DNA of 64,000 bases from Straminergon stramineum (taxonomy: Eukaryota > Streptophyta > Bryopsida > Hypnales > Calliergonaceae), in NCBI GenBank assembly GCA_963920665.1, contig OY987265.1, forward strand, positions 27,719,001 to 27,783,000, given 5' to 3'. The notes beneath the pieces were generated by a model that saw only the letters and a list, made by a program, of their open reading frames with translations, was not told where the DNA came from and did not search any database. Each line of letters begins with the position of its first letter. Position 1 is the stretch's first letter. A program made the position numbers and the translations under genes. This document shows positions 1 to 64,000 of this stretch, in pieces.

Positions 1-2652
1 GTCCAATTGATGTTGGAATTGTAGCATTTTAATCACAAACCTTGCAACAGTGATTTTTTGGGCATTTCTAGCCATTGTTGTCATTTTTGGAGCTTGCAAG
101 GTCTTTGTAGGTCCCTTGCCTTTTCTTTGATTGAACGTGGTACTAACTCTTCCGAGCTTGAGCTTAGAAGCTTTTGTGAACTTATTGTGTGGCTAGAGGT
201 TGTGTATGCTTACCTTTGAGATACCTTTTTGGTCACTCTCCTTGCTTGTCATTGCACTAACCCTAGAGCAACCCCCCATATGACTAGTGATGCCGCTTTA
301 GGGGGCCTTTAGTTCAAGTCGTTTAGGTTACTAATCCGTGTCATTAGCCCTTTGAGTGTCAAAGGTCCCTTCCTCTTCTTTTTATCTTGGTACCTAACAT
401 TGACGTGGTATTCCTTGGTGAGAGACACAAGGGGTGTGAGGGTAGTGAATCCCGCTTATACGATGAAGTTTTGAACCCCCTAGGGATAAAAAGTCGTAGC
501 GGTCTGTTGAAAGAGGGAACAACGGCAAAGTTTTGAACCCCCTTAGGGGTAAAAAATTTTAGTGGTGTGTTTAAATAGGGAACAACGGCAAAACTTTGAA
601 TCCCCGTAGGGATAAAAAGTCTTAGCAGTGCATTAAGACCACTTCACGGGAGTGCCATGAGACCATGTGGCCCTTTCCCCTACAAGATTTAGTTCCCAAA
701 ACATGTTGGGAATAAACCAAGGTTTAGGCCCCAAAAATAGGAGTTAGAGGTCAAGTTGAGAGCAAAGGAGAATTAGAAGAAACCAAGTGAGGTCCTCCCC
801 TTACAAACCTAGCTACCCACTCCAATCATGAACATGGATGCTTCCAACCTCCCTTAGTAGTTAGCAAAACATTAATAAAAAATAAGGAGGTCCAACTAAC
901 CAGGTTAGCACCCAACACTAAACTAGCATCTACCTCTACTTAGACCCCAACCCCCGCTCAAACCCAGTTTCCGTTGGACCCCCAATATTTGGGAAAGGAC
1001 GGGGCCGGGCATTGGGAGGGGCTCTGTAATTAGCAACAAGAGAGGACATCGAGCTGGCAGGCATCAAGTGGGGTTCCGTAATTAAGTAGTGGTTGTCCAC
1101 GAGGTAGGGAGGAGAGCAAAAGGGTCCAACGGCGAGAGAAGGTCTGTTCAAAAGGTGGGGAGAGAAAAAGAAGGGTCCAACAACTAGGGGAGGACTGTCC
1201 CGGAGGGGGGAAGGAAAGGAGTGGGGTTACACTAATCAAAGGAAGAAAAGGAGATCAACAAGAACACCCAGCCATACTAATCCAACTATTAGGGCAGGGA
1301 AGCCAACTCCTCGTCTTTCGGAAACATCACCAAAGTAACAAGGGAGGCCGAAAAAATGGAAAAAGAGTGACAAGAGGGAGGACAATTTAAAGGATAGGAG
1401 TGGAAGTAGATAAGATAGGAGGGGAAATCCCTGAGGCTTACTTAAGCCCTTAAATTAGAATTAGGTGATTACCACAAGATTATGTGTAATACGTAAGTAT
1501 AGGACGTAAGACATAGGAGATAAAAAGTAGCTCAACCTTGGAGGATGGTATGACACATCCTTGAGATTGGCTTGGTAGGTAGGAGAGGAGGGTAGTTGGG
1601 CCACCTTAGAGTGTGGAATGAAAGAAAAGGAAGAAGGGGGGAAGAAATAGGATAAAAAATTAACAATTAAATCCTTGTACCAATTTATTTTATGATTAGA
1701 ACCATGGTTCATTGTCTCACAGCATGGGAGTTCATGGTGGAGGAGGTAGAGCTTCCGGTGGGCGCGATCAACGACTCAAGTTCCAAGGTATGAGTTAATC
1801 CTTTCCAACCCTTTCCTAGGTCTCTAATTAGAAGTTAATAGTTTGGTTGAGGCCTACCTATAGTTCAGACCCTTAGGACTGTAGGTCAAGTCATTCCCAG
1901 GGACATCAACTTAAAGAAGGAGGTCGGGGCTTTCCGAAACCCTAAGGCATGCCCAAATCAGGTGAAAACTGAGAAAGTTATTGCTGAATGAAGTTTAGGA
2001 TCAAATGGGATGAAGAATAGCAAAACTTTGAGTTTGACAGAGAATTACATATCTTAGGAGGAGGCTCCCAATTAAGGTCCAGGGCAAAAGAGAAAAGTCA
2101 ATTCGGAGTTGTAGGTTAGAAGAAATTAACGGATGAAGTTTGGATAAGGCTTGGATGAAAATTCAGTAGAAATTCCCGATTAGGGTCCAACTCCAGATCT
2201 GAGTAGGAGCAATTTTCGTGAACCATCCCTCAAAATTTCAGATGCTTCTAAATTGGGGAACTAGGAGTTATCGATGGATGAAGTTTGAGAAACCAAGTAG
2301 CATTCAAACTTCATCCACCCATACCTTTGGCTAGGAAGGTCGGATCGGGTCGAGTCTTACGTTTTTAGAAATGGCACAAGATGCACTAGAGTGTTCCTAT
2401 GATAATTCTACCCTGGTGTAGATTCCATCCAAATCCTTCAGCAAGCCCTCTATCTGGTCGGTCCAAAACAATTGGAAGTAGTTTAAAGTGAATCTTGCAA
2501 TTTGGGGTCACTTAGGCACTTAGTAAAAAGATTCATTGCTTGAAAGGCACAGTGGACTACACTTAGACATCCAAAGGTAGGAGTTACTTAGCCGAAACCA
2601 AGAACTTGGTTGTATTGGCGAATTACCAAGGGTGGGTAATTTGGCGCTCACA
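1..2652 (+). mobile_element. LTR copy 1 (long-LTR retroelement family), 5' end outside window
   Basis: This is the 3' part of a long LTR in plus orientation, ending in CTCACA at 2652. It aligns with the complete family member at 24545-28604 through shared stretches: a T-A-G-T-T-C-C-C-A-A-A-A-C-A box near 690, a 'ggatgaagttt ... aaacttcatcc' inverted pair near 2275-2305, and the terminal 'gggtgggtaattt' before the CA end. Comparison with the inverted copy at 5099-7331 puts its missing 5' end about 1.33 kb left of the window, giving a total near 4 kb. No gag-pol coding sequence is present. The short ORFs here have no recognisable domain and I treat them as chance. Family placement beyond 'LTR retroelement' is not possible. 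Confidence 0.75.
465..650 (+). repeat. Three ~62-bp tandem units inside LTR copy 1
   Basis: A unit beginning 'aagttttgaaccccc' and continuing 'agggataaaaagt' recurs at about 467, 529 and 591, a 62-bp period. The inverted copy of the same LTR (around 5500-5530) has a single unit, so this is a local expansion in this copy. The family member near 26570-26720 also shows repeated 'aagcttt(c/g)gaccc' units, so this spot in the LTR appears prone to tandem change. Confidence 0.7.
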
Positions 2653-2928
2653 GAGCACCAATACTGTAACCCGAGCCCCCTAGCATCCAAACCTGCCCCA
2701 CTTCCTCCACACGCTGATATTGTAACCCGATCCTTCCAAGGTCCAGCTCGACTCCCTCTCGGGTATTGGGATTGGCTGGGTGTTGGATTGCTGGGTTGTT
2801 GTTTTCCTTATGCTAAATTCTAAAAACAGGGGGGAAAAGGTCATGTTATTACTAGTGGTTGGTGGGTTAGATTTGTGTAGGCAAGGACCTCACTCTAATT
2901 ATCACTAATTATTCCCTACACTAGCCTT
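680..2928 (+). repeat. Left member of a 2.25-kb near-identical direct duplication flanking an assembly gap
   Basis: Bases 680-2928 match 3129-5373. The start offset is 2449 and the end offset 2445. The four bases lost are each one G from a G run: near 1180, near 1195, near 1636 and near 2830 in this copy. No substitutions were noticed on reading. See the finding on the gap for why this is probably one locus represented twice. Confidence 0.85.
2653..2928 (-). mobile_element. Inverted LTR fragment abutting the end of LTR copy 1
   Basis: Directly after the CTCACA end of LTR copy 1 the sequence becomes the reverse complement of an internal LTR segment (it reads '...ttacagtattggtgctc' on the minus strand up to the junction). 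It is the same junction as at 5098/5099 and is cut by the gap at 2929. Confidence 0.6.
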
Positions 2929-3128
2929 NNNNNNNNNNNNNNNNNNNNNNNNNNNNNNNNNNNNNNNNNNNNNNNNNNNNNNNNNNNNNNNNNNNNNNNN
3001 NNNNNNNNNNNNNNNNNNNNNNNNNNNNNNNNNNNNNNNNNNNNNNNNNNNNNNNNNNNNNNNNNNNNNNNNNNNNNNNNNNNNNNNNNNNNNNNNNNNN
3101 NNNNNNNNNNNNNNNNNNNNNNNNNNNN
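2929..3128. other. Assembly gap of 200 N
   Basis: Exactly 200 Ns, a conventional placeholder length. The sequence before it (ending 'ctacactagcctt') recurs ending at 5373, and the sequence after it (starting 'ctacaagatttag') recurs starting at 680, so the two sides overlap each other. Confidence 0.99.
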
Positions 3129-5098
3129 CTACAAGATTTAGTTCCCAAAACATGTTGGGAATAAACCAAGGTTTAGGCCCCAAAAATAGGAGTTAGAGGT
3201 CAAGTTGAGAGCAAAGGAGAATTAGAAGAAACCAAGTGAGGTCCTCCCCTTACAAACCTAGCTACCCACTCCAATCATGAACATGGATGCTTCCAACCTC
3301 CCTTAGTAGTTAGCAAAACATTAATAAAAAATAAGGAGGTCCAACTAACCAGGTTAGCACCCAACACTAAACTAGCATCTACCTCTACTTAGACCCCAAC
3401 CCCCGCTCAAACCCAGTTTCCGTTGGACCCCCAATATTTGGGAAAGGACGGGGCCGGGCATTGGGAGGGGCTCTGTAATTAGCAACAAGAGAGGACATCG
3501 AGCTGGCAGGCATCAAGTGGGGTTCCGTAATTAAGTAGTGGTTGTCCACGAGGTAGGGAGGAGAGCAAAAGGGTCCAACGGCGAGAGAAGGTCTGTTCAA
3601 AAGGTGGGGAGAGAAAAAGAAGGGTCCAACAACTAGGGAGGACTGTCCCGGAGGGGGAAGGAAAGGAGTGGGGTTACACTAATCAAAGGAAGAAAAGGAG
3701 ATCAACAAGAACACCCAGCCATACTAATCCAACTATTAGGGCAGGGAAGCCAACTCCTCGTCTTTCGGAAACATCACCAAAGTAACAAGGGAGGCCGAAA
3801 AAATGGAAAAAGAGTGACAAGAGGGAGGACAATTTAAAGGATAGGAGTGGAAGTAGATAAGATAGGAGGGGAAATCCCTGAGGCTTACTTAAGCCCTTAA
3901 ATTAGAATTAGGTGATTACCACAAGATTATGTGTAATACGTAAGTATAGGACGTAAGACATAGGAGATAAAAAGTAGCTCAACCTTGGAGGATGGTATGA
4001 CACATCCTTGAGATTGGCTTGGTAGGTAGGAGAGGAGGGTAGTTGGGCCACCTTAGAGTGTGGAATGAAAGAAAAGGAAGAAGGGGGAAGAAATAGGATA
4101 AAAAATTAACAATTAAATCCTTGTACCAATTTATTTTATGATTAGAACCATGGTTCATTGTCTCACAGCATGGGAGTTCATGGTGGAGGAGGTAGAGCTT
4201 CCGGTGGGCGCGATCAACGACTCAAGTTCCAAGGTATGAGTTAATCCTTTCCAACCCTTTCCTAGGTCTCTAATTAGAAGTTAATAGTTTGGTTGAGGCC
4301 TACCTATAGTTCAGACCCTTAGGACTGTAGGTCAAGTCATTCCCAGGGACATCAACTTAAAGAAGGAGGTCGGGGCTTTCCGAAACCCTAAGGCATGCCC
4401 AAATCAGGTGAAAACTGAGAAAGTTATTGCTGAATGAAGTTTAGGATCAAATGGGATGAAGAATAGCAAAACTTTGAGTTTGACAGAGAATTACATATCT
4501 TAGGAGGAGGCTCCCAATTAAGGTCCAGGGCAAAAGAGAAAAGTCAATTCGGAGTTGTAGGTTAGAAGAAATTAACGGATGAAGTTTGGATAAGGCTTGG
4601 ATGAAAATTCAGTAGAAATTCCCGATTAGGGTCCAACTCCAGATCTGAGTAGGAGCAATTTTCGTGAACCATCCCTCAAAATTTCAGATGCTTCTAAATT
4701 GGGGAACTAGGAGTTATCGATGGATGAAGTTTGAGAAACCAAGTAGCATTCAAACTTCATCCACCCATACCTTTGGCTAGGAAGGTCGGATCGGGTCGAG
4801 TCTTACGTTTTTAGAAATGGCACAAGATGCACTAGAGTGTTCCTATGATAATTCTACCCTGGTGTAGATTCCATCCAAATCCTTCAGCAAGCCCTCTATC
4901 TGGTCGGTCCAAAACAATTGGAAGTAGTTTAAAGTGAATCTTGCAATTTGGGGTCACTTAGGCACTTAGTAAAAAGATTCATTGCTTGAAAGGCACAGTG
5001 GACTACACTTAGACATCCAAAGGTAGGAGTTACTTAGCCGAAACCAAGAACTTGGTTGTATTGGCGAATTACCAAGGGTGGGTAATTTGGCGCTCACA
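3129..5098 (+). mobile_element. LTR copy 2 (possibly the same locus as copy 1), truncated at the gap
   Basis: Plus-strand LTR ending in CTCACA at 5098. It is indistinguishable from 680-2652 apart from four single-G length differences. It may be a true tandem copy, but an unmerged contig overlap explains it more simply. No coding region is supported. Confidence 0.7.
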
Positions 5099-7331
5099 GA
5101 GCACCAATACTGTAACCCGAGCCCCCTAGCATCCAAACCTGCCCCACTTCCTCCACACGCTGATATTGTAACCCGATCCTTCCAAGGTCCAGCTCGACTC
5201 CCTCTCGGGTATTGGGATTGGCTGGGTGTTGGATTGCTGGGTTGTTGTTTTCCTTATGCTAAATTCTAAAAACAGGGGGAAAAGGTCATGTTATTACTAG
5301 TGGTTGGTGGGTTAGATTTGTGTAGGCAAGGACCTCACTCTAATTATCACTAATTATTCCCTACACTAGCCTTGACTTCTAGTTCCTATTCTTTGGGGAC
5401 CTAAACTTTGGTTTGCTTTCAACATGTTTTCGGACCTAAACCTTGGAGGGAGAGGGACCATGTGGTCTCATGGTTCTCTCATGAGGTGGTTTTAATGCAC
5501 CGCTACGACTTTTTATCCCTAGGGGGTTCAAAACTTCATCGTATAAGCGGGATTCACTACCCTCACACCCCTTGTGTCTCTCACCAAGGAATACCACGTC
5601 AATGTTAGGTACCAAGATAAAAAGAAGAGGAAGGGACCTTTGACACTCAAAGGGCTAATGACACGGATTAGTAACCTAAACGACTTGAACTAAAGGCCCC
5701 CTAAAGCGGCATCACTAGTCATATGGGGGGTTGCTCTAGGGTTAGTGCAATGACAAGCAAGGAGAGTGACCAAAAAGGTATCTCAAAGGTAAGCATACAC
5801 AACCTCTAGCCACACAATAAGTTCACAAAAGCTTCTAAGCTCAAGCTCGGAAGAGTTAGTACCACGTTCAATCAAAGAAAAGGCAAGGGACCTACAAAGA
5901 CCTTGCAAGCTCCAAAAATGACAACAATGGCTAGAAATGCCCAAAAAATCACTGTTGCAAGGTTTGTGATTAAAATGCTACAATTCCAACATCAATTGGA
6001 CCTAATGGACCCAATAGACCCAATTACACAAAAAAAAGGGGTGGTGAGAGAGGAGAAGGGGTGTCCTTTTATACTCTTTTCCGAGCACCCACCTCTCCTC
6101 GTTCATCTAAGTTAACCTTATCTTCTTGGATTTTCATCCAAAACTCAAAGCTTTCATCCTATGCTAGCCCACTAAGCTATCTTTTAGAGATTAACTAGGA
6201 ATCGCAAACGGATTTTGTCATTGGTTTAAGAAGGCCATTTTCAATATAGTAGAATCATCCTCCCCCTTTTCTATCTTCAAAATCACAACGAAACCCATTG
6301 CCAACTTAATGCCCAAATCGAGAAAAATCTCAATTGTGGGAGGTTGACTTTTCTAACAAAAGTAACTAGCCTAGGCTCCTAAGTAGATATGGGGGAGTGT
6401 GAAAAGACCTATCTTGGGCCCCATTCTGCTTTCATATGCTCCCGCTCCGCCGGTCAAACTCGCTGTGGACTTTAATTTCTGTTAATTGTTGGGGAATGCT
6501 GCCGGTCTAGGTACTTCTGACTATTGGAATGTCGTGAAACTTGTCGGGGCAACTTATTAACATAAATGAAGCTATTCTAATTTTTAGTGGGAATTTACCG
6601 CCACGTGGAGAATTTCTAAGAATTTTCCATCATAGGTTTGGGTAGTTGACCGTCCGGAATGACATCTTCTAATTATCAAAAAAATTCGAAATTTTTCGTG
6701 GAACTTCCCATGGGATCCCACGACACATGTGTAGGCTCGCATCTTTATTCTACACATCAGCCTAGGAGGGACAAAATCCACCCCCTTATTTAATTATTGG
6801 TGGCTAGAGAATCTTTCACACCGGGGGGAATCTTGGCGAACTGACTTTGCCGTTGGTTCCCAGACATGAGTTTAACCCCAAACCACCCTCCTTGGACCTT
6901 AGATTCTTCCACGGTCCCGCCTTGGTATTTTCCACATCAGCGAATCTATAATTGGGGTTCTGCTATTTCGTTGATGAAATGGGGAAACTAGAACCTATCT
7001 CTAGGAACTAATTCCTATGCCCTATTAGGGTTCCCTCAACCAATTCTAGCCTAGAAATGTCCTTTTCATGTGGGCTTTGAACTGGATACGATCATCACTT
7101 GCAATTGACTACTTTGCCACGATTAGTTGGGTTCTAATCTATTTACAACTCATGGTTGGGCCATTGTAGCAATAATATTCTAAAACTAGACCAAATATTA
7201 TATTGGAATGTGACATTCCTATTTTGGTTCTATACTCTTTGGAGTTTTTTTTGTATATGAAAGTGCATTTAAAATGACAAAATATAGAAAAAAGAAGGAG
7301 TAAGCCCCTAGTGACAAATTAGGGGCTCACA
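5099..7331 (-). mobile_element. LTR copy 3, inverted 5' half
   Basis: Read on the minus strand from 7331 this begins TGTGAGCCCCTAATTTGTCA, matching the start of the solo LTR at 24545 (TGTAAGCTCCCAATTTGTCA), so 7331 is an LTR 5' terminus. It continues through a promoter-like segment (TATAAAA at 6073-6067) and stops at 5099 in 'tattggtgctc', which is where the plus-strand remainder at 7332 resumes nearby ('tattggtgctt', about 7354). Length 2233 bp. With 7332-7439 (108 bp) and 21197-22768 (1572 bp) it totals 3913 bp, close to the 4060 bp of the complete copy. I infer one LTR whose 5' half has been inverted. Confidence 0.7.
6067..6073 (-). promoter_or_regulatory. Candidate LTR TATA box
   Basis: TATAAAA on the minus strand, in a conserved context followed by 'gg' and a CT-rich leader. 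The homologous position in the solo LTR is 26152-26158 (TATAAAAGGGGG). Conservation between two diverged LTRs supports a genuine core promoter; the transcription start is not visible. Confidence 0.55.
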
Positions 7332-7439
7332 CGCCCAGGGGAGTCAAGTCTAGTATTGGTGCTTGGGGAGTCGGGGTCCAACAACGGGCTCTTGGAGGTC
7401 GGGTTATAGTCTTTGCTAGGAAGTTGGGGTTAGAGTATT
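7332..7439 (+). mobile_element. LTR copy 3, 3' half, part 1 (left of CACTA insertion)
   Basis: A short plus-strand LTR piece with family vocabulary ('tattggtgcttgggg', 'cggggtccaacaac'), interrupted at 7440 by the CACTA terminus. The LTR resumes at 21197. Confidence 0.55.
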
Positions 7440-7456
7440 CACTAGAAGAAAACATG
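7440..7456 (+). repeat. CACTA left terminal inverted repeat
   Basis: CACTAGAAGAAAACATG; it pairs with the reverse complement of 21180-21196. The same CACTAGAA core also terminates the MITE at 25059-25231. Confidence 0.75.
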
Positions 7457-7762
7457 CAGTTGCCCGACTGCAAAATTTAGACACTCAGATGTCGGATCCG
7501 ACATCAGGTATGTCGACGTAGATGTCTAATCACATTGCGTCTGCAAAAACAGGGTTTTGACATCCAAGAATTAGCATGGACAGCGGCATGCTAAGCACCG
7601 GACATCCAAAAAAACACTGGTCAACGGGTGCCAGAACTCTGCCATGTGGCTACAAATTTGGTGCCACGTGAGCACGGGCAACCAGGTTGGCAATTTTCTC
7701 ATCCATCCAATTTTGGTGATGTGGCATCTGATGTGTACATTGACCGGGGAGTCAACAATAGG

Positions 7763-7791
7763 TGACGTGGCATCTTCGAATGCTGACGTGG
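7763..7791 (+). promoter_or_regulatory. TGACGTGG motifs, left subterminal region of the CACTA element
   Basis: TGACGTGG occurs at 7763-7770 and 7784-7791, with a degenerate TGATGTGG near 7717. The same octamer in the opposite orientation is clustered near the right end (20738-20805). Inverted subterminal repeats are typical binding sites for TNPA-type proteins in this superfamily, and TGACGTGG is also an ACGT-core bZIP-type site. Function is inferred. Confidence 0.4.
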
Positions 7792-9037
7792 ACAATTTTG
7801 GTGCGTGGTGAAGCCTCTTCTGGAGCTTTCTACATACGTCTGGAAGATGTCTTTTCTGACATCAAAATGTCTAACACGATGTTGTCCTAGACACAACTAT
7901 GTTAACAACAATGTTTATGCGGAACATGCACTACTGGTAAGCACGTCGATTCTAACGCCATTTGTGTCGTCTGAGGCTTTCACAGTGGGGAATTTGACAT
8001 GGTTAAGGACATGTTCATGCTATTTTCTACTAGACGTGTGGCGCGTTGGATGTCAACATTCACATGTACAACATTTTTACAAGTAACAAATCATTGTAGA
8101 CAACGTGTGCATGCTTCGTACCAACGTCCTTGAAGATTGGGTTTGAGCATGGGATGTCTGAAATGACACTAACTAGTTAGGCAATTGACAAGCACAAGTC
8201 TGTGTAGACAATGTTCAGGACGTGTATAGGGCTAGGTTTAATGACATGCATGCATAGCTTTTGATGCCTCCACGTTTAGGGCAAGCTTAGATGTGATAGC
8301 AATGTGCACTGTGAGACGTGAATGAAGACATGTTGTAGACTTCACAGACATTGACACTGAATTGAAGGGGTCTAGGATTATGTCCTACCTAACAACATCG
8401 TGCATTCCTATGTGCGCTTGTAGACACACGTTTAGACATCAAAACAATGCGGTGCAACATTGCAATGATCGTGAGGACGTTGAACATTAGACATTGTGCC
8501 CACATTTGAAGAGACCTAAACAACGCTCTGGCATGGCACGTATTTACCAAAATTGGTTTTACACTATATCAATGAATGACATTGCATAGCAAGAGAGCTT
8601 AGTACAATCACAATACTTGAAATACATGCACCACTCAATGATCCTTTAGGCAAACAAAAAATACATGCACCACCTTTAGGCAAATAAAAAATATCATATT
8701 TATATACCGGTAAAGTGTTGCAAGGAAAAAAAATCTCCATGAGGAGAACAAAGCTTTTGTAAAAGGGAATATAGCACAACATGCCCCACAAAAAATATGA
8801 TAGACACTAAACCCGTTAAGATAATCATGAAATAGTGCCACCAAGAAGTTCTCACAATGTTGCATGAAGCGTCCTCTATGTCTAAGCAAACATCTGAGCG
8901 TTGAAGGCGAGGTCTCCATGGATAGAAAGAGTCCTGCAAACAAATGCTCGACGTTAGTGACAATGGACAAACAGACAACTGAAGGCCTACCAGCCACATA
9001 TCCATGCTTTTGAGAGAATCAAAACACACCTCAATGG
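7792..9037. other. Left subterminal non-coding region of the CACTA element
   Basis: AT-rich sequence with repeated TGTCTA, AGACATC and GACATT words in both orientations. ORFs here have no recognisable domain and no coding-like composition. Confidence 0.5.
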
Positions 9038-12000
9038 TCATTTCTTCCGTGATGCTTCTCCTTTTCGGGGCTGCCCCCCTCCTGTAGGGGGATTCGGTTT
9101 GGGCACTTGTTGCATGGTTCCCTTCGTAGCCTTCACAGTGGTGACCACTTCTGTTGGCTTTGGTGTTGGCTTCAAGGTCCTTGTCACTCGATTGATGCGA
9201 GACGAAGATCCCTTAGATGGAAGATTTTCAACCTGATTGCACATAATACCACCGTACATACTATTAGAACTAAATGATAAAACACTATAATAAGAGAGAG
9301 ATACATAATGTCCACTACAATGTCTAAAACAACACACCAATGTCTAGCTCCCATCTATGTTCTTGTCTTGTCCAACATGAGAAATACCTCTCGAGGGTTG
9401 GATTGCTCTGCCAAGGCAATAGGAGTACCTTCTCCCTCGCCGGATGCAGGCTGAGCCACTATGGTATATGGATCCGCAAGGACGTCCACGGGAGCACTCA
9501 CGATGTTATCAACAAGCGTTACAGGGGGGTTAAGGGCCACTCCGTCAAGGCCGGGAGTGGTATCCACAGCAGCATCAACCTCACTCTGTTCGGGATCAAT
9601 GTCTCCTGTGTTGTCCGGGGGATGGTCCATCAAGTAGTCAACCTCAGGCTCCGCGTCCTCATCTGCATCCACGCCAACGTCTGCACCAACTTCACTAGCC
9701 TGCACAACATTGGTTCTATCTCCATCAACGTCACCTACAACAGTGTTGTGACTGTCAAAGACTTGGGGAATATCGGTGCAGACATTGCCCTGCAAGAGTG
9801 CCAGGCCTGCGGGCGTTGATGCAAGCATCTGATGCTGTACACTATCACGGCCAAAGGATTGCACAAGCAAACGGATCAAGTTAGTCATCTCAGCAAGACG
9901 ATCTCCAATCTCTGATGTTGCTGCACTCCCTCCCTCGATGTCCTGGGGGGATGCATATCGGATGTTTGCATTGCGGAGCTCTTTTTCACGCCGGGCAAAC
10001 TCTTCTTCAGTGGCACGCTGAAGCTCATCATCCTAGGGTATGCGTCCCAGTTTCAGAGTCTGCCAATTATACATCACAAGCTCATTGTTAGTCTAAAGAA
10101 ACAGTAAAGAAAACATAAGATGCACATGTAGACATCGGTGAGGAAATAAATAGGAGGCCACTTGTCAACACCCATGCTTATACATGCATCATAACAACAT
10201 GAACTAATGTTGGTAAGGACAACAAATTTAGCATAGAAACATTGAAACAACACTTAGAGTGAAGCACATGTTACCAACTCCCCCATCAGACGCTTCTCTA
10301 TGGACCTCATCTGGGTTTCCTTGTTGTTCTTAGACTTTGAAACTGCACGCCTCTGCATTGACTTCTCTTGAGCCTTTGCTGATCTACGCTTTGCTCTGAG
10401 CATTTCCCAAACCAAGGGGTCCAAGCCCACGGGCATAGGCAAATCAAGGTCAATGAGCCTCATGAGGCTGTGGCGTACATTGATCAAAGTCTTCGTCACA
10501 AACTGAGCATACCAGCCTGGGTTGATCTCAAGACCACCTTTAACAGTCCAGTCTGGTGGGGCAACAAAATCAAGGGAACTTAGAGTCCAAAGTACTGAGT
10601 CATATGATAAATTGACATCTTCCTCAACACTGAAACGTCCGAGACAACATGTAGACGTCTATTGCACCAACACCAAAACGCAAACCATTACAACAACTCC
10701 AATGTCAATTAATACCTACTGCCACGCGTTCAAAGAACCGCATCTTGTCCTTCATTGGCTGGTCGCCCCACCCATATGCCGGGTGGAGATCCTTTGCAAA
10801 TGACTTCACGTCATTTGCAAGATATTCAGCGGCTTTTCCGTAAGGATTGCCACGTCGGTCCACCTTCACTACTTGCTTATCCACCTTTGCAGTGTCCTCC
10901 TTCTTCATGGTCCGTTTCACACGATTCGAGGGTGGAGTTGGAGTTGGAGTTCGCTCCTTTTCCAACATCAGTGTGTCGGGATCATCGTCTGAGGACGAAG
11001 ATGAATCCCCTTCCTCGTACATTTGCCTGTGCCATGAAGACCACAAAGTCAAACCAAGAACATCTCTACTGCATAAAGACATACGACATCTTCATCGATG
11101 TCTAGAACAATGTCTACACGTCTCATGACAAAGCCGGTGCTGGAATCAGTGTCTACTAGCAAAATTACGTTGAAGTGAGACTCACTTGACAACACCTCAA
11201 TCAGCTGAATGGACTTCACATGGACTCACGGTGTCATGCTACTACAGGCAAGCATTCTCTAAGAAAAGCTGAAATTGGAAACAAAGGACAAAATGAAAGC
11301 ACAAACTTGGATTTTGAGGGATCATCCGAGTCATCGCTGGAACCCCTCATACTCCACTTCATCTTCCGGGTCAAACTCCTCCACCTCCTCTTGTGCCATG
11401 CGCGCTCGGCGCTTCTTCAATGGTGGACTCCTCGCAGCAGCCTTCCCCTTCCCCTTCTCTTGTTGGCAGCTTGTCACTTGCCACTTGTCATTGCCATTCT
11501 TGGAGCGCTTCTCGGGGACGAAAGATTCTGGACCACTTGACGTGGCCTAGCATCTGATGAAATTCCACAGCCACGTTGTGACTCTAGTCCATGCTTCATT
11601 GCAATTTTCGAACAATTTGTGCCATTCTTGGTTCTGATGAAGGCCACTTCACAAAATCTTCACCTGCTACCTGGAACAAACATGCTAGGAAAAACACCAA
11701 ACGGGATCATTGTGACACTTCCTAAACATCACCTATGGCGCCCGAAGCTAAACATGCAGCACTTCACATGACTGAGACCTCTATTACAACATCAGTCTCA
11801 ACATCTAGACATCGTTCTAGGGTTCATTCACGTGACCTTCATATACTTCAAGATATCCAAAAGGATTTCAAATCAAAAACTCGCAGAGACAAGGCAACAA
11901 GAAGACGAAAAAAAGTTCACAAATGAAAACAAAAATCTCAACTCCAGCTCCAGTCAAGAGGGTGTCGACACAGCAGCAGGGTCAACGCTCGGACCAATGT

Positions 12001-13209
12001 CGAAAACAACGTTGAGACATCCGAGAGGACGTCGAAGACAACACTCTGCGCTCGTGACCAACCTCGAGGGTTGGATTTCCACCATCACCCAGGCGTCCCC
12101 AAAAATCACTGTAAAGCTAGATTTGATGAGGAAAAACACTCGCGGAGACAAGGCAACAAGAAAAATTACACACCTCCCGCCGTGACGCTCGCACCCTTGT
12201 GCTCCTCCAGCGACCTTCACACCTTTGCCACGACCCCACGGTACGCAACCCGCAACCTCGATCACTCCACCACAATGTGGAAACTACGCTGCCTCGCCCA
12301 TCACCCAAGGCTCTTCCAAATTGCAAAGGCTCCTCCGAATTGCAAAGCTAGACAAATTTGAGAACACAGAAGCAACAAGCAAGCACACTGCGAAAAAAGA
12401 GAAAACACTATGGTGTTGCCGAAGATATCTAAAATGAGTATTGTAAAACGCTAATGGATGGGGATGGATGAACGCCAAGCCGCCAAAGGAGATGAACATC
12501 ATAATTACCAATTGCACCCACCTTGATTGATGCCCATCAAGTAAAAAATTCAAATTCCGCCGTCGCGTGGGAGGGACGGACAGCGGCGGAGGTGCAGGCA
12601 GGCTGCTGGAGTGGAAGGGAGCCGGCTGTGGGAGCGACTGGCGCTGCGAGCACCTCGCACCGACGCGAGGCGCTGCGCGCACCAGTGGGACGGCTGCGGG
12701 CGGGAGGGCTGAGCACCGGCGGCCAAGGCACAAGGCCCACCGGGCCTTACTCCCCTAAAAGCATGGATGTCCAAGAACAAGGCCAAGGCGCCAACCCTAA
12801 AACCTCACCTGTCCCTCTCGTGATCCCTATGCATTCTCTCCTTAGGCAATCACTCTCAAACTCTGTCTAAAACCCCAACGCCATAGTGTCCAAACAGTGA
12901 AGGTGTGTGTTAAAGAGAGTTGGTTACCTTCTTCTTCTTCGGAATTCGTTGCAAGGGTGTTGCAATTTCATTGACCAACTCACTTGGATTGTGTAGGCGG
13001 CTACTTCTACGGAGTTTTTGGGTGGATGCACTGGGCGCCTCAACTGCCTCCATTGTTGAGGTGAGTGATGCGGCCACAACCCCCTCCAAAAAGTTCTTGA
13101 AAATGCTGAGACCTACATTATCCCTGTCAAGATCATGATCTCCTTCTGCTAAAGCTCCTTCTCCACTTGGAAACGCAAGACAACTATGCGCACCTGAGTG
13201 AAGTGTCAT
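9038..13209 (-). pseudogene. TNPA-like second gene of the CACTA element (Ptta/En/Spm-type), spliced
   Basis: This is a minus-strand gene reconstructed from about six exons. Approximate exons are 13209-12928 (start MTLHSGAHS, donor GTAACC), about 11555-11330 (NLS-like LKKRRAR, then an acidic EEVEEFDPEDE stretch), 11027-10720 (acidic SSSSSDDD, then a basic VKRTMKK region; donor GTAGGT), about 10546-10276 (LVWEMLRAKRRSAKAQ, QRRAVSKSKNNKE), about 10063-9375 (ATEEEFARREKE, then a long acidic tail), and about 9240-9038 (basic C-terminus ending RKGEASRKK). The fourth exon resembles the conserved W...R...K/R-rich block of plant Ptta/En/Spm transposase proteins. The role inferred for this class is binding of subterminal repeats. 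One in-frame TAG lies at 10035-10033, so this copy is broken. The opposite orientation to the transposase gene is unusual for En/Spm but known in CACTA elements generally. Confidence 0.6.
11560..12920. other. Putative large intron of the TNPA-like gene, with a GC-rich block
   Basis: No exon could be supported between the first exon (ending about 12928) and the exon near 11555. The stretch holds Q/S/T-rich spurious frames, scattered GACATC words, and at about 12540-12745 a sharply GC-rich block (CGGCGG, GCGCTGCG, GGGCGGGAGG words) unlike its AT-rich surroundings. The block has several overlapping open frames, as expected from GC content alone. It could be a captured host fragment; no domain is recognised. 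Confidence 0.4.
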
Positions 13210-13502
13210 GTTGCACACAAAAAATTGCTCTCAATTCCAAAGCTAAAGTTCTGAACAGTCTGCAAAAGATGCGTTAGGGTTCCAGGCGATAGGCAAAAGC
13301 AGGCGTCCACCTTTTTAGGGTTCCGTAGTCACGATTGTTGACTGTCGCTAGAATGAAGATCTGTGGCATCACGATGTTGTATACAACATCATAACGTCCA
13401 TTCCAATGTCTTGTAAGACATCTAAGAGCCTCAGGTGGCACGCCTTTTTAAACCATTTTTGTCAAAATAGATGACAACAACAGTAGTATAATATAATTTA
13501 AA

Positions 13503-13785
13503 AATCTTGGAGGCCTGTCCATGTTTCCATATTTTTTTTTATGAGGATGCTTGGAGGCCTACACATGTTTGCACATTTTTGTGGATTTTATGAGGATGCT
13601 TGGAGGCCTACACATGTTTGCATATTTTTTTTGATTTTATGAGGATGCTTGGAGGCCTACACATGTTTGCACATTTTTGTGGATTTTATGAGGATGCTTG
13701 GAGGCCTACACATGTTTGCACATTTTTGTGGATTTTATGAGGATGCTTGGAGGCCTACACATGTTTGCACATTTGAGTTTTTAAT
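13503..13785 (+). repeat. 49-bp tandem repeat, five full units plus a degenerate one
   Basis: Units start at 13541, 13590, 13639, 13688 and 13737 (exact 49-bp spacing), each beginning ATGAGGATGCTTGGAGGCCT and carrying ACACATGTTTGCACATTTTT. A degenerate unit precedes them from 13503, and single diverged copies recur near 13790 and 14127. It lies in the non-coding spacer between the two divergent CACTA genes, close to the start of the minus-strand gene. Confidence 0.9.
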
Positions 13786-15674
13786 AGGAGGCTTGGAGGC
13801 TTGCAAATTTTTTTCATGAGATTACTTGAAAACAGTAGAGACATTTCAGATGTTACGCATGTTTCCATATTTTTAGTTCAAATGAACATTGTCAATTTGG
13901 GCACTTTCAATCAATCTGAGATGTGTTAGTTCGGACATTTTTGGTCCATTCTTTGTCATTTTAGACATTTGTTTTTGAATGTGGACATAATTAGTGTATG
14001 TGGACCTATGAATTTGGACCCTTTTATCTTCTTTTGTTATTTCCTAAGACGGATTTGGGATACTACAGATGCGCTCATGTTTGTTTTCTTTAGTGGGATG
14101 TATGTTCCTCCTTTTGGGGTTATTGAATGCTTGGAGGCCTACACATGTTTTCATATTTTTTTGGATTTGGGTGCAGAAGATGTCTCCATTTCTTTTCTAA
14201 GTGGGCTTTAAGGGCCTACAAATTTTTTCCTAGAGGGGCATTAGGAAATTGAAAGCATTTACAACGCCGGAGATGCTTCCATATTTTCTATTGAAATAAA
14301 CATGATCAATTTAGACACTCTCTGTCAATTAAGACATGTTACTTACAACCTCTTGGGTCAGTTTAGGGTCATTTTAGACATGTTCCCATCGATGCAGACC
14401 TCATTACTAAATTGTGTCCTAGCAATGTGGACATTGGTCATTGCTATTTTTTTTCCTTAGGGGAATTAAAGATGGTGGTTCTATTTTGTTTTTTCATTCA
14501 TGACTAGAATGAAGACTCTTAAGCTCACCCTTATTTCTTCCATGACATCATCAATTTCCATCAAGAGAAGGGGGTCTATGTTAATTTGCTTGTGCTTTTA
14601 GAATTGAATGACCTTAAGTACATGAAAGTAGTGGACATCCAGAAGTGCTAGGGGATCTATATATCTTATACCCACAAATATGTTAACAGCTATGTTTTTC
14701 GTGCTGCACAAAAATGGAAAATAGTCCCGCAAACTCCGTCTATTCTATAATGCTTCATTGGTCTGCTAAACGACACACATCATGGGACTTTTTAGTTGCC
14801 TCTAGTGAAGAAGAGATCCTTCTCTTCCCTAGACTAGCAATAGCAACAAAAGTTGGCAATCAATATCTGAAGGAATGGGAAGAGAACCACATAGTCAGCA
14901 TGAATTGAAGCTCCAGGTTTCATAGGTGCAAGTCATCATTACATAGAGTAATGTCTAGTCTGACGTTGATGATAGTTTTCAATGTCAAAATTGACTTTTT
15001 CCAGATAATTCCTTGTCGATTTGGACAAACTGTATTAATTTCAGGATGGTTAATAGAATTAGACTTGTCCATTCGGACACTATGTTTTTAAAGTGATATG
15101 ATATGGCATTTATCCCGGATATTTGGTATTTCGTACTGTACAATTCATGACATGTATGTGTGCAATTTCAAATATGATGTACATCTAGTACAGTGTTAGA
15201 GGAGGTAGTCTTTGTATTTGGCTTACAATATAATGAGTGAAATGAATGTGCTTGTTTAGGGTCTTCATTTGGGAAGTAGTAGTATCATGGATGCACATGT
15301 TGGCATGTTTAGAACAAGGATCATGTGTCGAAAAAGAAGTCTACTTTGACTTTCTAGAGTATAGAAAATTGCTTTGGTAGACCACATCCCGTTTGTCCTT
15401 CATGTCTATGAAGATGTTTTTTCCTTGTTTCTGGACATAGTACGTCTTTTACAGTGTCCATGATAGCATTGTGAAGTCAACTATGGCAGGCTTCCGGCAG
15501 CTATGTGTACAGCAGTTTTCCACTTCCAATGTTCAGTTTTGTGATGGTTTTGTGCAAAACCAAAGTCTTAACGTGTTGCATGTGTGTCATTGCATCTTGT
15601 TGCAGTAGGAGGGCTTCTTCAACTTTCTTCCAAGGCTCTTAGCCCTATGTGAAGCTAAAGAAGCATATACAACC
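13786..15674. other. Intergenic spacer between the divergent CACTA genes
   Basis: AT-rich, non-coding. It holds remnants of the 49-bp unit near 14127 and recurring 'agacat', 'ggacat' and 'gtccat' words. No ORF here resembles a known protein. It presumably contains both promoters. Confidence 0.5.
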
Positions 15675-18600
15675 ATGGTGCGTGAAGCCCCGCTACAAGG
15701 GGCCCGAATTAGAATCAACCACGATGGTCGAGTTCTCCGCCACATTCCCGTGTCAGACCTCATCCTTCAAACAGAGTTGAGGGTGGCAATGGAGATGGAT
15801 TTGCAGAATTATCGTTGCCCTTGCCGGACTTGTCATGGAGGGCCACGCCGTGCCATAGACACTATTAGAAAACATCTTTGTGAGAGGGGTCGAGATGACT
15901 TCCTTATGAAGTCGATGGTCGGAGGGGACCCTCCAGATGGTTATCCTCATAATGGCATTTGGGTAGAAGACCAAGCTTATGGTGACGATGTCATTGACAA
16001 TGACGCAGATATTGAAGGCAACAACATTGGCGTTGCAGACAACATCTAAGACAATGAAATGGAGGATCACAATGTTGGCTTCATACCACATGACGAAGAC
16101 AATGCAATGGATGTTGGACATGATGTTGAACGGCAAGTCTTAGAGGCTTTTGATCGTGGTGACACATTGCATGCAGCTACCATGGCGTCTGAGCCCATCC
16201 TTGAGTCCATAGAGGCGGATGAAGAAGATGATAGAGTGGATAATATGGAACGTCTGTACGAGCACGCCACCACCCCAGTGTACTTGGATGCAACTTGTAG
16301 TATTCTCTCAACCACCATCATCATCATGAATATGTGTGCAATCTTTCATGTGAGTAACAAGTTTGCGGATGAATTGTTGTAGTATTTGTCATCGGACTTG
16401 CTACCACAAGGCAATAACATGCCAAGTAGCCATTATGAGGCTAAGAAGATGATGAAGAAGTTGGGCCTAGAGCACAACAACATCCACGCTTGCCCAAGTG
16501 GATGTGTGCTATATGAGGCGGAGCATGCAGAGCTGAGCACTTGTCCTAAGTGCACTAAATCACGATGGTTGGAGGGCTCAAATTCCATACCAGCGAGAGT
16601 AATTCGGCATTTTCCCTTGATTCCAAGGTTGAGACGCATGTTTCGATCTTCAGAGTTGGCCTAGATGTTGACCGGTTGGACGAAGCATGTCAGTGAAGAT
16701 GGCATCATGCGTTCAGTGGTGGATAGCCCCGCTTGGAAGCATGTCAATTCAGACACTATCTTTGCCAACTTTGGTGCTGAAGACAGGAATTTACGTCTGG
16801 CATTGGCATTGGATGGCGTGAACCCTTTCAAATTGAGCAACACCACTTGGTCTACATGGCCCGTGCTCATATTGATTTATAACTTTGAGCCATGGTTTGT
16901 AACTAAGAAGTTCTTTATTTCATTAAGCATTCTCATTTCAGGGAAACATTCCCCAACTTCGAAGAACTTGGATGTGTTTTTGCGACCACTACTTCGGGAG
17001 CTACATGCCCTTTGGCAAGGGGTTGCAGCGCAAGATTTCTCTAAACCTGTAGGTTCAAGGCAGTTCATCATGTGGGGGTTGTTGTTGTGGACTATATCTG
17101 ATTTTCCAACGTACGGCCTCATCTCCGGTCTTTGTTGCAAGGGTTATAGAGGATGTCTAGATTGTGGACCTCAGACAGATTCTAGAATGGCGCGGACGGG
17201 TGATGTCCGCGCAGATCGAAGTGTAAGAGGGTCCAAGATTGTTTATGGTGGCATACGCAGGTATTTACGTCGTAATCATCCATACCGTCGGAATCTTCGA
17301 TTCAATGGTTGTACAGAGCATCGTGGTAGACCAGCTCGAATGACCGGTTCAGACGTCGTCCGATATGCTGCATTGCGGCAATCATATCTAGATTTGGGTG
17401 GGAAAGAAGATGGACCAGACGACCCGGTTCGTTTTACTGGGGTGAAAAGGCTTTCTGCTTTATACGAACTTGACTACTTTCAGGTGAGCATTTTATAGCT
17501 TCTATAACTTAGGTTGTACGGTGACGCACTTGTGATGTAAATTCCGATGTTGTAGACGCCGTAGGTGTGCACAGTTGTACTCTGTGTCTAACAATGAAGA
17601 TGTCCACTTCTGCAGCATCTTTTGGAACAACACATTTTGGACGTCATGCACTGTGAGAAGAATTTGTGCGAGAATATAGTGAAGACGCTTCTTGCTATGA
17701 ACGACAGCCCTGGAAGTCGAGTTGATGCACAAGAGTTGGGGATTCGCGAAGAAATTTGGCTACAAGATCCACGTCGTTGACAAGATGATTTTTACATGCC
17801 CCATGTGCCTTACATCATGACCCCAGAAGAGCGAACGGAATTCATGGACATTATATGCAAAATTCGCACCCCAACAAACTACATGGGGTCCATTCACAAA
17901 CGATTCCAAGATGGAAGACTTCAGTACATGAAGACACATGACTACCACGTGCTTATGCAACAAGTGAGCCACACAATCCCATGGTAGTTGTTATAAGTGA
18001 ATGCTGTCTACACAACCCACCAATGCAAACGTCTAGAAAATCCACTAGTGGGCTCATGATGAGCATGCTTTGTCCATGATACTGTTGTAGTAGACACTGT
18101 GCTGGAAGCGTTGTTGTCTATTACAACACTCAACTGGATAGACTGTGTCTGACTACACTAGTTGAATAGACATAGAGCTTGTCCATTTCAGTGAAAACTT
18201 TCTTGTTAGACATCTATGGTTGAAGTGGAAGCCTTCAATTAGCTGATGTAGGTCACATAATAGGCCACATGTCTTTAATGAAGTAATTTATGTTGCATGC
18301 AGATTTTACCGGTGGCAGTCCGAAACATCTTGGACGAGAACGTGAGACTAGCTATTATAAAAATTAGCAGAGTCTTCCAATGATTATGTGAAAAAGAAAT
18401 CAGAGAGGCAGACAAAGATGACGTCATGGATGATGTGATCATGGCAATATGCTTGTTGGAAAAGGAGTTTCCAACAACTTTTTTGAACATCATGACACAT
18501 CTTCCAGTACACCTTGTGCAACAATTATTTGTATGTGGACCAGTGCATTGCAGATGGATGTATCCTATAGAACGGTACATGAAGACACTCAAAGATTATG

Positions 18601-19991
18601 TCCGCACGTATGCCCGACCAGAAGGCAGCATAGCAGAAGGATATCACAATGAAGACACTCTTGGCTTTTGCACGGAGTACATGAAAGATTTTCGAGGAAC
18701 GCAGCACCGGGTATGGGACGCAGAAGAAGACCCCATCATGAATGATGAGGTCATACGGAGCAAGGCACCAAAGAAGCGCCCCATGTCAAATGAATTACGT
18801 TTGTTGGTACATGCATTTGTCATTGACAACGCCGCGTGCTTGGAGTCTTGGCACGAGTAAGTTGAACAAAGTCAATCATGATGTTCTTGTGTCAATTGTG
18901 ATGTTGTCTCTGTCCTATCCATGTGTTTGACAAGATACTTAGCATTGTCGAGGAATGTCTAATGTCTGAATGCTTTTAGGGCATCCTAGATTCCTTTCAT
19001 CATTGTCTTGCATATTAGTAATTGGAATTTATTACCAATGCTCTTGGATACGGCGTTAGTTTCAATGCGGGTGTTTCTCACTAAACATATGCCAACTTTT
19101 TGCACTTCATATTGGAGATCTTTTTAAAATATGTAGAGGGTTGATTCCATGAATAGGGAGTACATTGAGGCAAGGAGTCAAAGATGGGAGCAGCGCGAAG
19201 AGTTTCGTCGGCGTTCAAGGCGTTCACATCCTCGGAGAACTGTCCAGTATCCTCAAGAATTAAGTGACTTCCCCCCTTTCACGCAGTGGTTGACATCTAC
19301 CATGAAAGAAGCAGAGCGTTCTGGATGTCATGTTCAGCAAGATGTGTTGCAGTACTCGCAACCCCCTCAACGAAATGCAACATCACATCGTCAAATGTAT
19401 TGTCATGGTATGCATCTGCGCGTCCGTAGTGCGGAAGGTGGTCTTGTTACACAAGATTCATGTGTTGTCGCATCTTTTCGCCGGCAATGTCATTGGGGTC
19501 TTTTGAACGGGAGGCCTTGTGAAGTTTCACAGGAGTATGTAGGATACATTGAGGAAATATTGGTTTTAGATTACCGAAATCATTGTGTTACCATCCTGCT
19601 TTGCGATTGGGTGCGTGGGGCTCGAGACGCTCGTTTTCCAAGTATTGAACGGGACCGGTACAGCTTTAGTGTGGCAAACTTCAATAACATGGACAGGCAG
19701 GTCGATGCTGATTCATTTGCCTTTCCACTTCATTGCCAACAAGTGTTTTTCTTAGATGATCGGCATCGACGAGGGTGGAAAGTAGTGTGCCGAACTATTG
19801 TTAGAGGAAGACGTGGAGCAATCCACTTTGATGAAGACACTCCAGACATTCTGCAATTGCGAAACAATGGTGACTTTGCTGGCTTGCAGCCAGTGGCAGC
19901 TGAATCAGACCCTATTAGACATCCCATGGATGTCGAAGAAGACGTTAGAGACATCCTTGGAAACAATGTTGTGTCCGACGATGAAGCTTGA
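15675..19991 (+). pseudogene. CACTA transposase TNP2/TNPD (Transposase_21 with DUF4218 and DUF4216), spliced and inactivated
   Basis: One gene of four exons. Exon 1 (15675-17482, donor GTGAGC after YFQ) is a single reading frame. It has an N-terminal CPC..C zinc-binding motif (YRCPCRTCHGG, transposase-associated domain), the HACPSGCVLYEAEH/CPKCTKSRW knuckle, and the TNP2 core (LALALDGVNPF, WPVLILIYNFEPW, LDVFLRPLLREL, LLWTISDFPTYG). Exon 2 (about 17612-17961) carries LDVMHCEKNLCENI and SHDCHVLLQ-like YHVLMQQ. Exon 3 (18302-18857) is DUF4218 (CGPVHCRWMYPIERYMKTLK, ARPEGSIAEGY). Exon 4 (about 19140-19991) is DUF4216 (CDWVRGARDARF, VANFNN, CQQVFFLDD, GWKVV). Family members cut and paste CACTA elements. 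In-frame stops at 16047 (TAA), 16380 (TAG), 16662 (TAG), 17778 (TGA) and 18381 (TGA) disable it. Each is one C-to-T change from a plausible Q, W or R codon. Confidence 0.9.
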
Positions 19992-20700
19992 TTGACATTG
20001 TCCCTGGTACACGTAGCATGGGGTCGTCTAACACATAGACGTCTACGCAGACATCATGAGAATACCGTAGACGATATGTATGTCTTACTACATATTTTAG
20101 TGCATGTTTCAATGCTCCCAAAACATTCATATGACATTGCCAATTTGCATTGAAGGTGCCTCATGTGAACCCTCTACGCAATGCACGTCTTTGTAGTTTC
20201 CCACATCATCATGCTCCTCCATGCCACTTGTTCTTATAACTTTTGTATTAGACTATTAAGAGCACTCATGAACCTTTCCCTATGGAAATTTATAGTTGGA
20301 AATCATCTTCCATGGTGAACACCCTAAACATCATAGTAAAGTTTCATGCTTTAGACACTGCATAAGCTAAATTCTTGTAAATTCAATGCATGTCATCTCA
20401 GACAAACATACCTTATGTTGAAGTGCACATGTGCAAGACAATGAAGACTGCCATGCCCCATTGAATGTCTTAGGGAATGTTCGTATTGCCTTATCCTAAT
20501 CTCATCATCGACATCCTCTTGTCTCATGTGCCTCAATGTAAATACCCGAATATTAATAGGAAGATCACCCTCAATACCAATAGGTCCTCTAAGACATCAT
20601 TTACAACATTAAACGTCTATGTGGATGTCTTTTGGGACGTCTTGAAGTTGCTCATGGCATTCCAGAGAAGGCCATCAGAATGGTTGAACTAAGAATTTGT
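19992..20700. other. Right subterminal non-coding region of the CACTA element
   Basis: Downstream of the transposase stop, with dense TAGACGTCTACGCAGACATC-type words in both orientations. Coding potential is not evident. Confidence 0.5.
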
Positions 20701-20805
20701 TGACGTGGCAGTGTCTACCAAGTCAGCATATTGTTTGCCACGTCAGCATATTATTTGCCACGTCATCTTTGGACCACGTCATCTACCACGTCATCTACCA
20801 CGTCA
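20701..20805 (-). repeat. Cluster of TGACGTGG / CCACGTCA octamers, right subterminal region
   Basis: TGACGTGG is at 20701-20708. CCACGTCA is at 20738-20745, 20758-20765, 20774-20781, 20786-20793 and 20798-20805, giving six exact octamers in 105 bp. Orientation is mostly opposite to the two at the left end, as expected for inverted subterminal binding sites. Confidence 0.75.
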
Positions 20806-21179
20806 TCACTTTTTAACATACCCTACCCAAAAAATGCTGCCCAACTCTTTTTTTCAAGCGGGCAGCGTTGTTATTTAAAAATATAATAATATAAATGAAA
20901 ATGACCCACGGTCAAAGTGGGTCCCCACTGCTGACGTGTCAAATATTGTTTTTTCAGACAACCATTCGAACATGATGATGTCAGGCACCATCTCAACATC
21001 AAAGTGGATGCAAATAGCACCACCATGTTTTTTCACGCGAATTTCCCTTTTTCATCTCCAACATCCACTTCAACTCCTAGTAGACGTAGAGATGTACAAG
21101 AAGACATGTCGACACCAAGTTGGACATAAAGTGTCCAGGCCTTAGACAGGAGCATGTCAACGCCCGACACCAAAAAAAA

Positions 21180-21196
21180 CATAATTTCTTCCTGTG
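21180..21196 (-). repeat. CACTA right terminal inverted repeat
   Basis: On the minus strand this reads CACAGGAAGAAATTATG, matching the left end at 13 of 17 positions or better when one gap is allowed. The normally invariant CACTA reads CACAG, so this end is mutated or the true end is a few bases away. Confidence 0.6.
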
Positions 21197-22768
21197 TATT
21201 GGGGTTCAAGGGTTCAACAGTCGCAACGAAGGGGAAAGGGGAAGAAAAAAAGACAACAAGCCAGGGGTGAAGGAAGGAGAGAAGACACCAACCAGGGGGC
21301 TCCATTACTCTAGCATAACCCTTGGGGTGGGGAGTCCCACGCCCTGTCTTCCAGAAAAATTGACGAGGCACTCAAAGTAAGCAAAAAAAAAAAGAGTGGA
21401 GATGGCAGGAGGCCAGAAGAATAAAAAGAAATGACAAGAGGGAGAGAACTTAAAGGAAGAAGGCGAAGGTAGATAGGATAAGGTGAAATCCTCAAGGCTT
21501 ACTTAAGTTCTTAGATTAGAAGTAGGTAATCACCAAAAGATTAAGTGTATAACATAAGTATATGACGTAAGACGTAGGACGTAAGAAATAACTCAACTTT
21601 GGAGGATGGTATGACACATCCTTACAGTTAGTTTAGTAGGTGGGAGGAAGGGTAGTTGGGCCGTCTTAGAGTGTGGGAGGAAAAAAAAGAAGAGAGTAGG
21701 AAAGAAAAGAGGAGAGAAGGAAAGAAAAGAGGAGAAGAGGAAAGAAAAGAAGGGAGGAGGAAAGAATTAGGATAAATCCACAGTTAAACCTTTGTACCAA
21801 TTTATCTGATGATGAAGACCGTGGTTCGTTGTCTCACGGCACGGGAGTTCATGGCGGAGTAGGTGGAGCTTCCAATGGGCACGATCAACCACTCTAGTTT
21901 TGAGGTGTGAGTTAACCCTTTCCAGCCTTTCCCTAGGTCCCTAATTAGAAGCTAGTAGCTTGGGCCGAGGCCTACCCCTAGGTTAAACCCTTAGGACTAT
22001 AGGTCAGGTAATTTTCAGGGACATCATCTTAAAGAAGGAGGCTGTGTCTTTTTGAAACCCTAAGGTACGCCCAAATTGGGTCAAAATTGAGAGAGTTATT
22101 GCTAGATGAAGTCTAGGGTCAAATTGGATGAAGAATAGCTAAACGCTGAATTTGACAAGAGAACTAAATAGGTCAGGAGGAGGCTACCAATTAGGGCCTA
22201 GCGCCGAAAAGAAAAGTTAATTCCGAATTATAGGTTAGGAGAAATTAGCGGATGAAGTTTAGGTAAGGCTTGGATGAAAATTTCGTAGGAATACCCGATC
22301 AAGTCCCAACTCCAGTTCTAGGTAGGAGCAATTCTTGTGACCCATCCCTAGAAATTTCGGATCTTTCTGAATTGGGGAGCTAGGTGCAATCGATGGATGA
22401 AGTTTGAGGAACCGAGTAGCGGTCAAACTTCATCCGCCGATAACTTTGGCTAGGAAGGTTGGATAGGATTGCGTTTTATATTTTTAGAAATAGCACAAGA
22501 TGAACTAGAGGTTTCTTAGGTTTGTTCTACCTTGGCGTAGGTTCCATCTAGATCATACAATAGACCATCCATTCAGTTGGCCACAACACTAGAAGTAGTT
22601 TGACTGAATCTTGCAATTTGGGGTCACTTAGGCACTTAGTAAAAAGATACATTTTTTGGAAGGCACAATGGACCACACTTAGACACCTAAAGGTAGGAGT
22701 CACTTAGCCGAAACCTAGAACCTGGTTGTATTCGCGAATTATCAAGGGTGGGTAATTTAGCACTCACA
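21197..22768 (+). mobile_element. LTR copy 3, 3' half, part 2 (right of CACTA insertion)
   Basis: It aligns collinearly with about 1230-2652 of LTR copy 1, including 'cttacttaag', 'ggatggtatgacacatcctt', 'tttttagaaat(a/g)gcacaagatg' and the terminal 'gggtgggtaattt', ending CTCACA at 22768. It is clearly more diverged than copies 1 and 2 are from each other. An expanded AG-rich tract (about 21676-21765, GGAAAGAAAAGAGGAG units) is private to this copy. Confidence 0.8.
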
Positions 22769-23689
22769 CTTGTCTTTTCATGTAAATATACTCCCAATAA
22801 GTGTCTTTTCAAGCCATGTGACATAGTTACCAAATATGGTATACACTTTGTATTGTGTATTATGTATGACATATTATGTATTGTATACGTTACACTATGG
22901 GAGGCCTATTCTATATAGTGTATTATGTAAGGCATATGTCTAAGTTGACATCATAAAGTGCTTAGATGTCTAAGCTGACGTTGTCACGAAGAAAAATGTT
23001 CTCATGTATAGAAATCTTATTGAATATAGTGTTTGTTTGAGTTTTAATGAATAACCTTTCATGGGAAGGAGTTAGAGGGAGAAAATGGTGGGGCATGGTG
23101 AAAACCACGATTTATTTCAATGCCAAAGATTCTTGGAGCTTATTACTAAATCTTGGTGTACCGCATTTTGTCACTAGTTGAGGGGAGAGTAGGTGGTCAA
23201 TAGGCTATTTATTTCTTGCTCTCACTATCAAGTGCTAAGTCATGAATGGCCTATGGCACACAACTAGTTTGGTAGGATTTGAACCTAGATTGATAAGACA
23301 ACCTTCAATTGACTTTGACAATCAACCAAGTCTGCAGGATTTTATGATTAGTCGTGAATGGTTACAAACTTTATACCTCTAATTGTACTTGTAGGACCCT
23401 ATCTTGAAAAGATTTCTAACTTTTACTTACTAAGAAAGGTTAGAATAAAATTTTTTTGACTTTGTTGTAGGACAAGAAAGGTAGACATTGATTTAACTTT
23501 TTTTTTATCTTGTTTGGTTGACTTGTAGCCCATATGGGAAGTTAAATTGGAGTTATGAAGTGTAAATGGATTAACAAATGGGTAGGAGGTTGCCATGATG
23601 CTTAGATGGGGATTGAGTTATCTACTTAGAAGTAACCATAAGGGGGGGGGCCTTCCCTTCTCATAATGTTTTTAGAGTTGTAGTGTTTT
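22769..23689. other. AT-rich sequence without recognised features
   Basis: Contains TGTATTATGTA-type words at 22850-22930 and nothing that reads as a gene. One frame opposite (22687-22872) has no domain and overlaps the LTR end. Confidence 0.5.
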
Positions 23690-24400
23690 TGCTATAAGTT
23701 TAAAGAAAGATTGAAAACAATGTATAGACAATTTGATATTGAAATTTTAGGAAAAGGTTCTTCTTGTTATTGTGAGTCTAAAAAGATATCAATTGCACCA
23801 TTTAGACTATATATGAGAAAGTTATGCCTTGTAGAGTAAAAGGAGGTTAGTTGTCATAGGTTTTTTGAATTAGAAGTTTTGAATGCCTATCATGGTTTGG
23901 TTAGAAAGTGGATGGTTTTGAAATTTTCCATGGTTAGGTATCAAGTTTTTATCTTTCTAGAAAGTTATAGCATGCTCAATTTGGATCTAGATTCTAGAGA
24001 AAGGGAGTTTTGAGCTTGAACGGATGGTAGATTAGAGCTATTGCTAGGAATTTGTTTCTTAACTTCATAGCATCATGAAAGGTGGAGTATTTTGAAATTC
24101 AAGTTGAATTTTGGAAGTGTTATATATGATTTTTTGGATTTTCTGAAAGTTATTACTCAAAGAATTTGGAACTTTTATGAGAAAGATATGCCCTTCAAAT
24201 CAAATATGTAGTGAGTTGCTACTAAATCTGGAGGAAACTTTGATAGTTCATAGAAATTGGACAATATAATATTTTGGATTGAAATTTTGAGGGATAATAG
24301 AAGCTTATATAAGCTTTTCAAAAAGCTCTCACTCTTCATTTGGGGTTTTGATGCAGTTGTGGCACCCATTTGAGTATTGACTATATTCACAAGGGATTGT
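23690..24400 (-). repeat. Degenerate ~180-bp tandem repeat, about four units, minus orientation
   Basis: On the minus strand, landmarks of the type 'CCAAATGAAGAG' and 'TTCCAAATTCTTTGAG' recur at about 24345, 24165, 23980 and 23800 (spacing about 180), each followed by an A/T-rich stretch, a 'caaaatttcaa' box and a 'gatcaaagttt/ctctcc' box. The same unit occurs in plus orientation at 34480-35110. Confidence 0.65.
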
Positions 24401-24476
24401 ATGGGCATTTGCAATGGATTTTGGTTTATTTTTCTTTATATATGGTATATGTTTATAAATACACTATGAGATACAT

Positions 24477-24502
24477 ATTATATATATATATATATATATA
24501 TA
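24477..24502. repeat. (TA)n microsatellite
   Basis: Uninterrupted TA dinucleotides spanning about 26 bases, just outside the solo LTR. Confidence 0.9.
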
Positions 24503-25058
24503 CTTATATCTTAACATATATAGATATGTATACATCTTGGTATGTGTAAGCTCCCAATTTGTCACTTAGGACTCATAGTTTTTCTTTTTTCCACTTTTTG
24601 TAGTTTAGTAGTTAATTAGGTGTAAAAATCCCCCCAAAGAGCCTAAGGCCAAAATAAGTTATATACATACCAAATTGGGTATTTGGCCTATTTTGGAGGT
24701 TTAGGTTTAGTTACCCTTTAGATGCCCACTTGTATATAGGTTAAAACCATAAACAGTAGAAGTTAGTAGGTTTGAATATAGTTACCCAATAATGCCTAAA
24801 CCTACTAAGTAGTAGCCCTAGCTAGCTAGGAATTGTGCCATGAGAAGCCCTATGAGGTCTCTAGGTAGGTCTGTGTTTCCCCATACCACCATTAAAATCA
24901 TAAAGCCTAATTGTTAACATTGTAAAAGTTACAATATCAAGACTTGTTAGTCGAGGAATCTACAAGTTCCGAGCATGGATTTAGGGTCTAGAGTATTCTA
25001 GAGGATTGAAAGCAAAGTCCATTTGCCAAGATTCCCTTGTATACAAAAGATTAACTAT

Positions 25059-25231
25059 CACTAGAAAAAACTAGTGTTGGTTTCAATAGAATTCAGTTAG
25101 CGCGGAATTTTGTTTCTGCCAAAAAATGTTGAAACTATGTTGGCTGCAACACAGTTTGTGCATTTTCTGGCAAAAAACAAAATTTCCCATCAGCTGAATT
25201 CTGTTGAAACCAACGCTAGTTTCTTCTAGTA
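25059..25231. mobile_element. CACTA-type hairpin MITE, 173 bp, in the solo LTR
   Basis: Begins CACTAGAAAAAACTAG and ends CTAGTTTCTTCTAGTA. The two halves are near-perfect inverted repeats for most of the length (GTGTTGGTTTCAA... against ...TTGAAACCAACGC). Flanks are TAT (25056-25058) and TAT (25232-25234), the 3-bp duplication expected of CACTA elements. It has no coding capacity. Its CACTAGAA terminus resembles that of the big element at 7440, which may have mobilised it. Confidence 0.85.
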
Positions 25232-26151
25232 TATTTTTTCTGTAATTAGTGGAGGATAGGATTTATCCTTCCCATCCCTACATGTGCAAAGTAAGAATAT
25301 GAGTTTGCACGGCCATTGTGGGACTCTATGAGAGGTCCCTCAAAAACTCTAGGAATTTTATGACTTGCAAAAATATTCTTTTCGGACGGTCAACTGTAGA
25401 AACCCACTACAGAAAATTTGTGAAAATTCATTGGAGGGCGGTAAATTCTCATTAAAAATTAAGTTAGGTTATTTTATACTAATAAGTCTCTCCAATGAGT
25501 TTCATGACATTTTGATAGTAGGAGGTGCCCGAACCAGAAGATTCCCTCCAAATTTAACAACATGGTAGTGCGGGTGAGGAGTTGACCGGCATTTCAAGAG
25601 CTTATGAATTCGAAATGAAGTTAATGAAAGGTCTTTTCTTACCCCCGTGGACCTTCCGAATCACCTTGGCCCAATCACCTTGCTCAAAAAAGGCAATACT
25701 AACAAGTTAGATTTTTAATTCTTTTTTGACGAGGGATGGCGTTGGGTTTCGATGAGTTTTTTGAGAAGGAAAAAGGGGAGGGGTTTTAGAATAGCCTAAA
25801 ATTGGCTTTCTAGAGCCAATGGTGCAATCCGTTTGCCAATTGGAGTTAAACTCCAAAAGTTAGAAGTGGACTAGGAAAGAAATGTAGAAGTCAACATTCA
25901 ATTATAACCATAGATCTTGTGAAGATTAGGGTTAGGAAGTTCCTCTTATGGGGACGAGGTTTCTAGCTCATGAATGGTGGGAGTTTAGTTGTCAACACCC
26001 TTGCAAGGGAGAAATTCCGAGGCAATTTAAGGTTTGTGAACGCCCGAAGTAGGTTAAAATCTTTTAGAAATCTAGAGTTTTTAAGGCTTCCATCCGTCAG
26101 AACCAAGTTCGCAGCTTATAACTTTGAGGGAAGAGAGGATGCCCATCCTCC

Positions 26152-26158
26152 TATAAAA
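26152..26158 (+). promoter_or_regulatory. LTR TATA box
   Basis: TATAAAA followed by GGGGGCGCC, at the position homologous to the minus-strand TATAAAAGG at 6073-6067 of the inverted LTR. Confidence 0.6.
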
Positions 26159-27190
26159 GGGGGCGCCTTTCTCCTCTCAAATCATTCCTATTTTGTATTT
26201 GAGTCTGTTGGGTCCATTTTGTTGAAACTTTTGGTGTTTTGTCAAAAATCTTGGTGGTGTTTGTTTTTTTATTGCTCTTTTTGCTCTCATTTGCTACTCT
26301 TTTCTCTCTTTAGGTTAGTTTTGTTGCAAGTTGTAGAGGTCTTAGGGTTCCTTTTGCACCTTGTTTCATTGTCACTAAGTCTTAGGTTCCTGTGTGGTTG
26401 TCTTGTCTTGAGTTAGCTCTAGTCTTGAGCTCTTAGTCTACTAACCGGGGGGAGGGCTTTGTACCTTCTTCCATTGCAACTTGTTACATGGTGAGAGTGT
26501 TTTAGGTCCCTATAGAGTCCTAACCTTATCCTACCTTACTCTTGGCATTGTGAGTCTCGTCGGGATGGCGAAGCTTTCGACCCCTTAGGTCTTTAGAGTC
26601 TTAGATTGTGTATTAAAGTCTCACCAAACAATCGAGCTTTGAACCTGTAGATCCTCCAAGTCTTAGATTTGGTGTTAAACCCAAATCGGTGGCAAAGCTT
26701 TGATCCTACGAGGCACTTACCTCCAAAGTTTAGTTCCCAAAACATTTTGGAAACAAATCAAAGTTTAGTGCCAAAAAAAGAAGTCTTAGGTCCTAGCCAT
26801 CAAATGTAGGTGTGTTCTCTAAGTCTTCTGTCCTTTCCTTTCTAGTCCTTTATCTTCATTAGAAAACTATCCTTCTAAGGTCATCTATTACAACAAGAGG
26901 GAGGGACCAACACCTAGTACCAATAGTGGACACCAACAGCCAATGTTAGGGAGACCCCCCTTACAGCAATACTAGCTCTAGTATTGTCAAATAGCTCTAG
27001 AGGCCCTGGATCAACGCCCAAGTATCGGCAGTCCGGGTAACGGAGCCCTGTATTAGTAGTCCAAGGGAGACCCACATTTGGCCAAGGCTACTTGGAGTCC
27101 AACACAAGGGCAATTTGGGGCCCAACACGAAGGTTCATGGAGATTCCAAGGAAGAAAATTAACGTAAATAGGATAAAATAGACAGGTAGT

Positions 27191-27257
27191 CACTTCTAGA
27201 AAACTCAATTTTTTGTTTGTTTTCAAAACAAAAAAAAAATTGAGTTTTCTAGTAGTG
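27191..27257. mobile_element. 67-bp CACTA-type mini-MITE
   Basis: CACTTCTAGAAAACTCAATT ... AATTGAGTTTTCTAGTAGTG, a hairpin with about 25-bp arms around a TTTG/CAAA loop. AGT occurs on both sides (27188-27190, 27258-27260), a 3-bp target-site duplication. It is among the shortest intact-looking elements of this type that one could expect. Confidence 0.8.
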
Positions 27258-28604
27258 AGTAGAGGGAATAGAAGTTAGTAAATAGGGTACAATAGAAAGG
27301 TAGTAGAGGGAATAGAAGTTAGAAAATAGAGTAGAATAGAAAGGGATTAGAGGGAAGAAAGGTTAGTACATAGAATGAAGTAGAGGATAGTAAGTAGAGT
27401 AGAATAGACTTAAACAACCTTACACACTTGTTCTCTCCACCAACATCACAACAACCCAAGTGAGGTAGGAGGAGGATGGACGAGAACTAATATGAGGTTT
27501 CGAAAAGGCATTCCACCATTAGGAGTAGTTAGGAGAACATGGGTATTAATTAGAAGTTAGTGGTAGTGGTCATTAATCGTAGGCTAGTGGGATTAATGTA
27601 CGGAAGTAGGCTAGTGGTCATTAATCACCCGGTTGAAGCTTAGAAGTACGTAGCCGGCCAACCACCACCCTCCATGTGGAACGAGGGTGGAAGGAAGGAA
27701 GGCAAGGAAGAGAAAGAAAAGGAAGGGAGTAAGAAGGGAAAGATGGGGAGTTAGGCTCACCAAGTATATTCACATCCAACCTACAAGATTCATCCACTAT
27801 TCATCCAACCCTACAAAGGTGATATGGCGGCAAGGGACGTGTTGAAGGGGAGTCTCAAGCACCTAGATGAGGAACCCTAAGCCAAGGTATGACTCCAATG
27901 CTTCTCCTTCCATTTAGCTAGTTCATTTCCACAATCATAGAATAGGGCCGAGGCCTAGGAGTGGGTAGCACCCCTAGAGCTAGGGTTCATGTTGGTTTAG
28001 CATTATAATCCTAGAGTAGACACCGAGAGGGTTCCGTGGGTATAAAATACGCCCTAAATCAACTCATAACGAGGGAGTTATGGGCGGATAAAGTTGGGGG
28101 TCCAACATGGATGAAGTAGGGTGAAATTCATCCATCCGTGCCCAAACTTGAGACTTGCATACTAGATCATAGGGTAGGGTTAGGGTACAAAAATAAGCGC
28201 CATCCGAGTTAGAGAGAGGGTCTGAAGGGATGGATGAAGTTTAGGCAGCCTCTCCAAGGGCTAAACTTCATCTAGCCATAGCTCCTTGTAGGAATATTCG
28301 ATTTCCAAGAATCTTAGGTTTTTAGAAATGGCATGAACTGATCTTCAAGTTAGTAGTTGTCAACTTGGACCTCTTTCAATTTAGTAGGAAGTCATAGCAG
28401 TTAAAGGATCAAGGCAATAGCTCTACATTAGGATAGTTTGGAGGTTCACAGTGAACTATAGGACTTAGGAGGCTTCAAAAAGATCCATAGCTTGAAAGGC
28501 ACAGTGGATCAATGTTAGGCACCCAATAGAGTAGAGTTCACCCCGAACACAAGAACCTAGGTGTGCTCGTATGTTTGCTATGGGTGGGCAAACATCCACT
28601 CACA

Positions 28605-29756
28605 ATATGTACATCAATACATATCTTATGAGTACATATAGATTTTGAGCCATACAAATATTGATACGTATTAGTTTATACATTCATTATACAAAGTATT
28701 ATATATATTCATGCAATATCTTTTATACTCATGTCTCTGCATGATTTATAATACTTCTCTATATTTTGCATCTCATTCAATTGCATAAAGAAATCTGGTG
28801 TTTTCCTAAAGCAAATTCTTTACACATGACAATGTTACACAAAACATCTCAAAAATCATTCAATCAATGTCTGAGTTGATGTCTCAAAAAATGGAAACAT
28901 ACACATTAGAGATGTCCTAGAAGAGGTCATCCGTAATATTTTCATGTCTTCATGGACGTGCCATAATATATAGCACATGCTAAATGATATTCCAAAAAAA
29001 TAGCCTCATGTCATTGTTGATGTTTGAAAAAACATGTGCAAGTCATACTAGATGTCCAAATTGATAGGACCTAGGCCATAATGCACTACTAACAAAATGT
29101 CTGATGTCAAAAAGGGCCCAAATGAAAAAATTGTTGACATGGTATTGCCTGCCCCATTGGTGCCGATGTGGAGTCAAGGTGGCAACCACTTATGACCTTT
29201 AAAGACCATGTTTTTTGTGATGTTGAGTAGAGTGGCTTTGACTTGGAAATTTTATGGGTTTTTAACTATAATTACCATCGGCCTAGGATATGAAGGATGA
29301 TGTGATCAAGTGTAAAATACCCCCATGAATATCTATCGCGAGCCGTAATCGTAGAAGTCACCATGTTAGTATTTAAGAGTGTATAACTATATAGAATTTT
29401 TCAAAATTTCTAATAGACAAAAAGGATTAGAACACTCTTAGCCTAAACAACTCATAAGACTAAGAGGATACTCTAGGTAATCTATAACGAGATCGAGGAT
29501 GGATCCGGAATCCAGAAACCCGGATAGCGACAACCTACTAACTAGACTTCCAGGCTAGGAAAATAGGGACCCGTTACGGGTAAACGGTCCGCTTTATGAA
29601 CAGTCGGTAATTTGATAGGTACTTAACCCCGCCACTCTCATTTGTTCTTCCTCTTTCTTCCACAACTATTTTGTGCACATGTAGTTGAATGAAAGAGTAG
29701 TGAGTTAGTGATCGGGTGAGAAGCTATTGTGTATTCAGATTTCAAAGTAGTTTGTG
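28605..29756. other. AT-rich interval and 5' region of the following ORF
   Basis: 28605-28800 is AT-rich with no feature. 28830-29130 has CACTA-like words (GATGTCTCA, GATGTCC, ATGTCTGATGTC) and a possible terminus CACTACTAAC at 29084. About 29280-29756 has TCCGGA/CCGG-containing sequence like that around the downstream ORF and looks like its leader. Confidence 0.4.
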
Positions 29757-31676
29757 ATGGCGGAGGGAGATATCCGGAAAACTATGGTCACGAGCCGGAT
29801 GGTTTGTCCAACCATTCCGGAAAGGTTGAGAGAAAGATCACAGCTAGAGGATGATCTGAGTGAGATAGGGTGTGTTGGTCTGTTCATACAGCCATGGACC
29901 ATAAAGAACGACCGGATGATCCAGGAGCTGATTGTAGGTGCTTCAAACCAATACAAGTTGACAGTGAGAGGAAGGCTTGCAACCTGGACCGACGAAGTTT
30001 GGGCTAAGGCTTACGGATTCCCTAAAAAGGGATCTAGTTTAGCTTCTTGGACAAACAAGTTTACAGTCGGGAAGTTCAAGAACGCAGCCCATTCTAAGGA
30101 AGGGTATGCTATTAGTGACTGCCTAGATGCAAGGCAGAGGCATGTCCTAGAATTTCTCATCCCCATCCTCTATCCAGAAAAGCCTACCCGGGTTATGGTT
30201 ACGGTAGCAAACACCATCTTTGGTGCTATGGAGGGTAGACCAGTCAGTTGGGGCAAGGTAATTGGGTCAGTGGTATCCAAGCTTGCCGCCAACGTAGAAA
30301 AAAGAAAGACCAGCCCCATAGGGCCATATCTTTTCCATCTTTACCACTACGCAGAGCTTCTAAGCGATGCAAAAATGGTAGAGTACAACACCGGAGCCAC
30401 CATCCTCCAATACAGCCTCACAGAAGAAGTGACAGCAGAACAACCACCGGTAGAGGAGGAAGAGGATCTAGAAGAGGACGAATAACTCTTGGAGCACAGG
30501 CGACGGAAGTCTATGAATCCGACGTCCCGGGGGAAGCTTCCGGCCCAACAAAAGATATCCAAGGAAGAAGAAGGTAGCATATCCGGATTCTTCAAGACTA
30601 GGTTCAACTGGGTACTACAAGCACAAGAGTACTACGAGAACTTGGTGGATCTGTTGAGGAGGATTAGCCAGGAGTTGAAGACGGAGCCGGAAGACATCCT
30701 CGACGTCTTGAAGAAACTTCCGAATCTAGAAGTACTAGAGAAGAAAGACAAGCAAATTGAAGGCCTGGAGAAGGAAAAGGCAGACCTTCAAGCAAGACTA
30801 AGCTGGGCTCAAGGGGAGATGGCTGTAGCAAAGCAGAGGGAGAAGGAAGCCCTGCAGTTGCTGAAGAACTTATTTGGATTGGTGGACAAGCCGACCAACC
30901 TTGTGATGAAGGCGGCTCTAGTTTAGAACCAATTGGCCGAGGAAGGGCACCTTACCGGATCCAAGGTGATTCGGATACTGGTGGACTTCTCCTCACAGAT
31001 GGAGACTACACTGAAGGAGATGAGGCAGTTGCTTGGGCGGATCGACCTTGACCGTGTCATGGACTTCTCTAACTTTCCAGAGATCCATTTCGACACGGAA
31101 ACCCCCATCAAGCTCACAACCTCCATGCCACTGTCGTCGAAACCGGAAGCCCCGCGGGAAACTCTCCAATATTCAACGGAGCCCTTCTCCAAGCAACTGG
31201 AGAAGACAATCCGAGGGAGTGTGAAGACAGCACCCGAGCCAAGTAAGCAGCCGGATACGACACGGGAGTTGGCACCACGAGAGATTACAGTTTCACCGCC
31301 AATTCTGGTATTCCATCTTCCGAAGAAGGAGCCACTTCAAACACCTCGCACCCAAATCTAGGGTGAACTGACGGAGCGAATTGGAGGATTGTTGAATCTA
31401 GCCCAAACCCATTCGGAAGAATTCGAGCATATGCTGCAAGAGCAACAACCAAGGAAGGAGATTGAGCCTTTCGTATTAGATGAGATGTCTCTAGGCAAGG
31501 AAAATGAGAAGGAGATAACTCAGATTGAGAAATCTGAGGAGGAAGAGTACCAGTCCGAGTCGGAAGACGAGGACGAGGAAGAAGGGGACTACTCTCCTTC
31601 GGAAATCCGGAAGATCTTGACCTGGGCAGCATTACAGATGACACCGATCAAGGCAACTCCAAGGTCATCCATGTGA
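29757..31676 (+). pseudogene. 640-codon repeat-associated ORF with coiled coil, three premature stops; function unrecognised
   Basis: From ATG 29757 (MAEGDIRKTMV) to TGA 31674-31676 one frame stays open except for TAA at 30483, TAG at 30924 and TAG at 31359. The N-terminal ~240 residues form a globular-looking domain (VWAKAYGFPKKG, RHVLEFLIPILYPEKPTRV, SWGKVIG, SPIGPYLFHLYHYAELL), then an acidic linker. Next come a predicted coiled coil (LEVLEKKDKQIEGLEKEKAD, then further heptads to about residue 380), a P/T-rich region, and a very acidic C-terminus (SEEEEYQSESEDEDEEEGDY). The N-terminal domain recalls uncharacterised repeat-associated plant proteins, but I cannot name it. A gag-like or accessory protein of a retroelement is possible. 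Its 3' end is duplicated in inverted orientation at about 33722, which shows it belongs to a repeat. It carries no protease, RT or integrase motif. Confidence 0.6.
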
Positions 31677-32592
31677 GCACCAACAAGTCAAGGCGGGAGC
31701 AGCCAGAAAAAAGCGTGGAAGGCAAAGTAGTTAGGATTTTTGTTTAGACAGTTAGGATTTGAGTTTTGAATCAGATCCGGGTTTCTAGGTGTGGGCCCAG
31801 GTTTCGGATTTGTAGGATCTCACTTTTACGGGTTTCTCGGGAAGTCTATGAGTGGTCACCTGGATTTCTGGGTGGCTTTTTGGCCTTTTGGGCTTTGGTT
31901 GTTTTGAATTTTTAAGTGTGAGGCAGGATTGTTGCCTCTCATTCCATCCTAGCATTATAGTTTTTATTTTATTATCCCTTCTTTAATTTGAGCCACTAAG
32001 TGGACCTTCAGGAATTGATCTGTCGTATATCCAGTTTTCCGATGTTGTCTTATAAGTGTGTGTAAGTGTAAGAGGGGAAGAGGAAAGGAGGAATCCCGAT
32101 CTGAGGGAACTTGGAGCTGAGTTGTGAGGAACGTTTGTGACGTAGTCTAGACTAGTGATTTTGGTCTTGAGCACGTGTCTTTAAACTCCTGGAATGGGAA
32201 TCCGATTAGAAGTGGTGTGGGTGAAGATCCGGAATGCCAGGGAAGGTTCCGTGCGGAGATAAGCAACCGCCGGTGGAAGAAACCCCATATCACTTACCGG
32301 AAGGTCAGCCAAACCCTAGGATCAGTCTAGCAAATGATTAACAATCTCCGGGTCAGTTCCGGTTTCTGTTGGTCTGTTGTTGTAGTAGAGAAGACTTGTT
32401 ACGGCTCTAAGTGACCTGCCTTCCGGAATGGCCATTCAGAAAGTTGTGAGAGTGTTTCTGGTCGATCGAGTGCAATAGTTGGTCTAAGTGTGTGTTGTGT
32501 ACTTTAGAGAGAGAAGAGAGTGTGAGGAATACGAGTGGTGAGTCCCTACCCCTCTATACAATCAAAGGTGGACCCTCTGAGGGTAAAACAGA
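31674..32592 (+). repeat. Left arm of a ~0.9-kb fold-back repeat
   Basis: From the ORF's end ('gcaccaacaagtcaagg', 31678) to 'gaccctctgagggtaaaa' (about 32590), this pairs with the reverse complement of 32818-33722. Identity is roughly 80-90% by eye, and the innermost ~54 bp ('gtggtgagtccctacccctc' onward) are near-perfect. Confidence 0.85.
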
Positions 32593-32817
32593 GGTAACTG
32601 TCGTATGCATAGCGTGCGGTGAATACCATTTACAACACCCAAACGTGTAAACTAACTCGAAATATCATCCCAAGGGATTCTAGTATGTTGTAGCAAGCCT
32701 AGGTTATCCGTTCTACCAACTTAAGCTCTCACTTTCCGGAATCCAATCTGGATTTACTCTATTTTCGGATTCTGGATCCGTCACTTCACTCACAAACACT
32801 CGTTTTTGGTACCTCTA
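32593..32817. repeat. Fold-back spacer, itself repeated inverted at about 34140-34400
   Basis: The block 'gcgtgcggtgaataccattt ... cctaggttatccgttctac ... ttaagctctc' recurs as reverse complement at 34400-34250. The order spacer-after-arm here and spacer-before-arm there is what an LTR shared by both ends of one element would produce, so this block may be LTR sequence. Confidence 0.6.
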
Positions 32818-33722
32818 TTTTACCCTCAGAGGGTCCACCTTTGATTGTATAGAGGGGTAGGGACTCACCACTCGTATTTCTCACTCTCTCTTCTCTCTCA
32901 AAACCACAAAACACACGCTTAGACCAACTGCTGCACTGGATTGACCGGAAACACTCTCACAACCTTCCGGATGGCCAATCCGGAAAGCAGGTCACACAGA
33001 TCCGTAACAAGCCTTCTCCACTACAACGACAGACCAACAAAAACCGGAACTAAGGTAAGGATTGTAAGTCGTTCGCTAAATTGATCCTAGGGTTTGGCTG
33101 ACCTTCCGGTAAGTAATATGGGATTTCTTCCACTGGTGGTTGCTTATCTCCACACGGAACCCTCCCTGGTGTTCCGGATCTACATCCACACCACTCCTAA
33201 TTGGATTCCCATTCCAGGAGTTTTAAAGACACGTGTTCAAGACCAAATTCACTAGTCTAGACTACGTAACAGATGTTCCTTAACACTCAGCCCAAGTCCC
33301 CTCAGATCCGGATTCGTCCTTTCCTCCTCTATTACACTTCAAACATTCACAAGAAAACATAAGGAAGCTAGATATACAACAGATCAATCCCTGAGGGTCC
33401 ACTTGGTGGCTCAAATTAAAATAAGGATGACAAAATACAAACTATAATACTAGGATGGAATGAGAGGCACCAAACCTACCCTTCACTTTAAGACTCAAAA
33501 CAACCACAGCCAAAAAGGCAAAAAGACCACCCGGAAATCCAGGTGACCACTCACAAACTCCCCGAGAAATCCGGAAAAGTGAGATCCTATAAATCCGAAA
33601 CCCGGTCCCACACCTGGAAATCCGGATCCGAATTAAAGTTCAAAATACTAACTGCCTAAAGACTAACTACTTCGCCTTCCGTGCTTTCTTCTGGCTGCTC
33701 CTGCCTTGACTTGTTGGTGCCC
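32818..33722 (-). repeat. Right arm of the fold-back repeat
   Basis: Reverse complement of 31674-32592. It extends just into a copy of the ORF's C-terminal codons (minus strand 'aaggcaactccaaaagc...catcc'), after which the coding region has been replaced by the TCCGGA array. Confidence 0.85.
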
Positions 33723-33785
33723 AAATGGATGCCCTCAAAGTCGCTTTTGGAGTTGCCTTCGAAGTTGCTTTCACTGTTGTCTGGG

Positions 33786-33990
33786 TCAATTCCGGATTAC
33801 ATTCTGGATTCTAGCTCATTTCCGGATTACAGTCAAATCCGGATTCAAGATCTATTCCAGATTCTACTACAATTCCGGATTCTAAGTCAATTCCGGATTC
33901 TAAATTCTAATCTGGATTCCACTTTAATTCCGGATTACTATTCTAGAATCCAGGTCAATTCCGGATCACTTCCGGATTAGACTTTGGTCC
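33786..33990. repeat. Array of AATTCCGGATT motifs
   Basis: About a dozen copies of (T)TCCGGATT or one-mismatch variants (TTCTGGATT, TTCCAGATT, ATCCAGGTC) spaced irregularly 12-24 bp apart, each separated by a variable 'nnAGTCA/CTAGnn' filler. The palindromic core is TCCGGA. The motif is also over-represented, more thinly, across 29.5-34.3 kb. Confidence 0.75.
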
Positions 33991-34139
33991 GGTTACAAAC
34001 CACCTGGTTTGTCTTTTGACCCTTAATGCAATGTTTAAGCTAAGCAACTCCCGGTCTCGCTTGCTTAGTTAAACTATTGAAAAATTCAATACTAGAATAG
34101 TTCTATTTTATATCAAATCAATGCATTCCGAGTTTACGT

Positions 34140-34400
34140 CTCGCGACATTAACAAAAACTAGTGTTGGTATGAAGTGACGGGCCTGCATCCCGGAAGGGA
34201 GTGGATCCGGATTGGGTTCCGAAAAGATAGTAATCCAGAATAGAAAGAAAAGAAGGTCAAGAGAGAGCTTAAGTTGGTAGAACGGATAACCTAGGCTTGC
34301 AACAACGTACTAGAATCCCCTAGGAGGATATTTCGAGTTAGTTTACACATTTGGGTGTTGTAAATGGTATTTACCGCACGCTACGTGTACGACAATATCC
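34140..34400 (-). repeat. Inverted copy of the fold-back spacer (possible LTR remnant)
   Basis: The minus strand reads 'gcgtgcggtaaataccattt ... gcctaggttatccgttctac', matching 32605-32790. Confidence 0.7.
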
Positions 34401-34479
34401 AAAGTCAAGTTTATACTTAAATGAACATCATATAAGTCAAATAAACACCATAAAATTGTATACGAGTAGAAAAAGGTTG

Positions 34480-35110
34480 TGTATGAACTTCAAAAATCCT
34501 TTGGAGAAGTGTACACTACTTCATTGAATGCCAAATTCTCTTTAAAGCTCCAAATGAAGAGTGTGATAGCTTTTTTGAAAGCTAACACATAGTTCTATAA
34601 CTCCTTCAAATTTCAAGTCAAAAGATGATATTGTACGCCTTCCATGATTGATCATAGTTTTTTCTCTCCAAGTCAAGGGCAATTCTTCACTATTCTACTT
34701 CCAAGTCTATAACTTTCATTTTCTAACTCCAAACAAAGAGAGTAAATCCTTTTTTTAAAAGCTAACACAATTATCTATAGACCTTCAAAATTTTAACTCA
34801 AAAGATGGTAGTTTCTGATTTTTATAGTTGATCAAAGTTTCCTCTCTCCAAATCAAAGACTACTCATCACTACTTCACTCACAAGCCTATATCTCTCATT
34901 TCATAACTCCAAACAAAGCTTATTATATGTATATGGAAGTCTAAATAAAAATACATACAAACTTCTTTAAATTTCAATTCAAAATGTCATATTTCTGACT
35001 TCTATAGTTGGTTAAAGTTCTCTCTCTTCAACTCCAAAGGCAACTCATGACTATATTACTATCTAGTCCATAACCTTTGCACCTTAATTCCAAATTAAGA
35101 AAATGATATT
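34480..35110 (+). repeat. Degenerate ~180-bp tandem repeat, about 3.5 units, plus orientation
   Basis: Landmarks CTCCAAATGAAGAG (34544), CTCCAAACAAAGAG (34725), CTCCAAACAAAGCT (34905) and TTCCAAATTAAGAA (35088) are spaced about 180 bp. Shared sub-blocks are 'aaagctaacaca', 'tcaaaagatg', 'ttgatcaaagttt.ctctctcca' and 'tcatcactac'. It is the reverse complement family of 23690-24400. A related single unit lies near 36025. Confidence 0.75.
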
Positions 35111-38100
35111 TCTTTGAAAAGATATCAATTCAACACATAATCATATCAATTCTCAAAAGAAAACATGTTTTTACTAAAAAGATAAGAGCCCTTGAAAATT
35201 TTGCCGGGTGATTCCAAGAAATACTTCATGTTTTTGGCTCAGAAACCCGATTTTTGGTTGTAGGACTGGCAGTACTATGGACTACTATCAATTTCTCGCA
35301 TCAAACTGCGCCTACGAATCTCAACCGTCAATTTCAGGCGCCTACAGATCTTAACCGTTGATTTAATACTATATAGTACTATGTAGTACTATAGACTACT
35401 ATGTAATATTGTAGAAGCCACTAGTAGTAGAAAATAGCAAAAAAGGGGTTTATGGACCTTTTCATTTTTAATAATTCAAAAAAAATTCAAAAAATTCCCC
35501 CCAAAAAAGCCATTTTTGTAGACAAGCCTGCTCTCACATTGCACCAAAAATTTCTTCAAATTTTATTTTTCTGCCCAAAAAATGTGTGCGAACAACGATC
35601 ACTTTGGCCTCATGTAGACACCTCATGCAAAGTTTTTTGCAAAAAACTCTTCATCTCTCATTGGAGCACAAGTACAACTCCAGCTTCTCTAATTTGTGGC
35701 TTCCAATTCGCATTTTTGGATACAACTTTGGCTCAAAACCCTCCAAAATGGCCAAGGTAGACTCCCAATCGGGGGCACTTTAAAAATAGTAAATTAATTT
35801 TTAAAAAACCCTAAAAAATACAGAATGTGTGAAACTTTTATGTGTACCTTTATTCCAAATTTCAAGACAAATGGACTTATGATGCAAAAGTTATGACCAA
35901 AAAACCACATGTCCAAGGGCAAGGGGATAAAAAATAGGACAAGTGTTTCTTGCAATCACCCTGCCCCCAAATTCCAAGACAATTAACCCTCTCACACTCC
36001 ATCAAGCAAAACTTTCTCAAAAAAACTCCAAATGAAGTGAGTCATAAGGTTTTGAAATCACAAGAAGAAGGAAAACGCACGCTCAAAATTCCATTATAAA
36101 ATTTACAAAATACAACACTCAATGTCTCTTCCAAACCCTCAACTCTCTCCCAAACTACTTGAGAAAAAAGAAGAAGGGTTTGCACTATATCTACCATTTA
36201 TTGACCTAAGCAAGTGGATTTAAGCCCCTAATGTGTCACAAGGACTATCATTAAGAAAATTTTGAGGTCTTAACAAGGCTATGAGTTTTACACCCTTGTG
36301 GTGCAATTATGGACAAAAAAAATTAATTCTTATTATTTTTTTAAAATTTGGAATTTGACGTGGCACTATGTTCAATTGACTATTTTTTAAATATATATAT
36401 ATATTATTTTTTTTTAATATTCTTTTTCAAAAAAAAATGGTTTTTTATTTTTTCTATATTTGCACTGCGGGGGGTTCGAAAATCTAATACTCGCAACCTT
36501 TCCATGACCTCAAAAATTTTCTAATGATTTCATACATTTGCCATCTTAAATTTCCCCATAATTCTATCCATATTTCCTATGTCGAGTTAAAATCCTTTAA
36601 AACCCAAAAGAAAGGTAAAACAAACTTTCCCTTTCATTTCAACAACTTCAAATATACGACCTAAAGTTTGAAGATATCTCTAAATATAAAAAGAAAAGAA
36701 CTAGATTCCAATAGTTGCATAATGGAAGTAGAAAAAATAGAGTTTCAAGGAAATAACATTCATTTTGCTTCTTGAGACTCCATTAAGAAAACCTATATGA
36801 ATTGATTTGCTAATATATTTTACATATTATATGCATTTACAATGTGAAATGTCCTCTAAAATGTCCTTGAAATAAAACCTCATTTTTTTGTGATTTTCTA
36901 CATTTGGAGGCTTGTCCATTACAATGCATTTTTTTGACATCCAAGTAGATGCAACTAATGTCCAAAAACATGTGCCTACCATGTTATGGGTTTCTTCTAG
37001 TAATATAAGTCACATGTGCACATAGAGGCTATCAATGGGATTTTTAAATAGTTCCAAGAACTCCATATATTAAGGTGCACTCCAATATGAAGATCACTTT
37101 CGAATAGAGGGAGTGTTATTTTATTATTAGTGTACTTTAGACAACTTGGTGATCAAGTAGTTGATGGATATTAAATGACCTAGTTGTGTTTTGTTCTCCA
37201 AGTCTACTTGTCGAACCATAGTCCTTACTATGGAGTCTTCCAAAGGGTAGTACAAGTTTTGGGTCAAGATTAACCCTAACTTATTAGGAATCCAAATATT
37301 GGAGATCAAAATTTGGGTGCTTCAAGAAATTAGGATTATGAAAGATCTAGATCAAAGTTAAACTTTTCTTTGAGATGCAAGATCAAGGAACTTTAGTTGA
37401 TATTGTAACCAAGAATGTGGAAGGACAGCGGCGATGGTACCTCAAATTGTGATTGCTTTCTAACTTGGTACTTACTCTAATTTGCTTGCAATTTGCATTA
37501 ACTTCCTAATTTGAGGGTCTATAGGTCTACTTCAAGCTAGTATTGCATCTATAGTGTGTACTTGGCACAATAGCAATTGTTCTAGAATTGCCGATTAATT
37601 TACTCTTTGAAGTCCTTTGTTGATCACCAATGTTACTTACCAACGCACTAGTGATGGGAGAGAGTTTCATTGTCTCCCATTGGATGTGCATTTGTGAAAG
37701 ATTGTGACTTTAGTAACACTATGCTGAACATAGAGAATTGGCACATAGCGTGTCGAGTTTTGTAGAGTTGCATGGTTCCACCTTTCATCCATCAGAAGGA
37801 GGATCTTAATTTACAGAAATCTTACTAGCAGTTACTACCCTTCAACACTACTTTGACTCACTTGATTGTTCGGTGGTAGTCATTTCCTTCTCCTCAATCA
37901 AATTGCACTATATATTGTATCACATTTTATCTTTGTTGTTGAAGGTGCGGCATGTATGAAGTTGGCTAGGGGAGGGCATTGAATATGAATTATAAGGCAG
38001 GGAAGGATAGTTGATGATAGTCATAGGAGTAGGCATCTAGTTGAAGAGGGGGATTGCAATTTCTTTGCCAGACTCTCCAGACATCATGGATGTTGTGGCA
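35111..38100. other. AT-rich non-coding interval
   Basis: Contains a 28-bp imperfect duplication ('gcgcctac(g/a)(a/g)atct.aaccgt', at about 35309 and 35338), AT runs at 36380-36470, a single unit related to the 180-bp repeat near 36025, and a possible CACTA-type terminus TTTCTTCTAGTA at 36991-37002. The ORFs at 35452-35783 and 37127-37309 show no domain. No gene is supported. Confidence 0.5.
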
Positions 38101-38200
38101 GGGTTGCTAGCAAGTGAGCCTGTGAGCTTGAGCCCATGAGCCCATGAACGTGAAATTTTTTAGAGAAGATGACCTATGACCGTGGGTTTAGATGTTTAAA
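38101..38200 (+). repeat. MULE A left terminal inverted repeat
   Basis: Starts CAGGGTTGCTAGCAAGTGAG (from 38099), with GAGCCTGTGAGCTTGAGCCC and the conserved GACCTATGACCGTG. It matches the left end of element B at 54176 and the reverse complement of about 53430-53614. Confidence 0.8.
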
Positions 38201-41200
38201 ATTTAAGTGAGATAAAAGTTATTTTCTTGGGAGTATATGACAATATTGTTTTTTAAATTGAAGTTTAGGGTAACACCTCTATATAATCTAATTCCAATGA
38301 ATTATTTAAAGAATAGTTGAAATTTAAAAATGCATGTGAGAAGCGGTTTAGCCATAAAGCACACAAATCTAATCATAAACAAAACCAATACAAAGTAGTT
38401 TGACTCATGAGATATGTCAATCTCATGAGTCTAAGCCCTAGTGGACTCATTAGATGAATCATCGCTACAAGACCAATTTGATGACTCTCCACACTCTAAT
38501 GCTAATCCATCTATAAATTGTAGAACATTAAGTACGTAAGTCTGTCTACGAGATTTTGGTTTAGAACAACCAAAATCTACAAATGCTGATGCCATTTGCT
38601 CTGCATACACAGGTAATTCAAATGGCTTTTGCGGACTAATATGAAGTCTCCGGTTCTCCATGACTTCATCTTGGGCTCTTGGCATTAGTCCACGACAACT
38701 GTAATCAAGGAATAACAAACATTAGACTAAAATAATGAAAGAACAAGAAATTTGTCAAATACACCAAAAAACTAAATTTGAAACAACTTACTTACTATAT
38801 TTTGACTTCCGTGCAAACTTTCGTGGAACAACAATCATGGCATCGGGATCTTGTGTTGTCATAGTTGCAATTGGCGGCTCCGCTATCACCACATGTGATT
38901 CAGTCTTCATCATGGGTTTGAGGAGAGCATCAAATATCTCTTCATCTTCCTCTAGTGCTACAATGTGGCGCCTTGTGCCACGACATGCTATAATTGCCGC
39001 ACCTAGCAAATTCCAAAAGCACAATTATGAATAAAATGGTCAAATTTATTAATTTAAAATGGAGAACACAATAGCATTCTTTTTAAATTCACTAGTGGAT
39101 GCTGTGACATCAAAAACAACATCTCCTTCATCTGTTGTTGCTTCAATTAGGAGGTGAAAAAACCTTGGATCCTTTTGTCGTGCACCTCGCCATGGTTTGG
39201 TACCATTCATTTCCAAATCTCCTTTCGTGGTGAAATTCATGAGGATGTCGTCCTGTCCAATGTCCATACCAGCTTTTACCATTGTCGGAGTGCATCTGAA
39301 AGTAAAATTAGATTTTTCTTTCACTCCAAGGTCCTTCACCATGAGGGTGATCCCAAATTTTTGAGTTTGAAAGCATCCAAACAATAAAGGATCAGAAATG
39401 AATGAAATATAGTATAATGAAATACAACACAAATTTATAAAATTATAAAGCTAACCATGCAAGTATTGTCGAAAGGCGAGGTCAAGTGAAGTCGATTCAT
39501 GCCCATCCATTCTTTCTTCTTCAACATTTGGTATGTCTCGCAAAGTCCCACAAGATTGGCCTTGGAGTCGGTAGAATATGAGTGGATGACAATGAGGCAA
39601 CCATGGTCATGGAGATGCTTTTCTGCAAAAAGAAATGCAGACTGAAGTGCTTCATACTCCTCGTCTGCGTTCCACACTGGTATTGCAGTTGGTGGGGAAG
39701 ATACCCCTGGCACAAGCAAGTTCTCGTGACAATCGACAATGACAAGGTCAACACCAGGCCATCAGTTCATTCTCCCGTGAAATATCCGATCCTTCTTTGT
39801 TGATAACTACCACACAAGAAAATTTTAAATCATAAGTAATTGAGCCACATTAAAATTTGAACACTCAACATGAAAAACATAGCATAACAATGATAAAAAA
39901 TCCATACCTTCTTCAAGAAGTCCATGACCTTGGTATACAAATTGGGGGCCTCTTTCTCCGTGTTCTCTACCACCTCATTGATGGAGACATTTAGAATGAG
40001 CATCTCCACATTGTCTTCATCATCTCCACCTATGATAACGTCGTCAGCCCCATGTAGAATGATTCTCTCGGTCAACTGCATCAACTCAACCTTCCTCTTC
40101 AATCCCATCTAAGAACGGGGTGGCATTTCAGAGGCTTGGTCTATTGTAGATGATGCAGGAATTGCTACATCTCCATCCACCTTCTTCTTACCTTTTCCCT
40201 TTCCCTTCTCTTTCTCCTTCTCTGCAACCTTCTCCAATGCCTTTAATTTCTTCTACACTTCTCTTGTCGCCGCCTTCTCATGCTCTTCCTTTGCTTTATC
40301 AAGCTTCTTCTTATCGGCAACTTGACATCCAGCCATTGCCCTCTCTTTTGCCATTTCATCCATGCCATCAAACTCTTTAGATTGCACGTCCTATACATCC
40401 ATTTTTTGAAGAGTTTCATGTAATCGTTCCTCAGATGGATGAACATACCCTCTTGAGCAATCAAGGTACCAAGCAACACCACTAAGATGTGCCGTGGTCC
40501 ACACTTGGAGATGATTCCCGGTGAACATGAAATTTGGCGAAGTACGGTCCTGCCATGTAGCCAAAAATGGGGGAAGATCCACTCGCGTGATTGCCTTCTT
40601 CGGCAACAACTCATGCTTAAAGTACCTGTGAAAATATATGAACATTAGAGATTCTCAATTTCAACCCTTTTTTATTCTAAAATATAGAAAACAAAATGTT
40701 TTAAAACTCACCAAAAAATCACACGTTTTACCACTTGTCCACCTCCATCCGTGACAGCAAAAGAGTCGGACTTCTTGAAGTTGCCGTTGCCTCTTAAGAT
40801 TGACCCGAACCCGTGATCCCAAATCTTCATCCTCCAACCCTCAATATATTCAGTCAACGTCTCACGTTCTAAAGGAGAGTCTATATCCAAAAGAATGGAG
40901 TCATTCTTGATGACAGTATCAAAGAATTCATTGGCCGCATCTTCCACCTAAATATGAAATACACCATAATTGGGTAAAACACTAAATTATTTGAATTTAA
41001 TAAAATGAGCATGTTGGTAATTGAAATTGAATATTTTAATATAATAAAATCAAAATCAAAATGCTTACCCTAGCATACCATACACATCGATTCAAAAATG
41101 CAGTGAGTTTATCCTCCCCAACTGGTTTTGAAGGGAACTTTCGAGCTTCACAAGACAGTACTTAAAGGTTCCACTACTTCAAAAATTTGACTTTATAGTA

Positions 41201-42632
41201 GGGTGGTGTATTGCATGTGGCCACTAATTGGAGCTTCTCCAAATTCATCTCAGGACTACTATTGGAACTCCAATGTTTCTCCACCTGGGCAACAAAATTT
41301 TATTAGACTACCAAAAAATTAATGCAATGTAAGTAATTAGTCCTTCCAAAATTCAATTACCTCTTTCAAGAACTCTGAGCCATGTGCGGGGTTTGCGACT
41401 ACCAATAATTTCATCATCTTTGCGTTTAATTTGGTAGCCTTCTCCTTTGATGCAGTTCGCATGGCTTTAGCTACTCCTTCATTAGTCTTGTCTTCTTCAG
41501 ATGTAATCTCGTGGTAAGTCCTCATTGCTGCATCACCGGTAGAGGCGATTTCTTGCTTCACTACAATCACATCAAATGAGTTTATTGCCAATGTCAACAA
41601 TCCAACATAATAAACCTTGAATTTGAAATATAAATTCGATTACACTTACCCGAAATACAAATGACGTAAATACATCCGTTGGTATCGAATACCAAGTCTT
41701 ACGGGCACTGTGAGATCCACACTTCTTTACTTCTAATGGTTGTAGCAATTCGTTGAACTTCTCCATAGGTAAAAGACCATACTTTTGTACACAGTAAAGG
41801 GTGTGTACAAGGTTTGTCTTCACGTGAGAGTCCTCTGTTTGCCTGCATATTTCTCAAGTAAATATGAGAATGTTCACATATCCAATGAATAAGTGAGAAT
41901 ATCAATATTCTAGAGCTAATAAAAAATATTGATAATAGATTGTCAAAATTAATTTTAACTTACTTATTTATGTCATGCATGACTTGCATAACAACTTCAA
42001 CACGTCCTTTTGTCTCCAAGATGATTGAATCCATCACATATTGCCATGACATTTCCAATGAGTGCAAACGAGTGATGTGGTTCATCCATGCTCGAAGACG
42101 GTGATTGCCATCACATACAAAGAACTTTAAGTTCTTCATGTGTTGCACCTCTTCATGTGAATCCAAGTATTTTGTGAAGTTGTCGTTCTTTGCATTCCAA
42201 AGAGGCCCCCACTCCTCCTCCTTTGTTGTCCATTCGATGCTTTCGCCTGCCTCGTTTGTAGTAGATACATAGAAAACTGATGACCCTTCACGATAACCAT
42301 GAACAAATTCCTGCTCTAGTTTGACCAAATCGCAAGATAGAGTTGGTCTTACCATTGGCATTGGAAGCATACAGCAAAGGGGGATGTGAAGACGAGTCAA
42401 TGAATTTGGCTTTGCCCTCAAGCTAGCAATAGTTGCCACTGAGTCCACTTTTTGGGAACGGCGAAGTTGATCTTCTGTCATTTTATCTTCCTCCTCGTCA
42501 CCCAATTCTACACATTCCATTTCCTCTCCTTCTTCTTCCCCCTCCTCACCAAGCTCAGGTTGATGGGTGTCATCCATTCTAGGAGTACCTATCACAGAAT
42601 CCACTTTAGGATTTTCTGGAGTAGAGGTGACC

Positions 42633-45600
42633 TGTCATATTGTGATTTGTGCACAATGGTAAGTATTGGCCTAATATTCTATCACATTTTCCAAATTTCA
42701 GTTGACAATATAGAAATCTCATTGATTTTCAAGAATGCACATTTATTGATCATATAGATGAATATAGGCTAATGAATTAATGCTTTAAATCTAGAGATCT
42801 AGTCACTTTCAATGACTTAATATTTATGATTTCCTACTTGTTACATCCTTTCAATCTTAGACTCAAATAGTAAACTCAAAACTGATCCATGGGACTCATT
42901 GTCTAATGTAAACCATCCTCTTCTAGTGTTAGAACTCTCTATTGAAAATACAAGACAATTTTTTTAAAGCTTTTGAAGTTATGTTTGAACTACTCATTTG
43001 TATATCTGAAAAATCCCACAACCTATCAATAGCACCCAATAGATCTTCAAGACTCACCACCATAGGGGTATTTGAAATAGGGATATGGGGAGGAGAAGAA
43101 AAAATCTCTATGCCATCCATTGCTAGAGGGGGACCTTGAGTTTGAAGAAGCTCTTGTGATTCCACCTCAGGCTATAAGATCCAAATCCACAATTACATAA
43201 AAACATAGTGTTAGACAAGTATATAATGAGTAAAATATAATAAAGTTCAACTTCAAGGTTCAAAAATGAATAAAAAATATAATCAATGCGTGTAACTATC
43301 CAAAAGACATTTACAATATGGGGATATCACTATGCTCTTCAAGACTCCCTTCGGAACCGAAGGCCTAACTAACAAGTCTTTGTGGTATCTCCATTTAACA
43401 TATCAAACACTGCTAATGATTGAAGCCCGCATTGGGTTGGTCCTCATTCCTCAATTGTTGTCAATAGACTCGTTTAGTGTAGGACTTCGTGATTGTACAT
43501 GGAGATACTAGTAGTCACCTTAGTGACCAGCTTTGGAACCGAAGGCCCTCTTGAGAGGTCTCTCTGGTATCCCTATAATTCATATACAATATGAACATTT
43601 CTATTGGTTGAAGATTGCGCATTGGATCTACTTTAATTGTCTTTGACTAATTGGTTCATTATAGGAATTTGCATCTCTAAATAGGGATACTAGTGACCTC
43701 TGTTGGGACCTCATTTGGGACCGAAGGCCTTCTTAAGGGGTCCCTCTAGTATCTCTAAAATTCAAGAATAAAAAATTAAAAACTTGAACTTCTAAGGACA
43801 CTTAACCAAACAAGATTCAAGAGTGCTAAAATGTCAAGAATAATATTGATCCTACCAGAAACATCATTTTTGTGACAACAATGGAATTAAAATTCTCATT
43901 AATAAACATTCTTTCTTCTAGATGGCTAGGTCAACTTCACCCTAGCCATGACCTTTACATGAACTAATTCCAAAATAATATAAAGAGCTAAACTACTAAA
44001 AATTTTAATCTACTAGTCTACAACTTGCATCTTCAATTGCCAATTAATCATGATGGACTCTCCTACAATGAGGATCATTGATTGCATATTACTTTGCATG
44101 AAACAAGGATGCCAATTTAGTGTTATAGTGGCCCCTTTAGGACCAAAGGCCTTCTTGGGGTGTTAAATTGATATCCCCCAAGTCTGAAATTTCTCACTCT
44201 AAGTATAGCAAAATTGAAATGAACGGTGAGGACCACATGCATATTACAACAAATGCACAACAACAAATTTTTAGACCCATTACTTCACTCTTATCAAGAA
44301 GCTGAAAAATTAGGTGTACAGTTAGAGTTTGGGGGATACCACATTATAGTTGTGGTACTCCCTTCGGAACCGAAGGCCTCTTGGAAGTTCCCTTTGGTAT
44401 CCCGAAAACAAAAGAATTTGATTGAAAATTTTGAATCCAATCCACATAGTCAAGTTCAAATGGTTGAATAATTGAATACATACATTTAAACCACCATATA
44501 GTTCCAACCTCAACCAACAATGACACTTCAAAAAGAATTTTCTAATTATTATTCCAGCCTCACCAATTATTAATGTTCTTGAGAATCGGCAAGATTTAAG
44601 GAAGCTTAGACTTCTCAAAATCCAAAATTCAAAGAGTCTAATTATGACTACGTTTATAGGGCTCGCTTCTAGATGGTAAAAGTACACTCTTTAAAAGCAC
44701 AAGTGTGGTAATACATTGTTAAACACCAATCTTACCTCTACATCCAAGTCTAGATTTTGTTATTGAAGAAAAGAATATACTCATTCTCCCAATTATTCAA
44801 TTGCCTTACATTGAGATATCTTTAATAGAATTTTCAAGAACTCTATTCTTAAGCTTTAAGCACACATCAGAAGATTGAAAAATGTTGAAAACACATACAA
44901 ATAGTGCTCTAAAATATGAAAATATTCCATTTCCATAATCTAGTTGTCCAATATGTCTCCAACACACATTGAGCTCTAGAAAATACATTTAGAGTCCATT
45001 GGATTAAACATTACACCACATGAGTCCCAAAGTGCCAGAATTTTTTTTAGAATTCACATTGTTACATCAACACTCACTTGAATGCTTAATAATCTAACTT
45101 CCAGTGCCTACAAGTGCTCATTGGGATTGAAATAGGTTTGAACCAAGATGGAATTGAGTAAAAGCATTATTAATTACTTAAGTGTAATTGGGTCCCAAAT
45201 GTAAATTCTTATCTTCTTTTGATCATTTCATTCTCCATTAATCAAGTTGGGTTCATCAATACTCATCACTAACTTTTCCAATCAACGACTAACTAAACAG
45301 AGACTAGATTACATGAATATAATTTCAACTATGCAAATGCAAAATTATGTACTTGTACATATTGTTGAATAGCATTCTCGTACTTACTTGCCTGTAACAA
45401 GTTCCTTACTCCCCTCTTTCTGTTTGAACTAGTTGAGCCTAGCAAAATCCAATTGTGCTTAAAAAAATAGTTGGAACTAATATTAAAATAGATCAAACAA
45501 GGCAAGAACAACTGTGGTATATTCTTTTGGCTAGCACGGGATCTTCTTCTAAGTTTTCGACAAGTAGCAATACTCTGTGTGCGTGTTGAGAATCATGCTT

Positions 45601-47773
45601 TATAAATGGCAAAGTTTTGAATTAGAGCACTTGTATCCTTTAGCCTATCTTCCATTAATTCTACACAAAAAGTGCAAGATTCCAAATTTATAGTGACATG
45701 ACTCTTGCACACTGTCCCGAAACGTATATACCAATTCACATCTCAGAGTCTACCTTCGGGACCGAAGACACTCTCGCAAGGCCCTTACGAAATCCCCCAA
45801 AACTAAAACTAAAACTAATTAAAACGAGAAATCAACAGTGAATTGCTTCAAAATTCACTAGTGTTGTTCCCGAGATTTGTTTCAAGTTAGTGTTACTACA
45901 ATTCATGTTCCTAGTACTAGCAACTTAAACTATAGACACACGAATCAATTTACTACCTTGCTCCATACCAGTTTCTTGAAAACTTTGGGAAGAAAGGACT
46001 CACAGTGTTTTCTCTTTGGCGCTTGGTTCCCTACTCTTGCTCTTGGGCCTTCCCCTTGCTATGTGTGGTCCTCATGACTGGAACTGGTTCTTGATTCTGC
46101 ACAATATTGTACAAAGAAACAATTCAAAATAAAAAATTCAAAATCAACTGAGACTCGGAATCAAGGTATTGCAAACAGAGATGTGGAGAAAGGACGCGAT
46201 GGTGAACAGACAAGAAGGCAAGGGTGCAAAGTCAAAGACGCATGCGAAGAAGCCGCGCGCCAACCTTCAATGACGAGCAGAAATCTCGAGAACAGCGCTG
46301 AGCCCAAATCTCAGGAACAACACCAAGTAGATGGTTGCACAACATGCGGCCATTCAAATCCCTAAGTTTCGTAAAATCTAGGGCACTATAGATCAAAAGT
46401 CTAGGGTTTCAGTTTGTATTCACGAGAAGGAATTTTAAAAAGGAAATCCAATCTCCTAGGCTTGGTGGATACAAGGCTCCTTTTGATATTTTTGTAATTC
46501 AAGCAAACTTATTAGTGCAAATAACTCTTAATACCAATAAATTATTTTGAAGATTTTTATTAAGTGCAAAGTAATATTTTTTGGAGCTTTTTAGCAACAA
46601 TTGGATTTTTTCTTAAACTTTTATTGAATGAAGTATTACAAATGAAAAAATGACTCTTGAATTTCTTTCCAAAAATCTCCAAAAAATTCTAGATTTTTCG
46701 AAAAGTATATTGAATTTATAAATAAAAATGTCATGATTCCTTGGAGATTTCTAAATTCAATTACAAGAAACATAATTTAGAGTCATACATAGCCAAACAA
46801 AATTCACACAAAAAATATTATTAATTTTTATTGGAAGTTTTGTTGAGTCTTATTAGGATGCAAGTATATATAGAGCATGGCTAATTGATACAAAAGATTC
46901 TAAAAAAAGATTCCAATAATAGGATTAATAGCCATAGAAAAGTACCAAAATATACCAAAATGTCTCTTGACCATGAAATATCTAATTGACCAAAGGTAGA
47001 CCTACGACTATTGACACACTTCCTATGTCAAAGATGACCATTCAAGGTGAGTCTATTTTTAGTTGTAGACTACCTTATCTTTTCAACTTTGAAAGTTTCT
47101 AAAATAATTTTAGAGCATTGTAAAATTACAATACCACTTGGGTTTCATTTATATTGAGTTCACTTTAAAATCTCATCAAACATTTTTTTTACTTGACTTT
47201 TAAGATAGTGAAACCAAGAAAAACAATTGATTTTGGGTGTTCCTATTTTATTGTTTCTTTGCAAATAAGGGCTTAAAATTCTGTCAAATTAATTTGTTTT
47301 GTATTTTTGGTTGAATAGAAAACTGAATGCATTTGTGGAATTCAAAGATGCAACTTCAAGACATTGATATGCATTCCTTATTTTAAAGAATTTGAATCTA
47401 AAATATAATAGTATATTTTCTTTCATACAATCATTTCCTAAAATACTTTTCTAATCTACTAATATTTTCAATAAGATATCACTAGAAATAATATATTTGC
47501 TAATTATCACTTCCCAAACACTGTACCCAACTATGTAAAACAAATGCAGAGGAAGTCTAATATTGATTTCAAAACAAAGTTAAGCGGTTTTAGAAAGTAC
47601 TAGCCATTACATGTATAATGCTAGGAATATCCCACAATGATTCCTAAACAATGTTAGTTGATTGGAAGTTACAAAAAATTTTAAATGCCTCAGAAGTAAA
47701 TACAATACATGAAATTAGTAAAGGTAGGTAAGTGATGGACTTAGCAAGGTGAAGTAGTTAGAAGAACTTACAT
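42633..47773. other. Long intron-rich interval of element A with dispersed hairpin cassettes
   Basis: Mostly AT-rich. It holds one or two short minus-strand exons (43172-43062; about 46100-46012, with a TAG before GTKRQRE) and six copies of a palindrome-containing cassette (separate entry). The other short ORFs (44226-44988, 45329-45511, 45877-46077, 46183-46365) have no recognisable domain. Confidence 0.5.
43321..45790 (+). repeat. Six copies of a palindromic cassette (CCTTCGGAACCGAAGG type)
   Basis: Palindrome cores lie at 43348-43363, 43531-43545, 43713-43727, 44134-44149, 44361-44376 and 45753-45768. The exact core CCTTCGG-AA-CCGAAGG is present twice and the others differ by 1-4 bases. 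Downstream each has a version of 'CCTCTTGAGAGGTCYCTCTGGTATCCC', and upstream most have a matching GGGATAC(T), so the whole cassette (about 90 bp) can form a stem with the palindrome as an inner stem. The first three are spaced about 183 bp as a tandem repeat and the rest are dispersed. None was seen in element B. Confidence 0.8.
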
Positions 47774-48081
47774 TTGTAGTCTGTAGCATTTCTTCTTGCC
47801 AAAAACCAATGAGTTTCCCCTTGCTCTCCGTTGCCTCTTGTTGAAGCATCTCTAAGGTGTTCCGAGAAGTGTCCAAAGTTTCTTCACGCTCTTGTCTACC
47901 AAAGCAAAGAACCTTGCAAGTGTCTCCAGGACTAGATTGCCTACTCTTTGAAGCTAATTTTTTACCTTTAATTCTAGGTCTCTTCAATGCCCTCGGTGAA
48001 GAAAAACAAAGACTTATTCCTACGCTTTTTCCTCGTACTATTATCACACACACTTGCTACGCTCTAATTCTCTAAAAGCAT

Positions 48082-48726
48082 GAAAACTAGCAAACTTCAC
48101 AATAAACTGTGAGGGTCATCTTAGAATATAGAACATTATATAGCACTCTCACAAGTATGACATACAGTAATTGCGCTATAAAGGAAGTTTGGAGAACCAC
48201 TTAGCACTTGGTGCAGTTATAAAAACAATTGAGTGAGTCTTTGACATGACTTAACCACTTTTCCTCACTTCTTCTATTCAAATCCATGTTGAGGGTTTCC
48301 TCTTTAATTTTTGTCATCACGTACCTAGATAATTTTAGTCTCCATCTTGTTAAGAATAGCCGTCAAAAAATGCTCCAACTTGTATACATGACCTTTCAAT
48401 CATGCTAGTGACGACTCATTATTCAATGATGTGGATCCATCTCTAATATAGCCTTCAATCTATTTAAGAAGATTTCTTGTATTTAATAATCTTTTGACAC
48501 ATGCTAGCACAACAATTTGAATTTGGAACTCTTAAAGATCAATTTGAATTCAAATTCACTAGTCTATTTAATTGCTATTGTCTGTAATTGTACTCCAAAT
48601 GCAATTGAGAAACGTCTCTAATGCTCATAATGCTTTCAATTTCCAAATACCATATATGGTTCAACATTTCTAAACTTTATCACTCTTCTAAATTTCATTG
48701 TCTATAGTCTTCTTTAGTATTTTGAG
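48082..48726. promoter_or_regulatory. Divergent intergenic region of MULE A
   Basis: About 645 bp between the two divergent start codons (methyltransferase-like gene at 48081 minus, transposase at 48727 plus). AT-rich, with no exact TATA box that I would single out. The equivalent spacer in element B is 61679-62292 (614 bp), a similar length, which supports both chosen starts and a shared bidirectional promoter region. Confidence 0.5.
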
Positions 48727-51700
48727 ATGGCATCTATTAGAGCAGACGGGCATGAAGTGCCATTGGTGTTCCCTTTAAACCAAGAAGGGCTAGCTAGAGT
48801 GTCCACTCACTTGCTCCATGTTCGTTTTCGATTTGTAGAGTCATCCATCTATGTTGAAGAAGAGTTGAAGTCAGAGAGCTTGGAATTGAAGGAGTCGATA
48901 CCTATGTTGAAGTCCATTGAGGAAGAGGGACATTGTTGGTATCTTCATGAAGGTAGTTTTAGAGCTTATGGATTGCCTCTATATCTCCTTGTAGCTTCCA
49001 CTGAGATCCGTAGTCGTCAATCTGATACATCCACAGTAGACATGCCATATGTGCCTCCACTATTGTCTAACAATCTTGTATCAAATGATGATGACCACGT
49101 TGTGTCAAATAGCATACTATGTTTCGTGAAGAAAGAGATTCTAGAACCTATCATTCAATTGTCAAGTGAATCAGAAGGAGAGTCTCCAAAATCTACCATC
49201 TTTTAAACAAAGTTTCTCTTCTCCAATAGTTGGGGATGTGAAGCCTGTTTGTACTTCTACAATTGGCACTCCATCTTGTAGTTCTGCAAATTCAAACTTC
49301 TCTCGACCCCCATTGCACCCAAATCCAGTTGATCGAGTGTCCATCCTAGATTGCTTGAAAAGACTTTCTTTTGTGCATCGTTCTAGGAACGAATTATCTA
49401 CAATCAATTTTGAAGGCATGCAACACCATCAATTACAATTTCTACCTCCAATATTCAATGGAGATGTCATGTTTGAGTTGCCTCCATGTCGGTCATCAGC
49501 TTCTTCATCAGCTGCGAGGAACTTGGAGGGAATGGACAAGTGGTATGATGGACACCCATGGTGCAAACTTGTAACGACCAACATTCACAACAATGACCAC
49601 TTGAAGTTTAGGAAGTCATATTGTGCAGGCCATCTTGCTTGTACAAATCACGATTGTGATTACTTGAAGAGATCTTCAAAAAGAAACGAAACGGAGTGGA
49701 TTGGTAGTACAACCTATCCATTTTTAATAGGCGATTGTGCTCCCAGAGATTCTATTCTCGTGTGTAAGGTTTGCAAAACCCCTCCTATTTGTTTGAATGT
49801 ATGTGATGCTAGGATCTACTATTGCTATGGCAACAATTCCAAAATGACTAGAGCTGCTATTCATTTTGGAGATCACATACATCCTATAGCCAAAGGTATG
49901 TGCCGAGATTCTGTAGAGACTATCTCTAGTCTAATTGCAGAGGAGGTGGCCAAAACACCTATGGCCACCAACTCTGCAATTGCTCTAGCTGCAAGTAAAC
50001 AATTTTTAAGCAACTATCTTTTCCACAACAAAGAAGGACCCAAGGAGATGCTACGGGGTGATCAATTAGATGAGGTCATGGTCACTTCCAGTATTTGAGC
50101 AATCCAAATATACACAACATAATTTCATCCTTTCGCTCAAGCAACCAGGGAGGTGTTATCGACAACATCATGACCATGAAGAAGGACTCAAAATTTGAGT
50201 ACATACACGACAGCATCTTCCCTGGCCAAGGCAAGGAAAAGGTATACATATTCAAGATGTTGACCGAGGGACCGGGTAGCAGGGTAGACCTAGTGAAGTG
50301 CATGCAACCTGGAGGGGACCTTAAAAACGCGTGGGTCATGTTTGACCACGTGAAGCACGTAAAGGAATGGACAACAATGGCATGCCACGTGTATGACCCT
50401 AGTTACAAGAAGGTGATGACTATTGCAGTGTGTGATATGCAGTCTGAAGATACGGAGATCCAAGTGCAGTTCTGGAAGTGCTTAAATGCAGTCATGTCTC
50501 GATGCGGGGTTGATCATCCAAACTTCAAAGGCTTCATGGCAGATAGTGCCATGGCCAATTGGAATGCAGTTCGTATTGTTTATGGCACTGCTTCTGCAGA
50601 AGACAAAATGGTGCAACGTGAAAGGACATGTTTGTTGCATTGGAGTAGTTCTCTTCAAAAACACACTCAAAAACACATCAAGGAAGATTTTCAGCATCAA
50701 CACACTCGACTTTGCAAACAGTACAAAGATTCGACAACTATGGAGGAGGTAGAGACATGTTACCTTGCCATTCGATCATGGTGGCTTTCATCTAGGGCTG
50801 CTACAAAAGATGCTCTTCATCATTTGAACCATTGGCTTGCATTCTAGCATTTCCGCTATAGGCAATGGGGCGACTTTATGCAAATGGTAAGTCTAATTTT
50901 TTATTTTTTATTTCATTAAATTATAATATTATACTAAAATATATTTTATTTTTTCATTATATGTTATTTTTTTCATTTCTTTTGTGTTGTGGTAAGATGA
51001 TGAAAATATTTGTGAAAACATCTAGAATGTAAAATACGAGTAGGTCTTCCTAAAACATCTTTTGATCCTAAAAGGTGTTTTGGAAAGATCTATAAGTATA
51101 TAGGATTTTCACATCATTTGTTCTTGGATATGAAATTAGAATTTATCATTTTATATGAAGTTGTAGATTGTATTTGTATATTGAAATGGGAATATCAAAT
51201 TGTTTTACAAGATTTGAGTTTGGAGGAGATGGCGGACATGCCCTCTTGCAACTTGTCAGAAACCATTCACAACAAGTGGCTGCAGATGTCCGGAAATTGA
51301 GGGAACAATTTGTTTGATGCCACTTGCAACGATAGTATTCGCGCATGGATGCAAATGACAAACTATCGGGCATATTTGAAGGGCCATGCTTCTGGATCTG
51401 GTCCATCGAAGGGGGAGTTGAAGTTGCGGGCTGCAAGGCGTAGTGGAGATCCCAAGAAGATTGCAGAGGCACTAAATACCTTACCTAGGTCTGAGGATGT
51501 TTGGACTCGTATTCCTCATTTGGAAGGGGAGGAGGTCTTTGGAAGTACAAAGAGAAAATTGGATCTTCCTATTGGCTTGGAAGGAGACTCACATCGCCCA
51601 AACAAAGTGAATTTTTCCCAACGTCGAGTTCGGATGCGATCCACAAGGGCAGAAGGAGAGTCTTCCAAAAGCGTGGAACTCCCAAAGCAAACAAATGCAA

Positions 51701-52602
51701 AAGGGCTTCATGTGACAATAGCCTTGGAGAGTAATTGTGATACATCAAAGTGGCATATAGCAAGGATCAATCACAAATCCAACAATAGATGTCAAGCTCA
51801 ACAACGTGGATCAAACATGAAGTGCACAGCCAAAATCTCAAAGGGACCAAAGGGAAGACCTGCTCCAACTTATCGTGGGAGAAAAGAAGACTATGGTACT
51901 CATAAGGAAGTGGTGATTGACTTTTGGTTTTGTTGGGATGATATTGAACGATGTGTCAAAGGAACAAAGCGAAAATGGGTCATTGATTGGCTAGAAGTTC
52001 CAAAGGTGTGGCCTGTTTTGATAGGGACGAATCTAGATAGAGAAGAGACATTGATGCTGCAACATGTTGGCTTTTGTCTACAAGAACGACTTGCAATGTC
52101 TCCACGTCGTCTCTTCACATTATCAAAGATATTCGAGACAGTTTTGTATGATCAATCGCCACCTCCCAACCCAGATGTGTATTCAACTATGAGGAATAAC
52201 AAAACCATCCGTCAGCTTGCAAACGCACCTACAATTGAACAACAAAATAAGTGGGAGAGTGCAGGGAATATCAAAGGGACGATCTTGGGCGTCACCTTGC
52301 TTCCCTTTCCAGGCCTCGGAGCCATAGTATCTTTGGAGACTAGATCAATGCCAAACATGAACGTCTACCGAATTACAATGGGCATGTTTCCAGCTTGTAC
52401 ATGCCCATACTTTGTGAACATGGTTGTCTCTGCTATAGGAGGATGTCAACAATATGTGAACTGTAAGCATTTGTACTACCTTGTTAGGTCTTTTTGCAAA
52501 ATGGACATTTGTGAGGACAAGTTCATTCATGCACCTAGTTACAGCTTCAATGAATTGAAGCTTCTCCCCGTTCGATCTGGGATCATAAATTTCTTGGAAT
52601 AA
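48727..52602 (+). pseudogene. Mutator-like (MULE) transposase of element A: WRKY/GCM1-like finger, DDE core, SWIM finger
   Basis: ATG 48727 (MASIRADGHEVPLVFP). An N-terminal domain of about 160 residues ends in SSESEGES. The frame then moves by +1 (49150-49205), also seen in element B. Next comes a WRKY/GCM1-like zinc finger (DGHPWCKL, FRKSYC, CTNHDC, then AIHFGDHIH; about 49540-49885). A 1-base deletion near 50082, relative to B (EVMDRFQYLSS), breaks the frame again. The MULE DDE region follows (VMFDHVKHVKEW with D at 50344; FMADSAMANW with D at 50542; CLLHW at 50629). TAG at 50845 interrupts LAF*HFRYRQWGDF, then a donor GTAAGT at 50887 and an intron to about 51212-51226. The second exon has TGA at 51298 (GN*GNNLF) and ends with a SWIM finger (ACTCPYF ... 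VNCKHLYYL, about 52390-52475) before the stop at 52600. Order and motifs match autonomous MULE transposases. It is inactive. Confidence 0.85.
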
Positions 52603-53614
52603 GCATAGACCAAAACTAGGGGTAGTACATGAGCATCATAATACTTATGAGGAATCAAACATGCAAAGCTTCTAATCATATGTAGCAGACCAAATATTTG
52701 CCTTCATTATGTATTTACCTTTGTCAATTCAATCATTGAAGTAAAGGGACAAAGTATTCATGGAACCTTTTACCTTGATATTGAATATAGGAAGAATGTT
52801 GGTCCAAAGACTATTATGAGTTAATAAAGAGTTTGTTAGAGGTATTTGATCTTGTTAACTTTCAAGGACATGGAAAACAAGGTCTATCCTTATTGCCTAC
52901 TTTTGGAAGTAGACTCTATATCCAAAAACTCACACTAATAACTAGTAATTAATAATTAAAATCCTATAACCATTTTTCTTTCTTTTTTTAGTAGATTTTT
53001 TGATGACTTGCACATTATTTTGTGATTTGGGGGTGGGGGGGGTGGGGAATCACTCCATTAGGTTGGAGTATATCTACAAGAGGTCAATGAGATTGAAATT
53101 TGATGGTCATTCAAATATTGTGAGGCTACTAATTATGCCATTGTTCTTTATCCCTATTCTAAGGTAAATGACAATTGAATAGATAGGTCTAGTATAGTTG
53201 TAGTGGAGGCTTGTTATTTTCCAATCTTTATTTTATGAGCCTTGTATTGTAGGTATTTTATTGCTTTGTAGTGAATTTCTCTAATTGATTACATATTTAA
53301 AATTTAGTGGGCCAAATGAAGTCTTCATGTAATTGTATAGAACTTTAATAAAATTCTTCTAAAGAGAATAATAATTACAAGCCAAAATCCCCCAAAAAAC
53401 AATACCACATGGTCATAGGGCTATAATGGAAATCACGGTCATAGGTCTCAAATTTTACTATAAATAGTAAGTTTTTTCTATTTTTATAAATAAATAATAA
53501 TAAATCTAAATAAACCCTAAAATCTAAAATAAAGTTCATGTTTGGGGCTCTAGGCTCATAGGCTCCACGCTCAAGGCTCTCAAGCTCGCCGCTCTAGGCT
53601 CGCTTGCTAGCGTC
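52603..53614. other. Right non-coding arm and terminal inverted repeat of MULE A
   Basis: AT-rich. It includes a G-run stretch at 53029-53047 (G5-T-G8-T-G4) that could form a G-quadruplex, then the right terminal repeat: 'cacggtcataggtc' near 53434 and a GAGCC/GGCTC-rich end (about 53545-53614) in which 'aggctc' words are repeated. Confidence 0.65.
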
Positions 53615-54177
53615 GTTGAGCTATGATGGGTGATCTCAAGAAACAAAATTTTCTTCTAATTTCAAGCCTTATTATCTTGCAATTTGTGAAGTCAAAGTTC
53701 TAGAAATTTTTCCAACACATTCCAAATGTTTGTCTTGAACTTTTTCCCATTTGGATTTCAAATAAAAGTTTCTTCATTGCATAAGAAATCATTAAAAAAA
53801 GACTAGTGTATTGCCAATTCACTTATCTTCTGTGCATTGCAAAGTGATTTAGTATAAGCTAGACTCCATATTTGTTTTTGAAACTTTTCATAAGTGGACC
53901 CAACATAATTTACTTATAAATGGTCAAAATATTCCTATTTGTGTAGAGGGATCAAAGTCTACTAACCTTGTTTTGTAGGAGTGAAAAAAAAATCTTTCTC
54001 ATTCGAACATTATAACCTTTCACTTCCCGTAGGCAAATGGGCTGAAATTTTTTCACTAATTGTTTTAGTAGTCTAATATACTTTTGTATTCCTATAAAAA
54101 AAATTCTTAATTTTGGACAATATACTAAAAATGGAAGTTTTTGAGAATTTCTCTAGAAAAAACACCTTTAGTCCTCA
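53615..54177. other. Spacer between MULE A and MULE B
   Basis: About 560 bp of AT-rich sequence without ORFs or recognised repeats, ending 'tttagtcct' before the B terminus. Confidence 0.5.
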
Positions 54178-57100
54178 GGGTTGCTAGTATGTAAGCCTGT
54201 GAGCAGGAAATTTTTTTGTGTGAAAAAATGGTTGAAGGACTTATGACCGTGGACATGAGAAAGTAAAAAGGGTAAAGAATGTAGAATTTATTTCGCAAAA
54301 TTCAAAGCGCTAACCCCTTTATTTGATAGAAGGGTTTTTTGGAACAAAATGTATTCCACATAGATGAAATTCGTGTAGTAGGAAATAAGAATTAGAGGAA
54401 CGCATGTCCAAGATATAGCCATAAAACACACAAATCCAATCATAATAGAGAACAATACACAATAGCACGACTCATGAGATATGTCAATTTCATGAGTCTA
54501 AGTTGTAGTGCAGTCGGTGGCGGATTCAGAAGACTTGGATGAATCTGAAGACTCTCTACCCTCAAATGTAGACCCATCTATGAACTGTAAGACATTTAGA
54601 GCATATGTGTCTTTACGGTGTTTTGGTTTGGAACAACCAAAATCCACAAAGGTTGTTGCCATCTGGTTGGCATAGACTGGAAGCTCGTATGTCTTCTCCA
54701 AACTATATAGAAGACTTTGCTTCTTCATCATTGGATCAGGTGACATCAATCTTTGATGACTGCAAACAAAAATGGCACCATGTTAGAGTTTTGAAAAGTA
54801 GAAGGCATCATGCATAAAGAGAATTAAAAAAGTGCCTACTTACTTACTCAATTTTCCCTTCCGAATGAATTTGCGAGGCACCATGGGCATGGCATCCGGA
54901 TCTTGCGAAATTGCAATAGTTGGAGGCGGTGGCGTCACTTCCATGGTAGTAGTGGACTTCCGCATGGGTTTGGGTATGGCTTTGAAGATGTCTTTGTTCT
55001 CCTCCAAAGCTACAATGTGTTGGCCCATGCCACGACAAGCGACAATGGATGCACCTATAGGCACGGAAATATAAAAATATAATATGAGAGACTTAAATTG
55101 TAGTTTGGTTACAATAGGGAGGTAGAGTAGTATAATTGAATATTGACTTGTGGATGCGGTGTAGTCAAGAATCAGATCTCTTGGGACATTGGTAGCTTCA
55201 AGGAGGATTTGAAAGAACCGTGGATCTTTTTCCCGAGCCCCACACTAGGGCTTCCCGTCATCCATGGCCATGTCATTTGGATGGGTGTAGTTCATCACCA
55301 TGTCGTCCCGTGCAATGTCAACACCAGCCTTCACCATCGTGGTAGTGCACTTGAAAGCGAAATTGGATTTCCCTTTCGTGCCCAAGTCCTTCACCACCAA
55401 GGTGATTCCAAATTTTTGTGTCTGCACAATCATCCAAAATAGGTGTAGAATCATGAGCAATGCGATGAAAGCAATGCATGTGAAATTGCCATTTGGAATT
55501 GGAGAAATGGAATGCAATTTACCGTCTTGGTTTTGTCAATGGCCAAGGTCAAGTGCATGCGGTTCATCCCCATCCACTCCTTCTTCTTCACCATGTCATA
55601 AGTTTCACACAACCCTGCAATATCCGACTTCGCTTTGGCACTCCAGGAATGGAAGACTATGATGCAGCCATGGTCTTAGAGATGATTCAAAGCAAAGCTG
55701 AAGGCCGACTACAAAGCTTCATCTCCCACGTCCTCGTTCCAATCCGGCACCTCATGTGGCGGAGAAGACAGTCCAGGCATGGACAAGTTCTCCAGGCAAT
55801 CGAAGAACATGACATCCACCCCTGGCCTAGCTTTAGGGACACCATGGAACATGGATGGTTTCCCCGCTAACACCTGCCAAGGAATAGTGCAATCTATAAT
55901 GACAATAAATGAACTCAAAGTACAACCATTTGAATGAGAACTTATGACCATATTTTCAAATCCAAAGAGACATGCATACCTTGTTCAAGAAGTCCACGAC
56001 TTCTTTGTACCATGTCTTGGTCTCGGACTCCATGTCATCCACGAGGTCGTCAATGGAGATGTTGAGAATTAGATTCTCAGATGTGTCCAACTCGTTGTCA
56101 CTCAGAACGATTGCTTTTGTCACATGAGTGATGACCTCCTCTGTGAGCTATGAGAGGGTGGCCTTCCTCTTCACTCCACTTTGCGATCCGACTTGTAGCT
56201 CGGAGCCTTGATCCACTGTGGAGGATGTTGGAACTTGGATGTCACCCTCAGTCTTCTTCTTCCCTTTGGCCTTGGCCTTTTCTTCTTTCTCCATCTCCTT
56301 CTCCTTCTCCTTCTCCGCCATCTTGGCAAGTCTCTCCACTTCCTTCTTCTCCTTGGCGGTGAGGACTTGAAAACGGGCCTCCTTTTTTCGGTCATTGGCT
56401 TCCCTCCTCGCAATGGCCTTCCTCTTTTGCCTGTTTGTCATTCTTGCGAACTCGTCCACATTCAAGTCTAGGGCCCCTTTGCCATCCAACGATGCTCGTA
56501 GTTGCACCTCGAACGGATGAGTGAATGCCAGTGCACAATCCAAGTACCATGCTCCTCCACTAAGGTGAGCCGTGGTAAACGTGCGTAGTTGGTTTGTTGA
56601 GAACATGTAGTCCCCTGAGCTACGGTCCAACCATGACGCTAGGAAGGGAGGCAAGTCTTTCCTTTCGATGGCACCCTTCGCTTCGAGCTCATACTTGAAA
56701 TAGCTATGGAAAGAAGAATCAATCATTCTAGGCAATTAGAGACATGACTACAATAATGTCTACGAGCTCAACACATGCAATTGAGTTTCACAACCATCCA
56801 CATTCCATCACATTCCATCTGACCGAAGGGTTTGTTCTCAAGGGTTTTAACATGCACACATCAGAATTTGAAGAAATGACTTGTTGCCAAACTGATTCCA
56901 ATCTGATAGGTCTAGAAACATACTGGTAGAGAACCCTCCTAACCACCAAGTTGGACCCCTCAGAATTCGTAAAGGAATCCCCCTTCTTGAAATAATTTCC
57001 TCCTTTCAGGTAAGGATGGAATCCTTGGTCCCAGATCTTCCTCCTCCATCCCTCGATGTACTCTTGCAAGGTTTCCGGGTGGAGCGGGAACTTCATGTAG

Positions 57101-59615
57101 ATCTTGATGTTGTCTTGTCTAACGACCGCCTCGAAGTACTCCACTGCGGCATCTTCGAGCTTCACGAATAGATGATCCCAATAATTAGTTTCAATCCATT
57201 GTGAAGAATAAATAGACATTTCAAATTGACACATGTTGTAATCGATTGTCATAACGAAACCGTGGAAATCAAAAAATGAAGTTGGCTAAGGCACTTACCC
57301 TCGCAAACCAGACACACTTGTTTAAGAAAGGGCCAAGGTGTGTTTCAGAGATTGGCTTGGCTGGGAATTTCCTCACATCACGAGATGGGATGGAGGAGTT
57401 CCACCACTGCAAGAACTTCACCTTGTGCTCTGCCGTGGTGTTGCACGTGGCCACCATTTGCAATTTTTCCAGTGTCATCTCTGGCACCTTATTGGAGCTC
57501 CAATGCCTCTCCACCTGCAGTACCATGAATGAATTGAGTGATGTTTATACAGGCAGATCCGAACCTAGATACTTTTCTGGGTTTAGGTTTTGATAAACAT
57601 GAGGACTCACCTCTTCAAGGAAGCCCGCCCCATGAGCGGGATTGGCCACTGTCAGGAACTTGATCATTTTCACATATAGCTTCATGTTTTTTTCCTTGGC
57701 CCCTACCCTCATGGCATGAGCTGCTCCTTCAGCACTCTTTTCATCAACTGGTGTTGTCTCGTGGCATCTTCGAAGCGCCGCATCTGCTGCTTGTGCAATT
57801 TCTTGCTGCGGAGTCTCAAGAGTATATTGTGAGGAAATTGGATGGGCAAGAAGCACAAGAACACCAAAGAAGATTCCAATTGAGTACTTCACGTATATAG
57901 AGAATGTGTATCTCACCCTGAAGACGAATGAGGTGAAGACCTCAGCCAGCATGGTGTACCATGTCTTCCTCGATGGCATTGCCACACATTTTTTCTTCTC
58001 CGATGGCCTGAGCATGTCATTGAACCTTTCCATTGGCAGTAAGCCATACTTTTGCGCCTGGTACAGAGTATGTACTAGGTTTGTCTTCACATGGGAGTCC
58101 TCCGTAGATCTACAGAGTGGTATAAAGTTCATGCTTTGAGTACATCATTTTACAAGTGTACTGAAACATGAGATTCAGGTTTGAAACTCAGAATGAAATA
58201 ATAGTGGGATTTGCGACCTTACTTGTTGATGTCGTGCATGACCTACATGACAATCTCAATTTTGCCTTTGGTGTCCAAAACAATGCTGTCCACCGCAAAG
58301 TGCCAATCGGGATTTGTGGAATACATTCTGGAGATGACATTCATCTAGGCCAGGCGTCGGTGGTTTCCGTCGCATACGAAGAACTTCAAGTTCTTGAGGA
58401 ATTTCAGTGCAGGTTATGAGTCCACGTACTCCTCGAATGTAGCATTCTTTTCCTTCTAGAGAGGGTCCCATTCATCCATTTCTTGTGTTGTGAACTGTGA
58501 CGTCTCGCTCGCCTCATTCGTGGTGGAAACGTAGAAGACTGTTGCCCCATCACGATATCCACATGTAAACTCTTGCTCAAGAAATTGCACGTCACATGAG
58601 AGAGTTGGTTGCACCATTGGCATAGCGACAAGCTGGCAAAGAGGAATCGGAAATCAGAACATGTGTTCTGGCTTCATCCTCAACGCATTGATGGTGGAGA
58701 CGGAGTCTACTTTCTACAGCCTCCGTAGGTCATCCTCCAACAAGTCTTTCTCCTCTTCATCTAGCATATCCTCCTCTAGTGGGTGTCCTTCTTCTACTCC
58801 GATTTCGGGTTGGGTAGTATCATCGGTTCCTGGTGTCTCCACAATTCTATCATCTTGAGTTACATTCAGAGGCGACACATCCATTTGCCAAGGCAACCAC
58901 GAAATAGGATGACCAAATAGGCATGGATAGGAATAAATGTGCATGAGATATAGGAAAGCCAAACTCCATGGCAATGCACCCAACGCATCACTTGTATGAC
59001 CAATTGAAACATCACTTGTAATAAAATTTCGAAAGATGTTCAAAATAGGGTTTCCTCTAAGGTCACACCTAGCATACACTATACTTTGAAACTATAAATG
59101 ACATCAAGTCTAGTCAACCCTCAAGAATCTCAACATCACTATCTGAATCCAAGCTCAGAAGAATGATGACCTCTCCATGCCTACCTACACTATCGGTACA
59201 ATTACATTCCTCAAATGAGGGACTAACGATGGACATGGACGTCTGTGGCTCTGAGCTATATTCGGTATCAGAACTCTTAGAGGAAAACTCCAACCGCATG
59301 CGTTTGCAAGTGTATCCTCCAATGAGGTGATCGGGCCAATTGGAATTCCGACTAAGCTTCGAGTCTTGAGAAGCCCTAGGTGGAAGAGAAGCACCATTTA
59401 TAATATTTTGAGCCCTTACCAAGTCCTCCTCCTCGCCCCCTTCGTCTTCAGAGTCATTTGATACATTGATGTCTTCATCCGCGGGAGTTTTTGGCTCGGA
59501 TTGCTCTCCATCATCTTCCTCTGCGCCAGGCATCACTGACAGCTCCAAGCTAGACGGTAATCCGGTAGGTCCTTCAAAAATCTGAAACCAAAATGATGTA
59601 AGATGAGATCAACTG

Positions 59616-60228
59616 CCAAGGTCAAGTTGGATCCAATTGAAGCCCTAGGCGTGTCTGCTCCACCCCCCAAAAGTGGGACCCCATACTTTTCACATTGAAA
59701 TTCCCATGACACGCACAGTTGTCAAAACCAAAACTAAAAGGGAAGGACCAACTCGTGTAGACAGAGGGGTGGACTCGCATTCTTGTGAATCATAATCGGG
59801 ACAAGGCAGAGCCTGTGGCCCGGGGCACCACGAGGCCATCACCGCCACTATGGCCCCTCTCACCCGCTCCCTGTGAGTTCGCAATGGCTCATGAAAATCC
59901 TCGGGTCCCAATTTTTGGGGGTGGAGCGGGCACCTACCAAGGTCAAGTCGGATCCGACTGAACCCCTAGGCGTGTCTGTTCCACCCCCCAAAAGTGGGAC
60001 CCCATACTTTTCACATTGAAATTCCCACGACACGCATAGTTGTCAAAACCAAAACTAAAAGGGAAGGACCAACTCACGCAGACAGAGGGGTGGACTCGCA
60101 TTCTTGTGAATCGTAATCGGGACAAGGCAAAGCCCGGGGCCTGGGGCATCGCGAGGCCATCACCGCCACTATGGCCCCTCTCACTCGCTCCCTGTGAGTT
60201 CGCAACGGCTCACGAAAATCCTCGGGGT
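59616..60228 (+). repeat. Tandem duplication of a ~292-bp block, 321-bp period
   Basis: 59616-59908 ('ccaaggtcaagttggatcc' to 'gaaaatcctcggg') repeats at 59937-60228 with roughly 94% identity by eye. The differences are largely C/T or G/A (agcctgtgg/agcccgggg, tcatgaaaa/tcacgaaaa). In unit 1 the block is bounded by an inverted pair: GCTCCACCCCCCAAAAGTGG near 59659 against CCAATTTTTGGGGGTGGAGC ending near 59926. A small inverted-repeat element, tandemly duplicated, is therefore possible. No CDS is supported. Confidence 0.8.
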
Positions 60229-60299
60229 CTTGAAAATGCCTTGGATTCAAAATTCTGCAATCAAGGTTTCAATGTGAATTTTGTGCTTAGGGATTGGGC

Positions 60300-60780
60300 A
60301 TGAATTCGAACCTTCTGCTGGCCACCGAGCTTGCGTGTTCGCAACGTTGGCGTCGCTTCCACGTCCTTCACGTCATCTTTTGCACAGCTTCATGTTGCTC
60401 GCTTCCCTAGCGCACTCTCCTCCCTCTACACTCGTGTCATGGTGGACGCCCTATGAGAATTTGGCAACAACTCACACACTCCTTCACATTTGCAATTCTA
60501 AATTTTGAGAGGGGGAAGGCGGCCGCGCCCAAGAGGTGGGGCTCGGCGATGTGCGGGGGGTGGAGAGCATCGATCGGGGTGACGATGAGTTGGTAGGGAT
60601 CCGAAATTAGAAAGTGCAGGGAGGTAGGGATGGATGCCCAAGCCATGGCCTGCATCAGCGAGGCTGAGGATTGGAGTGGGAAATTTGAACTGGCGGGGAA
60701 GGCGGGTGGTCCGGCCGATCCTCTCTGCCTTCTTTTAATTTCCATATCCTTCCAGAACCAGCGGCACTGGATTCACAAAA
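60300..60780. other. GC-rich segment in MULE B, possible captured fragment
   Basis: About 480 bp, rich in CG dinucleotides (GGCGGCCGCGCCC, GATCGGGGTGACG), between AT-rich stretches and absent from element A. A 102-codon frame is open on the minus strand (60745-60437), but the high GC content could explain it. Gene-fragment capture is common in Mutator-like elements; the source cannot be named. Confidence 0.35.
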
Positions 60781-61364
60781 GGCATGAACTTTTGAAAATG
60801 ACAACCTCATCGAGAACGTGAATGACGAAATCTAGCCATGCAAGACTTTCGCCATGCACGCGGTGGTCACGACAACGAAGTCACCCGCGGGGCTTTGCTT
60901 GGGCTTGGCCGCACTCAGACCAGACAAAGGACAACATTTTTAATTTGCGTATCTTATGTACATTAAAGGTCTAGGATGTTTCTATCTTTGTAAATTCTAC
61001 AAAGTAATCCAATTGTTGATCTTATTCCTTTATTTTTTATATGCCAAATTTCAGGGACGAAGAGCATGATTCCTAACCGTAAAAACGGCCAGCTACTTTT
61101 GTACAATCAAAGTCTATGTTTCTTCCCAAAATCCTTCCTCTTGCGATGGAGACTAATCACTTGTCTCTCTTAGGGGATCCACGGTTTGCCCCAAACTGAA
61201 TTTTATTGATAATTGAGTATCCCTATGGGATCTTGTGTTTTCCTAATTGTTCAATTTTACAAACGCATTGGACACATTGATTCCCGGAATCCTAAACCTC
61301 CTTTGCACAAGAAAAGAGCAAAGAATGTCAATTGGAACATTGAAATAGCAAAAATGGAATTAGT
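60781..61364. other. Intron-like interval of the MULE B methyltransferase-like gene
   Basis: AT-rich sequence between the first exon's donor (61370-61365) and the GC-rich block. No coding feature is supported. Confidence 0.4.
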
Positions 61365-61678
61365 ACTCACAATGGCACTGGAGTTGTCTTCTTCTTGCTT
61401 TTGGTTTACACTTGATTCCTCTAGCATGGGCTGACTTCCAACTACGTTTTTTGGTGTAGGGCCTTCCTCTCCAGTCTCCACTACATCCTCCACCAGCAAA
61501 GCGAAGGGACTTCCTCGGCTCTCCAAGTGTAGACTGAGAAGTCCTAGACACTACCTTCTTCTTGTTCATCTTGGACTTCTTCAGAGCCGAGGAGGAGGAG
61601 GAAAACAAAACTACGACGCCTCTTTCTACTCCTCACATCAATGGGCACAAGTTCAGCTCCTAGGGATTCTCCAAGCAT

Positions 61679-62292
61679 AAGGGCAAAGAACTCTACATGA
61701 AACCTCCCTCTCCTCTCTACAACCGATGAGATGATGACCAATTAAAATGCACATGGCGATGTTGAGATACAAAACATATGCACTTGTTTTAGCGCTTTGG
61801 CCTAGGTGTACTACATGGATTTGATAATTTCCTTTGTGCTCCTCGGGCAGCCAAGCATATTTACTCCACTTCATGGTAGAGCGTTTAATGTGCCGCTTAG
61901 AGGCAATTAAATAGGTGGGGGATTTCTAGATCAACCGACGCAATTATTTTTGCTCTTCTTTCAATGCATGGGTGACGGATGTAGTGCCTCCACTTAATGA
62001 AAGGCAACAAATAAATGATGAGGCCGTTTTAGTTTTCCCAAGGTCACGGACATGGAATAAAGGACTACTTGGACGGCGGGCCATAATGGGCAAATACCTC
62101 TAGCGGTGGATTTTATCACTCAAATAAGATGATTAATTATCATACCTACCCTAATTAATGTATTGCTCACCCAAATTTAAATTCCAAAATGAAAGGCTAC
62201 TACATAAGGCCATTTGAATTTGGATGCCTTAACTGATCCCAAAGTTTCATTGCCTCTCAACGTCCCTCAGCTCCTCCTTGTGTTCCACGAGG
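61679..62292. promoter_or_regulatory. Divergent intergenic region of MULE B
   Basis: 614 bp between the divergent ATGs at 61678 (minus) and 62293 (plus), close in length to the 645 bp of element A. Confidence 0.45.
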
Positions 62293-64000
62293 ATGGCTTG
62301 TATTAGAGTGCATGGTCAAGATGCTCCGCTTGTGTTTCCCGTAGACGATGGACAATTAGCCAAGGTCATGAGTCACCTCCTATACATACGCTTCAAATTT
62401 GTAGAGTCCTCCATCTACATCGAAGAGGAAAAGTTGTCCCAGTCAGGTGAATTAGTGCAATCCATTTCGGTTGTCAAGAGTCTAGATGTAGATGGCCATT
62501 GCTACAGGGTTGACAAATCCGAACGTCCGCCCCGAATTCACGTCCATCGTCCAGACGTCCGGACNNNNNNNNNNNNNNNNNNNNNNNNNNNNNNNNNNNN
62601 NNNNNNNNNNNNNNNNNNNNNNNNNNNNNNNNNNNNNNNNNNNNNNNNNNNNNNNNNNNNNNNNNNNNNNNNNNNNNNNNNNNNNNNNNNNNNNNNNNNN
62701 NNNNNNNNNNNNNNNNNNNNNNNNNNNNNNNNNNNNNNNNNNNNNNNNNNNNNNNNNNNNNNNNTAGCCCTAGGGAACTACAGGGCTTATGGACTTCCGC
62801 TTTCCATACTAGGGGTTTCAACAGAAATTTTGAGTCGACAATCGGATAACTCCACAGTTGACATGCCATATGTTGCATGCACGGTGACACCCAGTCCGCC
62901 TCGTGAGGGCTTCCAGGTGCTCTCTGAGACTACAATTCTACTGTCAGTGAAGGTAGAGAAACTAGAATCCATCATAGAATTGTCGAGTGAATCAGAAGGG
63001 GAGTCACCTCATGTGATGCTTGAAAAGAAACAACACCCAATCCCTTTTGGAGTCAAGAGAAAAGGCTTCTACACACTCAGAACCAAACACCCCCTCCAAT
63101 AGTCTAGCCCCATCGCTATTGTCACGTCCTCCGGTGCACCCATCACCGACTCAATAGGTCAGCATAATGGAGTGCTTGAAGAGATTGGCGACCGTGCAGC
63201 GTTCTCGGAATGAACTATCCAATATGGATGTCAACGCCTTGAAGCACCACCGTGTGCAATACTTGCCGACTGATTTCAACGGGGACGTCATCTTCGAATT
63301 GCCCCCGTGTTGATCTGCGTCCTCTTCTTCGGCGGCCAAGAACCTCAAGGGAATGGACAGGCGGTACGACGGACACCCGTGGTGTAAGCTGATGACCACG
63401 AACATTCACAATTCCGACAACCTCAAGTTCCGTAAGTCATACTGCGCTGGATACCTTGCTTGTCAAAATCCTGATTGTGATTATGTGAAAAGGGCTTCGA
63501 AAATGAACAAAACGGAGTGGACGAGTTACATGATTTGCCCTTTTGGTAAAGGGGGGACTCCTCCCAAAGATTGTACTCTAGTATGCAAAGTTTGCAAGAG
63601 CCCCCCTCTGTGCTTGAATACATGTGATGCTAGAATATACTACGTATATTGCAAGAATGCAAAAATGACTAGGGCCGCTATACACTTTGGAGATCATACG
63701 CACCTTGTAGCGAAGGGCGTGTACAGAGACTCCGCGGAGAAAATCTCGGGACTCATTGCACAACAGGTGGACAAAACGCCCACGGCCACCAACTCTGCAA
63801 TTGCACTCTCCGCCAGCAAAGAGTTCTTCACGAACTATTTGTTTCACAATGGAGAGGGGGAGAAAGAGATGTTGAAGGGAGAGGAACTAGAGGAAGTGAT
63901 GGATCGATTCCAATATCTTAGCAGTCCGAACATTAGGAATGTCATTTCATCGTTTCGCTCCAACAACAAGGGAGGGGTCATCAACAACATCATGACAATG
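62293..64000 (+). pseudogene. Mutator-like transposase of element B, 5' part, interrupted by a gap and by stops
   Basis: ATG 62293 (MACIRVHGQDAPLVFPVDDG), collinear with the A transposase. After VDGHCY the frame enters about 50 bases of unrelated sequence and a 200-N gap (62565-62764), resuming at YRAYGLPLSILGVSTEI. The frame changes by +1 between about 63017 and 63105, as in A. The second frame has TAG at 63155 and TGA at 63311. The zinc finger follows: DGHPWCKLMTTNIHNSD, FRKSYC, CQNPDC, AIHFGDHTH (about 63364-63706). Unlike A, the EVMDRFQYLSSPNIRN junction (about 63895) is in frame. The DDE core and SWIM finger lie beyond the window. It is broken, though it keeps some codons that A has lost. 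Confidence 0.8.
62514..62764. other. Foreign insertion and assembly gap within the transposase
   Basis: Relative to element A, extra sequence begins after 'attgctacagg' (about 62512). It has repeated GTCCG/CGGAC words (GAACGTCCGCCCC, GACGTCCGGAC) and then 200 Ns. On the far side the codons resume after 'aactacaggg'. The TACAGG on both sides could be a target-site duplication of an unresolved insertion. Confidence 0.55.

Follow-up and report, generated by a model that had tools for sequence, protein, structure and literature searches.

A probable transposon accessory gene combining a ParB/Srx-type domain with a seemingly degenerate methyltransferase-type domain

Introduction

The window analysed here, a stretch of DNA of 64,000 nucleotides, raises the question of what a gene with a ParB-type domain and a DNA-methyltransferase-type domain is doing, twice over, on the strand opposite a transposase. 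An initial annotation regarded this pairing as a phage and prokaryotic one, which agrees with published phage fusions but leaves out the algae: Sola1-1 of Ectocarpus (Sola1-1_Ec32) is described as encoding a 1104-aa ParB and DNA-methyltransferase protein opposite its transposase, and green and red algal transposons with such a pairing are also cited in the available part of that account (PMC12477816). The occurrence of the pairing on a transposon is already published and is not new. In the present window the gene very probably belongs to a family of large DNA transposons, in which it is the second gene and has an accessory function; the fuller explanation, in which its product joins a ParB domain to a pseudo-methyltransferase and has an accessory or anti-silencing role, is the one we favour, with rather less assurance.

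Two diverged copies of the accessory gene

The gene is present in two diverged copies, both on the minus strand (A, 42631-38431; B, 58863-54498), and comprises at least 10 exons encoding about 1,100 aa. Coordinates, exon order and junction phases all agree with the initial description of a conserved multi-exon gene opposite the transposase in two copies.

41964..42631, minus strand: A exon 1, acidic leader and ParB/Srx-type domain with DGNHR; 582 relatives
41650..41842, minus strand: A exon 2, reads TEDSHVKTNL...; exon also read in relative P0052
41361..41555, minus strand: A exon 3
41069..41284, minus strand: A exon 4, two premature stops
40712..40947, minus strand: A exon 5
39908..40625, minus strand: A exon 6, WTTAHLSG region and lysine/glutamate-rich linker; three premature stops
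39456..39806, minus strand: A exon 7, methyltransferase motif IV half, DCHEN replacing DPPY; one premature stop
39093..39366, minus strand: A exon 8, middle of the methyltransferase fold and start of motif I
38792..39002, minus strand: A exon 9, remainder of motif I (TASTSA) and motif II-like HIVALEED
38431..38698, minus strand: A exon 10, ends in TAG
58223..58863, minus strand: B exon 1, ParB/Srx-type domain; six premature stops
57917..58109, minus strand: B exon 2
57611..57805, minus strand: B exon 3
57299..57514, minus strand: B exon 4
56924..57159, minus strand: B exon 5
55980..56703, minus strand: B exon 6, one premature stop
55523..55873, minus strand: B exon 7, motif IV half, DCLEN; two premature stops
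55148..55421, minus strand: B exon 8, one premature stop
54844..55054, minus strand: B exon 9, TASTSA...HIVALEEN
54498..54759, minus strand: B exon 10, ends in TAG

Over 1,092 codons the copies share 55% amino-acid identity and differ at 362, 258 and 657 first, second and third codon positions respectively, a distribution which indicates that the gene evolved as a protein; synonymous sites are saturated (pS 0.78), with pN at 0.28. Exon lengths are exactly equal in 7 of 10 exons, and all nine exon junctions have a phase common to A and B, an agreement that is partly built in because the junctions were picked by comparing one copy with the other. Conservation of splice sites, as first proposed, holds for these shared phases and for the GT...AG borders of 17 of the 18 introns; it fails at intron 7 of A, which ends in CAA where B has CAG. 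Stops in frame 0, the terminal one included, number 7 in A and 11 in B (other frames: 69/77 and 52/52). Six premature stops in A and 10 in B remain, and both copies are dead.

The carrier element

In both copies the accessory gene and the transposase lie head-to-head, and the remaining features of the elements are as follows.

48718..52602, plus strand: transposase frames of A, pointing away from the accessory gene, with a SWIM-type CxC...CxH at 52396
62290..64000, plus strand: transposase start of B, related to that of A; cut by the window end and containing a 200-N gap
38099..38127, plus strand: candidate left terminal repeat of A, 3 mismatches to 54176-54204, left of B
53596..53611, minus strand: candidate right terminal repeat of A, 15/16 to 38106-38121, inverted (a raw match count)
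54176..54204, plus strand: candidate left terminal repeat of B
38349..38431, minus strand: conserved 83-bp block of A, at and after the stop codon; inverted repeat with 12-bp arms at 38402-38431
54416..54498, minus strand: conserved block of B, at the stop codon; inverted repeat at 54469-54498 with one mismatch

Element A measures about 15 kb. The candidate element ends read GCTAGCAAG(T/C)GAGCCT, and for the left segment beside the 16-mer the best gapped inverted match was reached in 3 of 300 shuffles. A long terminal inverted repeat was looked for and not found, and a search around these provisional ends for a target-site duplication of 8-11 bp with matching ends gave no convincing pair. The terminal inverted repeats of A, inside which the gene had earlier been placed, are weakly supported, with a 15/16-bp inverted match and no duplication found.

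The transposases of A and B are 62% identical over 312 aa. They had been assigned to the MULE superfamily, and a carrier of another kind, be it Sola-1, EnSpm/CACTA or an undescribed superfamily, is a substantial possibility, if the lesser one, and is compatible with the explanation favoured above. It gains from the Pfam search, in which the transposase pieces outside 50848-51300 had no transposase, MULE or SWIM match even at E 10, from the missing target-site duplication, and from the published cases: the carrier there is Sola-1, and the available text also speaks of red algal giant EnSpm elements that bear accessory genes. On the other side stands the spacing of the acidic residues in the transposase, which we take to be MULE-like. 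The C-terminal signature (CxC-x19-CxH) is moreover SWIM-type, and the available part of PMC6446971 assigns SWIM to several MULE groups. The MULE assignment is weakly supported, with a SWIM-type signature in its favour and no Pfam transposase match in the pieces searched.

The inverted repeat at the stop codon has the form GACTCATGAGAT-N6-ATCTCATGAGTC, that of A being the only perfect one of this form in the window. Across the 83-bp block, A and B agree at 70/83 positions, more than in any of the 1,102 windows taken from the equal-length exons; intron alignments reach 63-86% identity over aligned letters, but these values are gap-fitted and should not be set against the block's ungapped 84%. 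As RNA, the post-stop hairpin is strong in A (z -3.6) and not in B (z -0.9). No Rfam family or tRNA turned up when the window was scanned for them.

The ParB/Srx-type domain

FVCDGNHR, DCxEN and TASTS...HIVALEE lie where they had been reported, and profile and structure checks recovered both of the folds read from them, ParB-type and permuted amino-methyltransferase. The product of exon 1 has a ParB/Srx fold; E-values and Z are moderate, and the matches listed belong almost all to the ParB/Srx superfamily. Its GxxR-type phosphate motif (P motif) is exactly DGNHR in 110 of 121 aligned rows, with Ala-Trp two residues further on in 112 of the 121. For this part Pfam offered no model above cut-off, only sub-threshold DUF1015 and DndB, and a search of solved structures by sequence gave nothing, its best hit being a coronavirus protein at E 0.23.

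The exon has 582 public relatives, of which the 120 listed are open in that exon and without a Pfam domain; pattern scans for this family over viral contigs (98 stretches) and prokaryote genomes (18) brought up no further relative. With full-length copy A as the query, none of 7,240 candidates appeared at E 0.001, probably because candidates were limited to 0.55-1.75 times the query length and genes had been called exon by exon; exon-sized queries did recover relatives.

The methyltransferase-type domain

The C-terminus, across exons 7-9, has a permuted amino-methyltransferase fold with motif IV preceding motif I. Copy A has a methyltransferase-type match in PHROG at E 9e-6, and the methyltransferase profile match outscores 60 of 60 shuffles; N6_N4_Mtase (PF01555) reaches 18.8 bits, under the Pfam cut-off of 26.7, and solved structures searched by sequence yield DpnA-type adenine methyltransferases at E 0.1. 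A bacterial-type methyltransferase profile was made up of YhdJ and 14 loci chosen by eye from 50. Profile comparison gave a probability of 88 for A and B alone and 94 with 17 trimmed relatives (P0134, in which motif IV is not covered, was left out), falling to only 2.6 for the untrimmed alignment A4, possibly, in our view, because the relatives' intron tails were left in it. As a control, the ParB alignment scored 0.2 against the bacterial-type profile, as expected. The exon-7 half alone had a probability of 28.6, its score of 28.1 exceeding all 60 shuffles (best 21.0).

Active amino-methyltransferases carry a motif IV of the form (D/N/S)PP(Y/F/W) and a glycine-rich motif I (DPFxGSGT). Here motif IV is D(C/M/L)xE(N/G), not DPPY, in all 18 covering rows, relatives with open exons among them, and (D/N/S)PP(Y/F/W) is found in none (0/18). 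Motif I is DxTASTSA (DVTASTSA and DYTASTSA in copies A and B, both dead), with the glycine-rich form absent. As both motifs are non-canonical, methylation is doubtful, and judging by sequence the catalytic motifs of the domain have apparently been lost. We also rejected the idea that DC(Q/P)EN holds a C5-type catalytic cysteine, since M or L stands in its place in 4 of the 18 rows.

These departures bear directly on the self-methylating role first suggested, whereby an active factor would bind the element through its ParB domain and deposit 6mA or 4mC through its methyltransferase domain. Such a role has on its side a fold belonging to that enzyme class and an Ectocarpus protein (1104 aa) of near-equal length with the same two domains, predicted in the available text to make 4mC or 6mA, but the loss of DPPY in 18 of 18 covering rows and the presence of TASTS in place of a glycine-rich motif I in both copies make it unlikely.

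Origin of the gene

It would be still harder to sustain that the gene belongs to a host family of ParB-methyltransferase architecture, captured by or adjoining the transposon. Capture of host sequence by plant transposons is on record (PMC13317346, in the part available), the 582 exon 1 relatives may or may not have a transposase beside them, and the 120 listed are open in exon 1; yet both copies here, despite saturated synonymous divergence, still stand head-to-head with related transposases, and so many diverse relatives would resemble a repeat family more, all of which renders a host origin very improbable. Chance open frames in repetitive DNA, for which the premature stops in both copies might speak, are refuted by the codon-position pattern, the exon phases and the hundreds of relatives.

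Comparison with known systems and a proposed mechanism

Read as a transposon accessory gene, the locus resembles Ectocarpus Sola1-1 as the available text describes it: a likeness by description only, in which the second gene of a giant DNA transposon lies on the opposite strand and encodes about 1,100 aa with ParB-like and N4/N6-type methyltransferase domains. As in the algal cases, both domains here occupy one protein opposite a DNA-transposon transposase. The differences lie in the host, which here is probably a plant; in the carrier, which there is Sola-1, whereas the transposase here has a SWIM-type signature and an unproven superfamily; and in the catalytic motifs, which here are degenerate whereas the Ectocarpus protein is predicted to be a methylating enzyme. 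Phage ParB-methyltransferase fusions are intron-less. Those uniting a ParB-CTPase with an N6_N4 methyltransferase likewise bring both folds together in a single protein carried by mobile elements (PMC12704722, available part), but they are prokaryotic, and the present family is without a relative in the viral contigs and prokaryote genomes pattern-scanned.

The mechanism that we propose for the accessory protein is tentative. Loading on element DNA would fall to its ParB-type domain, with a nucleotide perhaps controlling the step. The methyltransferase-type domain presumably no longer transfers methyl groups and may instead bind DNA or a partner. The inverted repeat conserved at the stop codon could be a target or could act as a signal at the RNA level. 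By analogy with VANC of VANDAL elements, the protein might support its own transposon family, whether as an accessory or as an anti-silencing factor. VANDAL elements are MULE-type, and we know of no domain common to VANC and the accessory protein. In Arabidopsis, VANC is described as an anti-silencing accessory protein that binds noncoding regions of its own family, its targets being tandem repeats (PMC10398659, in the part available), whereas each copy here has only one short inverted repeat. MuDR mudrB is likewise the second gene of a Mutator-type element, for which the available text mentions neither a ParB nor a methyltransferase domain, the word 'methyltransferase' being absent from the main text (PMC6446971).

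Carried further, the same proposal would make this a widespread, unannotated plant transposon family in which a ParB-fold clamp and a pseudo-methyltransferase form a self-targeted anti-silencing or transposition factor that loads at the conserved inverted repeat, amounting to a eukaryotic parS-ParB-like system; we hold this extension to be decidedly unlikely.

Significance

The gene represents a phage-style domain pairing brought into a probably plant genome, with hundreds of public relatives and with catalysis seemingly given up. The putative nucleotide switch and putative DNA target of its product are directly testable by biochemistry. Should that product prove to oppose silencing or to direct transposition, it would stand next to VANC as a novel type of epigenetic factor encoded by an element.

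The accessory gene and its two copies

Two diverged copies, A and B, of an accessory gene with conserved ParB-type and methyltransferase-like domains each lie beside a transposase:

42631-38431, minus strand: accessory gene of copy A, ten exons, a single frame once spliced
48718-52602, plus strand: transposase of A, divergent from and upstream of the accessory gene
58863-54498, minus strand: accessory gene of copy B, ten exons, a single frame once spliced
from 62290, plus strand: transposase of B, divergent from and upstream of the accessory gene

Comparison by tblastn, followed by base-by-base reading, gave exon sizes (1 to 10) of 668, 193, 195, 216, 236, 718, 351, 274, 211 and 268 nt in A and 641, 193, 195, 216, 236, 724, 351, 274, 211 and 262 nt in B. 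Lengths are equal in seven of the ten exons, bearing out the conserved exon order and splice sites of the initial annotation, with the proviso that junctions were picked by eye from both copies together, making their agreement partly circular. The exon 1 junction is also backed by relatives among public protein predictions: 8 of the 15 displayed stop at H(D/N)INK, the end of exon 1, and four extend past it, including P0052, which continues through the intron into exon 2.

Besides the terminal TAG, A carries six premature stops and B ten. Across 1,092 aligned codons the copies are 55% identical in amino acids, with 362, 258 and 657 differences at codon positions 1, 2 and 3, a pattern characteristic of a gene long maintained by selection on its protein before both copies died. 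TAG accounts for 4/6 premature stops in A (41176-39762) and 7/10 in B (58716-55245); such a bias could stem from CAG or TGG codons decaying in plant repeats that carry methylation. Minus-strand frames upstream of exon 1, at 59608-59114 (B) and 43171-42929 (A), may contain 5' exons of the gene, and tblastn found no counterpart of the latter in the B region.

From the stop codon downstream, an 83-bp block is 84% identical between copies (70/83), exceeding all 1,102 same-size windows of the equal-length exons (best 77%). In A it contains the inverted repeat GACTCATGAGAT-N6-ATCTCATGAGTC, the sole perfect 12-bp inverted repeat with a spacer of 3-10 in the window (N and arms with fewer than four different bases excluded); its B counterpart pairs at 11/12 positions. 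As an RNA hairpin the repeat is significant in A and not in B; it may act as a protein target, as an RNA signal at the 3' end, or in both ways. The frame downstream of the terminal TAG is open for 27 similar codons in A and B alike (tblastn), and read-through is conceivable.

Domains of the encoded protein

Exon 1 has 582 relatives among public protein predictions; the 120 listed reach 64% identity, are without a Pfam domain and bear the sole name 'hypothetical protein'. A structure model built from the alignment of A with these 120, usable over approximately residues 50-224, matched Noc and ParB best in the PDB (Foldseek, lowest E 6.3e-3), and in a second structural look 29 of 31 entries carried ParB-superfamily names, and the remaining two were proteins listed as hypothetical or left unnamed. 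The top-ranked viral model was a giant-virus protein without known function (E 4.1e-4); most of those below it were ParB-like proteins of phages, and a phage 'DNA methylase' took rank 10. DGNHR is exact in 110 of 121 alignment rows. The individual E-values are modest; it is because nearly all matches agree that the modelled exon persuades as the ParB-type domain with a GNHR motif originally proposed.

For the C-terminus, the piece from A matched PHROG methyltransferases (8.9e-6, 1.5e-4 and 6.1e-4) and fell under threshold against PF01555, while the best for B in the same PHROG search was only 0.13. Profile comparison with a reference alignment of YhdJ and 14 viral loci (out of 50 fetched) gave a probability of 88 for A and B alone, and of 94 (score 53.6) after adding 17 trimmed exon 7 relatives, against a maximum score of 19.4 in 60 column shuffles. 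Forced over its whole length, the alignment places DC(H/L)EN opposite DPPY and DxTASTSA opposite DPFxGSGT, in keeping with a permuted amino-methyltransferase fold that has motif IV before motif I. The exon 7 structure model (mean pLDDT 78.2) had CcrM as its top Foldseek match (E 5.2e-4); an unrelated protein led a second structural look.

In this class of enzymes the active members have (D/N/S)PP(Y/F/W) together with a motif I rich in glycine. Here motif IV reads D(C/M/L)xE(N/G) in all 18 rows covering it (A and 17 relatives). The main rival reading is that this part is active and the protein methylates its own element, a role the initial annotation had raised; because both motifs depart from the active signatures, a pseudo-enzyme is the likelier and preferred reading, with motif I read from two dead copies only.

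The carrier element and its surroundings

The transposases of A and B are 62% identical across 312 aa; that of A has a SWIM-type signature, CxC-x19-CxH. The transposase pieces searched (50848-51300 left out) matched none of the Pfam transposase models, so the MULE label is a reading of the sequence. A 29-bp segment is common to the left sides of A and B (3 mismatches), and an inverted copy of 16 bp from it, with 1 mismatch, lies at the right of A. The segment's best gapped inverted match (score 33) adjoins this 16-mer; 3 of 300 shuffles reached that score (maximum 40). No convincing pair of target-site duplications was found around the candidate ends. If these hold, element A would span approximately 38.1-53.6 kb, with B starting some 0.6 kb further on.

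The N-terminal part of the transposase keeps IIxLSSESEGESP in both copies (49126-49187 and 62947-63008), which we take to resemble a SUMO-interacting motif; the similar VIILLSLDSDSDVEIL stands at the end of the minus-strand frame 59608-59114. Between accessory gene and transposase of B, 59610-60226 holds two tandem 296-nt copies, 93% identical, at a spacing of 321. Runs of exactly 200 N at 2929-3128 and 62565-62764, the latter inside the first transposase frame of B, are probably assembly gaps.

Elsewhere in the window lie:

15609-17495: EnSpm/CACTA-type element, with Transposase_21 (tnp2) at 16665-17495 (E 4.6e-58) and a below-threshold transposase-associated domain at 15609-16046
29751-31358, plus strand: consecutive frames of 244, 146 and 144 aa, perhaps a gag-like gene, the 244-aa frame having no Pfam match

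Prior work and proposed role

PMC12477816 describes a ParB-methyltransferase protein opposite a transposase in Ectocarpus and cites a 2011 paper and Petroll et al. 2025. Phage ParB-CTPase folds are frequently fused to N6_N4 methyltransferases according to PMC12704722, in whose main text neither 'plant' nor 'transpos' occurs. No report of the pairing in a land plant or MULE was found in literature coverage lying mostly outside subscription journals.

We infer that the accessory protein would load onto DNA and has probably lost catalysis. The favoured role, by analogy with the anti-silencing protein VANC (PMC10398659), is that of a DNA-bound accessory factor which would aid its own transposon family against silencing or in transposition.
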